Shown here: one piece after another, positions 1 to 64,000 of the stretch
How the letters are laid out: every line of letters starts with the position of its first letter
Numbering within the stretch: the first letter of the stretch is position 1
Assembly (NCBI GenBank): GCA_945903465.1
Contig: CAMDOF010000005.1
Location: 1 to 64,000 of the forward strand
DNA from: Opitutus sp. GAS368
GTDB taxonomy: Bacteria > Verrucomicrobiota > Verrucomicrobiia > Opitutales > Opitutaceae
Direction: 5' to 3'
Length of the DNA: 64,000 nt
Position numbers and translations under genes: made by a program
The notes under the pieces: model-generated
What the model was told of the DNA's origin: nothing
Database searches by the model: none
What the model saw: only the letters and a program-made list of their open reading frames with translations

Positions 1-154
1 TGTTGCCGCCGCTGCCGGCTCCAAAGTTGTCCCTAAAAAAACCCGTCAAACGCCGCCTCACCCAACCCCGCCGCGGACGCGTTTCTCCTCCCAAATGAGC
101 GCCAACGGATCCCGCAAAATTCCGTTCGGGGAGAAAAGGAAGATCCGTCTGACG

Positions 155-511
155 TTAAAGAGAGGCGGGGAGCTCGGGGTTTTTTAGTTGGTCCTTCCAT
201 CCGGCGATTTTTGCTTGGGCGCCGAAATGCTCGGCCTTGGCTTTGTCGCCCCTTTCCATCCAAATACGTGAAAGGGTGGTGTTGATAAAAAGATCGGCGG
301 GTTGGAGTGCGTGGGCGCGTTCAGCAGCGGCGAGCGCGGGATCGAGGTGGCGCACGGAGAAGTTGATCTCGGCGAGGGCGTGCCACGCGGCAAACGAATC
401 TGGGGAGGAAAGCGTGGCGTGGGCCAATTTTTGGAGGGCGGCATCGGTGTCACCGATGGCGTAGTCGGCGGTGGCATCCTCGATGAGAGACTGAAGTTCG
501 TCGCTGGTCAC
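155..511 (-). CDS. TPR-like repeat protein
   Basis: 118 aa ORF with TPR-like periodicity (GDTDAALQKLAHATLSSPDSFAAWHALAEINFSVRHLDPALAAAERAHALQPADLFINTTLSRIWMERGDKAKAEHF). Confidence 0.8.
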   Translation of the reverse strand: MTSDELQSLIEDATADYAIGDTDAALQKLAHATLSSPDSFAAWHALAEINFSVRHLDPALAAAERAHALQPADLFINTTLSRIWMERGDKAKAEHFGAQAKIAGWKDQLKNPELPASL

Positions 512-701
512 GGAGGGAGAGCGTGGAGGCGTTTTTGAAAAAGAGAAGGATGGTTGCGTTAAATTTATTTTGGGGAGCTGTCGGCGAGGAAGGGATACCG
601 GCGAGGAAGATGGGGGCGGGCAGGGGGCGGTGGTTTTTCGGCCGCGCCGCGGTGGGGCGGAATTCTTTTTGAGTGGGCCTTGGGGGAGAGCCGGTGGGGC
701 G

Positions 702-1478
702 TTATGAAGAGGCGGGCGTGGGTGTGGTGGGGGGCGAGCGAAGGTCGGTGGAAGCGGGCGTTGCCGCGATCGGGGCTTGGAATACGCGGGTGCGGCGGTT
801 GGCGCTGCGACCGCTGGGGGCGGCGCGATCGGCCGGAGCGCTATAGGCGCGGCGTCGGTAGCCTGAGCGGGCGGGATCGGAGGCGCAGCGCAGTTGAAAA
901 TCCTGCATACGTTGAAAGAGGCCGAGTAATTGGGCTGGGAGCGGGTAGTGATCGAGGCCGGCGCTTTCGAGTGCGGTCAGCAGCTCATGGGTGGCCTCGA
1001 GGGTGGAGAGGCAACCGGCGTTAGGCTGTTGTTTAATCACGTAGCGGCTGGGGGCGGACGGGGTGAACATGACGCGGGGCAGGCGCTGCAGACTGGGGCT
1101 TAGCCGGAGCATTTTTCGGCCGAGGGCCCAGGTCGCATCGAGTAGGAAAACGACGAGGCGGCGCCCGGCGAAGGCGTCAGGTGGGAGCCGACCAGAGGAC
1201 AAGTTGAGAGCGTCGCGGCCGGGGTAGAGTAAGACGGGGAAATTTGCGGGATCGCGGATGAGATCCTGAACGGGGGCGTGGTTGTCAAATTCGATCCCGC
1301 AGTGCAGTTCGCTCTGCTGAAGGCACAGGTGGGTGAGCCGACCGGTGGCGGCTTTCTCCTGCTTGAATTCCTTGGGATGCATGAGAATGACGATCCGCGT
1401 GCGTGTTACCATCGGCGTGATGGAGGCGCACCAGCAGAGCGGCTTGGGCCAAAAGCACCGGTAGCAATTTTCGCGCAT
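702..1478 (-). CDS. DTW domain-containing protein (tRNA-uridine aminocarboxypropyltransferase family)
   Basis: N-terminal Cys motif RENCYRCFWPKPLCWC, and LLDATWALGRKMLRLSPSLQRLPRVMF typical of the DTW domain. Confidence 0.85.
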   Translation of the reverse strand: MRENCYRCFWPKPLCWCASITPMVTRTRIVILMHPKEFKQEKAATGRLTHLCLQQSELHCGIEFDNHAPVQDLIRDPANFPVLLYPGRDALNLSSGRLPPDAFAGRRLVVFLLDATWALGRKMLRLSPSLQRLPRVMFTPSAPSRYVIKQQPNAGCLSTLEATHELLTALESAGLDHYPLPAQLLGLFQRMQDFQLRCASDPARSGYRRRAYSAPADRAAPSGRSANRRTRVFQAPIAATPASTDLRSPPTTPTPASS

Positions 1479-1490
1479 GAAGTCAGATTG

Positions 1491-1524
1491 GAAAAAGAAA
1501 AGCCCGGGAGGTTGGGCCCGGGCT
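1491..1524 (-). terminator. Rho-independent terminator downstream of the sugar kinase
   Basis: Perfect 8-bp arms agcccggg (1501-1508) / cccgggct (1517-1524), followed on the - strand by TTTCTTTTTC. Confidence 0.8.
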
Positions 1525-1564
1525 GGGAGGGACGGAGCGCGAGCGCCCGCGTCGACGGGGAGGA

Positions 1565-2659
<1,095 letters not shown>

Positions 2660-2843
2660 GGATTCGAAAAAAAGAATGAGCGGGGAGCGAAAACGGATGG
2701 GGCGGGAGGGTCAACCGCGCACTCTGGATTCTGTTTAGGATTTTAGGCCTAGGGCGTGGTGGGGTAGATCAAGGAAAGTATTTTGGAATTCAGCCCCTTT
2801 GACCTTGCGCTGGCGTCATGGTGAAGGGGGTGGTGGAACGTGG

Positions 2844-2950
2844 GACGATCTTCTTGGCGGATGATTTCATAATAAATGGGTCTGGGACCGCAAAGCCAAG
2901 CGAGACGGCGACACGACGATCTTCTTGGCGGATGATTTCATAATAAATGG
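2844..2950. repeat. 36-bp perfect direct repeat, two copies
   Basis: gacgatcttcttggcggatgatttcataataaatgg at 2844-2879 and 2915-2950, separated by 35 bp. Confidence 0.95.
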
Positions 2951-3365
2951 TAGGAGCGAGCGACCTGACAAACGAACAGGGGCAGCGGAATAACCCCTGA
3001 TTCCCTGTGCCGGCCTTGGCTTGGTTGGGGGGGGGAGCTGCCAAAAAAAATGATTGAGCCGACGGGCGGACTTTGGGGTGAAGGGGCCGTGCACGATGGG
3101 ATGGCGCATGGGCCAGCCGTGGCCTCTTTGGTGAGTGCAGTCGTGGTCGAGAATCACGGCCCAGTCGCGTTCTGGCGGAGATCTTCGACGTCCCGTGATC
3201 AGGCGCGCGCTTGGGCAAGGTGGTCATCGACAAATTCCAAGAAACCGCATTTTTTTAAAGGTGCATGAGCATCATGCGGGTAGTTTACCCAGGTGCCGGC
3301 TAAAGTTCGATTTTGGGGCGACGGCTCCTCGAAGACTGGATTTTCAGGGGCTGAGGGATTACCGA

Positions 3366-3402
3366 CAAAAAGCCACCGGCCCGACTAACGTCGGCCCGCG
3401 TC
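3366..3402 (-). terminator. Probable terminator downstream of the TonB receptor
   Basis: On the - strand GGGCCGACGTTAGTCGGGCCGGTGGCTTTTT: short stem (CCGAC/GTCGG) followed by T5. Confidence 0.5.
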
Positions 3403-3405
3403 CGC

Positions 3406-6069
3406 TCAGAAATCCACCATGAGGGTGAAGCGGAAGCTCCGCGGCGGACCCCACGACCCGGTCGTCGTGGTGGCGGAGAGGGAGTAGTCTTTATCGAGCA
3501 GGTTATCCACGTTGATCGCGAAGGTGGTTATACGCGCGAAAATTTTCGCGCGATAACCGGCCAGCGCGGTCACCACGAAATACTGGGGCGACCACAGCGA
3601 CTGGACCGTGCCGCCCTGCACGATGACGGCGTTGCCGCGAAAGGTGGGCTGGCGCCAGTTGGCCCCGCCGCCGACGTAGAGGCCCTTCAGCGCGCCATGG
3701 GTGAATTCGTAGCGCGTGAAGATGTTGGCGCGCGTCTTGGTGAAACCGGCGTTGGGCACGCCCTCGGGAAACGTGAGGAGAAACGCGTCGAGGAGCGGCG
3801 TGGGCTGCCTCAACGCCTTGGCCTCGGCTTGGAAACTTTTTAGCAACGGCAGGCGCTTCTCGGTAACGAGTTTATTGGTCGCAGCGTTGAGGATGAGCCG
3901 CCAGGTGCGCGTGAGGTTGGCGACGAGTTCGAGCTCGTAGCCGCTGGTCTTGAGATGCTGGTAGTCTTGTCCGGTGGAGTTAAACGTTGTCGGGAAAACC
4001 GCCGAAATTTCGTCGCGGATCGCGATGGCGGGCGCGGGTGCGATGCGGGCGTTCGGTTGAAAATTATCGTAGTAGGTGCCGTTCACCTCCATCCGTCCGC
4101 GAAATAGGCTGAGGCGGATCGAGGCGTCCTGGCCCTGGCCGGTCTGGATTTCCTGTTTTTTGCCCGGAGTAAACAAATCGGCGCCCTCGCCGGCGGAGAT
4201 GCGAAATGACTGCGCGCGGTTAACGGCGAATGCGAGGGTGTCGTTGACGCGGAAAACGACGCCGTAGTTGGAGCCGTCGACACGGTAGTTGACGAATGCG
4301 GGATTCGGCGTCGGGGCGAAGGCACCGGGCACGAGTTCGTTCACCCACGCATTCTTAATCGGTTGCACGAGACCGACGGTGGTCCTCATGTTGAAGTGGT
4401 CCTGCCGGTAGCCGAGGAGCGTGAAGAAGTGGTTGTTGAAATAGCTGCCCGAGGCGCCGACGCCCACCGACGGAATGTAGAAACGCCGTTGGATAAAATT
4501 GCCGGTTGCCGGCACGCCGTTTGACAGATCGGGGAACCACGCGGACACACCGGGCACGGGCCCAAGGTCGCCGGTGATGCGGGCGTCGTCGCCGTCGCGC
4601 AGATAATAGCGGCGGATGAAGCGGTTGTTCGTAAACGTGGCGCGGTTGGCGGTGAACGCCGCCGGCGTGACTGCTGGGTTGATCGCGCCCTGCCAAGCGG
4701 GATTCGCGGGGTCGATGTATTCGCCGTATTTTGGCCGTTTCTGGCCGGGGTTGTCCTGATGCTGCTGCACGTTGAAGGCGAACTGCTGTTTCATCCACTT
4801 TGTGTTGAGATCATAGATGGCGGAGAGGCGCATATCGCGGACGATGTTACCGCTGAGGAAATCGGTGCGGAAATACTCGGAGTAGAGCTGGTTGAAATTC
4901 GGGTTGACGGACCCGTTGGGCAGGGTGGGTGAGAGATCGCGGAAGATGTTGCGCGCGGCGGCCACGCCGCGGATGTCGGTCAGGCGGTCGTAGAAATTGC
5001 CGGAAAGGAGGAGGTGAAGATTTTTCCCCACGTGCTGCTCTACCTCGAGCGTGACCGTGTTGTAGTTGTCGAGGGAAGTGTTGTGGGGGCCGGCGACGTG
5101 GAGACCGCGTGGCACGATCGCAGCGTCGATTGCGGTGAGCCCGGTGCCGTTGCTCCGGCGTTGGCCGGTGGCGCGATAGGCGACGCCGGTGGCGGGGAGG
5201 TAAATGAGACCGCCGGCTGCGGCCAGAGTGGACACGTTGGTGAACGAATAGTTTTCGAGGAACAGCCCCATCGAGTTGACGGATTTCGTGGCGGAGTGCT
5301 CGACCATCACGCTGATGGAGGTCGAGTGAAACGGGCGCCAGGTGACGGCGCCGTACAGCCCGCGGATGCCGCGGCTCTGGTTATCGGCCCAGCCGTCGCT
5401 GTCGCTGACCACGGCAGAGAAACGCAGTGCGAGCCGGTCGCGCTGGAGCACGCGGTTGAGGTCGACCTCGACCCGGCGGAGGTTGTGGCCGGAAAGTTCG
5501 TCGGTGCCGCCGCCGAAAATGAGCTTAGCGCGCGTGAGGTTGCGCGTGAAGAGGCCGCGTTTGCTGACCAGGTTGTTGGCGCCGCCGAGATCGGCTTCGC
5601 CGTAGAGAAAAGCGTTGGGGCCGCGGAGGATTTCGACGCGCTCGGTGGCAAACGAGTCCATCGGCGAATACCAGATCCAACCGTTGCGCAGGGCGAAGCT
5701 GTTGCGGACGCCGCGGAAGACGAGCTGGTTCGGTTGCGCAGGATCGGGGCTCTGCTCGCCGGTGACGAACCACCGCGACATCTCCTCGATGTTGAGCACG
5801 CCGAGATCCTCGATCAGCTGCGAATTCATGATCGAGATCGAGTTGGCGACGTTCTTCAGTTCCTGCACGGTTCTCATGCCGGATGTGGTCTGCATTGACT
5901 CGTAGCCGAGGTCCTTTTCCTCCGTGACCACGAAGATCGAGAGCTGGACGGCGTCAGCTTTCGCGGGGGTCTTCTCCGCGGGATTGGCCGGCGCTGCCTG
6001 GGCGATGGCCACGGCGGGTGTCAGCAGGCAGAGGCATGAAATCGCGAGGGCGGCGAGGCGGATATTCAT
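3406..6069 (-). CDS. TonB-dependent receptor
   Basis: 887 aa with signal peptide, plug domain (MRTVQELKNVANSISIMNSQLIEDLGVLNIEEM; VEILRGPNAFLYGEADLGGANNLVSKR) and C-terminal SFRFTLMVDF. Confidence 0.93.
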   Translation of the reverse strand: MNIRLAALAISCLCLLTPAVAIAQAAPANPAEKTPAKADAVQLSIFVVTEEKDLGYESMQTTSGMRTVQELKNVANSISIMNSQLIEDLGVLNIEEMSRWFVTGEQSPDPAQPNQLVFRGVRNSFALRNGWIWYSPMDSFATERVEILRGPNAFLYGEADLGGANNLVSKRGLFTRNLTRAKLIFGGGTDELSGHNLRRVEVDLNRVLQRDRLALRFSAVVSDSDGWADNQSRGIRGLYGAVTWRPFHSTSISVMVEHSATKSVNSMGLFLENYSFTNVSTLAAAGGLIYLPATGVAYRATGQRRSNGTGLTAIDAAIVPRGLHVAGPHNTSLDNYNTVTLEVEQHVGKNLHLLLSGNFYDRLTDIRGVAAARNIFRDLSPTLPNGSVNPNFNQLYSEYFRTDFLSGNIVRDMRLSAIYDLNTKWMKQQFAFNVQQHQDNPGQKRPKYGEYIDPANPAWQGAINPAVTPAAFTANRATFTNNRFIRRYYLRDGDDARITGDLGPVPGVSAWFPDLSNGVPATGNFIQRRFYIPSVGVGASGSYFNNHFFTLLGYRQDHFNMRTTVGLVQPIKNAWVNELVPGAFAPTPNPAFVNYRVDGSNYGVVFRVNDTLAFAVNRAQSFRISAGEGADLFTPGKKQEIQTGQGQDASIRLSLFRGRMEVNGTYYDNFQPNARIAPAPAIAIRDEISAVFPTTFNSTGQDYQHLKTSGYELELVANLTRTWRLILNAATNKLVTEKRLPLLKSFQAEAKALRQPTPLLDAFLLTFPEGVPNAGFTKTRANIFTRYEFTHGALKGLYVGGGANWRQPTFRGNAVIVQGGTVQSLWSPQYFVVTALAGYRAKIFARITTFAINVDNLLDKDYSLSATTTTGSWGPPRSFRFTLMVDF

Positions 6070-6209
6070 AGTTGGAGTGGCGCGAGAGTCGGCACGCTAT
6101 GCGGTGCGGATGACGAATTCGATTGGGACGATCGCGATCGGCACGGTTAACGATCAACTTCAAGAAGGTTGAGACGCAAGGTTTGAGGTAAAGAGGTCTG
6201 AGAAGATTA

Positions 6210-6315
6210 CAGCGAGGGAGTCCGAACCGAGGATTGTTCTGGGAAAATGCATTTCCACCGCCGTTTGCGGTGGTTTTATTGCAGCGAGGGAGTCCGAACG
6301 GAGGATTGTGCTGGG
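6210..6315. repeat. Imperfect 34-bp direct repeat flanking a small hairpin
   Basis: cagcgagggagtccgaac[c/g]gaggattgt[t/g]ctggg at 6210-6243 and 6282-6315; ccaccgc/gcggtgg hairpin at 6255-6273 between them. Confidence 0.9.
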
Positions 6316-6430
6316 GCGCTGGTTGAGGATTTTCTGGGAGGCGCTGAGCTATTCGCAGGAGATCAGTGACTCATTCGTGTCCTCGGGCGATAGGATTGGG
6401 CACGGTCGTTCGGACATTCGCAGGTGCCGC

Positions 6431-6478
6431 GTGCCCAGAGGTGTGCCCAGAGGTGTGCCCAGAGGTGTGCCCAGAGGT
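6431..6478. repeat. 12-bp tandem repeat, 4 copies
   Basis: (gtgcccagaggt)x4, perfect. Confidence 0.97.
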
Positions 6479-6699
6479 GTGCGATTGACCGCATAAGGCC
6501 GGCTGGCCGCGATCGGCGGATTCGCCTCGGAAGCGCTGGCGGCTGCCATGCGGGCAAGCGGATGGGTGGAGCCCCGCTTTTTAGTGGAGGCCGAGGACCT
6601 GATGTTAGGGCGTTCGCGCTTGGGGCCTAAAGGGCAGCGGCGCCTCGCGAGGAGAGCAGACCGGATGCGTCCGGCGGGTAGAAAGCGTGCGGTGAAGGG

Positions 6700-6984
6700 C
6701 TAGAGCAGCGACCAATTGATGATCTGTTGGCTGGAGAACTCGAGGGTGCCGATGCGGAGACGGAGCGGGAGCCGCGGATCGAGGGGAAAGTCCGGGGCGT
6801 GAGAAAGTTCAAGGCGGCCTTGCAGATGGGCGAGGCTGTGCTGTTTCAGTTCTATTCGGACGAAATCACCCAGCGGCAGTCGCCAATGCCCGGTGATTTC
6901 GCGGTAGAAATTCGAGTGGGGATCACCGGGGAGGATCGTGGGCTCTGGACCGTCCGCAAATAAGAATTCACCCTGTCGTTCCAT
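6700..6984 (-). CDS. Hypothetical protein (94 aa)
   Basis: ORF with non-biased composition (MERQGEFLFADGPEPTILPGDPHSNFYREITGHWRLPLGDFVRIELKQHSL...); no family recognised. Confidence 0.5.
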   Translation of the reverse strand: MERQGEFLFADGPEPTILPGDPHSNFYREITGHWRLPLGDFVRIELKQHSLAHLQGRLELSHAPDFPLDPRLPLRLRIGTLEFSSQQIINWSLL

Positions 6985-7068
6985 GATTATGGGGATGGTT
7001 TTTTATGAGCGGATGGTCCGCGGCGTCGGGGGGAAAACGACGTCGCGGAGGTAGGCTGAGGTGGGCGG

Positions 7069-8163
7069 TTATTCGGCCACTTTGAGGGTGGCGATATCCC
7101 AATGGGGTTGGCGGGTTTCGGTGGCGATTTCGTTGAAGGCGTGGATTTCGGCTTCTGAGAAGAGGAGTCCGCCATTTTGGGCGCTGCGAGCTGCGGCGGC
7201 GGCTTCGATTTGGCCGGGGAGCATGCAGGCCTCGTTACCGTGGCCGATGACGTCTTGGATGACGGCCTTGACATTTTCGCTTTGATTGCGGCCCTTGGCG
7301 AAGGCGCCAGCGTTCATGGCATCGGGGTGCCAGACTTGAAAGAAGAACGTGCAGGTGCCCTTGTCGTCGCCGACTTGATCCCAGCGATTGCGCAGGGTGG
7401 GGAGGGAGCCGCCGATGAAGGCGCTGACGATCTCGTTCATGAGGGCGAGACCGTAGCCCTTGTGGGCACCGAACGGAATGAGGTATTTGGCCTTGAGGGG
7501 ATCGGTGGTGGGGGCGCCGGATTCATCGACGGCGGCATTGGCGGGGAGAGGTTTGCCTTCGCGGGCAAGTTGCTGGACGCGACCCATGGCGACGACGGAG
7601 GTGGCCCAATCGATGACGATGGGGTAGCCGATGGCGGCGGTGGTGGGGAACCCCCACGAGTGAGGATTGGTGCCGAGCGTGGGGAATTTCCCGCCGAACG
7701 GAACGACCTCAGCGAGGGCCGCGGTGCAATTGGTGTAGGCGATGTAACCGCGTTTGGCGGCGTCCATGACGTAGCCGCCGCCCCAAAGGTAGTGGAAGGC
7801 GTTATCGACGGAGACCATACCGACGCCGTATTTGTCGGCGAGTTTGATGGCTTGTTCAATGGCGGCGTAGCCGGTGGCCTGACCGAGTTTACGATTGGCG
7901 TTCCAGACGGCGGCGCCCCGGAAGCGGGTTTTTATTTTTTCGATTTTTGCCTTGGGAATGCAACCTTGGGAGCCAGCGCCGAGCAGGTGGTCGAGGTGGA
8001 GGGCCTTGAGGCCGTTGTGGGTTCTGATACCGTGGCGGGTAGCCTCGGCGCAGAAGCGGGCGCCGGCGGTGGCCTCCGATTTTGAGTAGCCGCGTTTTTT
8101 GTAAGCGGCGGCGATGAGGGCGTTGTGTTGCTCTTCAGGTACGACGTAGAAAATTTCGCTCAT
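7069..8163 (-). CDS. Malate/L-lactate/ureidoglycolate dehydrogenase family (Ldh2/YiaK type) oxidoreductase
   Basis: Start at MSEIFYVVPEEQHNALIAAAYKKRGYS; conserved RHGIRTHNGLKALHLDHLLGAG, VDNAFHYLWGGGYVMDAAKRGYIAYTNCTAALAEVVPFGG and GAHKGYGLALMNEI motifs. The longer ORF start at 8490 is an upstream extension. Confidence 0.87.
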   Translation of the reverse strand: MSEIFYVVPEEQHNALIAAAYKKRGYSKSEATAGARFCAEATRHGIRTHNGLKALHLDHLLGAGSQGCIPKAKIEKIKTRFRGAAVWNANRKLGQATGYAAIEQAIKLADKYGVGMVSVDNAFHYLWGGGYVMDAAKRGYIAYTNCTAALAEVVPFGGKFPTLGTNPHSWGFPTTAAIGYPIVIDWATSVVAMGRVQQLAREGKPLPANAAVDESGAPTTDPLKAKYLIPFGAHKGYGLALMNEIVSAFIGGSLPTLRNRWDQVGDDKGTCTFFFQVWHPDAMNAGAFAKGRNQSENVKAVIQDVIGHGNEACMLPGQIEAAAAARSAQNGGLLFSEAEIHAFNEIATETRQPHWDIATLKVAE

Positions 8164-8284
8164 GAGAAAAGGAGAGGAGGGATTTGGTGGCCAAGCGGAG
8201 AGCTGGCCGGGGAAGGCGGGAAGTGAGGATGGGAGACGTGAGGAGGGAGAGCGGAAGCTTCGCCTCGGAAAAGATGAAGTGAGT

Positions 8285-9265
8285 TTAGAGGACCTTGGAG
8301 ACCGGCACCTCGGGGTTGATCTGGGCGAGGGGTTTTTCCCCGTGCAGGGCGCGGATGAGGTTGGTAACGGCGGCGACAGCCTGGCGTTGCACGCTCTCGT
8401 GGGTGCGGGAGCCGATGTGGGGAGTGACGATGGCGTTGGGCAATTTGAGCAACGGGTGATCGGCGGCCGGAGGTTCTTCGTCGAGGACATCGGTCCCGTA
8501 GCCGCCGACCTGGCCGGATTGGAGGGCCGCGACGATATCGGCGGTGTGGACGATTTCGCCGCGGGCGCAATTGAGGATGATGACGCCCTTTTTCATTTTG
8601 GGGAGTGATTTGGCGCTAATCATATCACGTGTTTCCGGGGTGAGATTAGTGTGGAGGGAAAGGTAGTCGGCGGCGGCGTAGACCTCGTCGAGGGTGTTGC
8701 TGCGTTTTACCTGGTGGGCGGCGGCGAATTTTTCATCCCAGTAGAGATCGAAGCCGACCACGTTCATACCGAAGGCGCGGGCGCGGACGGCGACCTCTTT
8801 GCCGATCCGGCCAAGGCCGATGATACCAATGGTTTTCTCAAGCAATTCGCGGCCGGTTTTGCGTTTCCAACCGCCTGAGCGAGTGGAGTCTGTATGGAAA
8901 AAGAAGTTTTTCTCGAGGGCGAGCAGCAGCAGGAACGTGTGCTCGGCGACGGTGGTGTGATTGACGCCGGGGGTGAAAAGTAAAGGGATGCCGAATTCGG
9001 TGCACGCCTTCACATCGATTTTATCGACGCCGATCCCGTACTTGGAAAGGACCTTGAGCTTGGGACGGGCCTTTTCGAGAACGGCCCGCGTGATCATATC
9101 GTCGCCGCAGATGTAGCCATCGACCTCGCCGACGGCTGCGAGGGTATCGGCCTCGTTGAGCGGTCCGCGGGCGCGGATAATTTCCCAACCGGTGGCGGCG
9201 AGGAGTTTATGGTGTTCGCCTGGGGTATCTTGGAACGAAGTGGTGGTGAGAAGAATTTTGGTCAT
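8285..9265 (-). CDS. D-2-hydroxyacid / phosphoglycerate dehydrogenase-like protein
   Basis: MTKILLTTTSFQDT start; NAD-binding IGIIGLGRIGKEVAVRARAFGMNVVGFD; NCARGEIV; VTPHIGSRTHESVQRQ. Confidence 0.9.
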   Translation of the reverse strand: MTKILLTTTSFQDTPGEHHKLLAATGWEIIRARGPLNEADTLAAVGEVDGYICGDDMITRAVLEKARPKLKVLSKYGIGVDKIDVKACTEFGIPLLFTPGVNHTTVAEHTFLLLLALEKNFFFHTDSTRSGGWKRKTGRELLEKTIGIIGLGRIGKEVAVRARAFGMNVVGFDLYWDEKFAAAHQVKRSNTLDEVYAAADYLSLHTNLTPETRDMISAKSLPKMKKGVIILNCARGEIVHTADIVAALQSGQVGGYGTDVLDEEPPAADHPLLKLPNAIVTPHIGSRTHESVQRQAVAAVTNLIRALHGEKPLAQINPEVPVSKVL

Positions 9266-9361
9266 AGCGGCAGAACGGTTGTTTTTGCACACGAGGCGAC
9301 GAGAGGGAAGCGAAACTTTGCAGTACAAACGATGGACGTGGCTTGCGCGCGGGGAGGGTGC

Positions 9362-10816
9362 ATGTCATCCGGTGGTCCGATGATTTCATATGCTGCGGCG
9401 ACCCGCTCGTTAAAACGCCAACTAGGTCCAGCGAAGGTGCGGACGGATGAAGCGGCGCGGCAGGCGGCGTCGCATGACAGTGCGAAAATCGCTTTTTTAC
9501 CGGATGCGGTGATTCGAGTAAAAAAGGAGGCGGACGTCGGGGTGGTGGTGGTCCTGGCGAACCGCTTTGGGGTGCCGTTAACGACGCGTGGCCGGGGAAC
9601 AACGTTGACGGGAGCGGCGACGCCGGTGCGGGGCGGGTGGGTTTTGGATACGCTCGCGTTGAATAAGGTCGTGATTGATGAGCAGGCGGGGATGGCGCAC
9701 GCTGGTGCGGGGGTCAAGGTGGCGGATCTCCAGCGGGCAGCGGAGGCGAAAGGCTGGTTTTATCCGCCCGATCCGTCCTCCAAGGAGTACTGCACGATTG
9801 GCGGAAATATTGCCTGTAACGCGGGAGGGATGCACGGGGGGAAGTACGGCGTGACGCGGGATTTTGTCGTGGCGCTGCGAGGTTTTTTGCCGACGGGAGA
9901 ATTTGTGGAGTGGGGGACGGCGACGAAGAAATTTTCTGCGGGGTTTAATTTGCGGGATTTGTGGATTGGGAGTGAAGGCATGTTGGGGGTGGTGACTGGG
10001 GCGGTGTTAAAATTGATTCCGCAACCGGCGGCGCGTTGGACGTTGTTGACCTCCTTTCCGGATGAGACGGCGGCGTTGCGAGGTGCGCTGGCGTTATTTC
10101 AGGCGCGGGTGCAGCCGGCGATTTGCGAGTTTTTAGATCGGGAGAGCGTGCTCTGCGCGGAGCGGGCGACTGGGCGGAGGGTGTTTGCTGGGCAAGCTGG
10201 ACGCCCCGTTGTGTTGTTGGAGTTGGCGGGGTCGAAAGCGGAAGTGCGCGAACAGCGGGCGGTGGTGCTGGCTTGGGCGGAGGCGCACGCGACGGCGCAT
10301 CGGTCGGCGCGGACGCGGGAAGAGGCGGAGGAGTTATGGGCGGTGCGCAGGAAGTGTTCGGGCGCGATGTTTGAGCTGGGCGATGCGAAGCTGAATGAGG
10401 ACATCGTCGTGCCCATGAGAAATTACGTGAAGTTTGCGCAGTTCCTCGTTCGGCTGAAGCGGGACTCGGGTTTGGCGGTGCCGACCTTTGGGCATTTAGC
10501 GGACGGGAATCTTCATGTGAATATTATGTATCATAAAGCGGTTCCCGCCGAGTGTCGGGCGGCGGAAAAAGCTGTGCAGCTTCTGATGGAGACGGTGGTG
10601 GCGCTGGGCGGGGCGATCTCGGGAGAACACGGCATCGGGTTGGCGAAGACGCCCTTCTTGCGGATTCAACATTCGCCGGCGCAGGTTCGCGCGATGTTAG
10701 CGGTGAAAGCGGCGCTCGATCCGAAAGGGATTATGAATCCCGGCAAGATGTTTGAGCGCTTTGAAGTGTGGAAGCACCCGCGACTCGCGGTGAAGTTGCC
10801 CTGGGATCACAAGTGA
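9362..10816 (+). CDS. FAD-linked oxidase (glycolate oxidase / D-lactate dehydrogenase GlcD-like)
   Basis: FAD-binding TTRGRGTTLTGAATPVRGGWVLDT, EYCTIGGNIACNAGGMHGGKYGVTRDFVVALRG; C-terminal FGHLADGNLHVNIMY and GEHGIGLAKTPFL. Confidence 0.92.
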   Translation: MSSGGPMISYAAATRSLKRQLGPAKVRTDEAARQAASHDSAKIAFLPDAVIRVKKEADVGVVVVLANRFGVPLTTRGRGTTLTGAATPVRGGWVLDTLALNKVVIDEQAGMAHAGAGVKVADLQRAAEAKGWFYPPDPSSKEYCTIGGNIACNAGGMHGGKYGVTRDFVVALRGFLPTGEFVEWGTATKKFSAGFNLRDLWIGSEGMLGVVTGAVLKLIPQPAARWTLLTSFPDETAALRGALALFQARVQPAICEFLDRESVLCAERATGRRVFAGQAGRPVVLLELAGSKAEVREQRAVVLAWAEAHATAHRSARTREEAEELWAVRRKCSGAMFELGDAKLNEDIVVPMRNYVKFAQFLVRLKRDSGLAVPTFGHLADGNLHVNIMYHKAVPAECRAAEKAVQLLMETVVALGGAISGEHGIGLAKTPFLRIQHSPAQVRAMLAVKAALDPKGIMNPGKMFERFEVWKHPRLAVKLPWDHK

Positions 10817-10837
10817 CAACGTACGGCGTTCAGAGCG

Positions 10838-10875
10838 CTGAATCGCTCTCGGCGGAGAGCTTCGGGCTGATTCAG
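10838..10875. terminator. Nested hairpin between convergent genes, possible terminator
   Basis: Outer stem ctgaatc (10838-10844) / gattcag (10869-10875), inner stem gctctc (10845-10850) / gagagc (10855-10860). No U tract. Confidence 0.35.
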
Positions 10876-10993
10876 AGCTGAGGCCGCGCCGAATTTTCGG
10901 GGAGACTCACGCGATGGGTCGGTGGCGTCACAGTTTGCGACGAGCGGATGGCCCAAGGCGCGCGGTGGGGTTGAGCGTCGACGTGGCCGTGTT

Positions 10994-11977
10994 TTATTTT
11001 TTTGGGATGGAAAACTTGATGATGGCGGTGTCGTCGGCGGGGGCTGGGGTGGGCCGTGGGGCGGGTTTGATCGGGGGCTCGGCCGCGCTGGGGAGGGGCG
11101 TGATGGTGGCGGGAAGAGCGGCGAATCCGCGTTCGATTAATTCGGCGATTTTGATATCGCGGGTTTTGCTGTCGGGGGAGCCCATGGTGATGACGAGGAC
11201 TCGGCGACCATGGCGGATGGCGGTCGCCGCGAGGCAGAAGCCGGCGCCGCGCGTGAAGCCGGTTTTCAAGCCATCGACGCCGGCGACTTTACCGAGCAGG
11301 TGATTGTGATTCACCATGTCGATTTTTTTAGGGCCGGGGCGAAAGGTGCGTAGTTTAACGGACGTGTAGGTGAGGACGTTGGTGGTGCGGAGCAGGTGAA
11401 GACTGAGTTTAGCGAGATCGCGGGGGCTGGTTTGATCGCTATCGGCGTTGGCGCGGCTGGAAGGTGGGAGGCCGTGGGGGGAGCGGAAAGTGGTGTCGGT
11501 CATCCCGAGTTGTTGGGCGCGGGAATTCATTGTGGCGATGAACGCGGTTTTGGAACCGGCGAGATGGATGGCGAGGGCGGTGGCGACATCGTTGGCCGAG
11601 GCGATCATCAAGGCGTAGAGCATATCCTCGAGGGGAAAGATCTCCTTTTCGGCGAGGTAGACTTGGGAACCGCCGGTCTTGGCGGCCTCGGCGGTGACGT
11701 TGATGGGAGTTTGCAAAGACAGATCGCCGCGCGCGAGACGATCGTGCACGACCAGAAACGTCATGAGCTTGGTGACGCTGGCCGGTGGTCCGATGTAGTT
11801 GGCGCGATCTTCGAAAAGGGTTTGACCGGTGGCGACGTCGAGGACGATGGCACCCTTGAAGGCGGTTTGGTCGCTGAGCTCGGCGGAACGCGTGGCGTCC
11901 TTACGGGCGGCGGCCGCAAAAACGTGCGGGCCCAGGGCGAGGAGGGACGCGAGAAGATAGATTTGCGAAAAACGCAT
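10994..11977 (-). CDS. D-alanyl-D-alanine carboxypeptidase (serine peptidase S11)
   Basis: Signal peptide MRFSQIYLLASLLALGPHVFA; SxxK PPASVTKLMTF; SAN motif ASANDVATALA; KTGFTRGAGFCLAATA. Confidence 0.9.
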   Translation of the reverse strand: MRFSQIYLLASLLALGPHVFAAAARKDATRSAELSDQTAFKGAIVLDVATGQTLFEDRANYIGPPASVTKLMTFLVVHDRLARGDLSLQTPINVTAEAAKTGGSQVYLAEKEIFPLEDMLYALMIASANDVATALAIHLAGSKTAFIATMNSRAQQLGMTDTTFRSPHGLPPSSRANADSDQTSPRDLAKLSLHLLRTTNVLTYTSVKLRTFRPGPKKIDMVNHNHLLGKVAGVDGLKTGFTRGAGFCLAATAIRHGRRVLVITMGSPDSKTRDIKIAELIERGFAALPATITPLPSAAEPPIKPAPRPTPAPADDTAIIKFSIPKK

Positions 11978-12045
11978 GAGAGAAAGGGAGGTGGGGCTGA
12001 GATTTCCCAGGGCTAGTCGGTGGAAAAAGTTTTTTTGGGTGGGTG

Positions 12046-13686
12046 CTAGCGGGTCTGTTCGATGGGCAAATCGTGGAGGCGGAGCTCGGGATTTTTCTCG
12101 GTGAAATACCGCATCGTCCACTCGTTGGGGAATAGGGCGATGGGGTGGTCAAATTTGTCTGTGCCGAAGCTAACCCCGCTGGCGACGATGAGGGCAGAAG
12201 GATCTTTGAGCGACGGATGGGGCTCGAGCCACTTTAGGAGAGACCAAGGCGTAGCGGTGAGACGGGACTCGGCGCCGTATTCGGCTTGGAGGCGCCATTG
12301 GACGACTTCGAATTGGAGTGGGCCGACGGCGGCCAGTAAGGTGGCCCCAGGTGGGGCGTGGCGCGCGGTGAACGATTGGACGACTCCTTCCTGCAACAGT
12401 TGCTCGAGACCGGCGCGGTATTTTTTTGCGTCGGAGGAACTCGGGTTGGAGATGTAGGTGAAGACCTCGGGCGGGAAGCGCGGGATCTCCTCGTAGGCGA
12501 TGGATTTATCCTCGGTGAGGGTATCGCCGATCCCGAATTCGCTGTGGCCGACGAGACCGATGACATCGCCCGGCCAGGCCTCGTCGACGGTTTCGCGTTC
12601 CTGGCCAAAAAGTTTGTGGGACGAAGAGAGGCGCATGGTCTTACCAGTCCGCTGGTGAGTGACCATCATATCGCGTTCGAATTTTCCGGAACAGATCCGC
12701 AGAAATGCGATTCGGTCGCGGTGTTTCGGGTCCATGTTGGCCTGAATCTTGAACACGAAGCCGGAAAATTTGTCGTGAGTGACGGGGATTTCGCGCTTGG
12801 TTGAAAGGGTGGTGGCGGCCGCATCGGCCTTGACGACGACGGTGGCCTGCCGAGGCGCTGGCGGGATGGAGTCTTTAAGGAAACCATCGAGCAGTAATTG
12901 GATGCCGAAATTATTGACGGCGCTGCCGAAGTAAACGGGGGTCTGTTGGCCCGCCTGAACGGCCGCGAGGTCGAACGGGTGCCCGGCGCCGTCGAGCATC
13001 GCGAGTTGCTCCTTGACCTCGTTGAATGTGTAATCATCCAGCCGCTCGCGGACAATGGGGTCATCGAGATCGGCGACGCTGACGGGGGCTTGAAATTTAC
13101 CACCCGGGACGCGTTCGAAGAGGTGGACCTCGCGGGTGCGCCGGTCGAAGACACCGCGGAAACCGGGGCCGTTGCCGAGGGGCCAGATGACGGGGGAGGA
13201 CTGCAGGCCGAGGACAGTTTCCAGTTCGTCGAGGAGCTCGAGGGCGTTACGCGTGGGGCGATCGCACTTATTCATGAACGTGAAGATGGGCACTCCACGG
13301 CGGCGGCAAACCTCGAAGAGTTTGCGCGTCTGCGTTTCGACCCCCTTGGCGGCGTCAATCACCATCAGAGCAGCATCGACAGCGGTGAGGACGCGGTAGG
13401 TATCTTCGGAGAAATCTTTATGGCCGGGGGTGTCGAGCAAGTTGACGGCGTAGCCGGTGTAGTCGAACTGGAGGACGGTTGAGCTGATGGAGATACCGCG
13501 TTGCTTCTCGAGCTCCATCCAATCTGAAGCGGTGGCGCGCTGATTTTTGCGGGCGGTGACGGAGCCGGCGAGGTGGATGGCGTTGCCGTAAAGGAGGAAT
13601 TTCTCAGTGAGGGTGGTTTTACCCGCGTCGGGATGAGAGATGATGGCGAAGGTGCGACGGCGGGCGATTTCTTGAGCGGGAGACAT
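12046..13686 (-). CDS. prfC: Peptide chain release factor 3
   Basis: MSPAQEIARRRTFAIISHPDAGKTTLTEKFLLYGNAI; SDWMELEKQRGISISSTVLQFDY; DTPGHKDFSEDTYRVLTAVDAALMVIDAAKGVE; FMNKCDR. Typical RF3. Confidence 0.95.
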   Translation of the reverse strand: MSPAQEIARRRTFAIISHPDAGKTTLTEKFLLYGNAIHLAGSVTARKNQRATASDWMELEKQRGISISSTVLQFDYTGYAVNLLDTPGHKDFSEDTYRVLTAVDAALMVIDAAKGVETQTRKLFEVCRRRGVPIFTFMNKCDRPTRNALELLDELETVLGLQSSPVIWPLGNGPGFRGVFDRRTREVHLFERVPGGKFQAPVSVADLDDPIVRERLDDYTFNEVKEQLAMLDGAGHPFDLAAVQAGQQTPVYFGSAVNNFGIQLLLDGFLKDSIPPAPRQATVVVKADAAATTLSTKREIPVTHDKFSGFVFKIQANMDPKHRDRIAFLRICSGKFERDMMVTHQRTGKTMRLSSSHKLFGQERETVDEAWPGDVIGLVGHSEFGIGDTLTEDKSIAYEEIPRFPPEVFTYISNPSSSDAKKYRAGLEQLLQEGVVQSFTARHAPPGATLLAAVGPLQFEVVQWRLQAEYGAESRLTATPWSLLKWLEPHPSLKDPSALIVASGVSFGTDKFDHPIALFPNEWTMRYFTEKNPELRLHDLPIEQTR

Positions 13687-13751
13687 GAAAAAGGGAAGAG
13701 GCAACAGGTAAACGGCCAGTGAGGAAAGCGCGAAGTCAGGGCTTGTGCGCG

Positions 13752-14795
13752 TCAGCCGCTCGTGATCTCGATCTTTCGGTCGTCGCCCGTCAGCGGCAGC
13801 GTGGTCCACGCCGCGTTCCGAGCGTGCGAGGCATGAAAGCCGACGATGGCGGCCAACACCTGCACCGCCTCCTCGGCCGCATAGGGAAACGGACTGGCTT
13901 GATCGAGGTGGGCGACCATCTCCGCTGTAGCGCGGTCCATACCGGAAATGCCGTCGGCCGGCAGGGACCACGAATCGGTGTGCCCGTCGGCATAGTCCAG
14001 CGTCACGGCCATGCCCTTGACGATAGCTCGCGCGTTGCTCCCGTTAATTTCGATTTGGAACGGCATCTTGCCGTAATCGGGTGCGTGGATGGTTGCCATC
14101 ATCCCTCCATCCAAACGAAACGTGCCCCAGCCACCTGGATCGTGAAAGCTTTCTCCGCGGCAATCGGGTTTGCCCGCAAGATCGAGGGTCGCCGAGATCG
14201 CTTGGCAGCGTCGGCGGGTCAGCATCAACAGGGCATCGAAGGCGTGGGTGCCCACATTCCCCAAGCGCCCGGATGGCCATTGCACATGCGCAGAGATAAG
14301 TTCGCCTAACTCGCCGGTGGCAATCGCCCGCTGCAACCGGCGGTAGTTGGCGTTGAAACGGCGCTGGTGATTTATGACCAGCAGCGTCTGGTGCTGCGCG
14401 CAGGCTGCGAGCATGCGCTCAGCGTCCGCGAGGTTGGTGGCGATGGGCTTTTCGCAGTAAATGGCCCGAATTCCACGAAGGGCACAGGCGATCGCGATCT
14501 CGGCGTGCTGGGGCGCATAGGTGGCGACGCTGACGATATCGAGCGATTCCTGTTCGATCATGTCGCGCCAATCCGGATACGTCCGAGCGCTCGTCCGGGC
14601 TGAAAATCGCGCTCGGCGGCCGGCGTCTCGGCTCGCGCCGGCGACCAATTGGATGCGCGGGTGTTTCTGGTAAGCGGCCGCGTGCGTGCCGTCGAGGTTT
14701 TCGACGCGCTGCCCGAGGTTGTCAGCGGAGACCTGGTCGGCCCCGCCGATCATGCCCAGTCCAATGATCGCGGCTCGGTAAGGTTTGTCGGTCAT
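13752..14795 (-). CDS. Gfo/Idh/MocA family oxidoreductase
   Basis: YRAAIIGLGMIGGADQVSADN; VATYAPQHAEIAIACALRGIRAIYCEKPIATNLADAERML; VINHQRRFNANYRRL. Confidence 0.9.
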   Translation of the reverse strand: MTDKPYRAAIIGLGMIGGADQVSADNLGQRVENLDGTHAAAYQKHPRIQLVAGASRDAGRRARFSARTSARTYPDWRDMIEQESLDIVSVATYAPQHAEIAIACALRGIRAIYCEKPIATNLADAERMLAACAQHQTLLVINHQRRFNANYRRLQRAIATGELGELISAHVQWPSGRLGNVGTHAFDALLMLTRRRCQAISATLDLAGKPDCRGESFHDPGGWGTFRLDGGMMATIHAPDYGKMPFQIEINGSNARAIVKGMAVTLDYADGHTDSWSLPADGISGMDRATAEMVAHLDQASPFPYAAEEAVQVLAAIVGFHASHARNAAWTTLPLTGDDRKIEITSG

Positions 14796-14969
14796 GCATT
14801 CATAGAGTTGAGGTTGAGAAATCGCCCGCGCGTGGTGGTCGACCGATTGACGGACCGAGCCGAGAGGAGTTTGCGCATTTTTTCCACAACGGAGCAAGGC
14901 GGACCGAGTGAGTCCACCGAGTCAGTCCACCCCACGCCGGCCACCGCGACGGGAGCGCCCCCAGCGGCC

Positions 14970-15100
14970 ACGGTGCGGCGACGGTGCGGCGACGGTGCGG
15001 CGACGGTGCGCGACGGTGTGCGACGGTGCGGCGACGGTGCGGCGACGGTGCGGCGACTGTGCGCGACGGTGTGCGACGGTGCGGCGACGGTGCGCGACGG
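14970..15100. repeat. Minisatellite of 11-bp and 10-bp units
   Basis: About 12 adjoining units of GCGACGGTGCG / CGACGGTGTG / CGACGGTGCG, with one GCGACTGTGCG variant. Confidence 0.95.
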
Positions 15101-15363
15101 GTGTAATCGAAAATGAAGTGGTTAGTTATTGGACCAGTATTTGTTCCAAAGGTGATTGGCGCGGAGGGTGCGGAGCTGGCGCATCGCGTGGGCATGCGAT
15201 TCTTCCCGCCAGCCTCCGGATTTTTTGAGCGGGGCTGGCAGGACGTGTTTATGGCGACTTTCGATCAGACTGGAACCTTCGGGCGAATCGGGGGCGAGGG
15301 CGTAGGCGTAGGCGAGTTGTGCGGGGCGATTCTCCAAATAACGCAGCTCGGCGCGGACCGGGT

Positions 15364-15454
15364 CTTGCGGGTCGGAGATTTCCCGGGCGTTCGGTGCAGG
15401 GCAGGGCAGGGCAGGGCAGGGCAGCTTGCGGGTCGGAGATTTCCCGGGCGTTCG
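15364..15454. repeat. 30-bp direct repeat flanking a gcagg tandem array
   Basis: cttgcgggtcggagatttcccgggcgttcg at 15364-15393 and 15425-15454; (gcagg)x5 plus gcag at 15396-15424 between them. Confidence 0.95.
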
Positions 15455-15507
15455 TTGCGGGGGCGCAGGGCGGCGAGGACCTGCGCGGAGTCGTTTGCGC
15501 GGAGGGC

Positions 15508-15617
15508 CTCGCGCAAAGGGGTGACGTCGTCTGTGGCGTGCGCGTGCTTTGGCCTGCGCCGCGTGCTCGGCTTCTGCCGGCTCGCGCAAAGGGGTGACGT
15601 CGTCCTTGGCGTGCGCG
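15508..15617. repeat. 37-bp direct repeat, near-perfect
   Basis: ctcgcgcaaaggggtgacgtcgtctgtggcgtgcgcg (15508-15544) and ctcgcgcaaaggggtgacgtcgtccttggcgtgcgcg (15581-15617). Confidence 0.93.
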
Positions 15618-15790
15618 GGATCGGGCGCGGCGGCGGTGAAGGAGTCGCAGACGTGAAACCGATCGACGATGTAACCGCCTTGGGGACCAAAGGGGATCTG
15701 CGCCTGGTCGGCGATCCCCGGGGCACCGTCGCCGACGGCGTGAATCTGGGTTTTCAAGCCCCATGCGGCGGCGTGGGCGCACTGCGCAGC

Positions 15791-15820
15791 CAGCGCAGGC
15801 CAGCGCAGGCCAGCGCAGGC
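15791..15820. repeat. 10-bp tandem repeat, 3 copies
   Basis: (cagcgcaggc)x3. Confidence 0.95.
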
Positions 15821-15842
15821 AAGTGTCGGTGACGTCACCGAG

Positions 15843-15972
15843 CGTGGCGGCGTAGTGGGTGGTGGCGGTGCCGGGTTGCGGCAGCGGTGCGGGGTTGCGG
15901 TGCGGTGGCAGAGGCGACCGCTGCTTCGGCCCCGTGGCGGCGTAGTGGGTGGTGGCGGTGCCGGGTTGCGGC
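15843..15972. repeat. 40-bp perfect direct repeat
   Basis: cgtggcggcgtagtgggtggtggcggtgccgggttgcggc at 15843-15882 and 15933-15972. Confidence 0.95.
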
Positions 15973-16302
15973 GCGGCGGTCAGTCGCGCTTCTGGTCAGT
16001 GAACTTTCTGCGACTTGCGCCGGTCGGTGCCGGCGGGCGCGGATGACGTGTCGACGATCGGGAGCATCGTACCATCAGCTTCGGCGACGATCCGCTCGGC
16101 CCCAACCGCGGCCTGCGCACGCGCGGGCCGCGCGCGAATGGCCAGCGCTCGCGCGGGCAGCGCGCGCACGGTTAGGACGATGGCGTGGCGCAGGGTGACG
16201 GTGCGCACGCGGCCGAACGCACCGCTCAACCGGTAGCTGCAGCGAGTCGACGTGAGGTCATCCTTCGGCGGCGCGTGGCCGAGGTGGCGCTGATTACTCG
16301 GT

Positions 16303-17169
16303 TTAGGTGGCGCTCTTCGCGCGGGCTCGGCGATTTTTGACGAGTGCGTCGCTTTTCTCATCACACCAGCGGATCAGCGCGCAGGGCTTTGGGCTGACGA
16401 ATTCGGTGGCCTGCCACTCTGTGCCGTGAGTGTAGAGCGATTTTGGCAGCAGAAAGGTTCCAAAGACCCAGTCGAAGACGGGAAGGGTGAAGAAACCAGA
16501 GATCGCCTCATTGCAATCGATCACGGCGTGATGGCGGAGGTGAAAGCTGTAGACCTTGCGCCAGAGCCAACCGAACTGGCGATGCTCGATGAGTGGCTCC
16601 CAGCGTTCAAACGACAAATGCTCGATGGCGTGAAAAATTTCGTAGAGGGCCATGGAGAAAGCGACCGCGACGTAGCCTCCGAAGAACCAAGGTAAGCTCG
16701 GCAAAAAAAAGTGGAGCAGGGCAAGCAGAGGGGTAACGAAGGCCGCAAACACCGTGAGTGTATACCAAGGGAAAAAGGATGCTTCCCCCTGTTCGGGCGT
16801 CGTCACTGGGTAAATATTTTCTACGAATGGGATCTCGCGCCCTGCTGAGGTATTGCGCCTGCCGATGCGAGTGAGCGAGTGGTGCAGGGTGTGCTGGCGG
16901 TAGAATCGGCTCAATAGAGGCACGACCGGCTTGTGGAGGACATATCGGTGGAAGAGGTACTCCACAAAACACATGAACAGATGAATTAAAAGGAACGCGG
17001 CGATCAATCCGCCGGCGCTGGCGGATCGCTGGGCCGCCCAGACCGATGCGGGGGCGACGAATCTCAGTAAGAGCACGAGACCAGCGAGCGAGAGCGCGAC
17101 GGTGATTAGAAAAAGCGGGAGCGAGAACTTCTCCTCGACGTGTGCGGACGGGGCGGATGAAACGGCCAT
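16303..17169 (-). CDS. Fatty acid hydroxylase / sterol desaturase superfamily membrane protein
   Basis: Hydrophobic segments and His clusters: EYLFHRYVLH, RQHTLHHSLT, EIFHAIEHLSFE, SFHLRHHAV. Confidence 0.8.
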   Translation of the reverse strand: MAVSSAPSAHVEEKFSLPLFLITVALSLAGLVLLLRFVAPASVWAAQRSASAGGLIAAFLLIHLFMCFVEYLFHRYVLHKPVVPLLSRFYRQHTLHHSLTRIGRRNTSAGREIPFVENIYPVTTPEQGEASFFPWYTLTVFAAFVTPLLALLHFFLPSLPWFFGGYVAVAFSMALYEIFHAIEHLSFERWEPLIEHRQFGWLWRKVYSFHLRHHAVIDCNEAISGFFTLPVFDWVFGTFLLPKSLYTHGTEWQATEFVSPKPCALIRWCDEKSDALVKNRRARAKSAT

Positions 17170-17992
17170 TACCCTGAGGGTTGATATCTTTGGCAGCGTG
17201 GCAACGCGTAATACGAAAAAGTCATGCGAAAAAGTTTCGGAGGAAAGCCCGGGCGTTTTATTTCGCTCGAACCGAGCGGGTCAGGCTCCTCGTCTTTCTT
17301 TTTTTTGCGACGCCCTGGGGAAAAATAATCTGATGAAATCGGGAACCGAGAATCTTGCGCAGGGATGTTCTTTTTACGGCCGGCCGCGGTATTCTGTGGG
17401 GTCTACCAAACACCGGGGGCTTGATGCCGGCGTTTCATTGCGGCAACCGCCGGGCAGGTGTTGGAGAAACCGCCGGCTTTTGTGCGTACCCGGCGCCGGC
17501 CGGTGGTTGTCGTGAAACGATGGTCGGCACCCGCGGGTTGGGCCGCTGCTTCAACGAGGAGCGGCTGGGCGTTTACTCCATGATGGGGAGGGGCCGTGTA
17601 AATCGTGATGGGCGCGATGGCCGCTGGCGAAACCAACCCGAACGAATGGGGATGGGGTGGCCGTGTGTGGGAAAATCAGCTCTCGAGGGAGGGCCAGCCG
17701 GCTACTGACCGAGAGGTGCATCGAGCAGGCTCGAGGAAGGAGCCCGATTTCACGGTTGCGGGTAGCGGTTTGACGCCGATCTGGGTGAATGCGGGGTGAT
17801 CGCCTGAGCCTTCGATGATTGCGAGTGGCGATCCCGTTGGTGCTTCGGGACGAGGATTACGGCGGGCGTGATCTTCGCGTCGCGTTGGTTGACGCGGCCT
17901 CGAAGACGGCCCTCGGAAACTGGATTTTCTGGGGGAGGCGTTTGGGTGGATGGGATCCCGGGGGCAAATCGGGTGGCCCCATCCGATCGCGG

Positions 17993-20900
17993 TCAGAATG
18001 TGCCTTTGACGCCGAAGGTCCAGAGGGAGGCAAAATCAGTGGATTGGCGGAAGCGGGCGCTGGCGGGCGTTTGGGGGCCGGAGATGCTGATGCGTTCGGT
18101 TTGGTCGTTAACGTTGCGGAGGTTGAAGAAAAACCCGAAGTTGCGGCGCAGGGAAACCTCGCCGAGGACGTCGATGTAAAGGCGGTCGTCGCGCCAGTTG
18201 TAGATGGATGGCCCGATGCGATCGGCACCGTTCGCGGTGATCTGGCCCTGACGCCGCTGGCCCTGGTAGTTGAAATTCGTACGAAGAGTGTAGCGCGCGC
18301 GTGTGAGGCTGACGCCCCAGTTGGCTCCTTTGGGCTGATAGCCGGAAAAGAAATCGCCGGCGCCGCCGGTGACGCGTTGGCGGCTCAAGTTGCCGAAGAT
18401 CTGGAGGCCGCGGGCCCAATTGGGGAGAAAGGTGAGTGCTTGTTTGTAATTAATATCGAAGCCCTCGACGCGCGTGGAGGTGGAGAGGTTATACTGGGTG
18501 GCCACGTCGTATTTGCCGTAGACGTTGGGATCAAGGCCGTAGAGGGAGAGGAACTCGGGCGTCGCGGCGGCGCTGCTTTGGGCGAAGAAATTTTCGAAGT
18601 CACGGCGAAAGGCGCCGGCGGAAAGCACACCGACGCCGGGGAAATAATATTCCAAGCGAACCATTGTGGTGTGTGCGAGCCAAGGCTTGATGCCGATGTT
18701 GGCGACGGTGGTGACGTTGGTCGGCGAGGCGGGGGCCTCGGTGTCGGGGAGGGTGATGCCGCCGGTGTAGAGGTCAAAATTGGGTCGGCCGATGGAATGG
18801 TAGTAGGCGGTGCGGGCGGTGAGATTTTCGCGGAGGGCGTAGCTGACATTGAGGCTGGGGAAGAGGGTGAGGTATTCCTTTTTTGCCTTGGTGCCGCGGA
18901 AGATGCGGGTGAGCTGGGCGGAGGCGAGCGCATCGGAGCTGATGGCGAGCGGGCGACCGTTTGTGCCGAGAAGAACTTTTCCCGAAGGGTCGCGCTGATA
19001 GTTGCGGGTCGGGTCGTTGAGCGGACCCTCGCCGTCGAGGTTGGTCTGCTCGGCGCGGAGACCGCCGACGAACTTGAGGCGATTATCGAGGAAGCTCACG
19101 TCGCCGCGGATGAACCCGGCGGTGATCCTTTCGCGGGCGAAGCGCGAGTTGTTGACGTTGGAAATGTAGGTCGTCGCGGCATTGGTTGTGAACTGTGCCG
19201 GCGTGGCCCGGAAGAATTGGTAGAGACCGTCGTTGCCGACGCGTTGGGTCAGGGGAAAGCCAAACGGCGCGGTTTCCAGGGAGAGGGACGAGTCGAGAAA
19301 GCGCGCGGCGGAATCGTCGTTACCGACGGGGGTGGTGCTGGCGCGGCCGTCGGCGCCGACAAAATTGTAGGTCGGTTGGTTGAAGGCGTTGTCGCGCTGG
19401 GAGACCAGCCAGTTGAAGCCGGTTTTCAGGGAGAAGGGAATCGGGCCGCGGAAATCGCGCGCGGCGGTGAAGTAGGCGTTGCGGCGGAGATCGGCGATGA
19501 CGCTCTCGGTGCTGTTGGCCGTCGCGAGCGAATAAGAGGCGAGGCTGTAGGGATCGACGACAGTGCCGGTGGTGCCGTCGGTGATGGTGACGCGATTGGG
19601 CCGGCCGGGGTAGTCGGGTTGGATATCGCCGAACGCCATCGTGACGCCGGTGCGGCGGGAGGTGGCGTTGAAGAAGCGGCCGACCTGCACATCGATGTGG
19701 TTATTGACGTTCGCGGAGTAGTTGCCGGCGGCTTCGAATTTCCAAACGGGGCCGCGGTGATACCAAAAGAGGGTGGGCATGGCTGTCTTGTTGACGCGCT
19801 CGCGGCCCTCGGTGGCGAGGCTAAGTTCGGCGGCGCCGGGGAGACTGCGCGTGGAGGTGAGCGAGAACGCCGCGGGATCCACCTGGTTGATCTGGAAGGC
19901 GAGGGATTTATTGTAGTAGCCGATGGTGGTGCGAGCGGCGTGGAAGCCGAGCGAGATGCGATCGTGCGGGGAGGTGCGGAAGTCCAGCGTGACACCGAGA
20001 GAGAGGCGCGTCGTGAATTTTCCGCCGTCCTCAAAGGAGTATCGCGAGAGGTAGGGCTGGTCGGGAGTAGTGTAAGGAAACGCGCCGCCGTTGGTGATCG
20101 CGCTGGCTCCCCGCCAGAGCGCCACGGGTGTATCTTGCGGGGAAAATTGGGACGCGGAGCCGGCCGAGACGGTGTAGCCGAAGGATTTGTTGACGGGTGC
20201 GGAATAGCTGAAATCGGCGCCGGGGCGGATCTTGTTGGTCACGTGGCCGCGCGGGCCGGGCGTGGCGCGGAGGCTCTTGTTGTTGTCGCGCATCAACGCG
20301 GAGACGCTGTAGTTGAAGAGCGGATTGGTGCGCTCGAAGGCACTGCGCGGGACGAGATTCACGGTGCCGGCGAGGGCGGAGCCGGACGATTCCGGCGTCG
20401 GCGAATATTCGATTTCGACGCGAGAGAGATTGTTGGTGGAGAAAAAATCCATGTTGAACGAGCGACCGCGACCGCCGTCTCCGCTCGAGCTGGCCATGCT
20501 GAGTCCGCCAAGGGTGACGGGTACGTTGTCAGGCGGCACGCCGTTGATGGAGATTGAGCGGGCGTTGCCTCCGACGTAGTCGACGGAGACGCCGGGCAGA
20601 AATTTGAGGAACTCGCCGATATTGCCCTCGGCGACGGCCCCGAACTCATCGGTGGAGACGACGTTTTTCACGCTGGCGGCAAAACGCTGTTCGTTGATGG
20701 CGAGCGCGGCGGCCTCCATCTCGCGCGTGGTGGCGACGACGAAGGCGTCGAGCTTTACGGCATCGGTCGCGGACGGAGAAGTCGGGGTCGTGGTGAAGGC
20801 CTCGAGAATGACATCGCGGATCGCGACTTGGCCGAAGGTGACGGGCACCGGTTCGGCGAAGGGTTTTAGCCCGGTAAAAAAAGCCTTGAGCGTCGCCCGG

Positions 20901-21136
20901 CCCGTCGGCACGCCGTCGAGGCGATAGGCGCCGAGTCCGTCGGTGAATGTTTCAAGTGCGGTGCCTTCCACGGTGAGGCGGACATTTACGAGGTAGCGTC
21001 CGGTGCTGGCGTGGGCGACGCGGCCCTCGATGGCGCCGGTGGTGGCTTGGGCGTGGAGCGTTGCGGTGAGGAGGGCAAGAAGCGCGAGGGCGGGGCGCGA
21101 CCTAGATGCGAGAAGACGGAGCAGGGAAGGGTTCAT
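17993..21136 (-). CDS. TonB-dependent receptor with carboxypeptidase-regulatory-like N-terminal domain
   Basis: 1047 aa; signal peptide, GAIEGRVAHASTGRYLVNVRLTVEGTALETFTDGLGAYRLDGVPTG, plug ISINGVPPDNVPVTLGG, C-terminal SLWTFGVKGTF. Confidence 0.95.
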   Translation of the reverse strand: MNPSLLRLLASRSRPALALLALLTATLHAQATTGAIEGRVAHASTGRYLVNVRLTVEGTALETFTDGLGAYRLDGVPTGRATLKAFFTGLKPFAEPVPVTFGQVAIRDVILEAFTTTPTSPSATDAVKLDAFVVATTREMEAAALAINEQRFAASVKNVVSTDEFGAVAEGNIGEFLKFLPGVSVDYVGGNARSISINGVPPDNVPVTLGGLSMASSSGDGGRGRSFNMDFFSTNNLSRVEIEYSPTPESSGSALAGTVNLVPRSAFERTNPLFNYSVSALMRDNNKSLRATPGPRGHVTNKIRPGADFSYSAPVNKSFGYTVSAGSASQFSPQDTPVALWRGASAITNGGAFPYTTPDQPYLSRYSFEDGGKFTTRLSLGVTLDFRTSPHDRISLGFHAARTTIGYYNKSLAFQINQVDPAAFSLTSTRSLPGAAELSLATEGRERVNKTAMPTLFWYHRGPVWKFEAAGNYSANVNNHIDVQVGRFFNATSRRTGVTMAFGDIQPDYPGRPNRVTITDGTTGTVVDPYSLASYSLATANSTESVIADLRRNAYFTAARDFRGPIPFSLKTGFNWLVSQRDNAFNQPTYNFVGADGRASTTPVGNDDSAARFLDSSLSLETAPFGFPLTQRVGNDGLYQFFRATPAQFTTNAATTYISNVNNSRFARERITAGFIRGDVSFLDNRLKFVGGLRAEQTNLDGEGPLNDPTRNYQRDPSGKVLLGTNGRPLAISSDALASAQLTRIFRGTKAKKEYLTLFPSLNVSYALRENLTARTAYYHSIGRPNFDLYTGGITLPDTEAPASPTNVTTVANIGIKPWLAHTTMVRLEYYFPGVGVLSAGAFRRDFENFFAQSSAAATPEFLSLYGLDPNVYGKYDVATQYNLSTSTRVEGFDINYKQALTFLPNWARGLQIFGNLSRQRVTGGAGDFFSGYQPKGANWGVSLTRARYTLRTNFNYQGQRRQGQITANGADRIGPSIYNWRDDRLYIDVLGEVSLRRNFGFFFNLRNVNDQTERISISGPQTPASARFRQSTDFASLWTFGVKGTF

Positions 21137-21279
21137 AGCGGAAACGAGGTTTTTCGTACTTAAGAAACGGTGTTGGTAAAAATGCTGGGGAACAACCTGC
21201 GATTAGTTTTTTCCGCTCAAGGCCAAGATCCGAATGGGGTGGGGCCTGCTGAAGAATTGGGGTTTCAGATGGCGAAGCC

Positions 21280-23130
21280 CGGTGGATTTGGAACGTCTCT
21301 TTCACCCCGAATGTCCACAACGAGCTGGAGCGCGCCCTCTGCTGGAACCGCGCCTGCGGTGGTGTCAGCGGGCCGTAGATATCGATGTCCACGCCTTCAT
21401 CGGTCACGTTGCGAAGTTCGGCGAAGAGCCGCAGTTCGCGCCCGATCACGAGCTCGCCCGTGATGTCGATATAAGTCCGGGCCTTCACGAAATTTTTTGT
21501 GCGGGGTTGAATGCCGCGTCCGGTGAAAGTGTTCTGGAACTGCCGCTCGCGATGATTCGCAGCGACGCGCAGGCGATAGTTGCGCCGCGTGAGGCTCAGG
21601 CCGCCGTTCAGAAGCGAGGGGCTGCTTTGGAACTGATCGCGTGAGGCGCCCGTGGTGTGCGGCGTGCTCGCGTTGGCAAACTCGTTCAGGCCGCGCGCCC
21701 ACGGCGGCAGGAGCGTCAGCGCCCGCTGGTAGTTGAACTCGAGTCCATCCAACCGGACCGTCGTACCCAGATGGCGTTGAGTGGAAACGAGAAATCCGCC
21801 GTAAACCGCCGGGTCGAGGCCATAAATCGCGAGGAACCCAGGGGTGGTGGGAATCGTTGACGTGCCAAAAAAGTTTTCAAACTCGCGGCGATGCACGGTG
21901 ACGCCGATGGTGCCGACCTAGGCGAAATAATATTCAAGCGCCTGCGTCGTGGTGTGCGCGGTCCACGGTTCGATCGCGGCGTTGTTGAGCGCGATTCGGC
22001 TCGTCAACGTCGTGTTCTCGACAGCGGGCCGCGTGATCGCACCGGAGTATTGCACAAAATTTAGCCGGCCGATGGACCTGTGCCAGGCGGCGCGGACGAT
22101 GAGATTTTCCCAGAGGTTGTAACTTGCGTTGATACCCGGGAATCGGTGCACGTATGCCCTCTTCACGGGCGTGCCGAGGGAGAGGGGCGTGCCGAGGGAG
22201 AGGTGCGTCTGGCGGGTGATCGTCAGCGGATCGTTCGAAATCGTGAGGGGACGACCGTTGGCGCCGAGGACCCCCTTGCCCATGGTGTCTCTCTGGAAAT
22301 GCCGCGTCGGGTCGCCCAGCGGATCCTGGGCCTTGTTAGCGGTCTGCTCGGCGCGCAGCCCTCCGACCAGCTTCAGCCGGTGGTGGAAAAAACGGAGATC
22401 ACCGCGGGCAAAAGCGGACCTGATGACCTCCTCCGCATGACGCGAAATGCTGGCCGCGTTGGTGTAGGCGGCGCTCTCATCGAGGCGGAAGGCTTGGGGA
22501 TTGGCTTGGTCGAACGCCCAGAGCTTGGCGTAGTTCACCGTCGGGACGCGCGGGAAGCCAGACGCGCCGGGATGCGGGGCGACTTCCGTAAAATTGAACG
22601 GCGCCCCGCCTTCATCTCCGCTGCTGGTCCGCCGATCCGGTCCGAGATACGTGAAATGGGTATGCGCGGGAAAAGGATTCGTCGTGTCCGGACCTGGTGT
22701 TGCCGATCCACGCCGCCTTTGAGTGGGGACAGGCGTGCCGCCCAGTTTGAAATCGCCCGGCAGGTTGCCGTAGCGGCGGCCCTTCGCATCCGCACCCTTG
22801 GGCTCCGGCGCGTTGGTCGTCGTGATCGTGTAGTTGGTGATGTCGAATGGAACGACCGGGCGGCCGGTTGCCGCCGTCCAGCACGGTGATCTTGCCGGGA
22901 CGAAACAGATCGAAGCCGTCGGAGTTCACCGTCACGTCGGGCCGGGTCATCGCCGTGATGGCGAACCAGCCGCGATCGCCGGCGGCGGTGTGATCTTTCG
23001 AATGCGGGTAGCCGGCGCCCGCCTCCGCCTTCCAGATCGGGCCATCGTGGCGATACACCAGCGTCGGCATATAATTAGTGATGCTGCGATCTGGCGTACC
23101 ATTCGTGAAATGGGTTTCAACTAAAAGGAC
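21280..23130 (-). pseudogene. Decayed, N-terminally truncated TonB-dependent receptor
   Basis: Fragments SITNYMPTLVYRHDGPIWKAEAGAGY.., LRFFHHRLKLVGGLRAEQT..INASYNLWENLIVRAAWHRSIGRLNFVQYSGAITRP.., VHRREFENFFGTSTIPTTPGFLAIYGLDPAVYGG..SSLWTFGVKETF follow the adjacent 1047-aa receptor in order. Frameshift between ORFs 22612-23292 and 21918-22538, in-frame TAG at 21918-21920, stop lost after FGVKETF. Confidence 0.85.
22171..22206. repeat. 18-bp tandem duplication inside the receptor pseudogene
   Basis: gtgccgagggagaggggc / gtgccgagggagaggtgc. Confidence 0.9.
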
Positions 23131-23192
23131 ACCGCGGAGGCCCAAGCGCGAAGGCGCGCGACCGAGCGCCCGGGGAGCCAGCGGGGCGGGAA

Positions 23193-24200
23193 TTATCCCG
23201 GCAGCACCCACCGGCGCGCACGTGGCACGTAGCGGGCGACGGGTGTTTCCGGGGCGCGATGGGCCCGCTCGACGTGGAGGGGCGCGCACCACGCGGGCTC
23301 TGCCACGAGCAGCAGGGTGTCGATGTGCGGGTGCACCGTAATCTCGTGTCGGGTCACTTGGTCCGCGCGATGCCTGGCGTGCTCCGCCCGGGTCGCCGCG
23401 AGGCGGTCGGCCGTTTTGGCAGCAGCGGTAGCGCTGCGGCTTGCGCGGGCGGTCAACTCCGCCGCGTAGGTTTCAAAATACGCGTCGATGCGGTCCAGCT
23501 CGCGGCGCAGGCGTTGCTCCTGCCGTGCGCGGATGCCGGCGAGTTCGTCGGCGAGATCGCTGAGCAGCGCGCTTTGCAGCAGGTCGCTCCACGGCGCGAG
23601 TGCGGGCGTCGGCCACGACAGCGGTGTCGTCGGCTCGGGGGCGGCGCGGGCGAAACCGATTTCGCGGGCAAGGCCTTCGTCCAAATAGCCGTCGGGGAGC
23701 GAGACGGCGACGCGGCGCAACGCCCAATGCTGGTCGATCGCCTGAATTTCGCACCGCGCCAGGACCACGAGCGAGAAATGAAAATCGTCCGTAAACGGCG
23801 CGGTGAGCCGCCAACGCTTCGTATCCTCAAACTGGGCGCGCCAGAGTTTTTCCGCCACGACCGCGTCGGGCGGGCGCGTCGGGCCGGTGGCGGCGAGCAC
23901 GACGCGTTCGAGCGCGAGTGCGGCCGGCCGCAGCACTTCGGCGAGGCGGAAGGTGAGCGGGCTGCCGGGAAACACCTCGCGCGCCGCGTCGCGCATCCCG
24001 GCGGCATCTGGTGCGGTGAACTGCAGCTCGGCGGCGTGCAACGTGCCGTCCGGATTCCAAAGGGTGGCCGCGCGGCCTTCGGCGACGACGTCGAGGCGGT
24101 CGTGCCACGGCCGGGCACACAGGGCACCGAGCGCGGTGAGCCCGTCTTCGTAGAAATCGAGGACGGCTCCGGTTTCGTAGGGCAGGCGCGGGAGTTTCAT
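23193..24200 (-). CDS. Hypothetical protein with C-terminal coiled coil, adjacent to SNF2 helicase
   Basis: 335 aa, MKLPRLPYETGAVLDFYEDGLTALGALCARPWHDRLDVVAEGRAATLWNPDGTLHAAELQF; coiled coil LADELAGIRARQEQRLRRELDRIDAYFETYAAELTARA; C-terminal ARYVPRARRWVLPG. Same strand as and immediately downstream of the helicase. Confidence 0.8.
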   Translation of the reverse strand: MKLPRLPYETGAVLDFYEDGLTALGALCARPWHDRLDVVAEGRAATLWNPDGTLHAAELQFTAPDAAGMRDAAREVFPGSPLTFRLAEVLRPAALALERVVLAATGPTRPPDAVVAEKLWRAQFEDTKRWRLTAPFTDDFHFSLVVLARCEIQAIDQHWALRRVAVSLPDGYLDEGLAREIGFARAAPEPTTPLSWPTPALAPWSDLLQSALLSDLADELAGIRARQEQRLRRELDRIDAYFETYAAELTARASRSATAAAKTADRLAATRAEHARHRADQVTRHEITVHPHIDTLLLVAEPAWCAPLHVERAHRAPETPVARYVPRARRWVLPG

Positions 24201-24359
24201 CGGAGAGGGGCCCTTTTGAAATCGGGCATTGGGCGTCGGAAATATTTAAATTGGCGATCCATCAGGACCCGAACAGCCAGAGGCGGGAGCGCCGATGGCC
24301 GGCCGGCTCGGAAATACCGGATGCGCGCTGACTGATTTTCAGTTTTCACGAATTCCTTT

Positions 24360-27300
24360 TTACAGCGATTCGTAGTCCTGAGCGAACAGGGTTTCATCGA
24401 GTTGCTTCACTTCGGCATAGTGGTCGCGCGCCGCCGCGAGTTCTTCGCCCAGCCCAGCCAGCGCCTCGGCCACGCGGCCTTCGCTTTCGCGCCAGCGGCG
24501 GAAAACCTCTTCTTCAAACTCGTCGCCGCTGAACCGTTCGCCGAGCACGAGGCCAGTCTCGCCCACGACGAGTTCGAAGAGGTTCAGTTTGTCCTGGAGA
24601 ATCTGGAGGAGGTGCTCCTGAAGCGTGCCGGCCTGCACGAAATTATAGATCCGCACCGGGTGCTGCTGGCCGAGACGGTGCAGGCGGCCGATGCGCTGCT
24701 CGATTTCCATCGGATTCCACGGCAGGTCGAAATTGGCGAGGCAGTGGCAAAACTGCAGGTTCCGCCCCTCGGTGCCGCTGTGCGTGAGCACGAGCGCGCC
24801 GCCGTGCGCGCGAAATTCCTCCGTGATCGGTTGGCGGCTGGGAGCGGGCGTCGCACCGTTGATGACGAAGATGGGCACGCCGGCGCCGCGCAAAAATTCC
24901 GCGAGTGCCGCCTGCGTTTCGAGAAACTCGGTGAACACCACCACGCCGCCGGCACTGCGGGCGAGCGGCACGATGGCCGCACACTTGCGCCGCCAGCTGT
25001 CCGTGAGCGGCGACTGGTCGCGCCACGCCCGCGCAGCGGCGGCGGCGGGAAACTTCGCGAGCGCCGAGCGCCAAGCGGCCGGACTGCTGCCGGCGGCGCG
25101 CAGGAGCAGCCGACCCCAGAGGCTCGACTGGCTGGCGTTGAGTCCCGTCAGGGCGACGCGGAATTCGCATTCCCACTGCTGCCAAAAGGTGCGCTCGGGT
25201 TCGTCGGGCGCAAAGACCACGGTCTCGGCGTGGCGCGGAGGCAGGTCGACGCCGGCATTGGCGCGGGTGTTGCGGATCATTACCTGGCCGAGCAGGCGGC
25301 GCAGTTCCTCCGGTTCGCGCGGCTGGCGCGGGCGCTTCGGATCGAGGAAACGCGCGCGGAATTCGCGCGGTGTCGGGAGCTGGCCGGGCATTAGCAACGT
25401 GACGAGGTTGTAGAGTTCCTCGAGGGAGTTTTGCACGGGCGTGGCCGTGAGCAGGAGAAGAAACTGGCGTGGGAGGACGTTCACGGCCTGCCACGCCTGC
25501 GAGTCGCGATTGCGCAGATAGTGCGCCTCATCGACGATCAGCAAATCCCAGTGCACCTCGCGCGCGATGGCGAGGTGCGCGGGTTGCTTGAGCGTGTGGA
25601 GACTCGCGACGATGCCGGGATTTTCCCGCCAGAGGCGCGCCGGTTCGTCGCGCACGCCGGGCTGGTTGGTGGTGACGGCCGCGACCCCAAACTTGTCGTT
25701 TAATTCCTCGGCCCACTGATCGACGAGCGAAGGCAGCGTGAGCACGAGAAAACGTTTCACCATGCCGCGCATGAGCAGTTCTTTGAGGACGAGCCCGGCC
25801 TCGATGGTTTTGCCGAGGCCGACTTCGTCGGAGAGCAGCGCGCGGCCCCGCAACGGACCGAGCACACGGAGCGCCGTGCGCACCTGATATTCGAGCCGCC
25901 GGATACGGCAGTGCGGCAGGCAGAGGAGATCGTCGGACTGGTTGGACACCCACCACAAGGCCGCGCGCTCGCGCAGTGCGAAGTCACGGAGATCGGTGAG
26001 GACCAATGCCGTTTCCTGAAACAGGAGCGGCGGGAGTTTTATCGCGACCACGACCGGCGGCAGGGGGGCGGAGAGGCGCGGTGGTTTCGGGACTCGGGGA
26101 GCGCGGGGCGGCGGTGGGGCGGTGCGGTGGGCCTCGGCGTTGGCTTTGGTCTCGCGGGCTTCGCGCAGCCGGCGTCCTTCGGCAAAACGTGCGATGGCGG
26201 CCTTCTGGCGCGCAGCCTCTTCGGTGCGTTTCTCCTCCTTGCGGACAAGACGGCGCTCGTAACGCTCCGCCTCGGCCGCCGATTCGAACGCATACGGATC
26301 GGGCGCGTGCCGGCCCCGTAGGCGCTGTTCTTCCGCCATCGCGAGCAGGTTGCCCTCGATCCAATCGTAAATGGCCACGTCGGGGTGGAGCAGTTGCGGC
26401 GTCCAGTGTGATTCAGCGCTGGCGGGCTGCCGTTTGACAAAACCGCTGACAAACGTGTCGAGATTCGTGTCGAGGCGCTTGAACCACTGGCTCAGAACCC
26501 CGAGGATAGCATTGTGGTGTTGCTGGGTCGACTCCTCTTCGGCGCGCCCGCCGGTCTCCAACGTCCAGTGAAACAGGCCGCCTTCCACGCACCGCACCGT
26601 TCCCACCGCGACAGATGTGGCGACGCCGGGCGCAGTCCAGCAAAACGTCACGACGGCTTTTAACGGGTAGAACTCCACCCGAAGATCCAGCAGCGGGTTC
26701 GGGGGCGGCGTCGGTGCGCGCACAGAGCGCAGCAAGGCGTCGACGAGCACCGTCATCGTGCGTCGCCCGCGCTCCGCCGCGTCGCGCCCCTCGTGGGTTG
26801 CATGGGAGATGCGGGCAAACTCGCCGACTTCGCGACCGAGCCATTTCCAAGCCTCACCGCCCGAAGCGAATTGCAACGGCAGTCGCTCCCCCGCCTTGGC
26901 CGCGCCTTGCGTAATCTCGGACCGAAGACCGAGGTGGAGCCCGTCTTTCACGAGTGGGAAGCGCTCACGCAGCCGTTTGAACAGGGCGTGCACGGAGGTC
27001 GCATGGCCGTTGCATCTATCGATCCGCTGCTCTGCGCCCGGTGCGAAGCGCGCGTCTGGAGCCACCCAGCACTCGAGACCATTTTGCACGAATTCACTGA
27101 AAGTCTCCGGCACGATCCGCCCGGTCGATACGCGCCGTTTGGTGCCCGCCTCTAACCATTCGAAGTGAACGCACCCCGCCACGGCATCGAGGGTCACCGC
27201 CACCGTGCACCAATCGGCGGAGGTAAATAGCTTCCCTCCGTTTCCCGCTCCGGCGCCGTCGCTTCGTGGCATACTGGGATCACGCATTGAGGTGATGGCA

Positions 27301-27377
27301 GAAGAGCCACGCGTGGTCGTCAAGCGCGACGAGGTGGATTTTTGGGCGAGGATCACTCTATCGCGTAGCTTCGGCAA
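24360..27377 (-). CDS. SNF2-family DEAD/DEAH helicase
   Basis: LLSDEVGLGKTIEAGLVLKELL, LTLPSLVDQW, LLIVDEAHYLRN, LLLTATPVQNSLEELYNLVTLLMPG, FTEFLETQAALAEFL, LTHSGTEGRNLQFCHCLANFDLPWNPMEIEQRIGRLHRLGQ. Internal Met at 27287 may be the true start. Confidence 0.93.
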   Translation of the reverse strand: MPKLRDRVILAQKSTSSRLTTTRGSSAITSMRDPSMPRSDGAGAGNGGKLFTSADWCTVAVTLDAVAGCVHFEWLEAGTKRRVSTGRIVPETFSEFVQNGLECWVAPDARFAPGAEQRIDRCNGHATSVHALFKRLRERFPLVKDGLHLGLRSEITQGAAKAGERLPLQFASGGEAWKWLGREVGEFARISHATHEGRDAAERGRRTMTVLVDALLRSVRAPTPPPNPLLDLRVEFYPLKAVVTFCWTAPGVATSVAVGTVRCVEGGLFHWTLETGGRAEEESTQQHHNAILGVLSQWFKRLDTNLDTFVSGFVKRQPASAESHWTPQLLHPDVAIYDWIEGNLLAMAEEQRLRGRHAPDPYAFESAAEAERYERRLVRKEEKRTEEAARQKAAIARFAEGRRLREARETKANAEAHRTAPPPPRAPRVPKPPRLSAPLPPVVVAIKLPPLLFQETALVLTDLRDFALRERAALWWVSNQSDDLLCLPHCRIRRLEYQVRTALRVLGPLRGRALLSDEVGLGKTIEAGLVLKELLMRGMVKRFLVLTLPSLVDQWAEELNDKFGVAAVTTNQPGVRDEPARLWRENPGIVASLHTLKQPAHLAIAREVHWDLLIVDEAHYLRNRDSQAWQAVNVLPRQFLLLLTATPVQNSLEELYNLVTLLMPGQLPTPREFRARFLDPKRPRQPREPEELRRLLGQVMIRNTRANAGVDLPPRHAETVVFAPDEPERTFWQQWECEFRVALTGLNASQSSLWGRLLLRAAGSSPAAWRSALAKFPAAAAARAWRDQSPLTDSWRRKCAAIVPLARSAGGVVVFTEFLETQAALAEFLRGAGVPIFVINGATPAPSRQPITEEFRAHGGALVLTHSGTEGRNLQFCHCLANFDLPWNPMEIEQRIGRLHRLGQQHPVRIYNFVQAGTLQEHLLQILQDKLNLFELVVGETGLVLGERFSGDEFEEEVFRRWRESEGRVAEALAGLGEELAAARDHYAEVKQLDETLFAQDYESL

Positions 27378-27469
27378 CGGGGCTTAACTTGGCGACTGAG
27401 TCCTGTTAGCGCTGCGCATGGCCCACCGATTTGCTGCGAAGGATGGGACCGCGGGGTTTTGATTTGGAG

Positions 27470-27650
27470 GCATGATGGCGGTGCATTATTTTTACCGTGC
27501 TGCGCAGGATGGCGGATCCTTTCCGCAAACACTCGAAACCGGGCGGACCAGCACCGGCGCGGTGCAGATCGCCACCGAGTTGGGCGATCGCGATCATCGC
27601 TGCACCCACGGGGAGTTTTTTGACGTCAGCAGTTGCCGCACGGCCACTCG
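27470..27650 (-). pseudogene. C-terminal remnant of an IS4-type transposase
   Basis: PVGAAMIAIAQLGGDLHRAGAGPPGFECLRKGSAIL resembles the conserved IS4-type C-terminus (AIARLGGxLxRKGDGxPGxxxLWRG). Confidence 0.5.
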
Positions 27651-27745
27651 CCCGGGTCGAACACGAGGTCTCCGGGCAGCCCAGGTGCGGTTCTGCCCAG
27701 AAGCGCCAGAAGCAGGGAAAAGCCAACCGGGTCAGCAACGGTCTT

Positions 27746-27856
27746 TCAGGCGACCTTAAATTTTGGATTTTTCAGGAGGCGGTTGAGGAGGACGATGAGT
27801 CTGCGCATGAGGGCGACGAGCGCATCTTTCTTGGCCTTACCGTCCAGGAAAAGCCA
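27746..27856 (-). pseudogene. C-terminal remnant of an IS110-type transposase
   Basis: - strand frame reads DGKAKKDALVALMRRLIVLLNRLLKNPKFKVA*, characteristic of IS110-type C-termini. Confidence 0.55.
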
Positions 27857-27862
27857 ATAGGG

Positions 27863-28120
27863 TCAGGTCTTGGGGTTTGGGGTTTTGACGAGCCGGGATT
27901 GCCTGCGCTGGTCGGGTGGTCGCGGCCAGGCGGCGACCTGGCGGCTGACGTCGTGGACATTACCGATCGGCATGGTTTCCGCCAGGCGGCGGTTGGTCAC
28001 CGGGCGGCGGCGTTTCAGTTCGGCGGCGATCGCCAGCTTCCAGTCCGCTGATTTTTCCAGCACCAGATTCGCCCCGGTCCTTCCGAACACCTTGGGGAGC
28101 GCGGTCAGGAACCCGGCCAA
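27863..28120 (-). pseudogene. C-terminal remnant of a REP-associated / IS200-like transposase
   Basis: SADWKLAIAAELKRRRPVTNRRLAETMPIGNVHDVSRQVAAW resembles the C-terminal helical segment of REP-associated transposases. Confidence 0.45.
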
Positions 28121-28307
28121 ACCCCACCCTGCGCAAATCCAGTTTCTTAGGAATAATATCGGGGCACTGGTCCGCCGCTTCCACCTTCAAGGAATGACGG
28201 AAACCCCCGCCGTCAAAACCGTGTTGTCACGTCTCACGGCATGATCCTCTCCGATTTGTCTCAGGTTCCTGATTGTATTGAGTGGGCGGGTCGGTTTCCG
28301 ATGGAGC

Positions 28308-29411
28308 ATGCAAAGCCCCGTTCAACCGCTCCGCGTGCTCCTGGCGGATCAGGTCGCCCAGGCGATCGAGCGCGAGATTCTGGCGCAACGCTGGCGGGAG
28401 TGGCTGCCGGGCGAACGCAATCTGCAAAAGGTGTTCAACGTCAGCCGGCAGACGGTGCGCGCCGCGCTGGCGCGGTTGGTGGCCCGGCGGACGCTCGAGG
28501 TGGAACCGTTTCAGGGCTATCGCATCCTGCGTCTGCGCCGCGCGAAATCAGGCGCAAGGCCGGTGCCGCCGCGCGAACTCGGGTTGATTTGTCCGGAGCC
28601 CGTGTATCGGATGCCGTCGCGCTTCATCCACGTCTTGGATCTTTTTCGCAGCCACTGCGCGGAGTCCGGGCTCAACCTGGAAGTGCTCGACGGGCACCAA
28701 TTTAAACGCACGGATCCGGGGCGGTTGATGCCGCGGGTGGTGCGGAGTCATCCGAAGGCGTGCTGGATTCTCGTGATGGCAAACCGTCGCATGCAGGAGT
28801 GGTTCGAGAAAAGCGGACAGCCGGTCGTGGTCTACGGGAATGTTTATGCCGACCTGTCACTGACGAGTGCGGGCATCGATTATCATGCGAGCATCCGGCA
28901 TGCGGCGTCGCTGCTGCTGGCCAAGGGCCATCGGCGCATTGCGTTTGTGGCCTACGATCTCAGTCGGGCCGGGGAGGGGGATAGCTGGCGCGGTTTTCAA
29001 GAGGCGTTTGCTTCGCACCGCGGAGACACCGCCGTGCCGGTGTTGCTGGAGCGGCCGGATGCGGACGCCGACGCGCTGTGCCGGCAGCTCGACGGCGTGC
29101 TGCGGTCTCCGCAACGGCCGACCGCGTTTGTGGTGAGCCACCCGCACCACTACGCCGCGGTGGCGACGCATCTGGTCAGCCGCGGGCTGCGCATCCCGGC
29201 GGATGTGTCGCTGATTTGTCGCAGCGAGGATCCGTTCATGCAATTTTTGAGGCCCACCCCGGCGTTTTATCGGGCCAACCTGGAGGTGGTCGCGCGACTG
29301 CTCTTCGAGCGGGTGCGGCATGCGATCGACGGCACCGCCAAGCCGGGAGACCAGCGTCTGCTCGTGCCGGAGCTGGTGCCCGGCGGTTCGGTCGCGCCGC
29401 CGCCGAAGTAG
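28308..29411 (+). CDS. Transcriptional regulator, GntR-type HTH with LacI-type sugar-binding domain
   Basis: LADQVAQAIEREILAQRWREWLPGERNLQKVFNVSRQTVRAALARLVARRTLEVEPFQGYRI, then periplasmic-binding-like domain with SLLLAKGHRRIAFVA and SRGLRIPADVSLICRSED. Confidence 0.88.
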   Translation: MQSPVQPLRVLLADQVAQAIEREILAQRWREWLPGERNLQKVFNVSRQTVRAALARLVARRTLEVEPFQGYRILRLRRAKSGARPVPPRELGLICPEPVYRMPSRFIHVLDLFRSHCAESGLNLEVLDGHQFKRTDPGRLMPRVVRSHPKACWILVMANRRMQEWFEKSGQPVVVYGNVYADLSLTSAGIDYHASIRHAASLLLAKGHRRIAFVAYDLSRAGEGDSWRGFQEAFASHRGDTAVPVLLERPDADADALCRQLDGVLRSPQRPTAFVVSHPHHYAAVATHLVSRGLRIPADVSLICRSEDPFMQFLRPTPAFYRANLEVVARLLFERVRHAIDGTAKPGDQRLLVPELVPGGSVAPPPK

Positions 29412-29474
29412 GAGCCGATCGGCAAGTTCGCGAAGAGCGAGCGCCAGGGACTTGCCGCGAAGGCGATGCGGCGA

Positions 29475-29631
29475 AGTTCAGGGCGCATCCCAGTATTTTG
29501 CCGCGCGGAGCACAGACGTAGGCGCAGGCTCGTCGGCAAGCTGCGGACGAGCGTCCACGGCGCTACGGTCGTGCCCGATCGCTCCGAGCAACTGCAAGAA
29601 ACTGCGACGCGCCCCGCAGCCATCCTTGGGG
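29475..29631. repeat. Dispersed ~155-bp repeat, copy A
   Basis: gtattttgccgcgcggagcacagacgtaggcgcaggctcgtcggcaagctgcggacgagcg...agaaactgcgacgcgc...ccttgggg; inverted homologue at 36237-36392. Contains a GCTCGTC/GACGAGC hairpin at 29528-29552. Confidence 0.85.
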
Positions 29632-29741
29632 ATTTCATCCATTGAATGAAATCGGACTGGCGGTTATCCCGCCTTGATTTTTGCCTGCACGTGCAGGTGG
29701 ACGTGGGCCCGCCGGAAACGAATCTCGAACAATTGGTGGCG

Positions 29742-31205
29742 CTATGATCCGAACCGAAACGAGTAGACCTTGGTCCGCGCGCCGCTGAGCACGACTTGTA
29801 CGTGGCGGCCCTGGAGCGACGTAAGATCGCGACGGCCCTGCCACGAGGTTACCGCGCCGGTGGCGTTGAGTTGCAGCGGATCGCAGTCGGCGGCGGAGAA
29901 CCCTGCGAGATCGCGGCCGCTGACCGGATCGCGTAACGCCACGCGCAGCTCGCCGAGCGCACCGGTGTCGAGGTTGAGGCGCAGCGTCGATCCATTGACC
30001 ATGACCGGCGCCGTCGTGGCCTGGCCGCCGGCGGGGGAGAAATCCAGCGACACAAAACCGTCGACGCGTTGCACGTGGCGAAAAATCACGCCGTCTGATT
30101 CCTTCTGGCGCCCGATGGTGTCGCCGTGCGTCGTGCGGAAGCCGGTGCCGAACTGCCAGATTTCGTCGCCGCGGACCACCATGCCCGCACCGATGTAGAC
30201 CATGTTCCCGCTCTCCGAACCGGCGAGACCGGGGCGAAGGTAGGGCTCGCGTGAATACCGCTGCCACGCGACCCCGTCGCGGCTCGCGATGAACTGCGAC
30301 TCGGTGCGGCCGTCGTTGCGCACCCTCGATTTGTGGTCGTGGCGATAGATCGAGGGGAAACCGACATACCACTCGGGGGCGAGCGGGTAGCGCTGGATGG
30401 CGTTTGTATAGACATCGGTGAGATCGGGGTCGCGCTCGTCGCAGGCGAACACCGTCGGGGCCTCGTCCACGATGAACGGGTCGCGCGTCGGTTCATTTTT
30501 CTGCGCTCCCGCACCCGAGGGTTTGATCGGCAGAGGGCGGTCGAGGCGGTCGGTCTCCAGTCGGACCAACCTTCGCCAATGCTCCTTCGGATCCTCGCGA
30601 TGCCAGCTCCGGAAAAACAAGACGTAACGGCCGAGTTGATCGTCCCACAGCGTGACGTTTTGCGAGTCGGCCTCGAATGGCAGCAGCGGCGCGGAATCGC
30701 GCCGCCACAAAAGCCCATCGGGCGACGTGAAGCGATAAATGCCTCCGCCCTTGAAGACCGTCGTCACATAGACGTAGCGCTCGGCCTCGGTGCGCGCGTG
30801 TGGGTCGCGGAAGACATTGCCTTCGATGCTGGAGACGCCGACGAGATTGTTGGCTTTGCTGCCTGCGCGTTCGGCCACGCCGAGGTTCGGTTTTTCCCAA
30901 TGCACGCCGTCGGTCGACTCGGCGTAGGCCAGATGGACAATCTTCGTGGATTCACGCGTGTTATACCACATCCGCAGTTTCCCGCCGTCGTCGATCACGG
31001 AGAGATAAAACGTGATCATGAAACTTTCCCACGGACGGTCGCGGCGGATCACGATTTCGCTGCGCTGCGGCGGATTGACGGTGAGAGTGGTGCCGGCCGA
31101 CGCGGTGACGAACGCGGGATCGAGGAACAGGTGGCGCGTCTGAGCGGGGAGGACGCTGGCGAGCGTGAGAGTGAGTGCGGCGCCGATCGCCGTGAAGGTA
31201 TGCAT
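29742..31205 (-). CDS. Secreted beta-propeller glycosidase-like protein, paralogue 1
   Basis: Signal peptide, RHLFLDPAFV, RDRPWESFMITFYLSVIDDGGKLRMWYNTRESTKIVHLAYAESTDGVHWEKPNLGV, C-terminal module LRLNLDTGALGELRVAL...GRHVQVVLSGARTKVYSFRFGS. Confidence 0.85.
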   Translation of the reverse strand: MHTFTAIGAALTLTLASVLPAQTRHLFLDPAFVTASAGTTLTVNPPQRSEIVIRRDRPWESFMITFYLSVIDDGGKLRMWYNTRESTKIVHLAYAESTDGVHWEKPNLGVAERAGSKANNLVGVSSIEGNVFRDPHARTEAERYVYVTTVFKGGGIYRFTSPDGLLWRRDSAPLLPFEADSQNVTLWDDQLGRYVLFFRSWHREDPKEHWRRLVRLETDRLDRPLPIKPSGAGAQKNEPTRDPFIVDEAPTVFACDERDPDLTDVYTNAIQRYPLAPEWYVGFPSIYRHDHKSRVRNDGRTESQFIASRDGVAWQRYSREPYLRPGLAGSESGNMVYIGAGMVVRGDEIWQFGTGFRTTHGDTIGRQKESDGVIFRHVQRVDGFVSLDFSPAGGQATTAPVMVNGSTLRLNLDTGALGELRVALRDPVSGRDLAGFSAADCDPLQLNATGAVTSWQGRRDLTSLQGRHVQVVLSGARTKVYSFRFGS

Positions 31206-31302
31206 AGGAGGTGACGCTGGGCGGCCGGCGGCAGGCGTAATTTCACTCAGCAGGTGAAAGGTGATTCTTCGTGGGTATTCAGAGGCATGTGACCAAGTGA
31301 TG

Positions 31303-34284
31303 TTAGAACCGGCCGCGGACGCCGAAGTTCAGGAGCATGCCTTTCTCCGAGTAGGTCTGGAGGTGATGCGGCACGCCGTAGTAGAGACGTTGCGGTTGGT
31401 TGAGCAGGTTGTAGGCGTCGGCGTAGAACTCGACCGACGGGCGCAGCGCGTAGCTTACGCTGAGCGTCGTGTTGCGGAACGCTTTTTTGTAGAGGAGGCG
31501 GGTGGCGTTGGTGGAATAGGTGAACAGATATTCGCTGGTGTGGTTTACCAGGAGGTTGGTGCGGAAGCGTCCAAACGAATGGCGCACGCCGGCATTCCAC
31601 GAGGTCGGCACAAATTCGGCGAGTGAACTGACCGCCTGCCGGACGCCGGTGCCGTAGTCGCCGGCCGTGTTGAGCCGGGTGAAATTTCCGAAGACGCCGA
31701 AGGCGCGCACCCACTTGGGACCGAAGGCGAGTTGCTGCTGGAAATTCAGTTCGAGACCACGGACCCGCGCCTTGCCGCCGTTGAGCGACGTGTTGATCGT
31801 GTAACCGGGGTACTGGCCGTTGAAACCGTTGTCGTTGCCGGTGCCGATCACGCCGTTGGTGCTGCTGAAAATGAAATTCTCCAGATCCTTTTGAAACACG
31901 CCAACCGAGATGAGACCGGTTTGCTTCATGTAGTATTCGAGACTGAAGTCCCCGTTGTCGGCGGTCTGCGGCACGAGGCCGGGGTTGCTCATCGTGACGG
32001 TCCGCGCCGTGTCGTTGGCGGACTCAGTCGGGATCAGGTTGTTGAAATTGGGACGGGCGATGCCGGTCGAGTAACTCGCCCGCGCGAGGAGCCGCGGTTG
32101 AATCGCGTAGGTGAGATGCAGGCTCGGCATCGTATTGGAATAGGCGCTGTCGCGTTGACGGCTGCTGTATTCGGTCGCCGCGCGCAGCACGGGGTTGGTG
32201 ATGGTCGCGAGCGTGCGGGCGATGACCCACGCCTTGGCGTCCAGGGCGGTATGTTCGATCCGGGCGCCGCCCAACACGGTGAGCGGGCCGGCGCGCAGGT
32301 GGCCAAGGAGGTAGCCGGCGGCGATGTCTTCGGAAACGCGATTGGTGCCGGCGAATTTCTGGCTTTCGCGAAAATAGACATCCTCGACCCAGCGGGCGGG
32401 CTGGTCCTTGACGCTCTGGCCCGCCGACCCGATGTGGACGAAGGGCAGGTTGCCCAGGCCGAAGGCACTGCTGCGCACGAGCGAAGGATCGGCGAACGGC
32501 GTGAGGGTGTCGTCGGCGTTGCCCACGACGCCATCCGGCCCGGCGTAGGTGTAGCGCGTGTTGTTCCAGGTGGTGCTGATGGAGTCCTGCCGCCGGTAGG
32601 TGACTCCAGATTTCAAATACGTCGACGCCCGGGTGGGCAGTTCGTAACGGGCGTCGAGCTTGGCGGCGTATACGTGCGCGGCGCGGCGACCGCCGGTCTG
32701 GGTCAGAACGCTGGTCCGGTAGTTGTTGAGATCGTAGACGTTCGGGCCGCCGGTCTGGGTGAACTTGGGAAATTCAAGGGAGTGTGAGGAGTCGAGCACC
32801 CAGCCCACGCCGGCGATGGTGCTGGTGAGACTGCCGCCGGCCCGGTTTTTCGTGTCCTGGCCGCTGGTCTGATCGAGCACGCCGATGGCGAGGTTAAAGT
32901 CGGTGTTGATCTGCAGCCGGTCGCGCTTGTACTCGCCGACGAACTGGATGGTGCGCTGCCGTTGAAGCTGACCGATGCTGTTCGCCAGCATCTGGAATTG
33001 GGAGGCGGCGATCGCCCGCGCCTCGGTGCGCGTATCGGTGTAGTTGGGCAGAATCGCGCCCGTGCCGGTCGGAGCGCCGGCCGAGTCGAGGGTCGCCACG
33101 GTCTGGGCGGTAAGCGCGCGGGACTCGTTGTATTGATGGCCGCCGAACGCGGAGTAGTCGTTGACCGTACCGCGCAGGCTGAGGCGGGTGTATTCGTTCC
33201 ACTGAAAGTCGACGCGTCCGCTGATGGTCTCGAGGTGGCGGTTGAAGAAGTAGTCGGCCGCCTGGTAACTCCACATGTAGGCCGGGCTGGCGTTGGTGGA
33301 CTGGTAGTCGCGGATGGTGCGGACGTAATCGCCGACGCTTTCGAAATAGGTGGCGTTGAGGCTGACGCCGAGGTTCCGCTCACCGCCGAGGATGCTGAAG
33401 ACGCCCTGGTAACCGACCGCCAGATCTGGGTGAATGGGACGCTCGCGGCGCATTGGATTGTGCGGGGCGAAGGGGGGCGCCCAGCGTGCGCCGAAGCGGT
33501 AGTTGAATTCCTGTCCGCGCGTCGTGTTCAGCGGCGACTTTGTCTTCATGTTGAGCGTGCCCCCGATGGACGACGCGTCCATGTCGGGCGTGATGCCCTT
33601 CACGACCTCGAATTCCTCGAATTGCGCGGTGACGTTGGTCGTGAAGCGCACCTGGCGGGTGGCGTTGCTGGCGACCGGGGCGAGAATTCCGCCGTCCATG
33701 GTGACCGAGTTGAGGCTCGAGGCGATGCCGCGCACCGCGACCGCGCTCACCTCGTTATCCTCGGTGACGGTGGCGGTCACGCCCGGCAGCCGCATGAAGA
33801 CCTCGCCGGGATTCTGGTTGGCCAGGCTGCCGAACGCATCGGTGGCCGCGGCGGAAATGGCGTTGGCCGCGTTGCGCTGGCGGGTGATGGCGGCGGCGTG
33901 TCCGCTCGCCTCGGCCGTGACCTGAAAGGTCTCGAGGCGGAGAATTTCGGAGCGCAATTGAAAGTCCGCGCGCGCCGTGCCGCCCGCGGTGGCCCGAACC
34001 GTGAGGCTTTCGGAGTCGAGGCCGGTATACGTGACGACGAGGTTGAGTTCGCCGGCGGGCAGGTTGCCGAGATCGAAACGGCCGAACTCGTCGGTGGCGG
34101 CGGTGCGGGCGAGCGACGCAATTTCGATCGCGGCACCCTTGAGGAAGGAGCCGGTGACGGCATTGCGCACCGTGCCGGTAACCCGGGCGGAGTCATCGGC
34201 GGTAGCGGACCGGGCGAAGATTGTGCAGAAGGTGGCGAAGGCGATTAGGAGATGACGCGGCGAAACGATGAGGTGATTTGGCAT
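31303..34284 (-). CDS. TonB-dependent receptor with carboxypeptidase-regulatory-like domain
   Basis: 993 aa; VTGTVRNAVTGSFLKGAAIEIASLARTAATDEFGRFDLGNLPAGELNLVVTYTGL; plug PGEVFMRLPGVTATVTEDNEVSAVAVRGIASSLNSVTMDG; C-terminal LLNFGVRGRF. Confidence 0.95.
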   Translation of the reverse strand: MPNHLIVSPRHLLIAFATFCTIFARSATADDSARVTGTVRNAVTGSFLKGAAIEIASLARTAATDEFGRFDLGNLPAGELNLVVTYTGLDSESLTVRATAGGTARADFQLRSEILRLETFQVTAEASGHAAAITRQRNAANAISAAATDAFGSLANQNPGEVFMRLPGVTATVTEDNEVSAVAVRGIASSLNSVTMDGGILAPVASNATRQVRFTTNVTAQFEEFEVVKGITPDMDASSIGGTLNMKTKSPLNTTRGQEFNYRFGARWAPPFAPHNPMRRERPIHPDLAVGYQGVFSILGGERNLGVSLNATYFESVGDYVRTIRDYQSTNASPAYMWSYQAADYFFNRHLETISGRVDFQWNEYTRLSLRGTVNDYSAFGGHQYNESRALTAQTVATLDSAGAPTGTGAILPNYTDTRTEARAIAASQFQMLANSIGQLQRQRTIQFVGEYKRDRLQINTDFNLAIGVLDQTSGQDTKNRAGGSLTSTIAGVGWVLDSSHSLEFPKFTQTGGPNVYDLNNYRTSVLTQTGGRRAAHVYAAKLDARYELPTRASTYLKSGVTYRRQDSISTTWNNTRYTYAGPDGVVGNADDTLTPFADPSLVRSSAFGLGNLPFVHIGSAGQSVKDQPARWVEDVYFRESQKFAGTNRVSEDIAAGYLLGHLRAGPLTVLGGARIEHTALDAKAWVIARTLATITNPVLRAATEYSSRQRDSAYSNTMPSLHLTYAIQPRLLARASYSTGIARPNFNNLIPTESANDTARTVTMSNPGLVPQTADNGDFSLEYYMKQTGLISVGVFQKDLENFIFSSTNGVIGTGNDNGFNGQYPGYTINTSLNGGKARVRGLELNFQQQLAFGPKWVRAFGVFGNFTRLNTAGDYGTGVRQAVSSLAEFVPTSWNAGVRHSFGRFRTNLLVNHTSEYLFTYSTNATRLLYKKAFRNTTLSVSYALRPSVEFYADAYNLLNQPQRLYYGVPHHLQTYSEKGMLLNFGVRGRF

Positions 34285-34619
34285 GGCAGGTTCGATGAGG
34301 TGGAGTTCCGCTGAACGGTTGCGCCGCGATAGCTAAGAGTGGAAACACGGGCCTGAAATCCCCGAATTGTGGTCCTGTGAGCAGACCGGCCGGAAATGGC
34401 CTTGTTTTCTGGTTTTGTCCTTCATCCTAGGCAGTGAGATCCGTTTTGCGTCCGTGGGACGATGGCGTGTGCTGCTCGATTCATCGGAACTGTTCCGGGG
34501 GGGGGCCGCGTGCGACGTCACCGGTGCGAGGAGAAAACAGGTTGAACCGATTCAATTGTCGTGAAATCCCCTTGTGCGCCGCTGGTGGGAATATCGCTAG
34601 CGATGAAACTCCGGCTCCT

Positions 34620-36182
34620 GTGAACCCAAACCACTCCGACTGCTTCCGAACTCTTTTTCAACTGGTGCTGCTCCTTGCGGTGCCCTGCGGCGGCGCGCAG
34701 ACGAAGATTATCCTACCCGATCTTCCGTGCGGCGCGGTAGAGGGCGAGGCCGTTTTGTTCGCCTTTGATTCGACGGCGTTTCCCTTTCAGTCGCGCGTGC
34801 AAACCCGGCTCATCCCGGGCCGCTTTCACTCGGTGGTGCTGCCGCACGGGCCGCCCGGATCGCCCGACGAATTCCTGCGCTTCTATGGCACGGTCATTCG
34901 CGTCGAGGGCATTTTTCACATGTGGTATTTCGGCAACCACGGTCCCGAGCCGGCGACGATCGGCTACGGCCAGGGCAGCCACCCGGGAAAGGCGTTTTGC
35001 TATGCGCGCAGCACGGATGGCATTCATTGGGAAAAACCAAATTTGGGCTTGGTCGAATTCAACGGATCGAAGGCGAACAATCTGGTGCTGTTCCCCGAAC
35101 CCGCGCCGCGGCCGGCCGCCGCCGTGCTTTTCGATCCCGAGGATCCGAGACCGGAACGAAGGTTCAAGCTCGCCTACGAGGCGGACAACAAGGGCACCGC
35201 GCGACTCTGCGTGGCTTTCAGTCCCGACGGACTGCGGTGGACATTGTCGCCACTCAATCCGGTGGGCCCTTTTTTTGAGATGGCCGGCATCGCCAAAGTG
35301 AGGGGGAAATATTATATCAACGGTCAGGACGCGACCCGCGCGCACCAGGCTTTTGCCTCCCGCCAGCTGGCGACGTTTGTCTCCGCGGATTTTGAGCATT
35401 GGTCGCCGTGCGCGGCGGTCGGGCTGGATCGTTCCAGCGATCTCAACGGGCCTTCGATCGAACACGAATGGAACATCCGGGAGGAGGTTCACCTCGGCGC
35501 GGCGTTGTGGAATCGGGGCAGCGTTCTCCTGGGGATTTACGGCCAGTGGCATGGCAACCCGGTGGGCGATCGGCGATACACCTCAATTGATTTGGGGCTG
35601 ACCGTCACCCACGACGCGATCCATCACCGGGAGCCGATCCCGGGCTTCAAGCTCATCCCGGCTCGTGAACAGCCGGGGAGCCCCGCCGCGGACATGCCGG
35701 CGCTGATGCAGGGCCAGGGATTTGAGAACGTCGGGGACAAGACGTATTACTGGTATTCGCTGTGGAAGGGAAACGAAGGGACGGGCGTGAGGCTGGTGAC
35801 GTGGGATCGCGATCGGCTCGGGATGCTCAAGCCGATCTATCCGTCAGGGGTGAGTGGGAATCCAACGGCTGTCAACTATTGCCAGGCGGTGAGCTGTGCG
35901 GTGAAGGTGTCGGCCGGCGGCAAGGCGAAAATGTTCGTGAACGCGTCCGGTCTGGGCGCTCACTCCCGTTTGCGGATCGCGCTGCTCGATGCCGCGTTTC
36001 AGCCGATTCCGGGTTACCACGCAATCATCGCCGCGGACGGGTTGCGGTCGCCGGTGAATTGGGAAAACCGCGAACTGTTCGGGGCGAGCCTGGGCGAATG
36101 CTATGTGCAGGTCGGGTTTGAAGGCGTGCGACCGGAGGACGCGAATTTCCACGCGCTCTACCTTGAACCGGTGGCGCCGTAA
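34620..36182 (+). CDS. Secreted beta-propeller glycosidase-like protein, paralogue 2 (divergent, opposite strand)
   Basis: Likely GTG start (VNPNHSDCFRTLFQLVLLLAVPCGGAQ). IFHMWYFGNHG...KAFCYARSTDGIHWEKPNLGLVEFNGSKANNLVLFP; EPIPGFKLIPAREQPGSPAADMPALMQGQGFENVGDKTYYWYSLWKG. Confidence 0.8.
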   Translation: MNPNHSDCFRTLFQLVLLLAVPCGGAQTKIILPDLPCGAVEGEAVLFAFDSTAFPFQSRVQTRLIPGRFHSVVLPHGPPGSPDEFLRFYGTVIRVEGIFHMWYFGNHGPEPATIGYGQGSHPGKAFCYARSTDGIHWEKPNLGLVEFNGSKANNLVLFPEPAPRPAAAVLFDPEDPRPERRFKLAYEADNKGTARLCVAFSPDGLRWTLSPLNPVGPFFEMAGIAKVRGKYYINGQDATRAHQAFASRQLATFVSADFEHWSPCAAVGLDRSSDLNGPSIEHEWNIREEVHLGAALWNRGSVLLGIYGQWHGNPVGDRRYTSIDLGLTVTHDAIHHREPIPGFKLIPAREQPGSPAADMPALMQGQGFENVGDKTYYWYSLWKGNEGTGVRLVTWDRDRLGMLKPIYPSGVSGNPTAVNYCQAVSCAVKVSAGGKAKMFVNASGLGAHSRLRIALLDAAFQPIPGYHAIIAADGLRSPVNWENRELFGASLGECYVQVGFEGVRPEDANFHALYLEPVAP

Positions 36183-36236
36183 GTTCGGGCGACGCTGGGT
36201 TACCCGGTTCGCATTGCTTGTTACGCTGCGAGGAGC

Positions 36237-36392
36237 CCCAAGGGAAGCTCCAGAGCGCATCTCAGTTTCTGGCCGTTACCCGGTGCGACGGGGCGCGGAC
36301 GTGGCGCCGCCGGCGTTCGTCCGCACGTTGCAGACGAGCCTTCGCCTACGTCTACACTCCGCTTTGCAATACCCGGGTGACGCGTCCTTCAG
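36237..36392. repeat. Dispersed ~155-bp repeat, copy B (inverted)
   Basis: Reverse complement gtattgcaaagcggagtgtagacgtaggcgaaggctcgtctgcaacgtgcggacgaacgccgg...agaaactgagatgcgct...ccttgggg aligns with 29493-29631. Confidence 0.85.
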
Positions 36393-37728
36393 GCCACGGT
36401 TCGATTTTCGAGTTCCCTGCCATTCGACGGGTCGAGGAGCGCCACCCGCAACTCGCCGAGCGCGCCGGTGTCGAGATTCAGGCGCAGTGTCGATCCGTTG
36501 ACGACGACCGGCGCCGTGGGGGCCCGGCCACCGGCAGAGGAGAAATCGAGCGACACAAAACCGTCGACGCGTTGCACGTGACGGAAAATAGTGCCGTCGC
36601 CCCGTTGCTCGCGGCCGGGGACATCGCCATGGGTGGTACGGTAGCCGGTGCCGTATTGCCAGATCTCATCACCCCGCACCACGAGGCCGGCCGCGATGCA
36701 GAGCATGCTGCCGCTCTCCGAACCGGCGAGGCCCGGCTTCAGGTACGGCTCGCGGTTGTAGCGCTCCCACTTCTTCCCGTCGCGGCAGCCGACGAACTGG
36801 ATCTCGGTCCAGCCGTCGCTGTGGTTGTGCGGCGAGTTGAGCAGATGGCGGAAGAAGGCCGGAAAGCCGACATACCAGCTCGGATCGAGTGGATAGGGCT
36901 GGATGGCATTCGTATAAATGTCCGTGTCCGGCGGATCCTGTTGATCGCAGACCAGAGCGTCGGGCAATTCGTCAAACACGAACGGATCGCGAGTCGTGTC
37001 TGTTGGCCGCGACTGGTCGCGTGGGCGCGAAGGAACGATCCCGCTGGAATGGTCGAGGCGCTCGGCTCGAAGCGGACAACTTTGCGGTTCGCACCAACGG
37101 GCTGTTTCGCCAGGTTCCAGCCGCGGAGGTAGGCGACGTATTTGCCGAGGCGCGAGTCCCAGAACGTGATTTTCTGCGAGTCGGCCTCGAACGGCAACAG
37201 CGGTGCTTTGTCGCGCTTCCACGTGTAGCCTTCGGGGGAGGTGAAGCGGAAGATGCCGCCACCCTTCCCGACGGAGCTGACATACACGTATCGCTCCTGT
37301 GGATTCGCCGCATGCTCGTCGCGGAAAACCGTGCCTTCGAGATTGCGGACGCCGAGGAGGTTGTGGGCGCGGCTGCCGTGATAATCGACCACGCCGAGAT
37401 CGGGCTTCACCCAGTTCACCCCGTCAGCCGACTCTGCGTAGGCGAGGCTGCCCTTCTTTTCCTTGTCCCGATAGACATACCACATCCGGATCTTCCCGCC
37501 GTCATCGATCACGGAAAGGTAGAAAGTGATCATGAATTGTTCCCATGGCTTGTCCGCGCGAATGACGATCTCGGAGGATTTGGGCGGGTTGACCACGAGC
37601 GCCGCACACTGCGCCTCGCGCACGAACTCGTGATCGAGGAACCGGTGGCGCGTCGGGCCCGCCGCGGGCGCGCCCGCCAACGAACCGGCGAATGCAAGCC
37701 AGCCCAAGGCGATGAGCAGTGGTTTCAT
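36389..37728 (-). pseudogene. Frameshifted, C-terminally truncated beta-propeller glycosidase-like protein, paralogue 3
   Basis: Start MKPLLIALGWLAFAGSLAGAPAAGPTRHRFLDHEFV in the frame of ORF 36739-37938; continues as TRDPFVFDELPDALVCDQQDPPDTDIYTNAIQPYPLDPSWYVGFPAFF in ORF 36389-37222. Frameshift between ~36985 and ~37090. Ends at DPSNGRELENRTVA, lacking the last ~50 aa of its paralogues. Confidence 0.8.
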
Positions 37729-37759
37729 CGAGGGGATCGTAAATTCGATGGCTCGTTGT

Positions 37760-39202
37760 TTAATTTTCGAACCGGAAGGAGAAGAGCTTGGTGCGATGGG
37801 AACGAAATTCGATCGCCACGTCCCGGCCCTGCAAGGCGGACAAGTCAGCGCCACTTGCCCAAGTGACCACCGCACCGGTGGCGTTGATCTCAAGCCGTCG
37901 ACAGTCTTCCACGCCGAACCCAGGCAGCGGTCTTCCATCGACGCCGATCAGTCCCACCTGCATTCCTCCGAGCGCGCCCGTGTCGAGGTTGATCAGAAGC
38001 CGCCGACTGGAAACCTTCACCGGAACGGTCCGAGCCGAACCGACCACGTTGCCGGTGTCCAGCGATACGAACCCGTCCACCCGTTGGACGAAACGGTAGA
38101 TCGCTCCGTCGGTCTGCTGGGCGCGGCCGGGCTTGTCGCCGTGCGTCGTGCGGTAACGGGTGCCGTACTGCCAGACCTCGTCGCCCCGCACGACCAGGCC
38201 CGTCCCCATGAAGATCATGTTGCCGCTCTGTGGCCCCGGCAGTCCAGGGCCGGCGTAGACCTCGCGACCGTAACGGTGCCAGGTGAGCCCGTCCCGACTG
38301 CCGACGAACTGCACCTCCGTCCGGCCGTCGTTAAAGTGCGGCGAGTTGCCGTTGAAGTGCCGGTAAAAGGCCGGAAACCCGACATACCAATGTGGATCGA
38401 GTGGATACGGCTGGATCGAGTTGGTGTACACGTCGGTATCCGACGGATCCTGCTCGTCGCATTTGAGCATCACCGGTAGCTCATCCATCCTCACTCCCGG
38501 CTGCCGTTTGGCGTCACTCCCAAGTTGGCCGGCGAGGCTGTCCGTCTCCAGCAACACGACCTTCCGGCGCAGGGTGTGCTCGTGCGGGCCTTTGGGATCC
38601 TTGCCGCGCGTGTACACCCGGTATTTCCCGCGCCGTTCGTCCCAGAAGGGCACCGTCTGGGTGTCCGGCTGGAACCGAACGAGCGGCCCGGCCTGCCGCT
38701 TCCAGCGCAGACCTTCGGGCGAGGTGAAGCGAAACACCCCGCCGCTCCCCGTGGAGAGATAGACGTATTGCTCGTCTCCCGCGCCTCGGGGATCGCGATA
38801 AACCGCACCTTCCAGCGAATGAAGGCCGACGAGATTGTTCGCCGTGCTGCCCTCGTACGCAACGACTCCCAGCTCCGGCTTGTTCCAGTTCAGTCCGTCA
38901 CCGGATTCCGCATACGCCACGTTCGCCCGGTTCTGGGTGTCGCGGCAGATGTACCACATCCGCAGCCGTCCGCCCTCATCTCGCACGGTCGTGTAGAACG
39001 AGATCATGAGCTGCTCCCACGGCCGGTCGGACACCATCACGCGGTCTTCGCGGAGGGGCGGATTCACCCGCAGCGTTGTTCCCTGCGCCTCACTCACGAA
39101 GGCGGGATCGAGGAACAGGTGGCGGTTTGGGCCCGCGTCAGGCGCGCCCGGCAGCGAACCGGTGAACGCCAGCAAGCCCAGGGCGATGAACGGGGGTTTC
39201 AT
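37760..39202 (-). CDS. Secreted beta-propeller glycosidase-like protein, paralogue 4
   Basis: MKPPFIALGLLAFTGSLPGAPDAGPNRHLFLDPAFV; LRMWYICRDTQNRANVAYAESGDGLNWNKPELGVV; LLINLDTGALGGMQVGLIGVDGRPLPGFGVEDCRRLEINATGAVVTW...TKLFSFRFEN. Confidence 0.87.
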   Translation of the reverse strand: MKPPFIALGLLAFTGSLPGAPDAGPNRHLFLDPAFVSEAQGTTLRVNPPLREDRVMVSDRPWEQLMISFYTTVRDEGGRLRMWYICRDTQNRANVAYAESGDGLNWNKPELGVVAYEGSTANNLVGLHSLEGAVYRDPRGAGDEQYVYLSTGSGGVFRFTSPEGLRWKRQAGPLVRFQPDTQTVPFWDERRGKYRVYTRGKDPKGPHEHTLRRKVVLLETDSLAGQLGSDAKRQPGVRMDELPVMLKCDEQDPSDTDVYTNSIQPYPLDPHWYVGFPAFYRHFNGNSPHFNDGRTEVQFVGSRDGLTWHRYGREVYAGPGLPGPQSGNMIFMGTGLVVRGDEVWQYGTRYRTTHGDKPGRAQQTDGAIYRFVQRVDGFVSLDTGNVVGSARTVPVKVSSRRLLINLDTGALGGMQVGLIGVDGRPLPGFGVEDCRRLEINATGAVVTWASGADLSALQGRDVAIEFRSHRTKLFSFRFEN

Positions 39203-39346
39203 CTGCGTAGATTTTGCCGACGTGCCCGCCGATTGAGGCACGAAAAATCCGTGACAGGTGGCTGCGAGCGTGAGCGAGTGGACTCCGCCCGCTCACGCTC
39301 GCCGCCACGAAGAGTTGAGACGTGGCGAAATAACTGTGCCGCAACA

Positions 39347-41551
39347 CTAGTCATGATAAAGAGCATACACCCGGGCCTTCGCGGTGTGAAAGCGCAGGCG
39401 CACGGTGCGGCCGGCCAGCTCGGCGCCGTTTCGCCCGGCCCAGCGCAGGGGCGCCGCCAGCGCACTGCCGGCGGGCAACACGCCCCCGGAACGCCCGTAT
39501 CCGGGCAGCACCCTCCCCCGCTCGTCGAGCAACTCGGCCGCCAACGCGCCGCTGTATTCGTAGTTCAGATACAATCCACCCGCCGGCATCACGAAAGGCC
39601 GGCCGGTGAAGCTCGCCGGCGCGTCCGAACCGATCGAGGCGACGCGGTCCGCCGGCAGGCTGTAAACCGCCTGGTGCTGGCCGGGCCGCGCACCCTGGGC
39701 GGGTGGCACGTTGTAGAGCTGGTTGCTGGTGAGAAACAGCATACGATCGTGCAACCGCATCGGCTCGTGACCGAAATAGATCCGCCAGTCGAGGGTGGCG
39801 GGAGTGTCTCGCCACGGCCGATCCCATTTAACGCCGTCGGTGCTCACCCACCACTCCGTGCCCAGGTGCGGTCCATGCTTTGAGGGCGCGGGATCGTAGG
39901 GCACCTGCTCCAGGACTTTCAGTGGACTGGGCGCATAGGTGAGCACGATGCCCACCCAGCGATCGTGATGCCGGAATGCGATGAACCAGTAGTACTCCAT
40001 GTCCACGGGGTCCTGAGCGTCCGGGAGGATGAGCTGATCCTGGCGCAGCCACGTGGCGGGATCACTCCCGCTGACGTCCTGACCGGGCGTCCATGTGAGC
40101 CCGTCCGGGCTGGTGCGAGGGGCGATGACGCGCCGCACGCCGCGCCCCCCCAGACGGGGCTCCCAGCCAATGTTGTCGGTAATTCGCCGGGGTTGCGGCA
40201 GAAGGTCGTAGCTCAGCCCGACGTAGAGGTAGCGCCGGCGTTCCTCATCCCAGAGCAGATGGCCTGCATCGTGGTCCTTGAAGAGCGGTTCCGACTGCGC
40301 ACGGGAGAACGTGGTGCCATCGGAGGAGAAATGGCCGTACCAGCGGACCGGACGAATGCCGCGCTCAAACGCGAGGAAACGGTCGTCTCGCGGATTGTAG
40401 ACCATGCCCATCAGGTGCTCCGGCGCCATGTCGGACACCAGCGGACGCAGGTTCTCGTAATTCAGTCCGTCCCGGGTTTCCGCGCGATAGAGCCCGCCTT
40501 CCTTGCGGCTGCTCCCCCAAACGTGATAACGGTCGCCCATCCGCCGGCCAAGGACCGTCATCGCCCGCTCGGTGACGGGCAGTCCGCGCGTCTCGGCATA
40601 AGGCATGAGCGTGTTGGCCTGGAAACGCACGGGGCCTTCCTGTGCTGTCAGGTCGGAGGGTTGCAGGAATACCTGCACGATTTTCCGCTCGTCGGCCGCC
40701 GGCTTGGCCGGCAGCAGGCGCAGGGTCAGCGCCGGCGATGCGATCGCGACGCCGGCCAGCGTCGCGCGGGCGCGGAGGTTCACCGTGCGGGCCGAGGGCA
40801 CGTCGCCGGTCACGGTCACGTAGGCGGTGTGACGGTCACGTTTGTCGGACTTCACCTGCACCGGAGCATCCGCCGGCTCGACGTCAAAGCGGACGTCCGC
40901 CCGGTCCAGGCTGAGGAACCGGTCCGTGCTGGTCCGGCCGTGCAGCGTGACGGTCATGGTGTCCCACGCGGGCAGCTCGGAGCGCGCCGGCTCCAACCGC
41001 AGGCGGCCCGGTATCTGATCACCCGGCAGCGGCACCGTGTGCAGCGAATACACCCGCGCATCACGGGTGTGGATACGCAGCGTCACCTCCCGGCCGGCCA
41101 GCGCGGTGTTGTCGCTCCCGTTCCACAAAAGGGTCCGATCGGGTTCGTTGACGTCGATGAGCAGGCAGCGTTCGCGGGAATAGGCGGGAAGAACGTTTCC
41201 CTGCCGGTCCAGCACTTCCACCATCGCATAGGCCTGCTGGGTGAGTGCACTCTCGCCCCGGAGCGTGTCGAGGTTGATCCGCAGCGCCTGGGCCGGCATG
41301 ACGAACGGGCCGATCTCAAAGATGGCGTTGGAAAACGCCCCGACCGACGGACCGCGCCGGTGCGCGGGATGGGGCTCGTCCCGCCCCATCAGCCCGCGCG
41401 GCTCGGGATACGATCGGACGTCGCCCCAGATCTTCTTCACCGCGCCCGCGTCCTCGAGGCGGAGCACGAACTCCCCGGATTCAGCGGCGCCGGCGATCCT
41501 GGCCGAGAGCAGCAGGACGGTCAGGATGAAAATCGAGTGAGGAGCATACAT
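39347..41551 (-). CDS. Large secreted beta-propeller protein, paralogue 5, accessory module at both ends
   Basis: 734 aa; N-terminal FVMPAQALRINLDTLRGE..YAMVEVLDRQGNVLPAYSRERCLLIDVNEPDRTLLWNGSDNTALAGREVTLRIHTRDARVYSLHT and C-terminal FVMPAGGLYLNYEYSGALAAELLDERGRVLPGYGRSGGVLPAGSALAAPLRWAGRNGAELAGRTVRLRFHTAKARVYALYHD flank the propeller. Confidence 0.82.
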   Translation of the reverse strand: MYAPHSIFILTVLLLSARIAGAAESGEFVLRLEDAGAVKKIWGDVRSYPEPRGLMGRDEPHPAHRRGPSVGAFSNAIFEIGPFVMPAQALRINLDTLRGESALTQQAYAMVEVLDRQGNVLPAYSRERCLLIDVNEPDRTLLWNGSDNTALAGREVTLRIHTRDARVYSLHTVPLPGDQIPGRLRLEPARSELPAWDTMTVTLHGRTSTDRFLSLDRADVRFDVEPADAPVQVKSDKRDRHTAYVTVTGDVPSARTVNLRARATLAGVAIASPALTLRLLPAKPAADERKIVQVFLQPSDLTAQEGPVRFQANTLMPYAETRGLPVTERAMTVLGRRMGDRYHVWGSSRKEGGLYRAETRDGLNYENLRPLVSDMAPEHLMGMVYNPRDDRFLAFERGIRPVRWYGHFSSDGTTFSRAQSEPLFKDHDAGHLLWDEERRRYLYVGLSYDLLPQPRRITDNIGWEPRLGGRGVRRVIAPRTSPDGLTWTPGQDVSGSDPATWLRQDQLILPDAQDPVDMEYYWFIAFRHHDRWVGIVLTYAPSPLKVLEQVPYDPAPSKHGPHLGTEWWVSTDGVKWDRPWRDTPATLDWRIYFGHEPMRLHDRMLFLTSNQLYNVPPAQGARPGQHQAVYSLPADRVASIGSDAPASFTGRPFVMPAGGLYLNYEYSGALAAELLDERGRVLPGYGRSGGVLPAGSALAAPLRWAGRNGAELAGRTVRLRFHTAKARVYALYHD

Positions 41552-41560
41552 GACGTCGGT

Positions 41561-44500
41561 TTAAAACGTGCCCTTGATGCCGGCCGACATCTTCACGCCG
41601 CGTTCGGCGTAGAGCCGCTGGTAGCTGTAGGAGGGCGTGAGCGGACTGAGCCGATCCTCGCCAGCGCGCGCGTTGGTGAGGTTGCGGGCGTTGAAGAAGA
41701 CTGAAAACCGACGGTTGATCCGGAACTCGGCGTTCATGTCCAACGTGAGCCACGACTTCACCCGGATCACGCCCCCGGGTCCGATGGAGGTGAGTGGAGT
41801 TTCGAGCTCTCCCTGGTAGTTCCACCGGAACCCGAAACCGACGCGGCCGCGCGAGTACGAGATTCCCCAATTGGCCGACTTGGTGGGAAGATTCACGAAA
41901 CCAGGGCCTTCCACGTCGAGCTTCGTCAGGTTGCCGAACGCGGAGAGGCCCCTCGCCCAGGCGGGCAGGAAGGTCAGCCGCTGCTGCCAGTTCAGCTCGA
42001 TGCCGTTGATCCGCGTGGTCTCGCCGACGTTGAAGGTGCTCACAAAATCCCACCCCTCGTAGGTCGGGGCGAGCCCAAGCTCGGCCAGCAGGCCCGGGGT
42101 CAGCTGAACCGTCTTGTTGGCGAACGCGTCGGCCACGTTCTTGTGGAAGAACGCCGCCGAGACGACGCCGCCTGAACTGAAGTAATACTCCGCGGACGCC
42201 TCGTAACTGTCCGCGGTCCACGGCTTCAGGCTCGTATTGCGGCCCCGAACGATGCCCCGCGAGCTGTCCTGGTCGTCCTCGTCGACGTCGATATTGGGGA
42301 TGATGTTGATGAAGTTGGGCCGGCCGATCGTCCTGGCGTAGCTGAGTCGGAGCAGGAGGTCCGTCCGGAGGTTGTAGGTGGCATTGATGCTCGGATAGGT
42401 GCCGTCGTATGTCTGCGCCGCCGCGGAGCCGCGCGGCTTGTACTGCAGCTTCGCCTGCTCGAGCGCGTTGGTCGTGATCAGGACCGGCGTGCCGTTGGGG
42501 TTGCGCAGGATATTCCCCGCGGCGTTGCGCTGGTAGATGGCGTCACGATTGATCAGCAGCCCCCGTCCGTCGTTTGCCGTCTTCTCGAAACGGACCCCGC
42601 CCAGAAGCGAGAGGCGGTTCTTGAAGAGCTTCAGCTCGCCCTGCAGGTAGGCCGCCGTGATCGTCTGGCGGATCCTTTCGGAGTTGGTCGCCCGGCTGAT
42701 GAAGGCCGCGGGTTCGCCGAGCACGAACTGATTCGGATTGGTCTTGTAGAGGGTGTAGAGTGCCCGCGCATCCACCCACTGGATGTCCGTCGGCGTATTG
42801 AAGCCCTGTTCGAGCCCCAGGTTGAGCCGATCGACAAAGGGCGCGGCGGTGTTGTCGGCATTCTGGGCCACGCCGTCCGCGCCGACGAATGTCCACGACG
42901 GCTGCCACCGCTCCTTCTCGATTGTGCGCCGGTTGAGCGCACTGCCGATCTGCACGGCGCCGGAGTTGGTGCCGAGCCGGAACTCGCGCCGGAGGTTCAG
43001 CTGGCCTTGGGCAATCTCGTCAAACCCCTCTCGTTCGTCGGACGTGGCGGTCAGGATTTGATAGTTGGCCAGGTTCTTCCAGTCCACGGGCGCACCCTGG
43101 ACGTTCCGCACGTCGACGATCCGGGGCATGTCCGTCCCGTTGAGACCCTCGAAACGCACGGTCGGTGTCAACAGGCGCGTCGTCACGTTGAAGAAAAAGC
43201 CTTCTTCCATGGGGTGGTAGAAATTGTCGGACTTGCCCAGTGACGCCGCCCCGTCGATCTGCCAGTCCCCGGATCGGTACTTGGCGGAAAACGAACCGTG
43301 GTCCGTGGCGCCCTTCTTGGGCGTCCACGCCTGGGCGTGCGCGACCGATCCGGCGCCCGCGCGTCCCTGCGTGAAGTCCGGCCCGGACGACACCGGCAGG
43401 TTGCCGGTGTTGAAGGTGAGCCGGTTGCCCGCCGTCGCGATCAAGTCGTAGGATCCGCGCCGGTAACCGGCCTTCAGCGTCAGGGCGGAATACGGGCGCC
43501 AGTCGATGCCCGCCGAATACGATTCGCGCACCGTCTCGCGGGAATCGCCCGTGGTGCGAATCGATCGGAAGTACGGCGCGGCCTCCGATCCACCCTGGGC
43601 CGGCGCGAACTCCCACGTCGCGATCGGGCCCTGCACCCGCCCAAACTGGTTGGAGCGCATGGCACCCAGGTTGAAGCCGAAATTCTTTGTCACCGGGTTG
43701 ACGTAGGAGAGGTCAAAGCCCGGACGCAGCTTGCGGGTGCTCAAGCCGGCCGGACCCGGGGTCTTGTCCAGGGAATGATCGGCATCCGTAAACTGCACGG
43801 TGCCGCGGACCGTGAGCTGGGGCTTGCTGCGCTCAAAGGAGCTCTTGCTGATCAGGTTGATCGATCCTCCCAGAAAGTCCGCCGACATGCTGGGAATGGG
43901 GGACTTGATGACTTCCACGCGGGACACATCGCTCATGGAGATTTGTTCCGTGTTGGCGCCACGGGCCCCGCCCGTCGCAGAGAACGAAGCGCTGGGCATC
44001 TGCGCTCCGTCCACCGCGATCGTGGTGGATTCCGGATCGAAGCCGCGCACCGAGATGGTGACCGCATCTCCCCCGGTGGGATAGATTACAGAGACGCCGG
44101 GCAGGCGCTTGATGAACTCGGACACGTTGCCCTCGCTCACGTCGCCAAAGGCATCGGCGGCGATCACGTTTTTGATGTTGGGGGCGTAGCGCTGCTCGGC
44201 GTTGGCCAGGATGTCGGCATCCATTTCCCTCGTCGCCGCCACGGTGAACTGGGCCAGCGTCACGGTCGCATCTTCCATGCCGTAGCGGCTCCGGCTGGTC
44301 AGCTCGAAGTTCTGCTGCACGGTCCGGCCGGCCGCGATCTCGACCACGCGTTCCTGTTCGTCGAGTCCGGGATGGACCACGCGCAGGGTGACGCTGCCCG
44401 CGGCCAGGCCGGACAGCCGGTAGGCGCCCGTCTGATCCGTCAGGGCCACGTGTTCCGTCCCCTTGACGCTCACCCGGGCGTTCAGCACATAATCACCTGT

Positions 44501-44665
44501 CACCGGGTTGAGGATACGCCCTTCGACCACCCCCGTGGCGGCGGCACCGGACGGTTGCGCGGGGGCGTTCAGATAAAACAGGACGACGGCGAGGACGGCC
44601 GGGATCAGACGGCACAACCCGCGTTTGGATCGGAAGCAGCGCAGGGCACGAGCAGGAGCCTTCAT
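41561..44665 (-). CDS. TonB-dependent receptor with carboxypeptidase-regulatory-like domain
   Basis: 1034 aa; VVEGRILNPVTGDYVLNARVSVKGTEHVALTDQTGAYRLSGLAAG; EFIKRLPGVSVIYPTGGDAVTISVRGFDPESTTIAVDG; C-terminal VKMSAGIKGTF. Confidence 0.95.
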   Translation of the reverse strand: MKAPARALRCFRSKRGLCRLIPAVLAVVLFYLNAPAQPSGAAATGVVEGRILNPVTGDYVLNARVSVKGTEHVALTDQTGAYRLSGLAAGSVTLRVVHPGLDEQERVVEIAAGRTVQQNFELTSRSRYGMEDATVTLAQFTVAATREMDADILANAEQRYAPNIKNVIAADAFGDVSEGNVSEFIKRLPGVSVIYPTGGDAVTISVRGFDPESTTIAVDGAQMPSASFSATGGARGANTEQISMSDVSRVEVIKSPIPSMSADFLGGSINLISKSSFERSKPQLTVRGTVQFTDADHSLDKTPGPAGLSTRKLRPGFDLSYVNPVTKNFGFNLGAMRSNQFGRVQGPIATWEFAPAQGGSEAAPYFRSIRTTGDSRETVRESYSAGIDWRPYSALTLKAGYRRGSYDLIATAGNRLTFNTGNLPVSSGPDFTQGRAGAGSVAHAQAWTPKKGATDHGSFSAKYRSGDWQIDGAASLGKSDNFYHPMEEGFFFNVTTRLLTPTVRFEGLNGTDMPRIVDVRNVQGAPVDWKNLANYQILTATSDEREGFDEIAQGQLNLRREFRLGTNSGAVQIGSALNRRTIEKERWQPSWTFVGADGVAQNADNTAAPFVDRLNLGLEQGFNTPTDIQWVDARALYTLYKTNPNQFVLGEPAAFISRATNSERIRQTITAAYLQGELKLFKNRLSLLGGVRFEKTANDGRGLLINRDAIYQRNAAGNILRNPNGTPVLITTNALEQAKLQYKPRGSAAAQTYDGTYPSINATYNLRTDLLLRLSYARTIGRPNFINIIPNIDVDEDDQDSSRGIVRGRNTSLKPWTADSYEASAEYYFSSGGVVSAAFFHKNVADAFANKTVQLTPGLLAELGLAPTYEGWDFVSTFNVGETTRINGIELNWQQRLTFLPAWARGLSAFGNLTKLDVEGPGFVNLPTKSANWGISYSRGRVGFGFRWNYQGELETPLTSIGPGGVIRVKSWLTLDMNAEFRINRRFSVFFNARNLTNARAGEDRLSPLTPSYSYQRLYAERGVKMSAGIKGTF

Positions 44666-45083
44666 GGGATTATCGTTTGAGCAGGGACCAGAGCGGGAAG
44701 AGGGAGCGGCACGGGGATGCTCCGAACCACGCGGAAAAGTCGCCGGGGAAACGCACGCGGGGTGAAATGAAAATCGATGGGAAGGGTGGCATGAGGGGAA
44801 CCGTGCCCGGACGGTGAAAACACCCTACAGCACCGCCGGCTTTCGCTTCGCGCAAAGTTCATTTTGTGGTCTGCGGATCAGACCACCCCAAGGCTGGCCT
44901 CGTGGTGGGCCTTCGGGCGCCTGGAGGTCGCGATCGATTCCGTGGATCATGGATCAAGACAACCGCCGGCACGCTTTGAGCAGTTTCACCGAAACTCTGA
45001 TACAATCGGCGTGGCAAAGTCGCTGCGCCTGGAAGCATACTGCGCTCCGTGGCTCGCAACCCGGCCATCTCACCGCCCTGCCC

Positions 45084-47873
45084 ATGAAACCTCCATCCCT
45101 CCTCCGTTCCCCGATGCTTCCGGGCCTCACCTTCATTGGGACTCTTTCTTTACTCACGGTCTCGCCTCTCGTCGCCCAGACGGTCGCACCCGCCGCCTCC
45201 GGCGATCGCGTCAAGGAAACCGTGGAACTGAGCCCGTTCATCGTGCTCGGAGACACCAATGACGGCTACGAAGCCAAGAACACCGCGGGCGTCACCGGCA
45301 CCAACCGCTCGATCCGTTCACTGCCGATCAGCATGGATGTCGCCACGTCGACCTTCCTCAGCGAGATCAATGCCCGCAACCTGATCGATGCCATCGAGCT
45401 GATGCCTAACGTCGCGATGACGAACACCGAGGCGACCCAGGGCGGGTCGAGTGATCAGAACAGCTTCCGCCTGCGCGGCATGACCAGCAAGGAGGAGCGC
45501 CGCCGTAATGGCGTGATGTCACTGGCCATCCCCGATCCGTTTTCCACCGATCGCGTCGAGTTCCTGCGCGGCGCCCAAGCCCTGCTTTACGGCCAGGGCA
45601 TCGCGTCCGGCGCGATCAACGTGGTGACGAAGCGCGCGCTGTTCGGCTCCAACCGCCGCGAGGTCACACTGACGGGAGATTCGGACGAATCCTACCGGGC
45701 AACGCTCGACCTCAATCTCTCCCGCTCGAATCTGGCCCTCCGGGTGGCCGCCGTGCAGGCCGACAAGCATTTCTGGCAAGACAACCTCTCGGACAAGACC
45801 CGCGGCATCTATGCCGACCTCGCGTACCGCCTCAGCCGCAACCTCGTGGCGCGCGTGAACCACGAGCAAACCACGGGCAAGTCCGCCCTCCGGGGCGGCG
45901 CCATGACCATCCGGGACAACAGCCTCGCCGACCGGCGCAACAACGCGGTTTTGGATCGGCTGCTCTACGAAAACGGCGACGTCTCCGGCATCAGCATCGG
46001 GGGTTCAACGCCCAGCTACGAAAACTACCGGTCGCCCGCGAGCATCACAGTCGGACGCGAATCGGAGTCCAAGGTGACCAACCTCGCGCTCGAGGGCACC
46101 TTCGGATCAAATCTGTCCGCGCGGGTCGCGTATTCCCACGAGAGAATGTTCTACTTCAACAAGAGCAATGGCGCCACGGACCTGCTCGCGCCGGGCGACA
46201 ACCGCGCGGTCGACCGGCAGTGGAGCTTCCGGGTGGACCCGACGCGCAGCGACATCCGCTGGTACATCGAAACGCTGCAGGGGACCGTCCGGCATCAGGG
46301 GACCGTCGGCAACTTTCTGAAGAGCGAACTCGTGGCGGGCACCGAATACCGCTTCAAACGGCAGACGATCGATCGGCAGCGGCTGTATGCGATCGACGCC
46401 AGCGGCCGGTTCCTCCCGGGCGCCGACGCCCTCGGGATGCGGCAGATGCAGCCTTTCGTGATCCCGGTTTCCACCGGTTACGCGCCGCCCCAGTACTCGT
46501 ATCCCGGGTACGCCTGGGCCACGACCCACGCGTACGGCGTGGTCGCGCCGACGCCGGTGAATCCTCGCGGCCTCGGCGGCGTCGGCAGCCCGATCAACCG
46601 GCCGGAAGAACAGTTGGGCGCCTATGCCAGTTGGCTGGGCAACTGGTTCGGTGGCCGGATCGAAACCATGGCCGGCGCCCGCGTCGACCACATCAAGCTC
46701 CGGGACCAGGTGTTCGGTTGGACCGACTTCGATTCCAGCGTCAAATCGGGCCTGGTCGGCGCGGTCTACAACCTGCGCGAAAACCTCGGCATTTATGCCA
46801 ACGTCGGTCGCGCCTTCTCCGCCATCCCCTCCTCCCGACTCCAGGTTTTCGACTATTCGCTCTGGCCGATTGCCAAGGGCAAGTCCATGGAGGCCGGGTT
46901 GAAGTTCGACCTGTGGAAGAACCGCATTTCCGGTTCGGTGACGTATTTCGACAACCAGAACCAAGGCGAGGTCGTGACCGTGTCGGGAGCGCAACTCGAC
47001 CTCTTCAACCCCACGGGCATCAACGGCCGCAGCAACAGCAGTGCCACCGCCGCCACGATGAACGTCGGCTCCAAGGGGGTGGAGGTCGCCGTGACCCTGC
47101 GCCCGACCACGAATTGGCGAATCATGCTCAGTGCCGGAATCAACGACGCCCGCACGATCGACGCCGCGCGGGCAGCCATGCTGTACAATGACCAGTTCAA
47201 TACCGACGGAACAACGGTGTTGGTCAAAAGCGCGAACGGTTCCACGACGCCGTTGCTGGTTCCCTCCGTCCGCACCGATGCCAACAGCCCGAGAATTCCG
47301 CTCACCCTCGCGATGATGCGGGATCGATCCAGCCCCTATTTCGCCCAAATCGATCCCGCCGGCGGTCGCATCACCAACGCGAACAATCTATTTCTGAATA
47401 CGGCGGGCGTCCCCACCGGTGATGAGGGGCTTCCGATTTCGGCGCACCAGCTCGGATTCCAAGCCCCCAACGGCGGCATCGCCGAGGTCGTCGCGCCCGG
47501 CGACTACCTGACGCCGATCGCCGGCAAATCGCTCCTCCTGAACACGACCTACACATTCGGGTCGGGACGGCTTGAAGGGTTTTCTGTTGGCGGACTCATC
47601 TCCTGGCAGGGGGACAGGCGCGCCGGCTACACGACGATCGGTGGTGTCCGCCAGTTGTATGATGCGCCCGACTTGATCCGGACTGATCTGCGGCTCGGCT
47701 ACCAGTGGAAACTGGGAAGCGGACGCCATCTGTCAGTGCGGCTGACGGTCAGCAACCTTCTCGACCAAATGAAGATCCGGCCAGCGCTCAATGTCGCGAA
47801 TGGCACGGTGACGAGCGTGACGACCGACCTGGCGCCCCGCACCTGGGTCCTGTCCAGCACCCTGCGCTTCTGA
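45084..47873 (+). CDS. TonB-dependent receptor
   Basis: Start MKPPSLLRSPMLPGLTFIGTLSLLTVSPLVAQ; VELSPFIVLGDTNDGYEAKNTAGVTGTNRSIRSLPISMDVATSTFLSEINARNLIDAIELMPNV; VEFLRGAQALLYGQGIASGAINVVTKRA; C-terminal TWVLSSTLRF. Confidence 0.93.
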   Translation: MKPPSLLRSPMLPGLTFIGTLSLLTVSPLVAQTVAPAASGDRVKETVELSPFIVLGDTNDGYEAKNTAGVTGTNRSIRSLPISMDVATSTFLSEINARNLIDAIELMPNVAMTNTEATQGGSSDQNSFRLRGMTSKEERRRNGVMSLAIPDPFSTDRVEFLRGAQALLYGQGIASGAINVVTKRALFGSNRREVTLTGDSDESYRATLDLNLSRSNLALRVAAVQADKHFWQDNLSDKTRGIYADLAYRLSRNLVARVNHEQTTGKSALRGGAMTIRDNSLADRRNNAVLDRLLYENGDVSGISIGGSTPSYENYRSPASITVGRESESKVTNLALEGTFGSNLSARVAYSHERMFYFNKSNGATDLLAPGDNRAVDRQWSFRVDPTRSDIRWYIETLQGTVRHQGTVGNFLKSELVAGTEYRFKRQTIDRQRLYAIDASGRFLPGADALGMRQMQPFVIPVSTGYAPPQYSYPGYAWATTHAYGVVAPTPVNPRGLGGVGSPINRPEEQLGAYASWLGNWFGGRIETMAGARVDHIKLRDQVFGWTDFDSSVKSGLVGAVYNLRENLGIYANVGRAFSAIPSSRLQVFDYSLWPIAKGKSMEAGLKFDLWKNRISGSVTYFDNQNQGEVVTVSGAQLDLFNPTGINGRSNSSATAATMNVGSKGVEVAVTLRPTTNWRIMLSAGINDARTIDAARAAMLYNDQFNTDGTTVLVKSANGSTTPLLVPSVRTDANSPRIPLTLAMMRDRSSPYFAQIDPAGGRITNANNLFLNTAGVPTGDEGLPISAHQLGFQAPNGGIAEVVAPGDYLTPIAGKSLLLNTTYTFGSGRLEGFSVGGLISWQGDRRAGYTTIGGVRQLYDAPDLIRTDLRLGYQWKLGSGRHLSVRLTVSNLLDQMKIRPALNVANGTVTSVTTDLAPRTWVLSSTLRF

Positions 47874-47885
47874 GGCGCGACGATG

Positions 47886-48011
47886 CAGTCGAGAGCTAAG
47901 AGCGAAGAGCTGAAAGCCCGCCCTTCAGAGCAGAAACGCCCGCCGCCTGCGTTGAGAACGAAGGTCACGGTTCGGTTTTGCCCTCGGCTCTCAGCTCTTC
48001 GCTCTCGACTG
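47886..48011. repeat. Long imperfect inverted repeat between convergent genes
   Basis: cagtcgagagctaagagcgaagagctgaaagcc (47886-47918) pairs with ggctctcagctcttcgctctcgactg (47986-48011), one 7-nt offset. Confidence 0.88.
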
Positions 48012-48038
48012 AATTTATTTTGCTGAGGCGCCCGCTTA

Positions 48039-48989
48039 CTACGCCGTCATGACTGTCGCCAACCGATCCGTTCCCGCCGCGCCGATCGCTGCCCGTCCCA
48101 GACTTTCACGAGCCCGGCAGCGGAGCCGGTAGTTGTTCGGCGCGCAGCCGAACGCACGCCGGAAGACGCGGTTGAAAAATGCGATCTGGCTGAAGCCGCA
48201 TTCGAACGCGATCTCAGTGACCGCGCGGTCCGTCGCCTCGAGTTCCCGGCGCACGGCCTCAAGCCGAACTTCCTGCACGAACTCGCGCACGGAGCGCCCC
48301 ATTTGTTGTCGGAAATGCCGGCAGAAGGAGGGCCGGCTCATGTGCGTGATGCGCAGCAGCTGCTCAAGCCGGATCGGTTCCTGGATCTGGGTGAAGATAT
48401 GCTGCACCGCCGACTCGATCGCCTTTTTCTGGTGGCGCTCCGCCAGAGAATCCGGGGCCCGGGCCAGCAAATCACGCCGGTCCGCTGGCGAACTGCCGGC
48501 CAGATCGGCCAGCAACTGCAGGAACACGGCGAGCCGGCTCGGCCCGCCGGTGTCCGCCAGCACCCGTATCCGTTGCGCCACGACCGCAGCAGAGGCTCCG
48601 GTCAGCTGGAGGGCTTCGGCCGTCCGCTTTAGGAACGATTGCACCGGCAGCGTTTCCGGGCACGCCCAGAGCGAGTGTGTCGCGGGCAGTTCCCACTGCA
48701 CCGTGATACCCTCGCACGTGCCCGAGGCCTGCCACCAATGGGGGACATCCGACCGTACCAACACCAGGTCGCCCCGGCCAAACGGCGTAATCTGATGGCG
48801 GAGGTAACGCGTGCCCTCGCCGGACTCGACGAGGGTGAGCTCGGCGGCGCGGTGGCTGTGCCAGTTGCCCTCACCGCTGCCGGGGTCGGCCGTCGGCGAG
48901 CGCAGCCAACGTTCGACACGCAACGTGCCCGCGCGCGGAGGCACCGTGGTCGCGGTTGGACTGGAAGCGGCAGCGGGCAAAGGACGCAC
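48039..48989 (-). CDS. AraC-family transcriptional regulator
   Basis: Cupin-like N-terminus (HSHRAAELTLVESGEGTRYLRHQITPFGRGDLVLVRSDVPHWW); C-terminal HTH ITHMSRPSFCRHFRQQMGRSVREFVQEVRLEAVRRELEATDRAVTEIAFECGFSQIAFFNRVFRRAFGCAPNNYR. Confidence 0.93.
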   Translation of the reverse strand: MRPLPAAASSPTATTVPPRAGTLRVERWLRSPTADPGSGEGNWHSHRAAELTLVESGEGTRYLRHQITPFGRGDLVLVRSDVPHWWQASGTCEGITVQWELPATHSLWACPETLPVQSFLKRTAEALQLTGASAAVVAQRIRVLADTGGPSRLAVFLQLLADLAGSSPADRRDLLARAPDSLAERHQKKAIESAVQHIFTQIQEPIRLEQLLRITHMSRPSFCRHFRQQMGRSVREFVQEVRLEAVRRELEATDRAVTEIAFECGFSQIAFFNRVFRRAFGCAPNNYRLRCRARESLGRAAIGAAGTDRLATVMTA

Positions 48990-49026
48990 GGTCAGATGCC
49001 GGCCGGACCGCGGGGAGCAGCCGTAT

Positions 49027-49105
49027 TCACGGCGATCCTTTTCTGCGGTGCGCGGGCCGGACCAGACCGGCCCGCTCCAGCAGCAGGATGCAGGGATTCA
49101 TTCAT
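49027..49105 (-). pseudogene. Vestige of a TIM-barrel epimerase gene: start and end joined, middle deleted
   Basis: atgaatgaatccctgcatcctg (MNESLHP) next to ctgctggagcgggccggtctggtccggcccgcg (LLERAGLVRPA..stop). Compare MNESLLPGAAP start and LMDRAGLVRPARLGKVTG* end of the gene at 53488-54480. Confidence 0.7.
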
Positions 49106-49139
49106 GAAGGGAGATGGGGCTGTTCCGATCGGGGTAGGC

Positions 49140-50576
49140 TTAGCCACGCAGCGCGTCGATCTCCCAGCCCTTGCGGTACTGGCGTCGCACGAGGGCGGTT
49201 GCGGCCGGGTCGTCGAAACGCAGTCGCGCGTCGTCCCACACCAGCCGTCGCCCGGGAACACGTTGCGCGATCGTCCCGAGCATGACGATCTCCGTCAGCG
49301 GGCCTGCGACTTCGAACGATGAGGTGGCCGACCGGCCGGCGACGATGGCGTTCGGCCATTCGCGGTAATGATCAAGTTTGTCGGCGGCCAGGTCCGCAAA
49401 CATCTGTTTCAGCGGCCCGACGGTGTAGTCGCGGTATTTCGCCTCCGGATACAGGCGGGGCGGTGTGCCCGGCGCGGCGTGCATGATGCCCTTGTCACCG
49501 ATGAAGAGGGAACCGCTGCTGGGAATTTTGAATCCCTCCGGCAGCTTGCTCTTGTCCACCGGCTGTTCCTTTTTCAGGCCGTCCGACCACGTGTAGCGGA
49601 AGCCCTCGTGCGTGTAGCGGGTCGCCGGAAACTCGTAGACGACGGTGCTCGCGTCCGGATATACGAGCTCGTCCACGTTGCTGACCTCGGCGCGGAGCGC
49701 AGTCGGCGCCCCGAGTTCGAGCGCCCACACGACCACGTCCATGATGTGGCAGCCCATGTCGCCCATCGAGCCGGTACCGTATTCCTTCCAGGCCCGCCAA
49801 TTGAAGTTGTGGTAGAGATGCGTCTTGTAGGGTCGCGGGGCACCGGCGCCGATCCACTCGTGCCAATGGATGTCCTTTGGCACCGGATCCTCGCCGACCG
49901 CCAGCTCCTTGATGCCCGGAAGCCAGACCGGCTTTGTGCCGAGGAACGAGTACGCCTCGCGGACTTTTCCGATGACACCGTTCCGGATTACCTGGACGGC
50001 GCAGCGATAGCCCGTGCTGGAGTGATACTGGTTGCCCATGTGCGTGACGACGCCTTTCGCCCGGGCGAACTCGCGCATGACGCGGGCCTCATGCACGGTC
50101 TGGGTCATGGGCTTTTGCACGAACACGTGCTTCCCCATCGCCATGGCCGTGAGCGCGACCGTGGCGTGCATGTGGTCGGGAATGGAAACGGTGACCGCGT
50201 CGATGTCCTTCTGCTCAAGCATCCGGCGAAAATCCGTGTAGAGCTTCGCCTTGGGGAACATCCGGGCCGCGGCACCGATACCGAGGGAGCGCGCGAGCTG
50301 CCCCGGAGCAAGGTTTGGCGGTTGCGAACCGCCGTCGCGGTGATCGATATCGCAGAGGGCGACGATGTCGTGGTATGCCCCCTCGCCACTCACGCCGCGC
50401 AGGTCGTCCCAGCCTTTGCCGGCGGCACCGATGCACGCGATCCGGACCCGGCGGACGGACGGGTTGGCACGCGCCCGCCCCGGCAACGCGCCGAGCAGAC
50501 CGAGCGACACACCGCCGGCGGCGACGGACTTCGCGAATTTCCGGCGCGTCATTGGGATTGGTCTGGGTGTATTCAT
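49140..50576 (-). CDS. Tat-signal Gfo/Idh/MocA family oxidoreductase, copy 1
   Basis: MTRRKFAKSVAAGGVSLGLLGALPGRARA; VTVSIPDHMHATVALTAMAMGKHVFVQKPMTQTVHEARVM; GVVTHMGNQYHSSTGYRCAVQVIRNGVIGKVREAYSFLGTKPVW. Confidence 0.93.
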   Translation of the reverse strand: MNTPRPIPMTRRKFAKSVAAGGVSLGLLGALPGRARANPSVRRVRIACIGAAGKGWDDLRGVSGEGAYHDIVALCDIDHRDGGSQPPNLAPGQLARSLGIGAAARMFPKAKLYTDFRRMLEQKDIDAVTVSIPDHMHATVALTAMAMGKHVFVQKPMTQTVHEARVMREFARAKGVVTHMGNQYHSSTGYRCAVQVIRNGVIGKVREAYSFLGTKPVWLPGIKELAVGEDPVPKDIHWHEWIGAGAPRPYKTHLYHNFNWRAWKEYGTGSMGDMGCHIMDVVVWALELGAPTALRAEVSNVDELVYPDASTVVYEFPATRYTHEGFRYTWSDGLKKEQPVDKSKLPEGFKIPSSGSLFIGDKGIMHAAPGTPPRLYPEAKYRDYTVGPLKQMFADLAADKLDHYREWPNAIVAGRSATSSFEVAGPLTEIVMLGTIAQRVPGRRLVWDDARLRFDDPAATALVRRQYRKGWEIDALRG

Positions 50577-50751
50577 AATATTGTTCCGGTTCGTCTCTGG
50601 CGCTGATTCATGGTCATATTCACTCCGGATGCTGCAACTTGGAGCATCCTGGGGCGGTCTGAGCTTCCAATTGCTGGTCCATAGGGTGGACCAACGAGGT
50701 GGGTGCTCTCAAGGTGGGCTGAGCGTCACTCAAGCTCGTCGGCCAGCGCCG

Positions 50752-52251
50752 TCATTCGAAGCGGAACGAATAAAGCTTCGTCCGCCGCATCCGGATTTCG
50801 AGGCAGACGCTCCGCCCCTTCAGCGTCGCCAGGTTGCCCTGCGGCCAGGCGACAAGCGCGCCGATCGTGTTTTTCTGCAGCGGCGGACAATCTTCGACGG
50901 AGAACCCGGGGAGAGCCCGGCCGGCTTCATCGAGCAGGCCGATGCGAATCTCGCCCAACGCCCCGGTATCGACATTGAGCAGCAGCCGGTCGCCGGTCAC
51001 CCGCACCGGGACAGTGCGGGCGGTGCCCTCGACGTTCGCCGCGGTCAGCGAGACGAAACCATCCACGCGCTGCACGAAACGAACGATGACGCCGTCCTGT
51101 TTCAGTTCCCGCGCCGGCTCGTCGCCGTGCTGGCTTTCGAACTCGTTCGCATACTGCCAAATCTCGTCGCCCTTCACCACCATCCCGCTCGTCATATAGA
51201 TCATCCTCCGATCCTCGGGCGACGCCACCATCGGACTGGCGTAGGGCATACGGTCGTAACGATGCCAGTGAATGCCGTTACGACTGCCGGCAAATTCCGT
51301 CCCCACCGGCCCGTGCTTCTGGCCCTGGTAGTTCGCCGTGGGGGAACCATCCTTGCGGCGGAAGAACGCCGGAAACGCGACGTACCACGAAGGATCCAAA
51401 GGGTACGGCTGCGCCACCATGGTGTAGACATCGGTGCGGGACGGATCCCGCCCATCGCACTCAAAGACGGTGGGCACCTCGTCCAAGGCGTATCGCAGCG
51501 AATCGGGCTTCCCCGACCCCCGGCCGCGACCGCTCGGCTCGATTCCCGTCGGCTCCTTAAGACTGCTCACCTCGAGCCGTTTGACAGTGCGGTACTGCGG
51601 CGACCAGCCGCGAAAATAGAGCACGTACTTGCCAATCCGCTGATCCCAGAACGCGACGTTCTGGGTATCGGAGGGAAACTTCAGGAAACCGGGCTCATCC
51701 GCCTGCCAGCGAAGCCCGTCCGGCGAGGTGAACCGGCCCACACCGCCGTAGGGAAAATTGAGGTTCGAGACCGCGACATAACGTTCCGCCGGCGATGCAG
51801 CGTTGGGATCGATGAACGGCGTAAACCCGGCGCTTCCTCCTTTCAACAGGTTGGTCTCCTTGCTGCCCTCGTACTCCACGAGCCCAAGCGAGGGCTTGGT
51901 GAAATGGATGCCGTCCCGCGATTCGGCGTAAGCGAGCCCGGCGGAAGGCCGCCCCTGCTTCGCGCGCGCGTGATACCAGAGCCGCACCCGATCACCCTCT
52001 TGCAGGACCGAGGAATAAAAACCGAGCATCAGGCTCTCCCAAGGACGATCCGGTCGGAGCACGACCTCGTGCCGCTGCGCGGGGTTGATCGTGATCTGGA
52101 GATCTTGGAGCGACGACAGCAGGGCCGGCTCAAGAAACAAATAACGCCTGGCCGCGAACGTCGCCGTCGCCGCTGGCACGGTGACCGTTAACAACAAGGC
52201 GGCAACGCCCAGGGTGGAACGAGCGAGGGTTTGAAGCAGGGCGGGGCTCAT
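50752..52251 (-). CDS. Secreted beta-propeller glycosidase-like protein, paralogue 6
   Basis: RPDRPWESLMLGFYSSVLQEGDRVRLWYHARAKQGRPSAGLAYAESRDGIHFTKPSLGLVEYEGSKETNL; C-terminal LLLNVDTGALGEIRIGLLDEAGRALPGFSVEDCPPLQKNTIGALVAW...TKLYSFRFE. Confidence 0.87.
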   Translation of the reverse strand: MSPALLQTLARSTLGVAALLLTVTVPAATATFAARRYLFLEPALLSSLQDLQITINPAQRHEVVLRPDRPWESLMLGFYSSVLQEGDRVRLWYHARAKQGRPSAGLAYAESRDGIHFTKPSLGLVEYEGSKETNLLKGGSAGFTPFIDPNAASPAERYVAVSNLNFPYGGVGRFTSPDGLRWQADEPGFLKFPSDTQNVAFWDQRIGKYVLYFRGWSPQYRTVKRLEVSSLKEPTGIEPSGRGRGSGKPDSLRYALDEVPTVFECDGRDPSRTDVYTMVAQPYPLDPSWYVAFPAFFRRKDGSPTANYQGQKHGPVGTEFAGSRNGIHWHRYDRMPYASPMVASPEDRRMIYMTSGMVVKGDEIWQYANEFESQHGDEPARELKQDGVIVRFVQRVDGFVSLTAANVEGTARTVPVRVTGDRLLLNVDTGALGEIRIGLLDEAGRALPGFSVEDCPPLQKNTIGALVAWPQGNLATLKGRSVCLEIRMRRTKLYSFRFE

Positions 52252-52294
52252 GGAGAGAAAGGCGAACCTCCTTCAGACGGCCTGTTTCGGAAAA

Positions 52295-53491
52295 TCATCC
52301 GCGTTCTCCGGGTGAAAAATACGGCCCCAGCGTGTCCACGAGGCGGTTGATCAGTTCCCGTTCATCGAGCTCGCCCGTGTGCCGCCAGAGGATTTTTCCG
52401 TCCGGGCCCATCAGGACCGTGTGGGGCACTCCGCCCGGCCAGTCTGGGTCGAGCGCCTGCATGAGGGGCTGCCAGTCGCTGTCGGCATAAACGTAATGGT
52501 TCGTCCGCCGGCCTTCTTTCTTGAGCGCGGAATGCGTCCGCGCCGGAACTCCTGCGTGCTGCCCCTCAAGGAACTCCTGCACGCGCGCAGCCTGTTTGGG
52601 ATGATCAACACTCACCGTGATCAGATCGAAAGGCCGCATGCTGAACCGTCGCATCGCCTGCACGAGCGTGGGGAATTCTTCGACGCACGGCCCGCACCAG
52701 GTTGCCCAAACATTGATCAGGCGGAAACGGCCCGCTGAATTCGTCGTGAGCGCCTTGATCGAGGCGAGGTCGGCGGTCTCGACCATCACCGGCTCGGCAT
52801 CCCAGCGGGCCACCCGCTTGGCGACGGATTCCTTCTTTGCGCGCCATTTGGTCGAGCAGCCGTGGGGCTTGGTCGTTTCAACCGGGACCGGACGGCCGGC
52901 CAGCATCGCCTCGACCGCGGCGCGCGCATCCTGCGTCTTGATACTCGCCGGATCGGCATAGGGTGAATTGTCGAACTGGCCTTTGTAGCGGAGCCGACGT
53001 TCCGCGTCGAAGAGGAACACGTGCGGCGTGGTGAGGCAGCCGTACGCCATCGCGGTCGTCTGCGTCTCGCCGTCCCACAGGTAAGGGAACGGCAGCTGCA
53101 CCTCTACCGCGTAGCGCTTCATGTCCTCGAATCCGTCGTCGTAGCGAGAGTAGCCAAGTTCATCGACGCTCAGACCCTCGGGATGATTGGGGTTGATGCC
53201 CACGACGGCCACGCCGCGTGCCGCCATCTCTTGGGCGAACTTCACCAATCTCGGCGCGGTGGCGTTGGAGTCCGGACAGTGATTGGAAATGAATGCCACC
53301 ATCAGCACGGGCGCGGAGCGATAGTCGGTCAGCGCATGCGTGCGGCCGTCGATGCCGGGCAGGCGGAAATCCGGCGCCGCGTCGCCGATCGCGAGCGTGG
53401 CGCTCTCCAGAGCACCCGGGTTGGACTGCGCGATCGCGGGAGCCGTCGCCAGCCATCCTCCGATCGCAAAAAGGAGGAAGCGCACGGTCAT
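52295..53491 (-). CDS. Secreted protein with two thioredoxin-like domains
   Basis: MTVRFLLFAIGGWLATAPAIAQ; domain 1 GDAAPDFRLPGIDGRTHALTDYRSAPVLMVAFISNHCPDSNATAPRLVKF; domain 2 FRLINVWATWCGPCVEEFPTLVQAMRRF. 4-nt ATGA overlap with the upstream gene. Confidence 0.88.
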   Translation of the reverse strand: MTVRFLLFAIGGWLATAPAIAQSNPGALESATLAIGDAAPDFRLPGIDGRTHALTDYRSAPVLMVAFISNHCPDSNATAPRLVKFAQEMAARGVAVVGINPNHPEGLSVDELGYSRYDDGFEDMKRYAVEVQLPFPYLWDGETQTTAMAYGCLTTPHVFLFDAERRLRYKGQFDNSPYADPASIKTQDARAAVEAMLAGRPVPVETTKPHGCSTKWRAKKESVAKRVARWDAEPVMVETADLASIKALTTNSAGRFRLINVWATWCGPCVEEFPTLVQAMRRFSMRPFDLITVSVDHPKQAARVQEFLEGQHAGVPARTHSALKKEGRRTNHYVYADSDWQPLMQALDPDWPGGVPHTVLMGPDGKILWRHTGELDERELINRLVDTLGPYFSPGERG

Positions 53492-54480
53492 CCGGTGACT
53501 TTCCCGAGGCGCGCAGGCCGCACCAGCCCAGCGCGGTCCATCAGCGGCGCGAGGCGCTCGTAGCAGAGTTTCGCCGTGGGCACGGGCTGGTATCCGGGCT
53601 TCCGATGCACGTGCGCGCTCACCTCCACATTTACAAAGCCCGAGTATTTCAGTTCCTTGAGCAACCGGAAGTAGGCGAGATAGTCCGTCTTGCCGTCGCC
53701 GGGCAGCAGGTAGTCGTGCTTCTCCGACGTGCCTTGGGAATCCTTCACCACAATCAGTGGGGAGACGTTGATGAGCTGGCGCAGGCTTTCCTCCAGCGGG
53801 AAGCCCTCGACGTAAAAATGACTGTAGTCGAAGACGATCCGGATGCGCGGGCTGCCAACGGCGTTGAGCAGCCAGAGGACGCGTTCGACGCTCTGCACCG
53901 CGTCGCCCGCGTGCGGCTTGAAGGTGAGCGTGGTGTTGCCGTTCTCCAGGATCGGCACCCAGGTTCGGAGTTCGTCGACCATCGCATTTTTGGCGGTTTC
54001 CCACTCCGCCTTTTTCCGCCCTAGGATGGTGTCGAGATACGGCGGACGCGACGGCATCAGCTCGTTGCCCAGCTCGACGGCGAGCTTCAGCCGGTCGAGG
54101 TTCTTGGCCTTGGCGTCCGCCGTGCCGCGCAGCGGAATACTCTCAATAACGGAAGGGAGAGCCAGGCCGGAATCCTCGATCTGCCGCCGCAGTGTCCGGC
54201 GGTTCTCCGGCGACAGCTTGGCGGGATCGGCCGGCCAGCCTGGCATGAGGCAGAGCTGCAGGCCGTCGTAGCCGGTCTCCTTGATGACCCGGAGCGCGTC
54301 GGGCGTCGTGAGGTCCTTCATCCCGTAGGTGCCAATCGTCAGTCCGGCGGTCGGCGAAGATTTGGCCGCGGCCGCCAGCAGCGGTGCGGAGACGAACGCC
54401 CCGAGACTGGCGCCGACGATGACACGGGAGAAGTCGCGCCGGCTCATCGGAGCGGCGCCAGGAAGCAGGGATTCGTTCAT
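53488..54480 (-). CDS. Sugar phosphate isomerase/epimerase-like TIM-barrel protein with Tat-like signal
   Basis: MNESLLPGAAPMSRRDFSRVIVGASLGAFVSAPLLAAAAKSS; GLTIGTYGMKDLTTPDALRVIKETGYDGLQLCLMPGWP; IRIVFDYSHFYVEGFPLEESLRQLINVSPLIVVKDSQG; GFVNVEVSAHVHRKPGY. Confidence 0.87.
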   Translation of the reverse strand: MNESLLPGAAPMSRRDFSRVIVGASLGAFVSAPLLAAAAKSSPTAGLTIGTYGMKDLTTPDALRVIKETGYDGLQLCLMPGWPADPAKLSPENRRTLRRQIEDSGLALPSVIESIPLRGTADAKAKNLDRLKLAVELGNELMPSRPPYLDTILGRKKAEWETAKNAMVDELRTWVPILENGNTTLTFKPHAGDAVQSVERVLWLLNAVGSPRIRIVFDYSHFYVEGFPLEESLRQLINVSPLIVVKDSQGTSEKHDYLLPGDGKTDYLAYFRLLKELKYSGFVNVEVSAHVHRKPGYQPVPTAKLCYERLAPLMDRAGLVRPARLGKVTG

Positions 54481-54538
54481 GTGAAATTGAGATTCGCGTC
54501 TTGGTTTTGCTCTGGGCTCTCGACTGCATTGGTCCGAC

Positions 54539-55975
54539 CTACGCCCGCAGCGCGTCAATCTCCCAGCCCTTGCGATACTGGCGGCGCACGAGGGCGGTCG
54601 CGGCCGGGTCGTCGAAGCGCAGGTTGGCCGCGTCCCACGCCAGGTGCCGTCCGGGGACGCGCTGGGCGATCGTGCCGAGCATGACAATCTCGGTGAGCGG
54701 GCCGGCGACATCGAACGAGGAGGTGGCCTGGCGGCCGGCGAGGATCGCGTTCGGCCACTCCAGATAATGGTCGAGTTTCTCGGCGGCCAGGTCCGCGAAC
54801 ATCTGCTTGAGCGGCCCGACCGTATAGTCGCGGAATTTCTCCTGCGGATACAGGCGGGGCGGCGAGCCGGGCGAGGCGTGCAGGATACCTTCGTCGCCGA
54901 TGAAGAGGGAGCCGCCGCCGGGGACTTTGAAGCCCTCCGGCAGCTTGCTCGCGTCGACCGGCTGCTCCTTCTTCAAACCATCCGACCAGGTGTAACGGAA
55001 CCCCGCGTGTGTGTAGCGGGTCGCGGGAAAATCGTAGACCACCGTGCTTGCCTCCGGATACACGAGTTCGTCCATGTTGCTGATCTCAGCGCGGAGCGCG
55101 GTCGGCGCCCCGAGTTCGAGCGCCCAGACGACGACGTCCATGACGTGGCAGCCCATGTCGCCCATCGACCCGGTCCCGAATTCCTTCCAGGCCCGCCAAT
55201 TGAAATTGTGGTAGAGGTGCGTCTTGTACGGACGCGGCTGCGCGACGCCCAACCAATGGTTCCAATGGATGTCCTTCGGCACGGGATCCTCGCCGACGGC
55301 CAGCTCCTTGATGCGCGGAAGCCAGACCGGCTTCGTGCTGAGGAACGAGTACGCCTCGCGGACTTTGCCGATGACGCCGCTCCGGATTGCATTCACCGCG
55401 CAGCGATATCCCGTGCTGGAATGATACTGGTTGCCCATGTGCGTGACGACGCCCTGCTTTCGGGCGAATTCCCGCATGACACGCGCCTCGTGTACGGTCT
55501 GCGTCAGCGGTTTCTGCACGAACACGTGTTTCCCCATCGCCATGGCCGTGAGCGCCACGGTGGCGTGCATGTGGTCGGGAATGGAAATGGTGACGGCCTC
55601 GATGTCCTTCTGCTCGAGCATCCGGCGAAAATCCGAGTAGAGCTTCGCCTTGGGGAACATCCGGGCGGCGGCGCCGATGCCGAGGGAGCGTGCGGTCTGC
55701 ACCGGGGCAAGGTTGGACGGCTGCGGTCCGCCGTCACGGTGGTCGATGTCGCAGAGCGCCACGACGTCGTGCAACCGGCCTTCGCCGCTCACGCCGCGCA
55801 AGTCGTCCCAGCCCTTGCCGGCGGCGCCGACGCAGGCGATCCGAAGGCGCCGGCCGGAAGGATTGGCGCGCGCGCGCCGCGGAAGCGCGCCGAGGAGGCC
55901 AAGCCACGCGCCGCCGGCGACGACAGTCCGGCCGAATTCGCGGCGGGTCATTGAGGTTGTCTTGGTCGTATTCAT
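54539..55975 (-). CDS. Tat-signal Gfo/Idh/MocA family oxidoreductase, copy 2
   Basis: MTRREFGRTVVAGGAWLGLLGALPRRARA; otherwise almost colinear and near-identical to 49140-50576. Confidence 0.93.
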   Translation of the reverse strand: MNTTKTTSMTRREFGRTVVAGGAWLGLLGALPRRARANPSGRRLRIACVGAAGKGWDDLRGVSGEGRLHDVVALCDIDHRDGGPQPSNLAPVQTARSLGIGAAARMFPKAKLYSDFRRMLEQKDIEAVTISIPDHMHATVALTAMAMGKHVFVQKPLTQTVHEARVMREFARKQGVVTHMGNQYHSSTGYRCAVNAIRSGVIGKVREAYSFLSTKPVWLPRIKELAVGEDPVPKDIHWNHWLGVAQPRPYKTHLYHNFNWRAWKEFGTGSMGDMGCHVMDVVVWALELGAPTALRAEISNMDELVYPEASTVVYDFPATRYTHAGFRYTWSDGLKKEQPVDASKLPEGFKVPGGGSLFIGDEGILHASPGSPPRLYPQEKFRDYTVGPLKQMFADLAAEKLDHYLEWPNAILAGRQATSSFDVAGPLTEIVMLGTIAQRVPGRHLAWDAANLRFDDPAATALVRRQYRKGWEIDALRA

Positions 55976-56132
55976 GGGGATGAGACAAGGACCGCGCCGG
56001 AGTTGCGTGGTGGATCCAATTTGAGGTGTCCGGAGATTAGGACGCCGCAGCCTGTAACGGGGAGGCGTCCAAACAAAACCGGAAAGTTGTGGTCCTGAGA
56101 GCGGACCGGACAATGCGGTGGGCGAAAATGCA

Positions 56133-56816
56133 TCAAACTGAAACCAGGTTTTCCTGGCAGTTCTCCAAATAATACACCGCCGCCTGAAAGGGGGCTGTCG
56201 TGGTTGTGTCGGCCAAGGCATCGGCGACAGTGGCTCCGGCGGATTTCACGTGGGCGCCGGAGATCCCCTCAATCAACACCGCACAGGATGGAACGATCGT
56301 CGGAACAACCCTGACGGTAGCCTCGGCCGTGACGACGTCGCTGGCTCCGGCGTCTGTCAGGCAGAGGTGTGCGCCGACGATTCCCGGCCGGAGGGCGACG
56401 GTCGGCAGGATTGTGCGAGCGAGCCTTTCCGTGGTTTGCTCGCGTTGATCTGCGGCAACCTCGAAACGCAGGGTAAGCACGAATCCCCCTTGGCCGACGC
56501 CGGCGGTATGGACGATGCGGCAGATCGAACGTGCGACATCGCGGAATCCCGGCAACACCCGCTTGGTCCAGGGCGTAGGGGAATTGAGCCGGGAAAGATA
56601 TTCGGGGCCCGACAAGATTTCGAGTCCGTCCGCCTCGTAGAGATTGAAGAACTCCGGTTCGCCTTCGATTGCGCGGTAGCGGCGTCCGCGCCGGAAGCCG
56701 GCGATGGCCAGGCGCTCGGGCATGTGCTCACGGTTGTGCCACTCGTGGAAATCGGCGCGGAATTCGCCGAGCACATTGTGCCAGATCAGCACGGCGGCTT
56801 GGCCGGAGAGACTCAT
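56133..56816 (-). CDS. Hypothetical protein (possible dimeric alpha/beta barrel)
   Basis: 227 aa, MSLSGQAAVLIWHNVLGEFRADFHEWHNREHMPERLAIAGFRRGRRYRAIEGEPEFFNLYEADGLEILSGPEYLSRLNSPTPWTKRVLPGF. Ends 3 nt before the next gene's stop. Confidence 0.75.
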   Translation of the reverse strand: MSLSGQAAVLIWHNVLGEFRADFHEWHNREHMPERLAIAGFRRGRRYRAIEGEPEFFNLYEADGLEILSGPEYLSRLNSPTPWTKRVLPGFRDVARSICRIVHTAGVGQGGFVLTLRFEVAADQREQTTERLARTILPTVALRPGIVGAHLCLTDAGASDVVTAEATVRVVPTIVPSCAVLIEGISGAHVKSAGATVADALADTTTTAPFQAAVYYLENCQENLVSV

Positions 56817-56819
56817 GGT

Positions 56820-58055
56820 TCACGATTTCTCATCGTAAAACCAGCTGATCGGCACGCGCGCCTGCGCGAGGTCGCAGCGTTTGCGGGTTTGGTTGAAGAC
56901 GCGATAGTGCACGAGGGCGTTGCTGCCATCGAAGGTCACTCCGGGATACTCCGCCCACTGGGTGATGTCGGTTTCGAGGGCCTTCGGTAGGCCCCAGGTT
57001 TTCCCCCCGTCCCGGCTGATCGCGCACGCGAGCACGGAGCGAATGCCGACGATGCCGGCTGCCGGATTCCACGTGGGGTTCCAAAGCATGAGGAGGTCGG
57101 CGGAGTTCGGCAGCCGGACGACGAGCGACGGGGCGAGCGCACTGAAAACCCCCGAGGGACGCGGTGCGCTCCAGTTGCTCCCGCGATCGGCGGACTCCGA
57201 GACGAACGACTGCCCGTGCCAGTTGCGAATAAACTGAACGAGCGAACCGTCCGCGCGCTGCGCCATGCTCGCTTCCTCGAAGCGGCCGCCCTTCCCGGCG
57301 AGCGGGTCGAGCATCACCTCGGTTCGTTTCCACGTTTTTCCGAGGTCGTCGGAGTACGCGTAGTAGGTTCCCATGCAGGTGCGGCGGTAACCGTCGCCGG
57401 GCTGGGCGACGCCAGGCGGGAGGATGGTGTGGCACTGGACCAGCACCCGGCCGTCCGCGAGCGTATAAGCCCGGTCATGACAACCGGTGTGATACTCCGA
57501 GTTGTCGGGAGTGATTCGCGTGCGTTCGGACCAGGTCACGCCCTCGTCGGCGGAGAGGCGGATCATCTTCGCGCAGTTGCCGTAGTTGGTGGCGCCGTTG
57601 CCACCGCTGCGCCACGAGTAGGCGAGCAGGAGCCGGCCATCCTTCATGCGTGTAATGCCGGGAGAAATACAGTTTACCAGCGCGTCCTGGTCGTCGACGA
57701 CCACCCGGGGCTTCGACCAGGTGCGACCGCCGTCGCCGGACGTCATGCCGCTGATCCGCGCGTAGCCGTCGTCGCCCGTCGGATCGCGGCGCAGCGGCGA
57801 CGGCGGCGGCCGTTCGGCCGCGGGCAGCAGATCTTCTCTGAGAAATTCCGACCAGAGGAGAAACAACCGGCCGTCCTTGAGCTTGATGGCGGTCTGCTCG
57901 CCGCTTTTCGGCGCCATCGACGTGGCGGTCACGACGATCGATTTTTCGATGCCGGGGATGACGCGAAGTTTGGGCGGAGCGGGGAGTTCGGCGGCGTTGG
58001 TGCCGCCAACGAAGGCAAACGCCGCGACGAATGCGCGGAAGATGGCTGGTTTCAT
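56820..58055 (-). CDS. Sialidase-like (BNR/Asp-box) secreted protein 1
   Basis: MKPAIFRAFVAAFAFVGGTNA; MTSGDGGRTWSKPRVVVDDQD, LSADEGVTWSERTRI, YSDDLGKTWKRTEV, ISRDGGKTWGLPKAL Asp-box repeats. Confidence 0.92.
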   Translation of the reverse strand: MKPAIFRAFVAAFAFVGGTNAAELPAPPKLRVIPGIEKSIVVTATSMAPKSGEQTAIKLKDGRLFLLWSEFLREDLLPAAERPPPSPLRRDPTGDDGYARISGMTSGDGGRTWSKPRVVVDDQDALVNCISPGITRMKDGRLLLAYSWRSGGNGATNYGNCAKMIRLSADEGVTWSERTRITPDNSEYHTGCHDRAYTLADGRVLVQCHTILPPGVAQPGDGYRRTCMGTYYAYSDDLGKTWKRTEVMLDPLAGKGGRFEEASMAQRADGSLVQFIRNWHGQSFVSESADRGSNWSAPRPSGVFSALAPSLVVRLPNSADLLMLWNPTWNPAAGIVGIRSVLACAISRDGGKTWGLPKALETDITQWAEYPGVTFDGSNALVHYRVFNQTRKRCDLAQARVPISWFYDEKS

Positions 58056-58069
58056 CAGAGGTGGAATAT

Positions 58070-59209
58070 TCACGGTTGGCGCGGAAGGAGGGCATCCGTC
58101 TCCGCAAGTTTGAAACGGGCGCTGACCACGGAGTGTTTGTCGGCCCCGGGCCGGTATTTCACATACGTGGTGGCCACGATGGTGTCGTCGGCCAGTAGTT
58201 CCATCCCCGGATAACCGCAGTCGCCGCCGGCGTTGCTGTGGAGAACCTTGATCCGATACTGACCGGGCCGGCCGCGCCGGATGTCCTCGTAGGTGCCGAC
58301 CCAGGCGACGAAGTGGTTGAACGACGGACTGCCAATCGCCTTGTCGCGAAAGGCGATGACGAGCCGGCCGTCGCGGGTGGAGACGCCCATGTGGCGATCG
58401 CCAGTCAGCCCCCATGGTGTGTCGGCGGGAACGCTCCAGGTCTGCCCGTCGTCGCGGCTGAACATCAGCAGGCTGCGTCCCTTGTGGGTGTTGTCGCGCA
58501 TCAGCACGCACAACTCGCCGCCGTCGGGTGACCGAAAGGCAAACGGTTCGCACGCATCGCGGCCCGCCACGGACGCGACGACGTGCGGCTGCGACCACGT
58601 GAGCCCGCCGTCGGCGGTCGTGGTTTGGAGCACTTCGAGCGGGCTGCGATCCTTGCCGTCAGGACCTTTATGATACAGGCCCAGGTAGCGGCCGTCTTTG
58701 AGCCGGACGACGCTGCTAAACGTCATCACGCAGGGAAAGCCCAACGCTTCGGCCTCGCGCCAGGTCTTCCCGCTATCCTCGCTCACGATGCGCGGCATGT
58801 CGGGGCGCGCGGAGAAAACCCACAGGCGCTCCTTTCCCGCCGTATCGGTCAGGCGGTAGATGCTCGGACAATTGCGGTGGTTTTTGAAATTGGCCGGCAG
58901 CCGGTCGTCGAGCCGCGTCCACGTCAGCCCGCGGTCGTCGCTGCGCGCCATCGGTCCGGCCGGGCCGCCGTGGCCGGTGGACCAGACGGCGAACAGGGTT
59001 TTGCCGTCGGGCATCAGGACCGTGGTCGGGTGGCCTTGATACACGGTCTCGGTCCCCGCCGCGATGATGACGTGGCGTTTGACCTCGCCGGAGATGTCCA
59101 CCAAGGGGACGTCGGGCGCGTTTTCCGCCCGCAGGAGGCTGAGGGCGACTGACGCGGCAATCAGTCCGGGGCGCAACCGGCGTGAGAAGCAGGAGAGAGA
59201 AAAATTCAT
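58070..59209 (-). CDS. Sialidase-like (BNR/Asp-box) secreted protein 2
   Basis: [78 protein letters not shown] Asp-box repeats. Confidence 0.92.
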
Positions 59210-59226
59210 GGGCTGGGTGGCGGAGT

Positions 59227-61611
59227 TTAAAAATTCGTGGTGATACCGAGCCGGTAGCTCCGCGGGTTCGTCATGCCGACGCCGGTGTCGAAGACGCTCG
59301 GCTGCGCGTCGCGCACATCGAGCAGGTTGGAGAGGCGCAGCCGGAGGTCGGTGTTGCGCCAGCGGTAGCCGAGGGCGAGGCTGTGCTGGTCGCCTCCGGG
59401 GATGAGCCAGGTGGTGCGGCCGTTGCCGAGGAGGAATTCGCCCCAGCGGTTGTAGATGTAGGACGCGGTGGCGCCCTTCAGAAAACCGTGCCGCCACCGG
59501 TAGGTGCCGAGGACGGAACCCGTGCCGTCGGGGATCGCCTCGGGCTGAATCCCGCTGTCGAGCCGTGCCTTCTGTTGGGAGTAACTCAGCGCCGCCTCGA
59601 GCCCGCCGAGGATCTTGAAATTGAGATCGGCCTCGAAGCCCTTGGTGGTGCGGTTGCCGATGGGGGCGCTGTAGGCGCGGTCGCGCACGCCGGTGATGCT
59701 GCCGTCGGTGTCGGTCTGGGAGCGGAGCACGTTGGTCTCGGCGTTGTCGAAAACCGACGCCGTCGCCACGACGCGGCTGCGCAGGAGATCGAGCTTCACG
59801 CCGTATTCCTTGGTTTTCGCGGTGCGATCGGGGAAGCGTTTGCCGAATGAAGCCAGCCGGGTGTCGATCGTGAAGACAGGAATGAAGGTCTGGTTGAAGT
59901 TAGCGTACGCGACCGCCTCACCCTTGTCGCCGCGGTAGAGCTTCACGAGCCCGGCCACGCCCGGAGTGGTGCGGTCGCCCTTGCGCAGCGCCGCGGCGCC
60001 GTACGCGCCGGCGGCGTTGGTGGTCCAGATGGTGGAGGCCTGGTGACTGCGCCGCAGGCCGCCCATGACGACGACCCGGCGCTCGAAAAACATCAGGCGC
60101 TCGAGGGCGCCGAAGCCGTAGACCTCGCTCTGGGTGAAAGTCGTGCCCGAGATCGAGCGCGTGTTGTTGCGCGCCAGCAGGACATCGCGGTCGAGGCCAA
60201 AGACGACATCGGAAACCGGATACAACCACACCCGGGGCGTGTTGTTGACGACCTGGTAGCCCATCGACTGCAACACCGCGACCGTCGTGATGTCGTAGGT
60301 CGAATTGATACTGGAGACCGTTCCGCTGGTGTAGGTCCCGGTGAACAACGTCTGAGTCTCCACCGCCCCGGCCTTGAACGTGGCGTTGAGATCCAGGCTG
60401 TAGCTGTGGTCCTTTTTCTGCGACGGACGGTAGTCGTAGCGCAGGCCGGTGCGAAACACCCCGCCGATCCGCCCGTCGTCGACCAGCGCGATATTGACGA
60501 ACCGGTTGTCGATGCCGCTGCCGACGAGGTTGCGGTTGCGGTCGGTGAAGAAGTCGTTGCCGATCCCGCGCACCCGGCTGCCGTCGCTATATTGGTCGCG
60601 ATAGCGTCCGAGCATCCGGGCGTCGAGCGTCAGGCCGCCGAACTTGAAGCTCCGGCTGGCGCCGAGTTCGTAGGTGTTGGTGTTCACCTGGGTGTAGGCG
60701 TGCAGCAGGTTCTGACCGGCGCCGCCGTCGATGAAGTTGCGGTCGAAGAGCGGCACGCCGGTCGGGCCCGGCACCGTGGCCGAGACCGGCGTGCTGGTCG
60801 CGAAAGCGCGGGTCATGTATTTGGCGCGGCTGGACGAATCGCGCACGATACCGGTCCAGCACCAGACCTCGAGGCCACCCCAATCGCGAAAATTCACACT
60901 CGAGTTGATCCCCCGGTAGCCGAGCTTTGGGTCGCCGCCCCAGTTGACCGGGCCGTTGTGGTTCGAGACTGCGCCGGCGACCCGGATCCCGAAACGGTGT
61001 TTACGGTCAAGGAACTGCGAGGTGTCGATCTCTCCGCGCCAGAACTCGAACGAGCCGAGCATCGCCGAAAGTTTCGCGAACGATTTCGCCCGGGGACGCT
61101 TGCTCACGATATTGACGACCCCGCCGGGATTGGTCTGCGCGCCGTAGAGAATGCCGTTGGGGCCCTTCATCACCTCGATGCTCTCGACGAGCGAGTAGTC
61201 GAATCCGCCGGCGCCGGTGAAGAGCGAATCATCGACCCCATCGCGCTGGGCGGAGGAACTCGTGTAGCCGCGCAGCGAGTAGGTGTTGTTCTCCTGGTTG
61301 CCGGTGCCGGCGTTGCCGAGGTAGAGGCCGCTGACGAGGTTGAAGGTTTCCTCGGCCGAGATCGCGAGCGTATCCGCGATCATCTGCTGGTTGATGGTCA
61401 CAGCGGAGATCGGCAGCTCGGTGTTGCGGGTGGCGGTGCGGGAAACAGTGACGGACGAAGTCGTGGCGTAGCCGCTGCCCGCGACCTCGGTTACCTCGAA
61501 GGGCGAGAGCCGGACCGGATTCGGATCTGTGGGTGCAGCGGGCGGTGCGGCGGTTTGGCCCAACACGGCGGTGGCGGCGAGCAGGAAGGCAACGGTGAGG
61601 GGTGTTTTTAT
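59227..61611 (-). CDS. TonB-dependent receptor; start codon uncertain (ATA at 61609-61611 or GTG at 61564-61566)
   Basis: [79 protein letters not shown]-terminal [12 protein letters not shown]. Reading past GTG gives [19 protein letters not shown], a signal peptide. Confidence 0.9.
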
Positions 61612-61810
61612 GGGGAAGAACTGTTTGTGGGATTGAGAGCCGGACGGTCAAGCACGGGCGCTTCAGGTGCAGAAGTGAGGGGCGTTGTTGCCGCCGCCGA
61701 GTCGATTCTGCTGGTCTTCAATCAGGACCAGCACGCAGGGCTTTGGTCAGCTGGCTTTTTGCGGATAGTGATTGCCGTCGTCGATTCAACCCCTCCGTCA
61801 AACCCAACGC

Positions 61811-63793
61811 ATGAATACGTCAGGCGAAACAAAGGACGGTGCGTCTTCTGAGAGCCCCGCGGAATTTGCCCTGGTGGTTTATGGTGCGACCGCGCCCGGC
61901 ATTGTCGCGGCCGTGCGGGCGGCGCGCGCCGGCCTGGCGGTGGCGCTGGTCTCGCCGCACGCGGATCTGGGCGGGAGTTTTCCGTCACTCGGGGCGGTCG
62001 AGACGCATTATCGCGGCGTGCGCGCGCCGTTGCTGCAGGAATTTGTTGAGCGCGTGATCGCCCACTACCGCGCGCATCCGGGCGAAGCAGGCGAGGCGCT
62101 GCGGGCGTGCACGGGCGGGATGATGATCACCTTCGAGCCGCACGTGGCGGAGCGGATCCTGGCCGACTGGATCGCCGCGGAGCCTCGGATTCAACTCTGG
62201 CTCGGCTGGGATCTAATCGAGGTCGAACGTCAGGACGCGCAGGTGACCGCGCTGCGCTTGCGCGATTCCCGCGGCGGGCGTGAGAGACGGATTGCGGCGG
62301 GGGCGTTGGTCGAGGCCACGGATGAAGGGGACCTGATGGCGCGCGCGGGCGCCGCATTTCGAGTCGGGCGGGAGGCGCGCGCGGAATTCGGCGAACCGAG
62401 GGCGGGGCGTGTATTTACACGTTGGATACCAGGGCGTTTTCCGACGGCCGCCGTCGCGGGCCGGCTTGCGCTCACCACAGCGGGAGCGACGACGTCCGAG
62501 CCGCTGCCGGGCAGCACCGGGGAGGGCGACGACAACATCCAGAGTTACAGCTATCGCCTCGGCCTCACGGACGATCCCTCGAACCGGCGTTTGCTGACGT
62601 CGCCTCCGCCCGGCTACGACCGGGAGCGGTTCGCGCCGATCCTGCTCGCGCCCGGAGAAAAGGAGCGGCTCGCGCTGCCGTTTCACCATCGGTTCTTGAT
62701 CTATTCGCTGCGCGAGATGGTGGCGCGCGACCACATTTTCCACGGGCACGCGCTGCCGAATCGCAAGCGCAGTTGGAACGCGACCAACCTCACGGGCGTC
62801 GGCAAAGGCTACGCCTCCGCCGACGGGGCCGGGCGCCGGGCGATCGAGCGGACGCACCGCGACCATGCGCTCGGGTTGATGTGGTTCCTGCAGAACGACC
62901 CGGCGATGCCGCCCGATCTGCGGGAGCAGGCGGGGTTGTGGGGATTGGCGCGCGACGAGTTTGTGGCGACGGACAATTTTCCCCCGCATCTCTATGTGCG
63001 GGAGGCGCGCCGCCTCGTCGGCCGGGCGATCTTCACCGAGCACGACGCGCTCGTCGTCGCAGCGCCCGCTCCCCCGGGCGCTGCGCAGGCCACCCCGGGC
63101 GTTTGTCATCCATCAGATGACAATCGGCGCGCGCCGCTGCATGAGGACGCGGTGGGGATCACGGAATTTTCCCTCGACTCGCTGGCGTGCACGACGGAAC
63201 GGCTGCCGGGCGCCGGGGCACTGTGCGACGGGCAGCTTTTTCAGATGGAGGTTTCGCGACCGGGGCAGGTGCCGTGGGGCGTGTTGCTGCCGCGGGAGAT
63301 CAACAACCTCGCGGTGGTGACAACCCTGTCGGCCACGCATGTCGGCTGGGGCACGATCCGGCAGACGCCGACTCAGATGCACCTCGCCGAGTCGGCGGCG
63401 TGGGCGGTCGTGCTGGCACGGCGCGCGGGCGTGTCGTTGGCGGACGTTGAAATCGACGGGCTCCAGCGGCATCTGGTGGCCCACGGAGTCATGATTTCAT
63501 TTTTCAACGATGGCGACATGGCGGGCCCAGTTGCCTGGACGAAGGCGGCGCAGTTCCTCGGTGCTCGTGGATTTTTTTCCGGATACGATGTGCACCCTGA
63601 ACGGCCGCTCGATTCCGCGCTGGCCCGCGCGTGGCACCTTCTGGCGCCAGGCGTTGCCGAGTCGCGCCTCCGCGGGCTCACCCGAGCGGAGGCGGCGGAG
63701 CTGATTTTCCACGCACTCTCCACTTCCGCGTCCGCCTCCGCCCCCGTGGCGGCTCAGTCCGCGGAGCACGCTCTTTTACCGTCATCATCATGA
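61811..63793 (+). CDS. FAD-dependent oxidoreductase
   Basis: FALVVYGATAPGIVAAVRAARAGLAVALVSPHADLGGSFPSLGAVETHYRGVRAPLLQEFVERV; GALVEATDEGDLMARAGAAFRVGREARAEFGEP; LAVVTTLSATHVGWGTIRQTPTQMHLAESAAWAVVLA. Confidence 0.9.
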   Translation: MNTSGETKDGASSESPAEFALVVYGATAPGIVAAVRAARAGLAVALVSPHADLGGSFPSLGAVETHYRGVRAPLLQEFVERVIAHYRAHPGEAGEALRACTGGMMITFEPHVAERILADWIAAEPRIQLWLGWDLIEVERQDAQVTALRLRDSRGGRERRIAAGALVEATDEGDLMARAGAAFRVGREARAEFGEPRAGRVFTRWIPGRFPTAAVAGRLALTTAGATTSEPLPGSTGEGDDNIQSYSYRLGLTDDPSNRRLLTSPPPGYDRERFAPILLAPGEKERLALPFHHRFLIYSLREMVARDHIFHGHALPNRKRSWNATNLTGVGKGYASADGAGRRAIERTHRDHALGLMWFLQNDPAMPPDLREQAGLWGLARDEFVATDNFPPHLYVREARRLVGRAIFTEHDALVVAAPAPPGAAQATPGVCHPSDDNRRAPLHEDAVGITEFSLDSLACTTERLPGAGALCDGQLFQMEVSRPGQVPWGVLLPREINNLAVVTTLSATHVGWGTIRQTPTQMHLAESAAWAVVLARRAGVSLADVEIDGLQRHLVAHGVMISFFNDGDMAGPVAWTKAAQFLGARGFFSGYDVHPERPLDSALARAWHLLAPGVAESRLRGLTRAEAAELIFHALSTSASASAPVAAQSAEHALLPSSS

Positions 63794-64000
63794 AAACCAA
63801 AACCCTGATCGTATCCGCGCTTCTGATATCATTGTCGTCGCTTTTCGCCCAGACGGCGCCGGCCTCGTCCGCCAGCGCCGCTCCCCGCCGGGCCAATGCC
63901 GGCGAGGTCGTCGAACTCAGCGCTTTCGAGGTCTCCTCGACCGCCAATCGCGGCTACGTAACGACGTCGTCGCTCACGGCATCGCGCATCGCGGTGCCGA
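63790..64000 (+). CDS. TonB-dependent receptor, N-terminus only (runs off the window)
   Basis: MKTKTLIVSALLISLSSLFAQTAPASSASAAPRRANAGEVVELSAFEVSSTANRGYVTTSSLTASRIAVP; ATGA overlap with the preceding gene. Confidence 0.85.
   Translation, partial: MKTKTLIVSALLISLSSLFAQTAPASSASAAPRRANAGEVVELSAFEVSSTANRGYVTTSSLTASRIAVP

Follow-up and report, generated by a model that had tools for sequence, protein, structure and literature searches.

Genes interleaved with TonB receptors in an Opitutus genome belong to a multi-phylum family of predicted five-bladed propellers, putative exported glycosidases

On one contig of Opitutus sp. GAS368, six genes for propeller-like proteins lie among genes for TonB-dependent receptors, raising the question of whether they form a local set of paralogues and what their products do. 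The stretch analysed, here called the window, comprises bases 1-64000 (64,000 nucleotides) of contig C5 (112,555 bp), from a genome that totals 8.16 Mb over 343 contigs. A sequence-only reading of the window had proposed a local expansion of six secreted, glycosidase-like beta-propellers sharing two motifs and lacking a SusD partner. The six genes are named A to F in order of position (Table 1).

Table 1. Family members and neighbouring features in the window.
Feature	Coordinates	Strand	Description
GntR / Peripla_BP_3 regulator	28278..29411	+	Adjoins A; Pfam; type recurs near close relatives
Member A	29742..31205	-	487 aa; hydrophobic N-terminus, predicted five-bladed propeller, C-terminal beta-sandwich module 29745-30038
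TonB-dependent receptor	31303..34284	-	Heads unit ending in A, ~100 bp gap; NCBIfam TIGR01782, 348 bits vs cut-off 310
Member B	34620..36182	+	~520 aa when started at 34620, ORF open from 34434; belongs to a divergent subfamily; C-module 35922-36164
Member C, pseudogene	36389..37722	-	Reading-frame pieces 36742-37722 and 36389-37222 with a frameshift between; ~45 last codons absent
Member D	37760..39205	-	~480 aa; propeller and C-module 37763-38053; part of run TonB-E-D-C
Member E	39347..41551	-	734 aa, divergent: extra N-terminal C-module copy (41039-41308), linker region, propeller, C-module 39356-39619
TonB-dependent receptor	41561..44665	-	Heads unit TonB-E-D-C, ~10 bp before E; TIGR01782, 350 bits
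TonB-receptor-like outer-membrane protein	44814..47873	+	Divergent from 41561-44665; 96% identical in sister MAG; served as TonB search seed
GFO/IDH/MocA oxidoreductase	49140..50576	-	Adjoins F; Pfam
Member F	50752..52251	-	499 aa, modelled member; propeller ~residues 36-404, C-module 405-499 (50755-51039)
Xylose-isomerase-like TIM barrel (53488-54711) and second GFO/IDH/MocA oxidoreductase (54539-56221)	53488..56221	-	Pfam
BNR_2 sialidase-like propeller	56820..58598	-	Pfam; separate family, recurs beside members at other loci
PF12831 FAD-dependent oxidoreductase	61772..63793	+	One of four on C5; family recurs beside close relatives

Six genes fitting that description are present, and the homology of A, C, D and F was confirmed at 40-64% identity: A, D and F are 47-52% identical pairwise over ~470-490 residues, and both pieces of C show 40-64% identity to these three. 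With F alone as the query against its own genome, we recovered A (E 1e-138), D (6e-136) and the two pieces of C (2.5e-60 and 1.8e-51), as well as the distant B (7.5e-11) and E (1.4e-4). Scores from iterated HMMs are circular for B and E, and the membership of these two rests on the F-only search together with a C-module profile built without either of them, which matched B once (1.1e-7) and E twice (2.5e-13 and 1.1e-11). B and E are thus real but much more distant members. The proposal that all six share the propeller motif (WYxxR / DGxxWxKPxLG) needs correction for E, in which this motif is missing and the sequence reads HVWGSSR...RAETRDGLNYENL. C is frameshifted, in line with its earlier designation as a pseudogene, and is truncated as well. 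Its orthologue in a sister MAG (L054:5331-6803), with 72% identity across the first 300 residues, is unbroken and adjoins the D and E orthologues (81% and 88%, respectively). All six window members have hydrophobic N-terminal stretches, at which no lipobox was seen on reading by eye, and the proteins are most likely secreted or periplasmic.

Pfam and NCBIfam place these proteins in no named family. The six window members matched nothing in Pfam up to E 1, their NCBIfam matches were all sub-threshold, and single-protein searches of Pfam, NCBIfam and the PDB sequences gave nothing useful. The strongest Pfam glycosidase matches in the 51 relatives scanned were Glyco_hydro_32N (6e-4) and Beta-prop_BT_1020 (0.0014). 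PF00251 (GH32) was matched weakly by 5 of the 51 (best 6e-4) and by no window member up to E 1; PF24067 (GH143) was matched weakly by three to four other members (best 0.0014, below the cut-off) and by none in the window. Up to E 1, PF04041 (GH130) was found in none of the 26 and 51 members scanned, nor was it found in the own genome, and GH43 models were absent from the Pfam matches of the window members, the 26 members and the 51 relatives. The family is thus uncharacterised, as had been suggested, with no Pfam or NCBIfam glycosidase family above the cut-off and no solved member.

Family profiles searched against the PDB sequences found GH130-like and GH32 proteins, among them 4onz (1.3e-8) and the GH130 protein 7fip (3.4e-7 in one search, 3.5e-9 in the other). 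The AlphaFold model of F, made from 51 sequences (mean pLDDT 88.9, pTM 0.86), answers the question of blade number that the sequence-only reading had left to such a model: a five-bladed propeller is predicted. Foldseek matched this model in the PDB to GH32 7vco (1.1e-9), GH137 BT_0996 (2e-9), GH43 3c7g (6e-9) and GH130 9fj8 (2.4e-7, with the highest target-normalised TM, 0.61). All of the best matches are five-bladed glycosidases or phosphorylases; the query TM of the model to known structures is low (~0.4). Three kinds of evidence concur in supporting members as five-bladed propellers, a predicted rather than a solved fold, and the earlier recognition of a glycosidase-like propeller agrees both with the match of the model to GH32/43/130/137 structures and with the weak GH130 and GH32 matches of the profiles.

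With GH130 (9fj8, 7fip, 4udk) the family has in common the predicted five-bladed propeller, the blade-1 pattern W-E ... Y/N ... SxDGixW and a DP motif opening blade 2, whereas its members are ~100-180 residues longer, carry a C-terminal beta-sandwich, are probably exported and lack a PF04041 match. GH32 and GH43 (clans GH-J and GH-F) are also five-bladed and exported and gave the lowest Foldseek E-values, and in GH32 a beta-sandwich likewise follows the propeller. Set against this likeness, Pfam matches are sub-threshold and confined to few members, the family alignments did not show the GH32 motifs WMNDPNG and EC, and the xDP that is present has an ambiguous register. A third comparison is with BT_0996 (GH137) and the N-terminal propeller of BT_1020 (GH143, PF24067), both rhamnogalacturonan-II enzymes; the Foldseek match and the weak PF24067 matches point to them, while whole-sequence similarity stays under the cut-offs.

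The C-terminal 95 residues of F (405-499) model as a separate beta-sandwich, with a pLDDT of 96.4 for the module alone, and a search of this model against the PDB returned nothing below E 0.03. Matches to CBM6-like and other jelly-roll domains were weak and were not accepted as an assignment. The module follows the family: its 41 matches in the own genome are located in or beside family genes, and E carries a further copy ahead of its propeller.

The family alignments point to a set of candidate active-site residues (F numbering). R221 is invariant in 51/51 and 36/36 alignment rows, and D113, S111, S176, D178, W182, N134, Y276, D269 and D148 are conserved, D148 in only 75-83% of rows; D195 also counts among the conserved acids. 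An hhalign comparison of the family with GH130 (probability 96%) keeps register over all blades and places D148-P149 opposite the GH130 DPR motif; the same comparison with GH32 gives two blade registers with nearly equal scores. In a PDB profile match to the Thermotoga maritima invertase, D195 falls opposite MNDPNG, on the GH32 nucleophile. E has Asn at D148 and His at D195, and B lacks D195, so that these two, judged by sequence, may work by another mechanism or have no activity. The incomplete conservation of D148, the disagreement between the GH130 and GH32 registers and the loss of some candidate residues from B and E argue against an enzymatic role. Several acidic residues are conserved, some of them are missing in B and E, and the members may be catalytic or may bind glycan only.

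The idea of a local expansion was not upheld. The family occurs throughout the own genome. Full-length members number at least 36, a minimum since F was the starting query, and fragments come on top; two further close members lie on C5 past the window (C5:71371 and C5:93459). A profile search found it in 103 of the 289 Verrucomicrobiota genomes sampled. A contig scan with the narrower alignment A3, chosen because the broad A2 varied too much, gave matches also in Planctomycetota, Lentisphaerota, Acidobacteriota, Armatimonadota, Hydrogenedentota and Gemmatimonadota; members also occur in single MAGs under the labels Myxococcales, Actinomycetota and Anaerolineales, although such labels may be mistaken. 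A maximum-likelihood tree, obtained by a short search with SH-aLRT support, puts A with a protein of an Opitutus MAG. D and F each pair with one protein of the sister MAG, and B falls with proteins of another Opitutaceae MAG in a separate deep subfamily; E forms a long branch of uncertain placement. Since most window members cluster with genes of other genomes, we rejected a recent local burst of paralogues and regard the set as old. Four members of the B-type subfamily stand in tandem in an Opitutaceae MAG (L096:944-7240), and the cultured relative Geminisphaera colitermitum TAV2 has a member as well (L059). A member annotated as 'hypothetical protein' is also found on a plasmid of Isosphaeraceae bacterium EP7 (CP151669.1:31367-32800; L151:5935-7368), adjoining an IS4 transposase.

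The own genome links the family to TonB receptors. Of the 43 family genes (fragments included), 15 have a receptor gene as their immediate upstream neighbour on the same strand, and 22 lie in runs headed by a receptor; the window holds two such units, TonB(31303)-A and TonB(41561)-E-D-C. Both counts are lower bounds, as the phmmer seeds may miss receptors, for example the 1148-aa gene before L041:4718. The binomial p for 15 of 36 is ~1.5e-9 at a TonB background of 6.3%, a generous estimate rather than a measured value (427 loose candidates divided by some 6800 genes, itself an estimate), and serves as a guide only, the genes not being fully independent. At least 150 TonB plug domains are encoded in this genome (427 candidates at first look). 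Around the named relatives, the TonB-upstream arrangement was seen for only 3 of 54 family genes, and two of these three (L056, L062) are closely related to A; that the link is found mainly in the own genome argues against a model of enzymes paired with TonB receptors.

The lack of a SusD partner is real but uninformative, as SusD (PF07980) is absent genome-wide, with a positive Bacteroides control; the missing SusD was accordingly rejected as a special feature of this locus. Such absence is expected outside Bacteroidota. The window units differ from SusCD pairs in having no SusD-family lipoprotein beside the receptor, and TonB-dependent carbohydrate loci are known in Verrucomicrobia (PMC5615132).

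Other neighbours recur as well. Beside the relatives we repeatedly found TonB receptors, BNR_2 proteins, sulfatases, PF12831 FAD-dependent oxidoreductases, GFO/IDH/MocA proteins, GntR/periplasmic-binding regulators and sugar-acid enzymes. The remaining PF12831 genes of the contig are at C5:72935, C5:74919 and C5:97785, and ~22 strong ones occur genome-wide. Next to FAD oxidoreductases lies a gene for an HpcH/HpaI-type aldolase (L031:12820-13833, that is C5:76820-77833); this aldolase and the PdxA and SBD_N genes that neighbour other members hint at sugar-acid catabolism. The contig also carries a ~50-nt repeat with the core GACGAGCCTNCGCCTACGTCT, at 29514-29534 (-) and 36333-36353 (+) of the window and at C5:93274-93294 (+). 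Allowing up to 2 mismatches, only five sites exist in all 8.16 Mb, and the three on C5 are each within ~200 bp of a family gene; the repeat is possibly a small mobile or REP-like element.

We favour, with moderate confidence, a model in which the members are exported glycoside hydrolases of a family outside Pfam and NCBIfam, probably exo-acting, many of them working beside a TonB receptor of their own. The GH32/43/130-type propeller would have its active site in the central funnel and cut glycosidic bonds there, probably as an exo-enzyme on oligosaccharides, while the C-terminal beta-sandwich would pack onto the propeller or bind glycan. The TonB receptor would import the oligosaccharide into the periplasm or capture it at the surface, and once trimmed by the propeller it could be oxidised and catabolised by the neighbouring oxidoreductases, sulfatases and aldolases. 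The many diverged paralogues would then correspond to many different glycan linkages.

The main rival, which we consider unlikely, is that the propellers are non-catalytic and bind glycan in aid of the adjacent TonB receptor, a SusD-like role in bacteria that lack SusD. The close-set TonB-propeller gene pairs, the missing SusD and the incomplete conservation of the candidate catalytic acids would all suit such a role. It fits less well with the lack of a visible lipobox, with the nearest Foldseek folds being nearly all enzymes, and with the frequency of the family in loci that have no TonB neighbour, including those of Planctomycetota, Acidobacteriota and Armatimonadota.

Less probable still is that the members belong with Lac161_ORF10 (AGW45555) and cleave beta-galactosides. 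That protein is a five-bladed beta-galactosidase of ~570 aa from a Verrucomicrobia soil cosmid, with a KDP motif at residues 196-198, weak DUF377/GH130 kinship and top homologues mainly in Bacteroides (PMC5342196). Compared by description only, it resembles the family in predicted fold class, phylum and length, in its weak DUF377/GH130 kinship and in the position of its xDP motif, roughly that of D148. The family scan, however, had no Bacteroides matches, and a family member occurred in 0 of 30 loci around PF14100, the Lac161 operon partner. As for GH130-type phosphorylases or mannosidases diverged past recognition, GH130 does give the best match by profile and by target TM, yet we think this very improbable given the lack of PF04041 matches up to E 1 in the members scanned and in the own genome, the little phosphate donor available to an exported protein and the different accessory domain.

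Returning to the glycoside hydrolase model, related proteins may already have been described. Eighteen unclassified beta-propeller putative glycosidases were reported in the planctomycete Paludisphaera borealis, with a FURAN31 family (PMC5352709). By description they are alike in being unclassified glycosidase-like propellers of a related phylum, and the Isosphaeraceae plasmid carries a family member; the 18 propellers are possibly of the same family. PMC5352709 ties the P. borealis / FURAN31 propellers to AGW45552, which in PMC5342196 is a different protein, Lac161_ORF7, and the link of the propellers so tied to our family is uncertain. The family may overlap with the five-bladed proteins of both papers.

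The genes of the window are best called part of a large, unassigned branch of five-bladed glycosidase-like propellers with their own C-terminal module, and not a local oddity. More tentatively, and at less than even confidence, they could represent pan-phylum exported enzymes, diversified inside single genomes into dozens of glycosidases, each specific for a linkage and coupled to its own TonB receptor, the receptor-plus-enzyme uptake units of SusD-less Verrucomicrobiota. Many comparable families without assignment exist; here the number of paralogues, the breadth of the family and the TonB pairing make a good target, and, thanks to the TonB-receptor gene pairs, the substrate of every receptor-enzyme unit is open to direct test. 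At least 36 genes of the own genome are 'hypothetical' to Pfam and NCBIfam, and if their products are enzymes, automated annotation overlooks a carbohydrate-active family that is among the larger ones in Verrucomicrobiota and related phyla.
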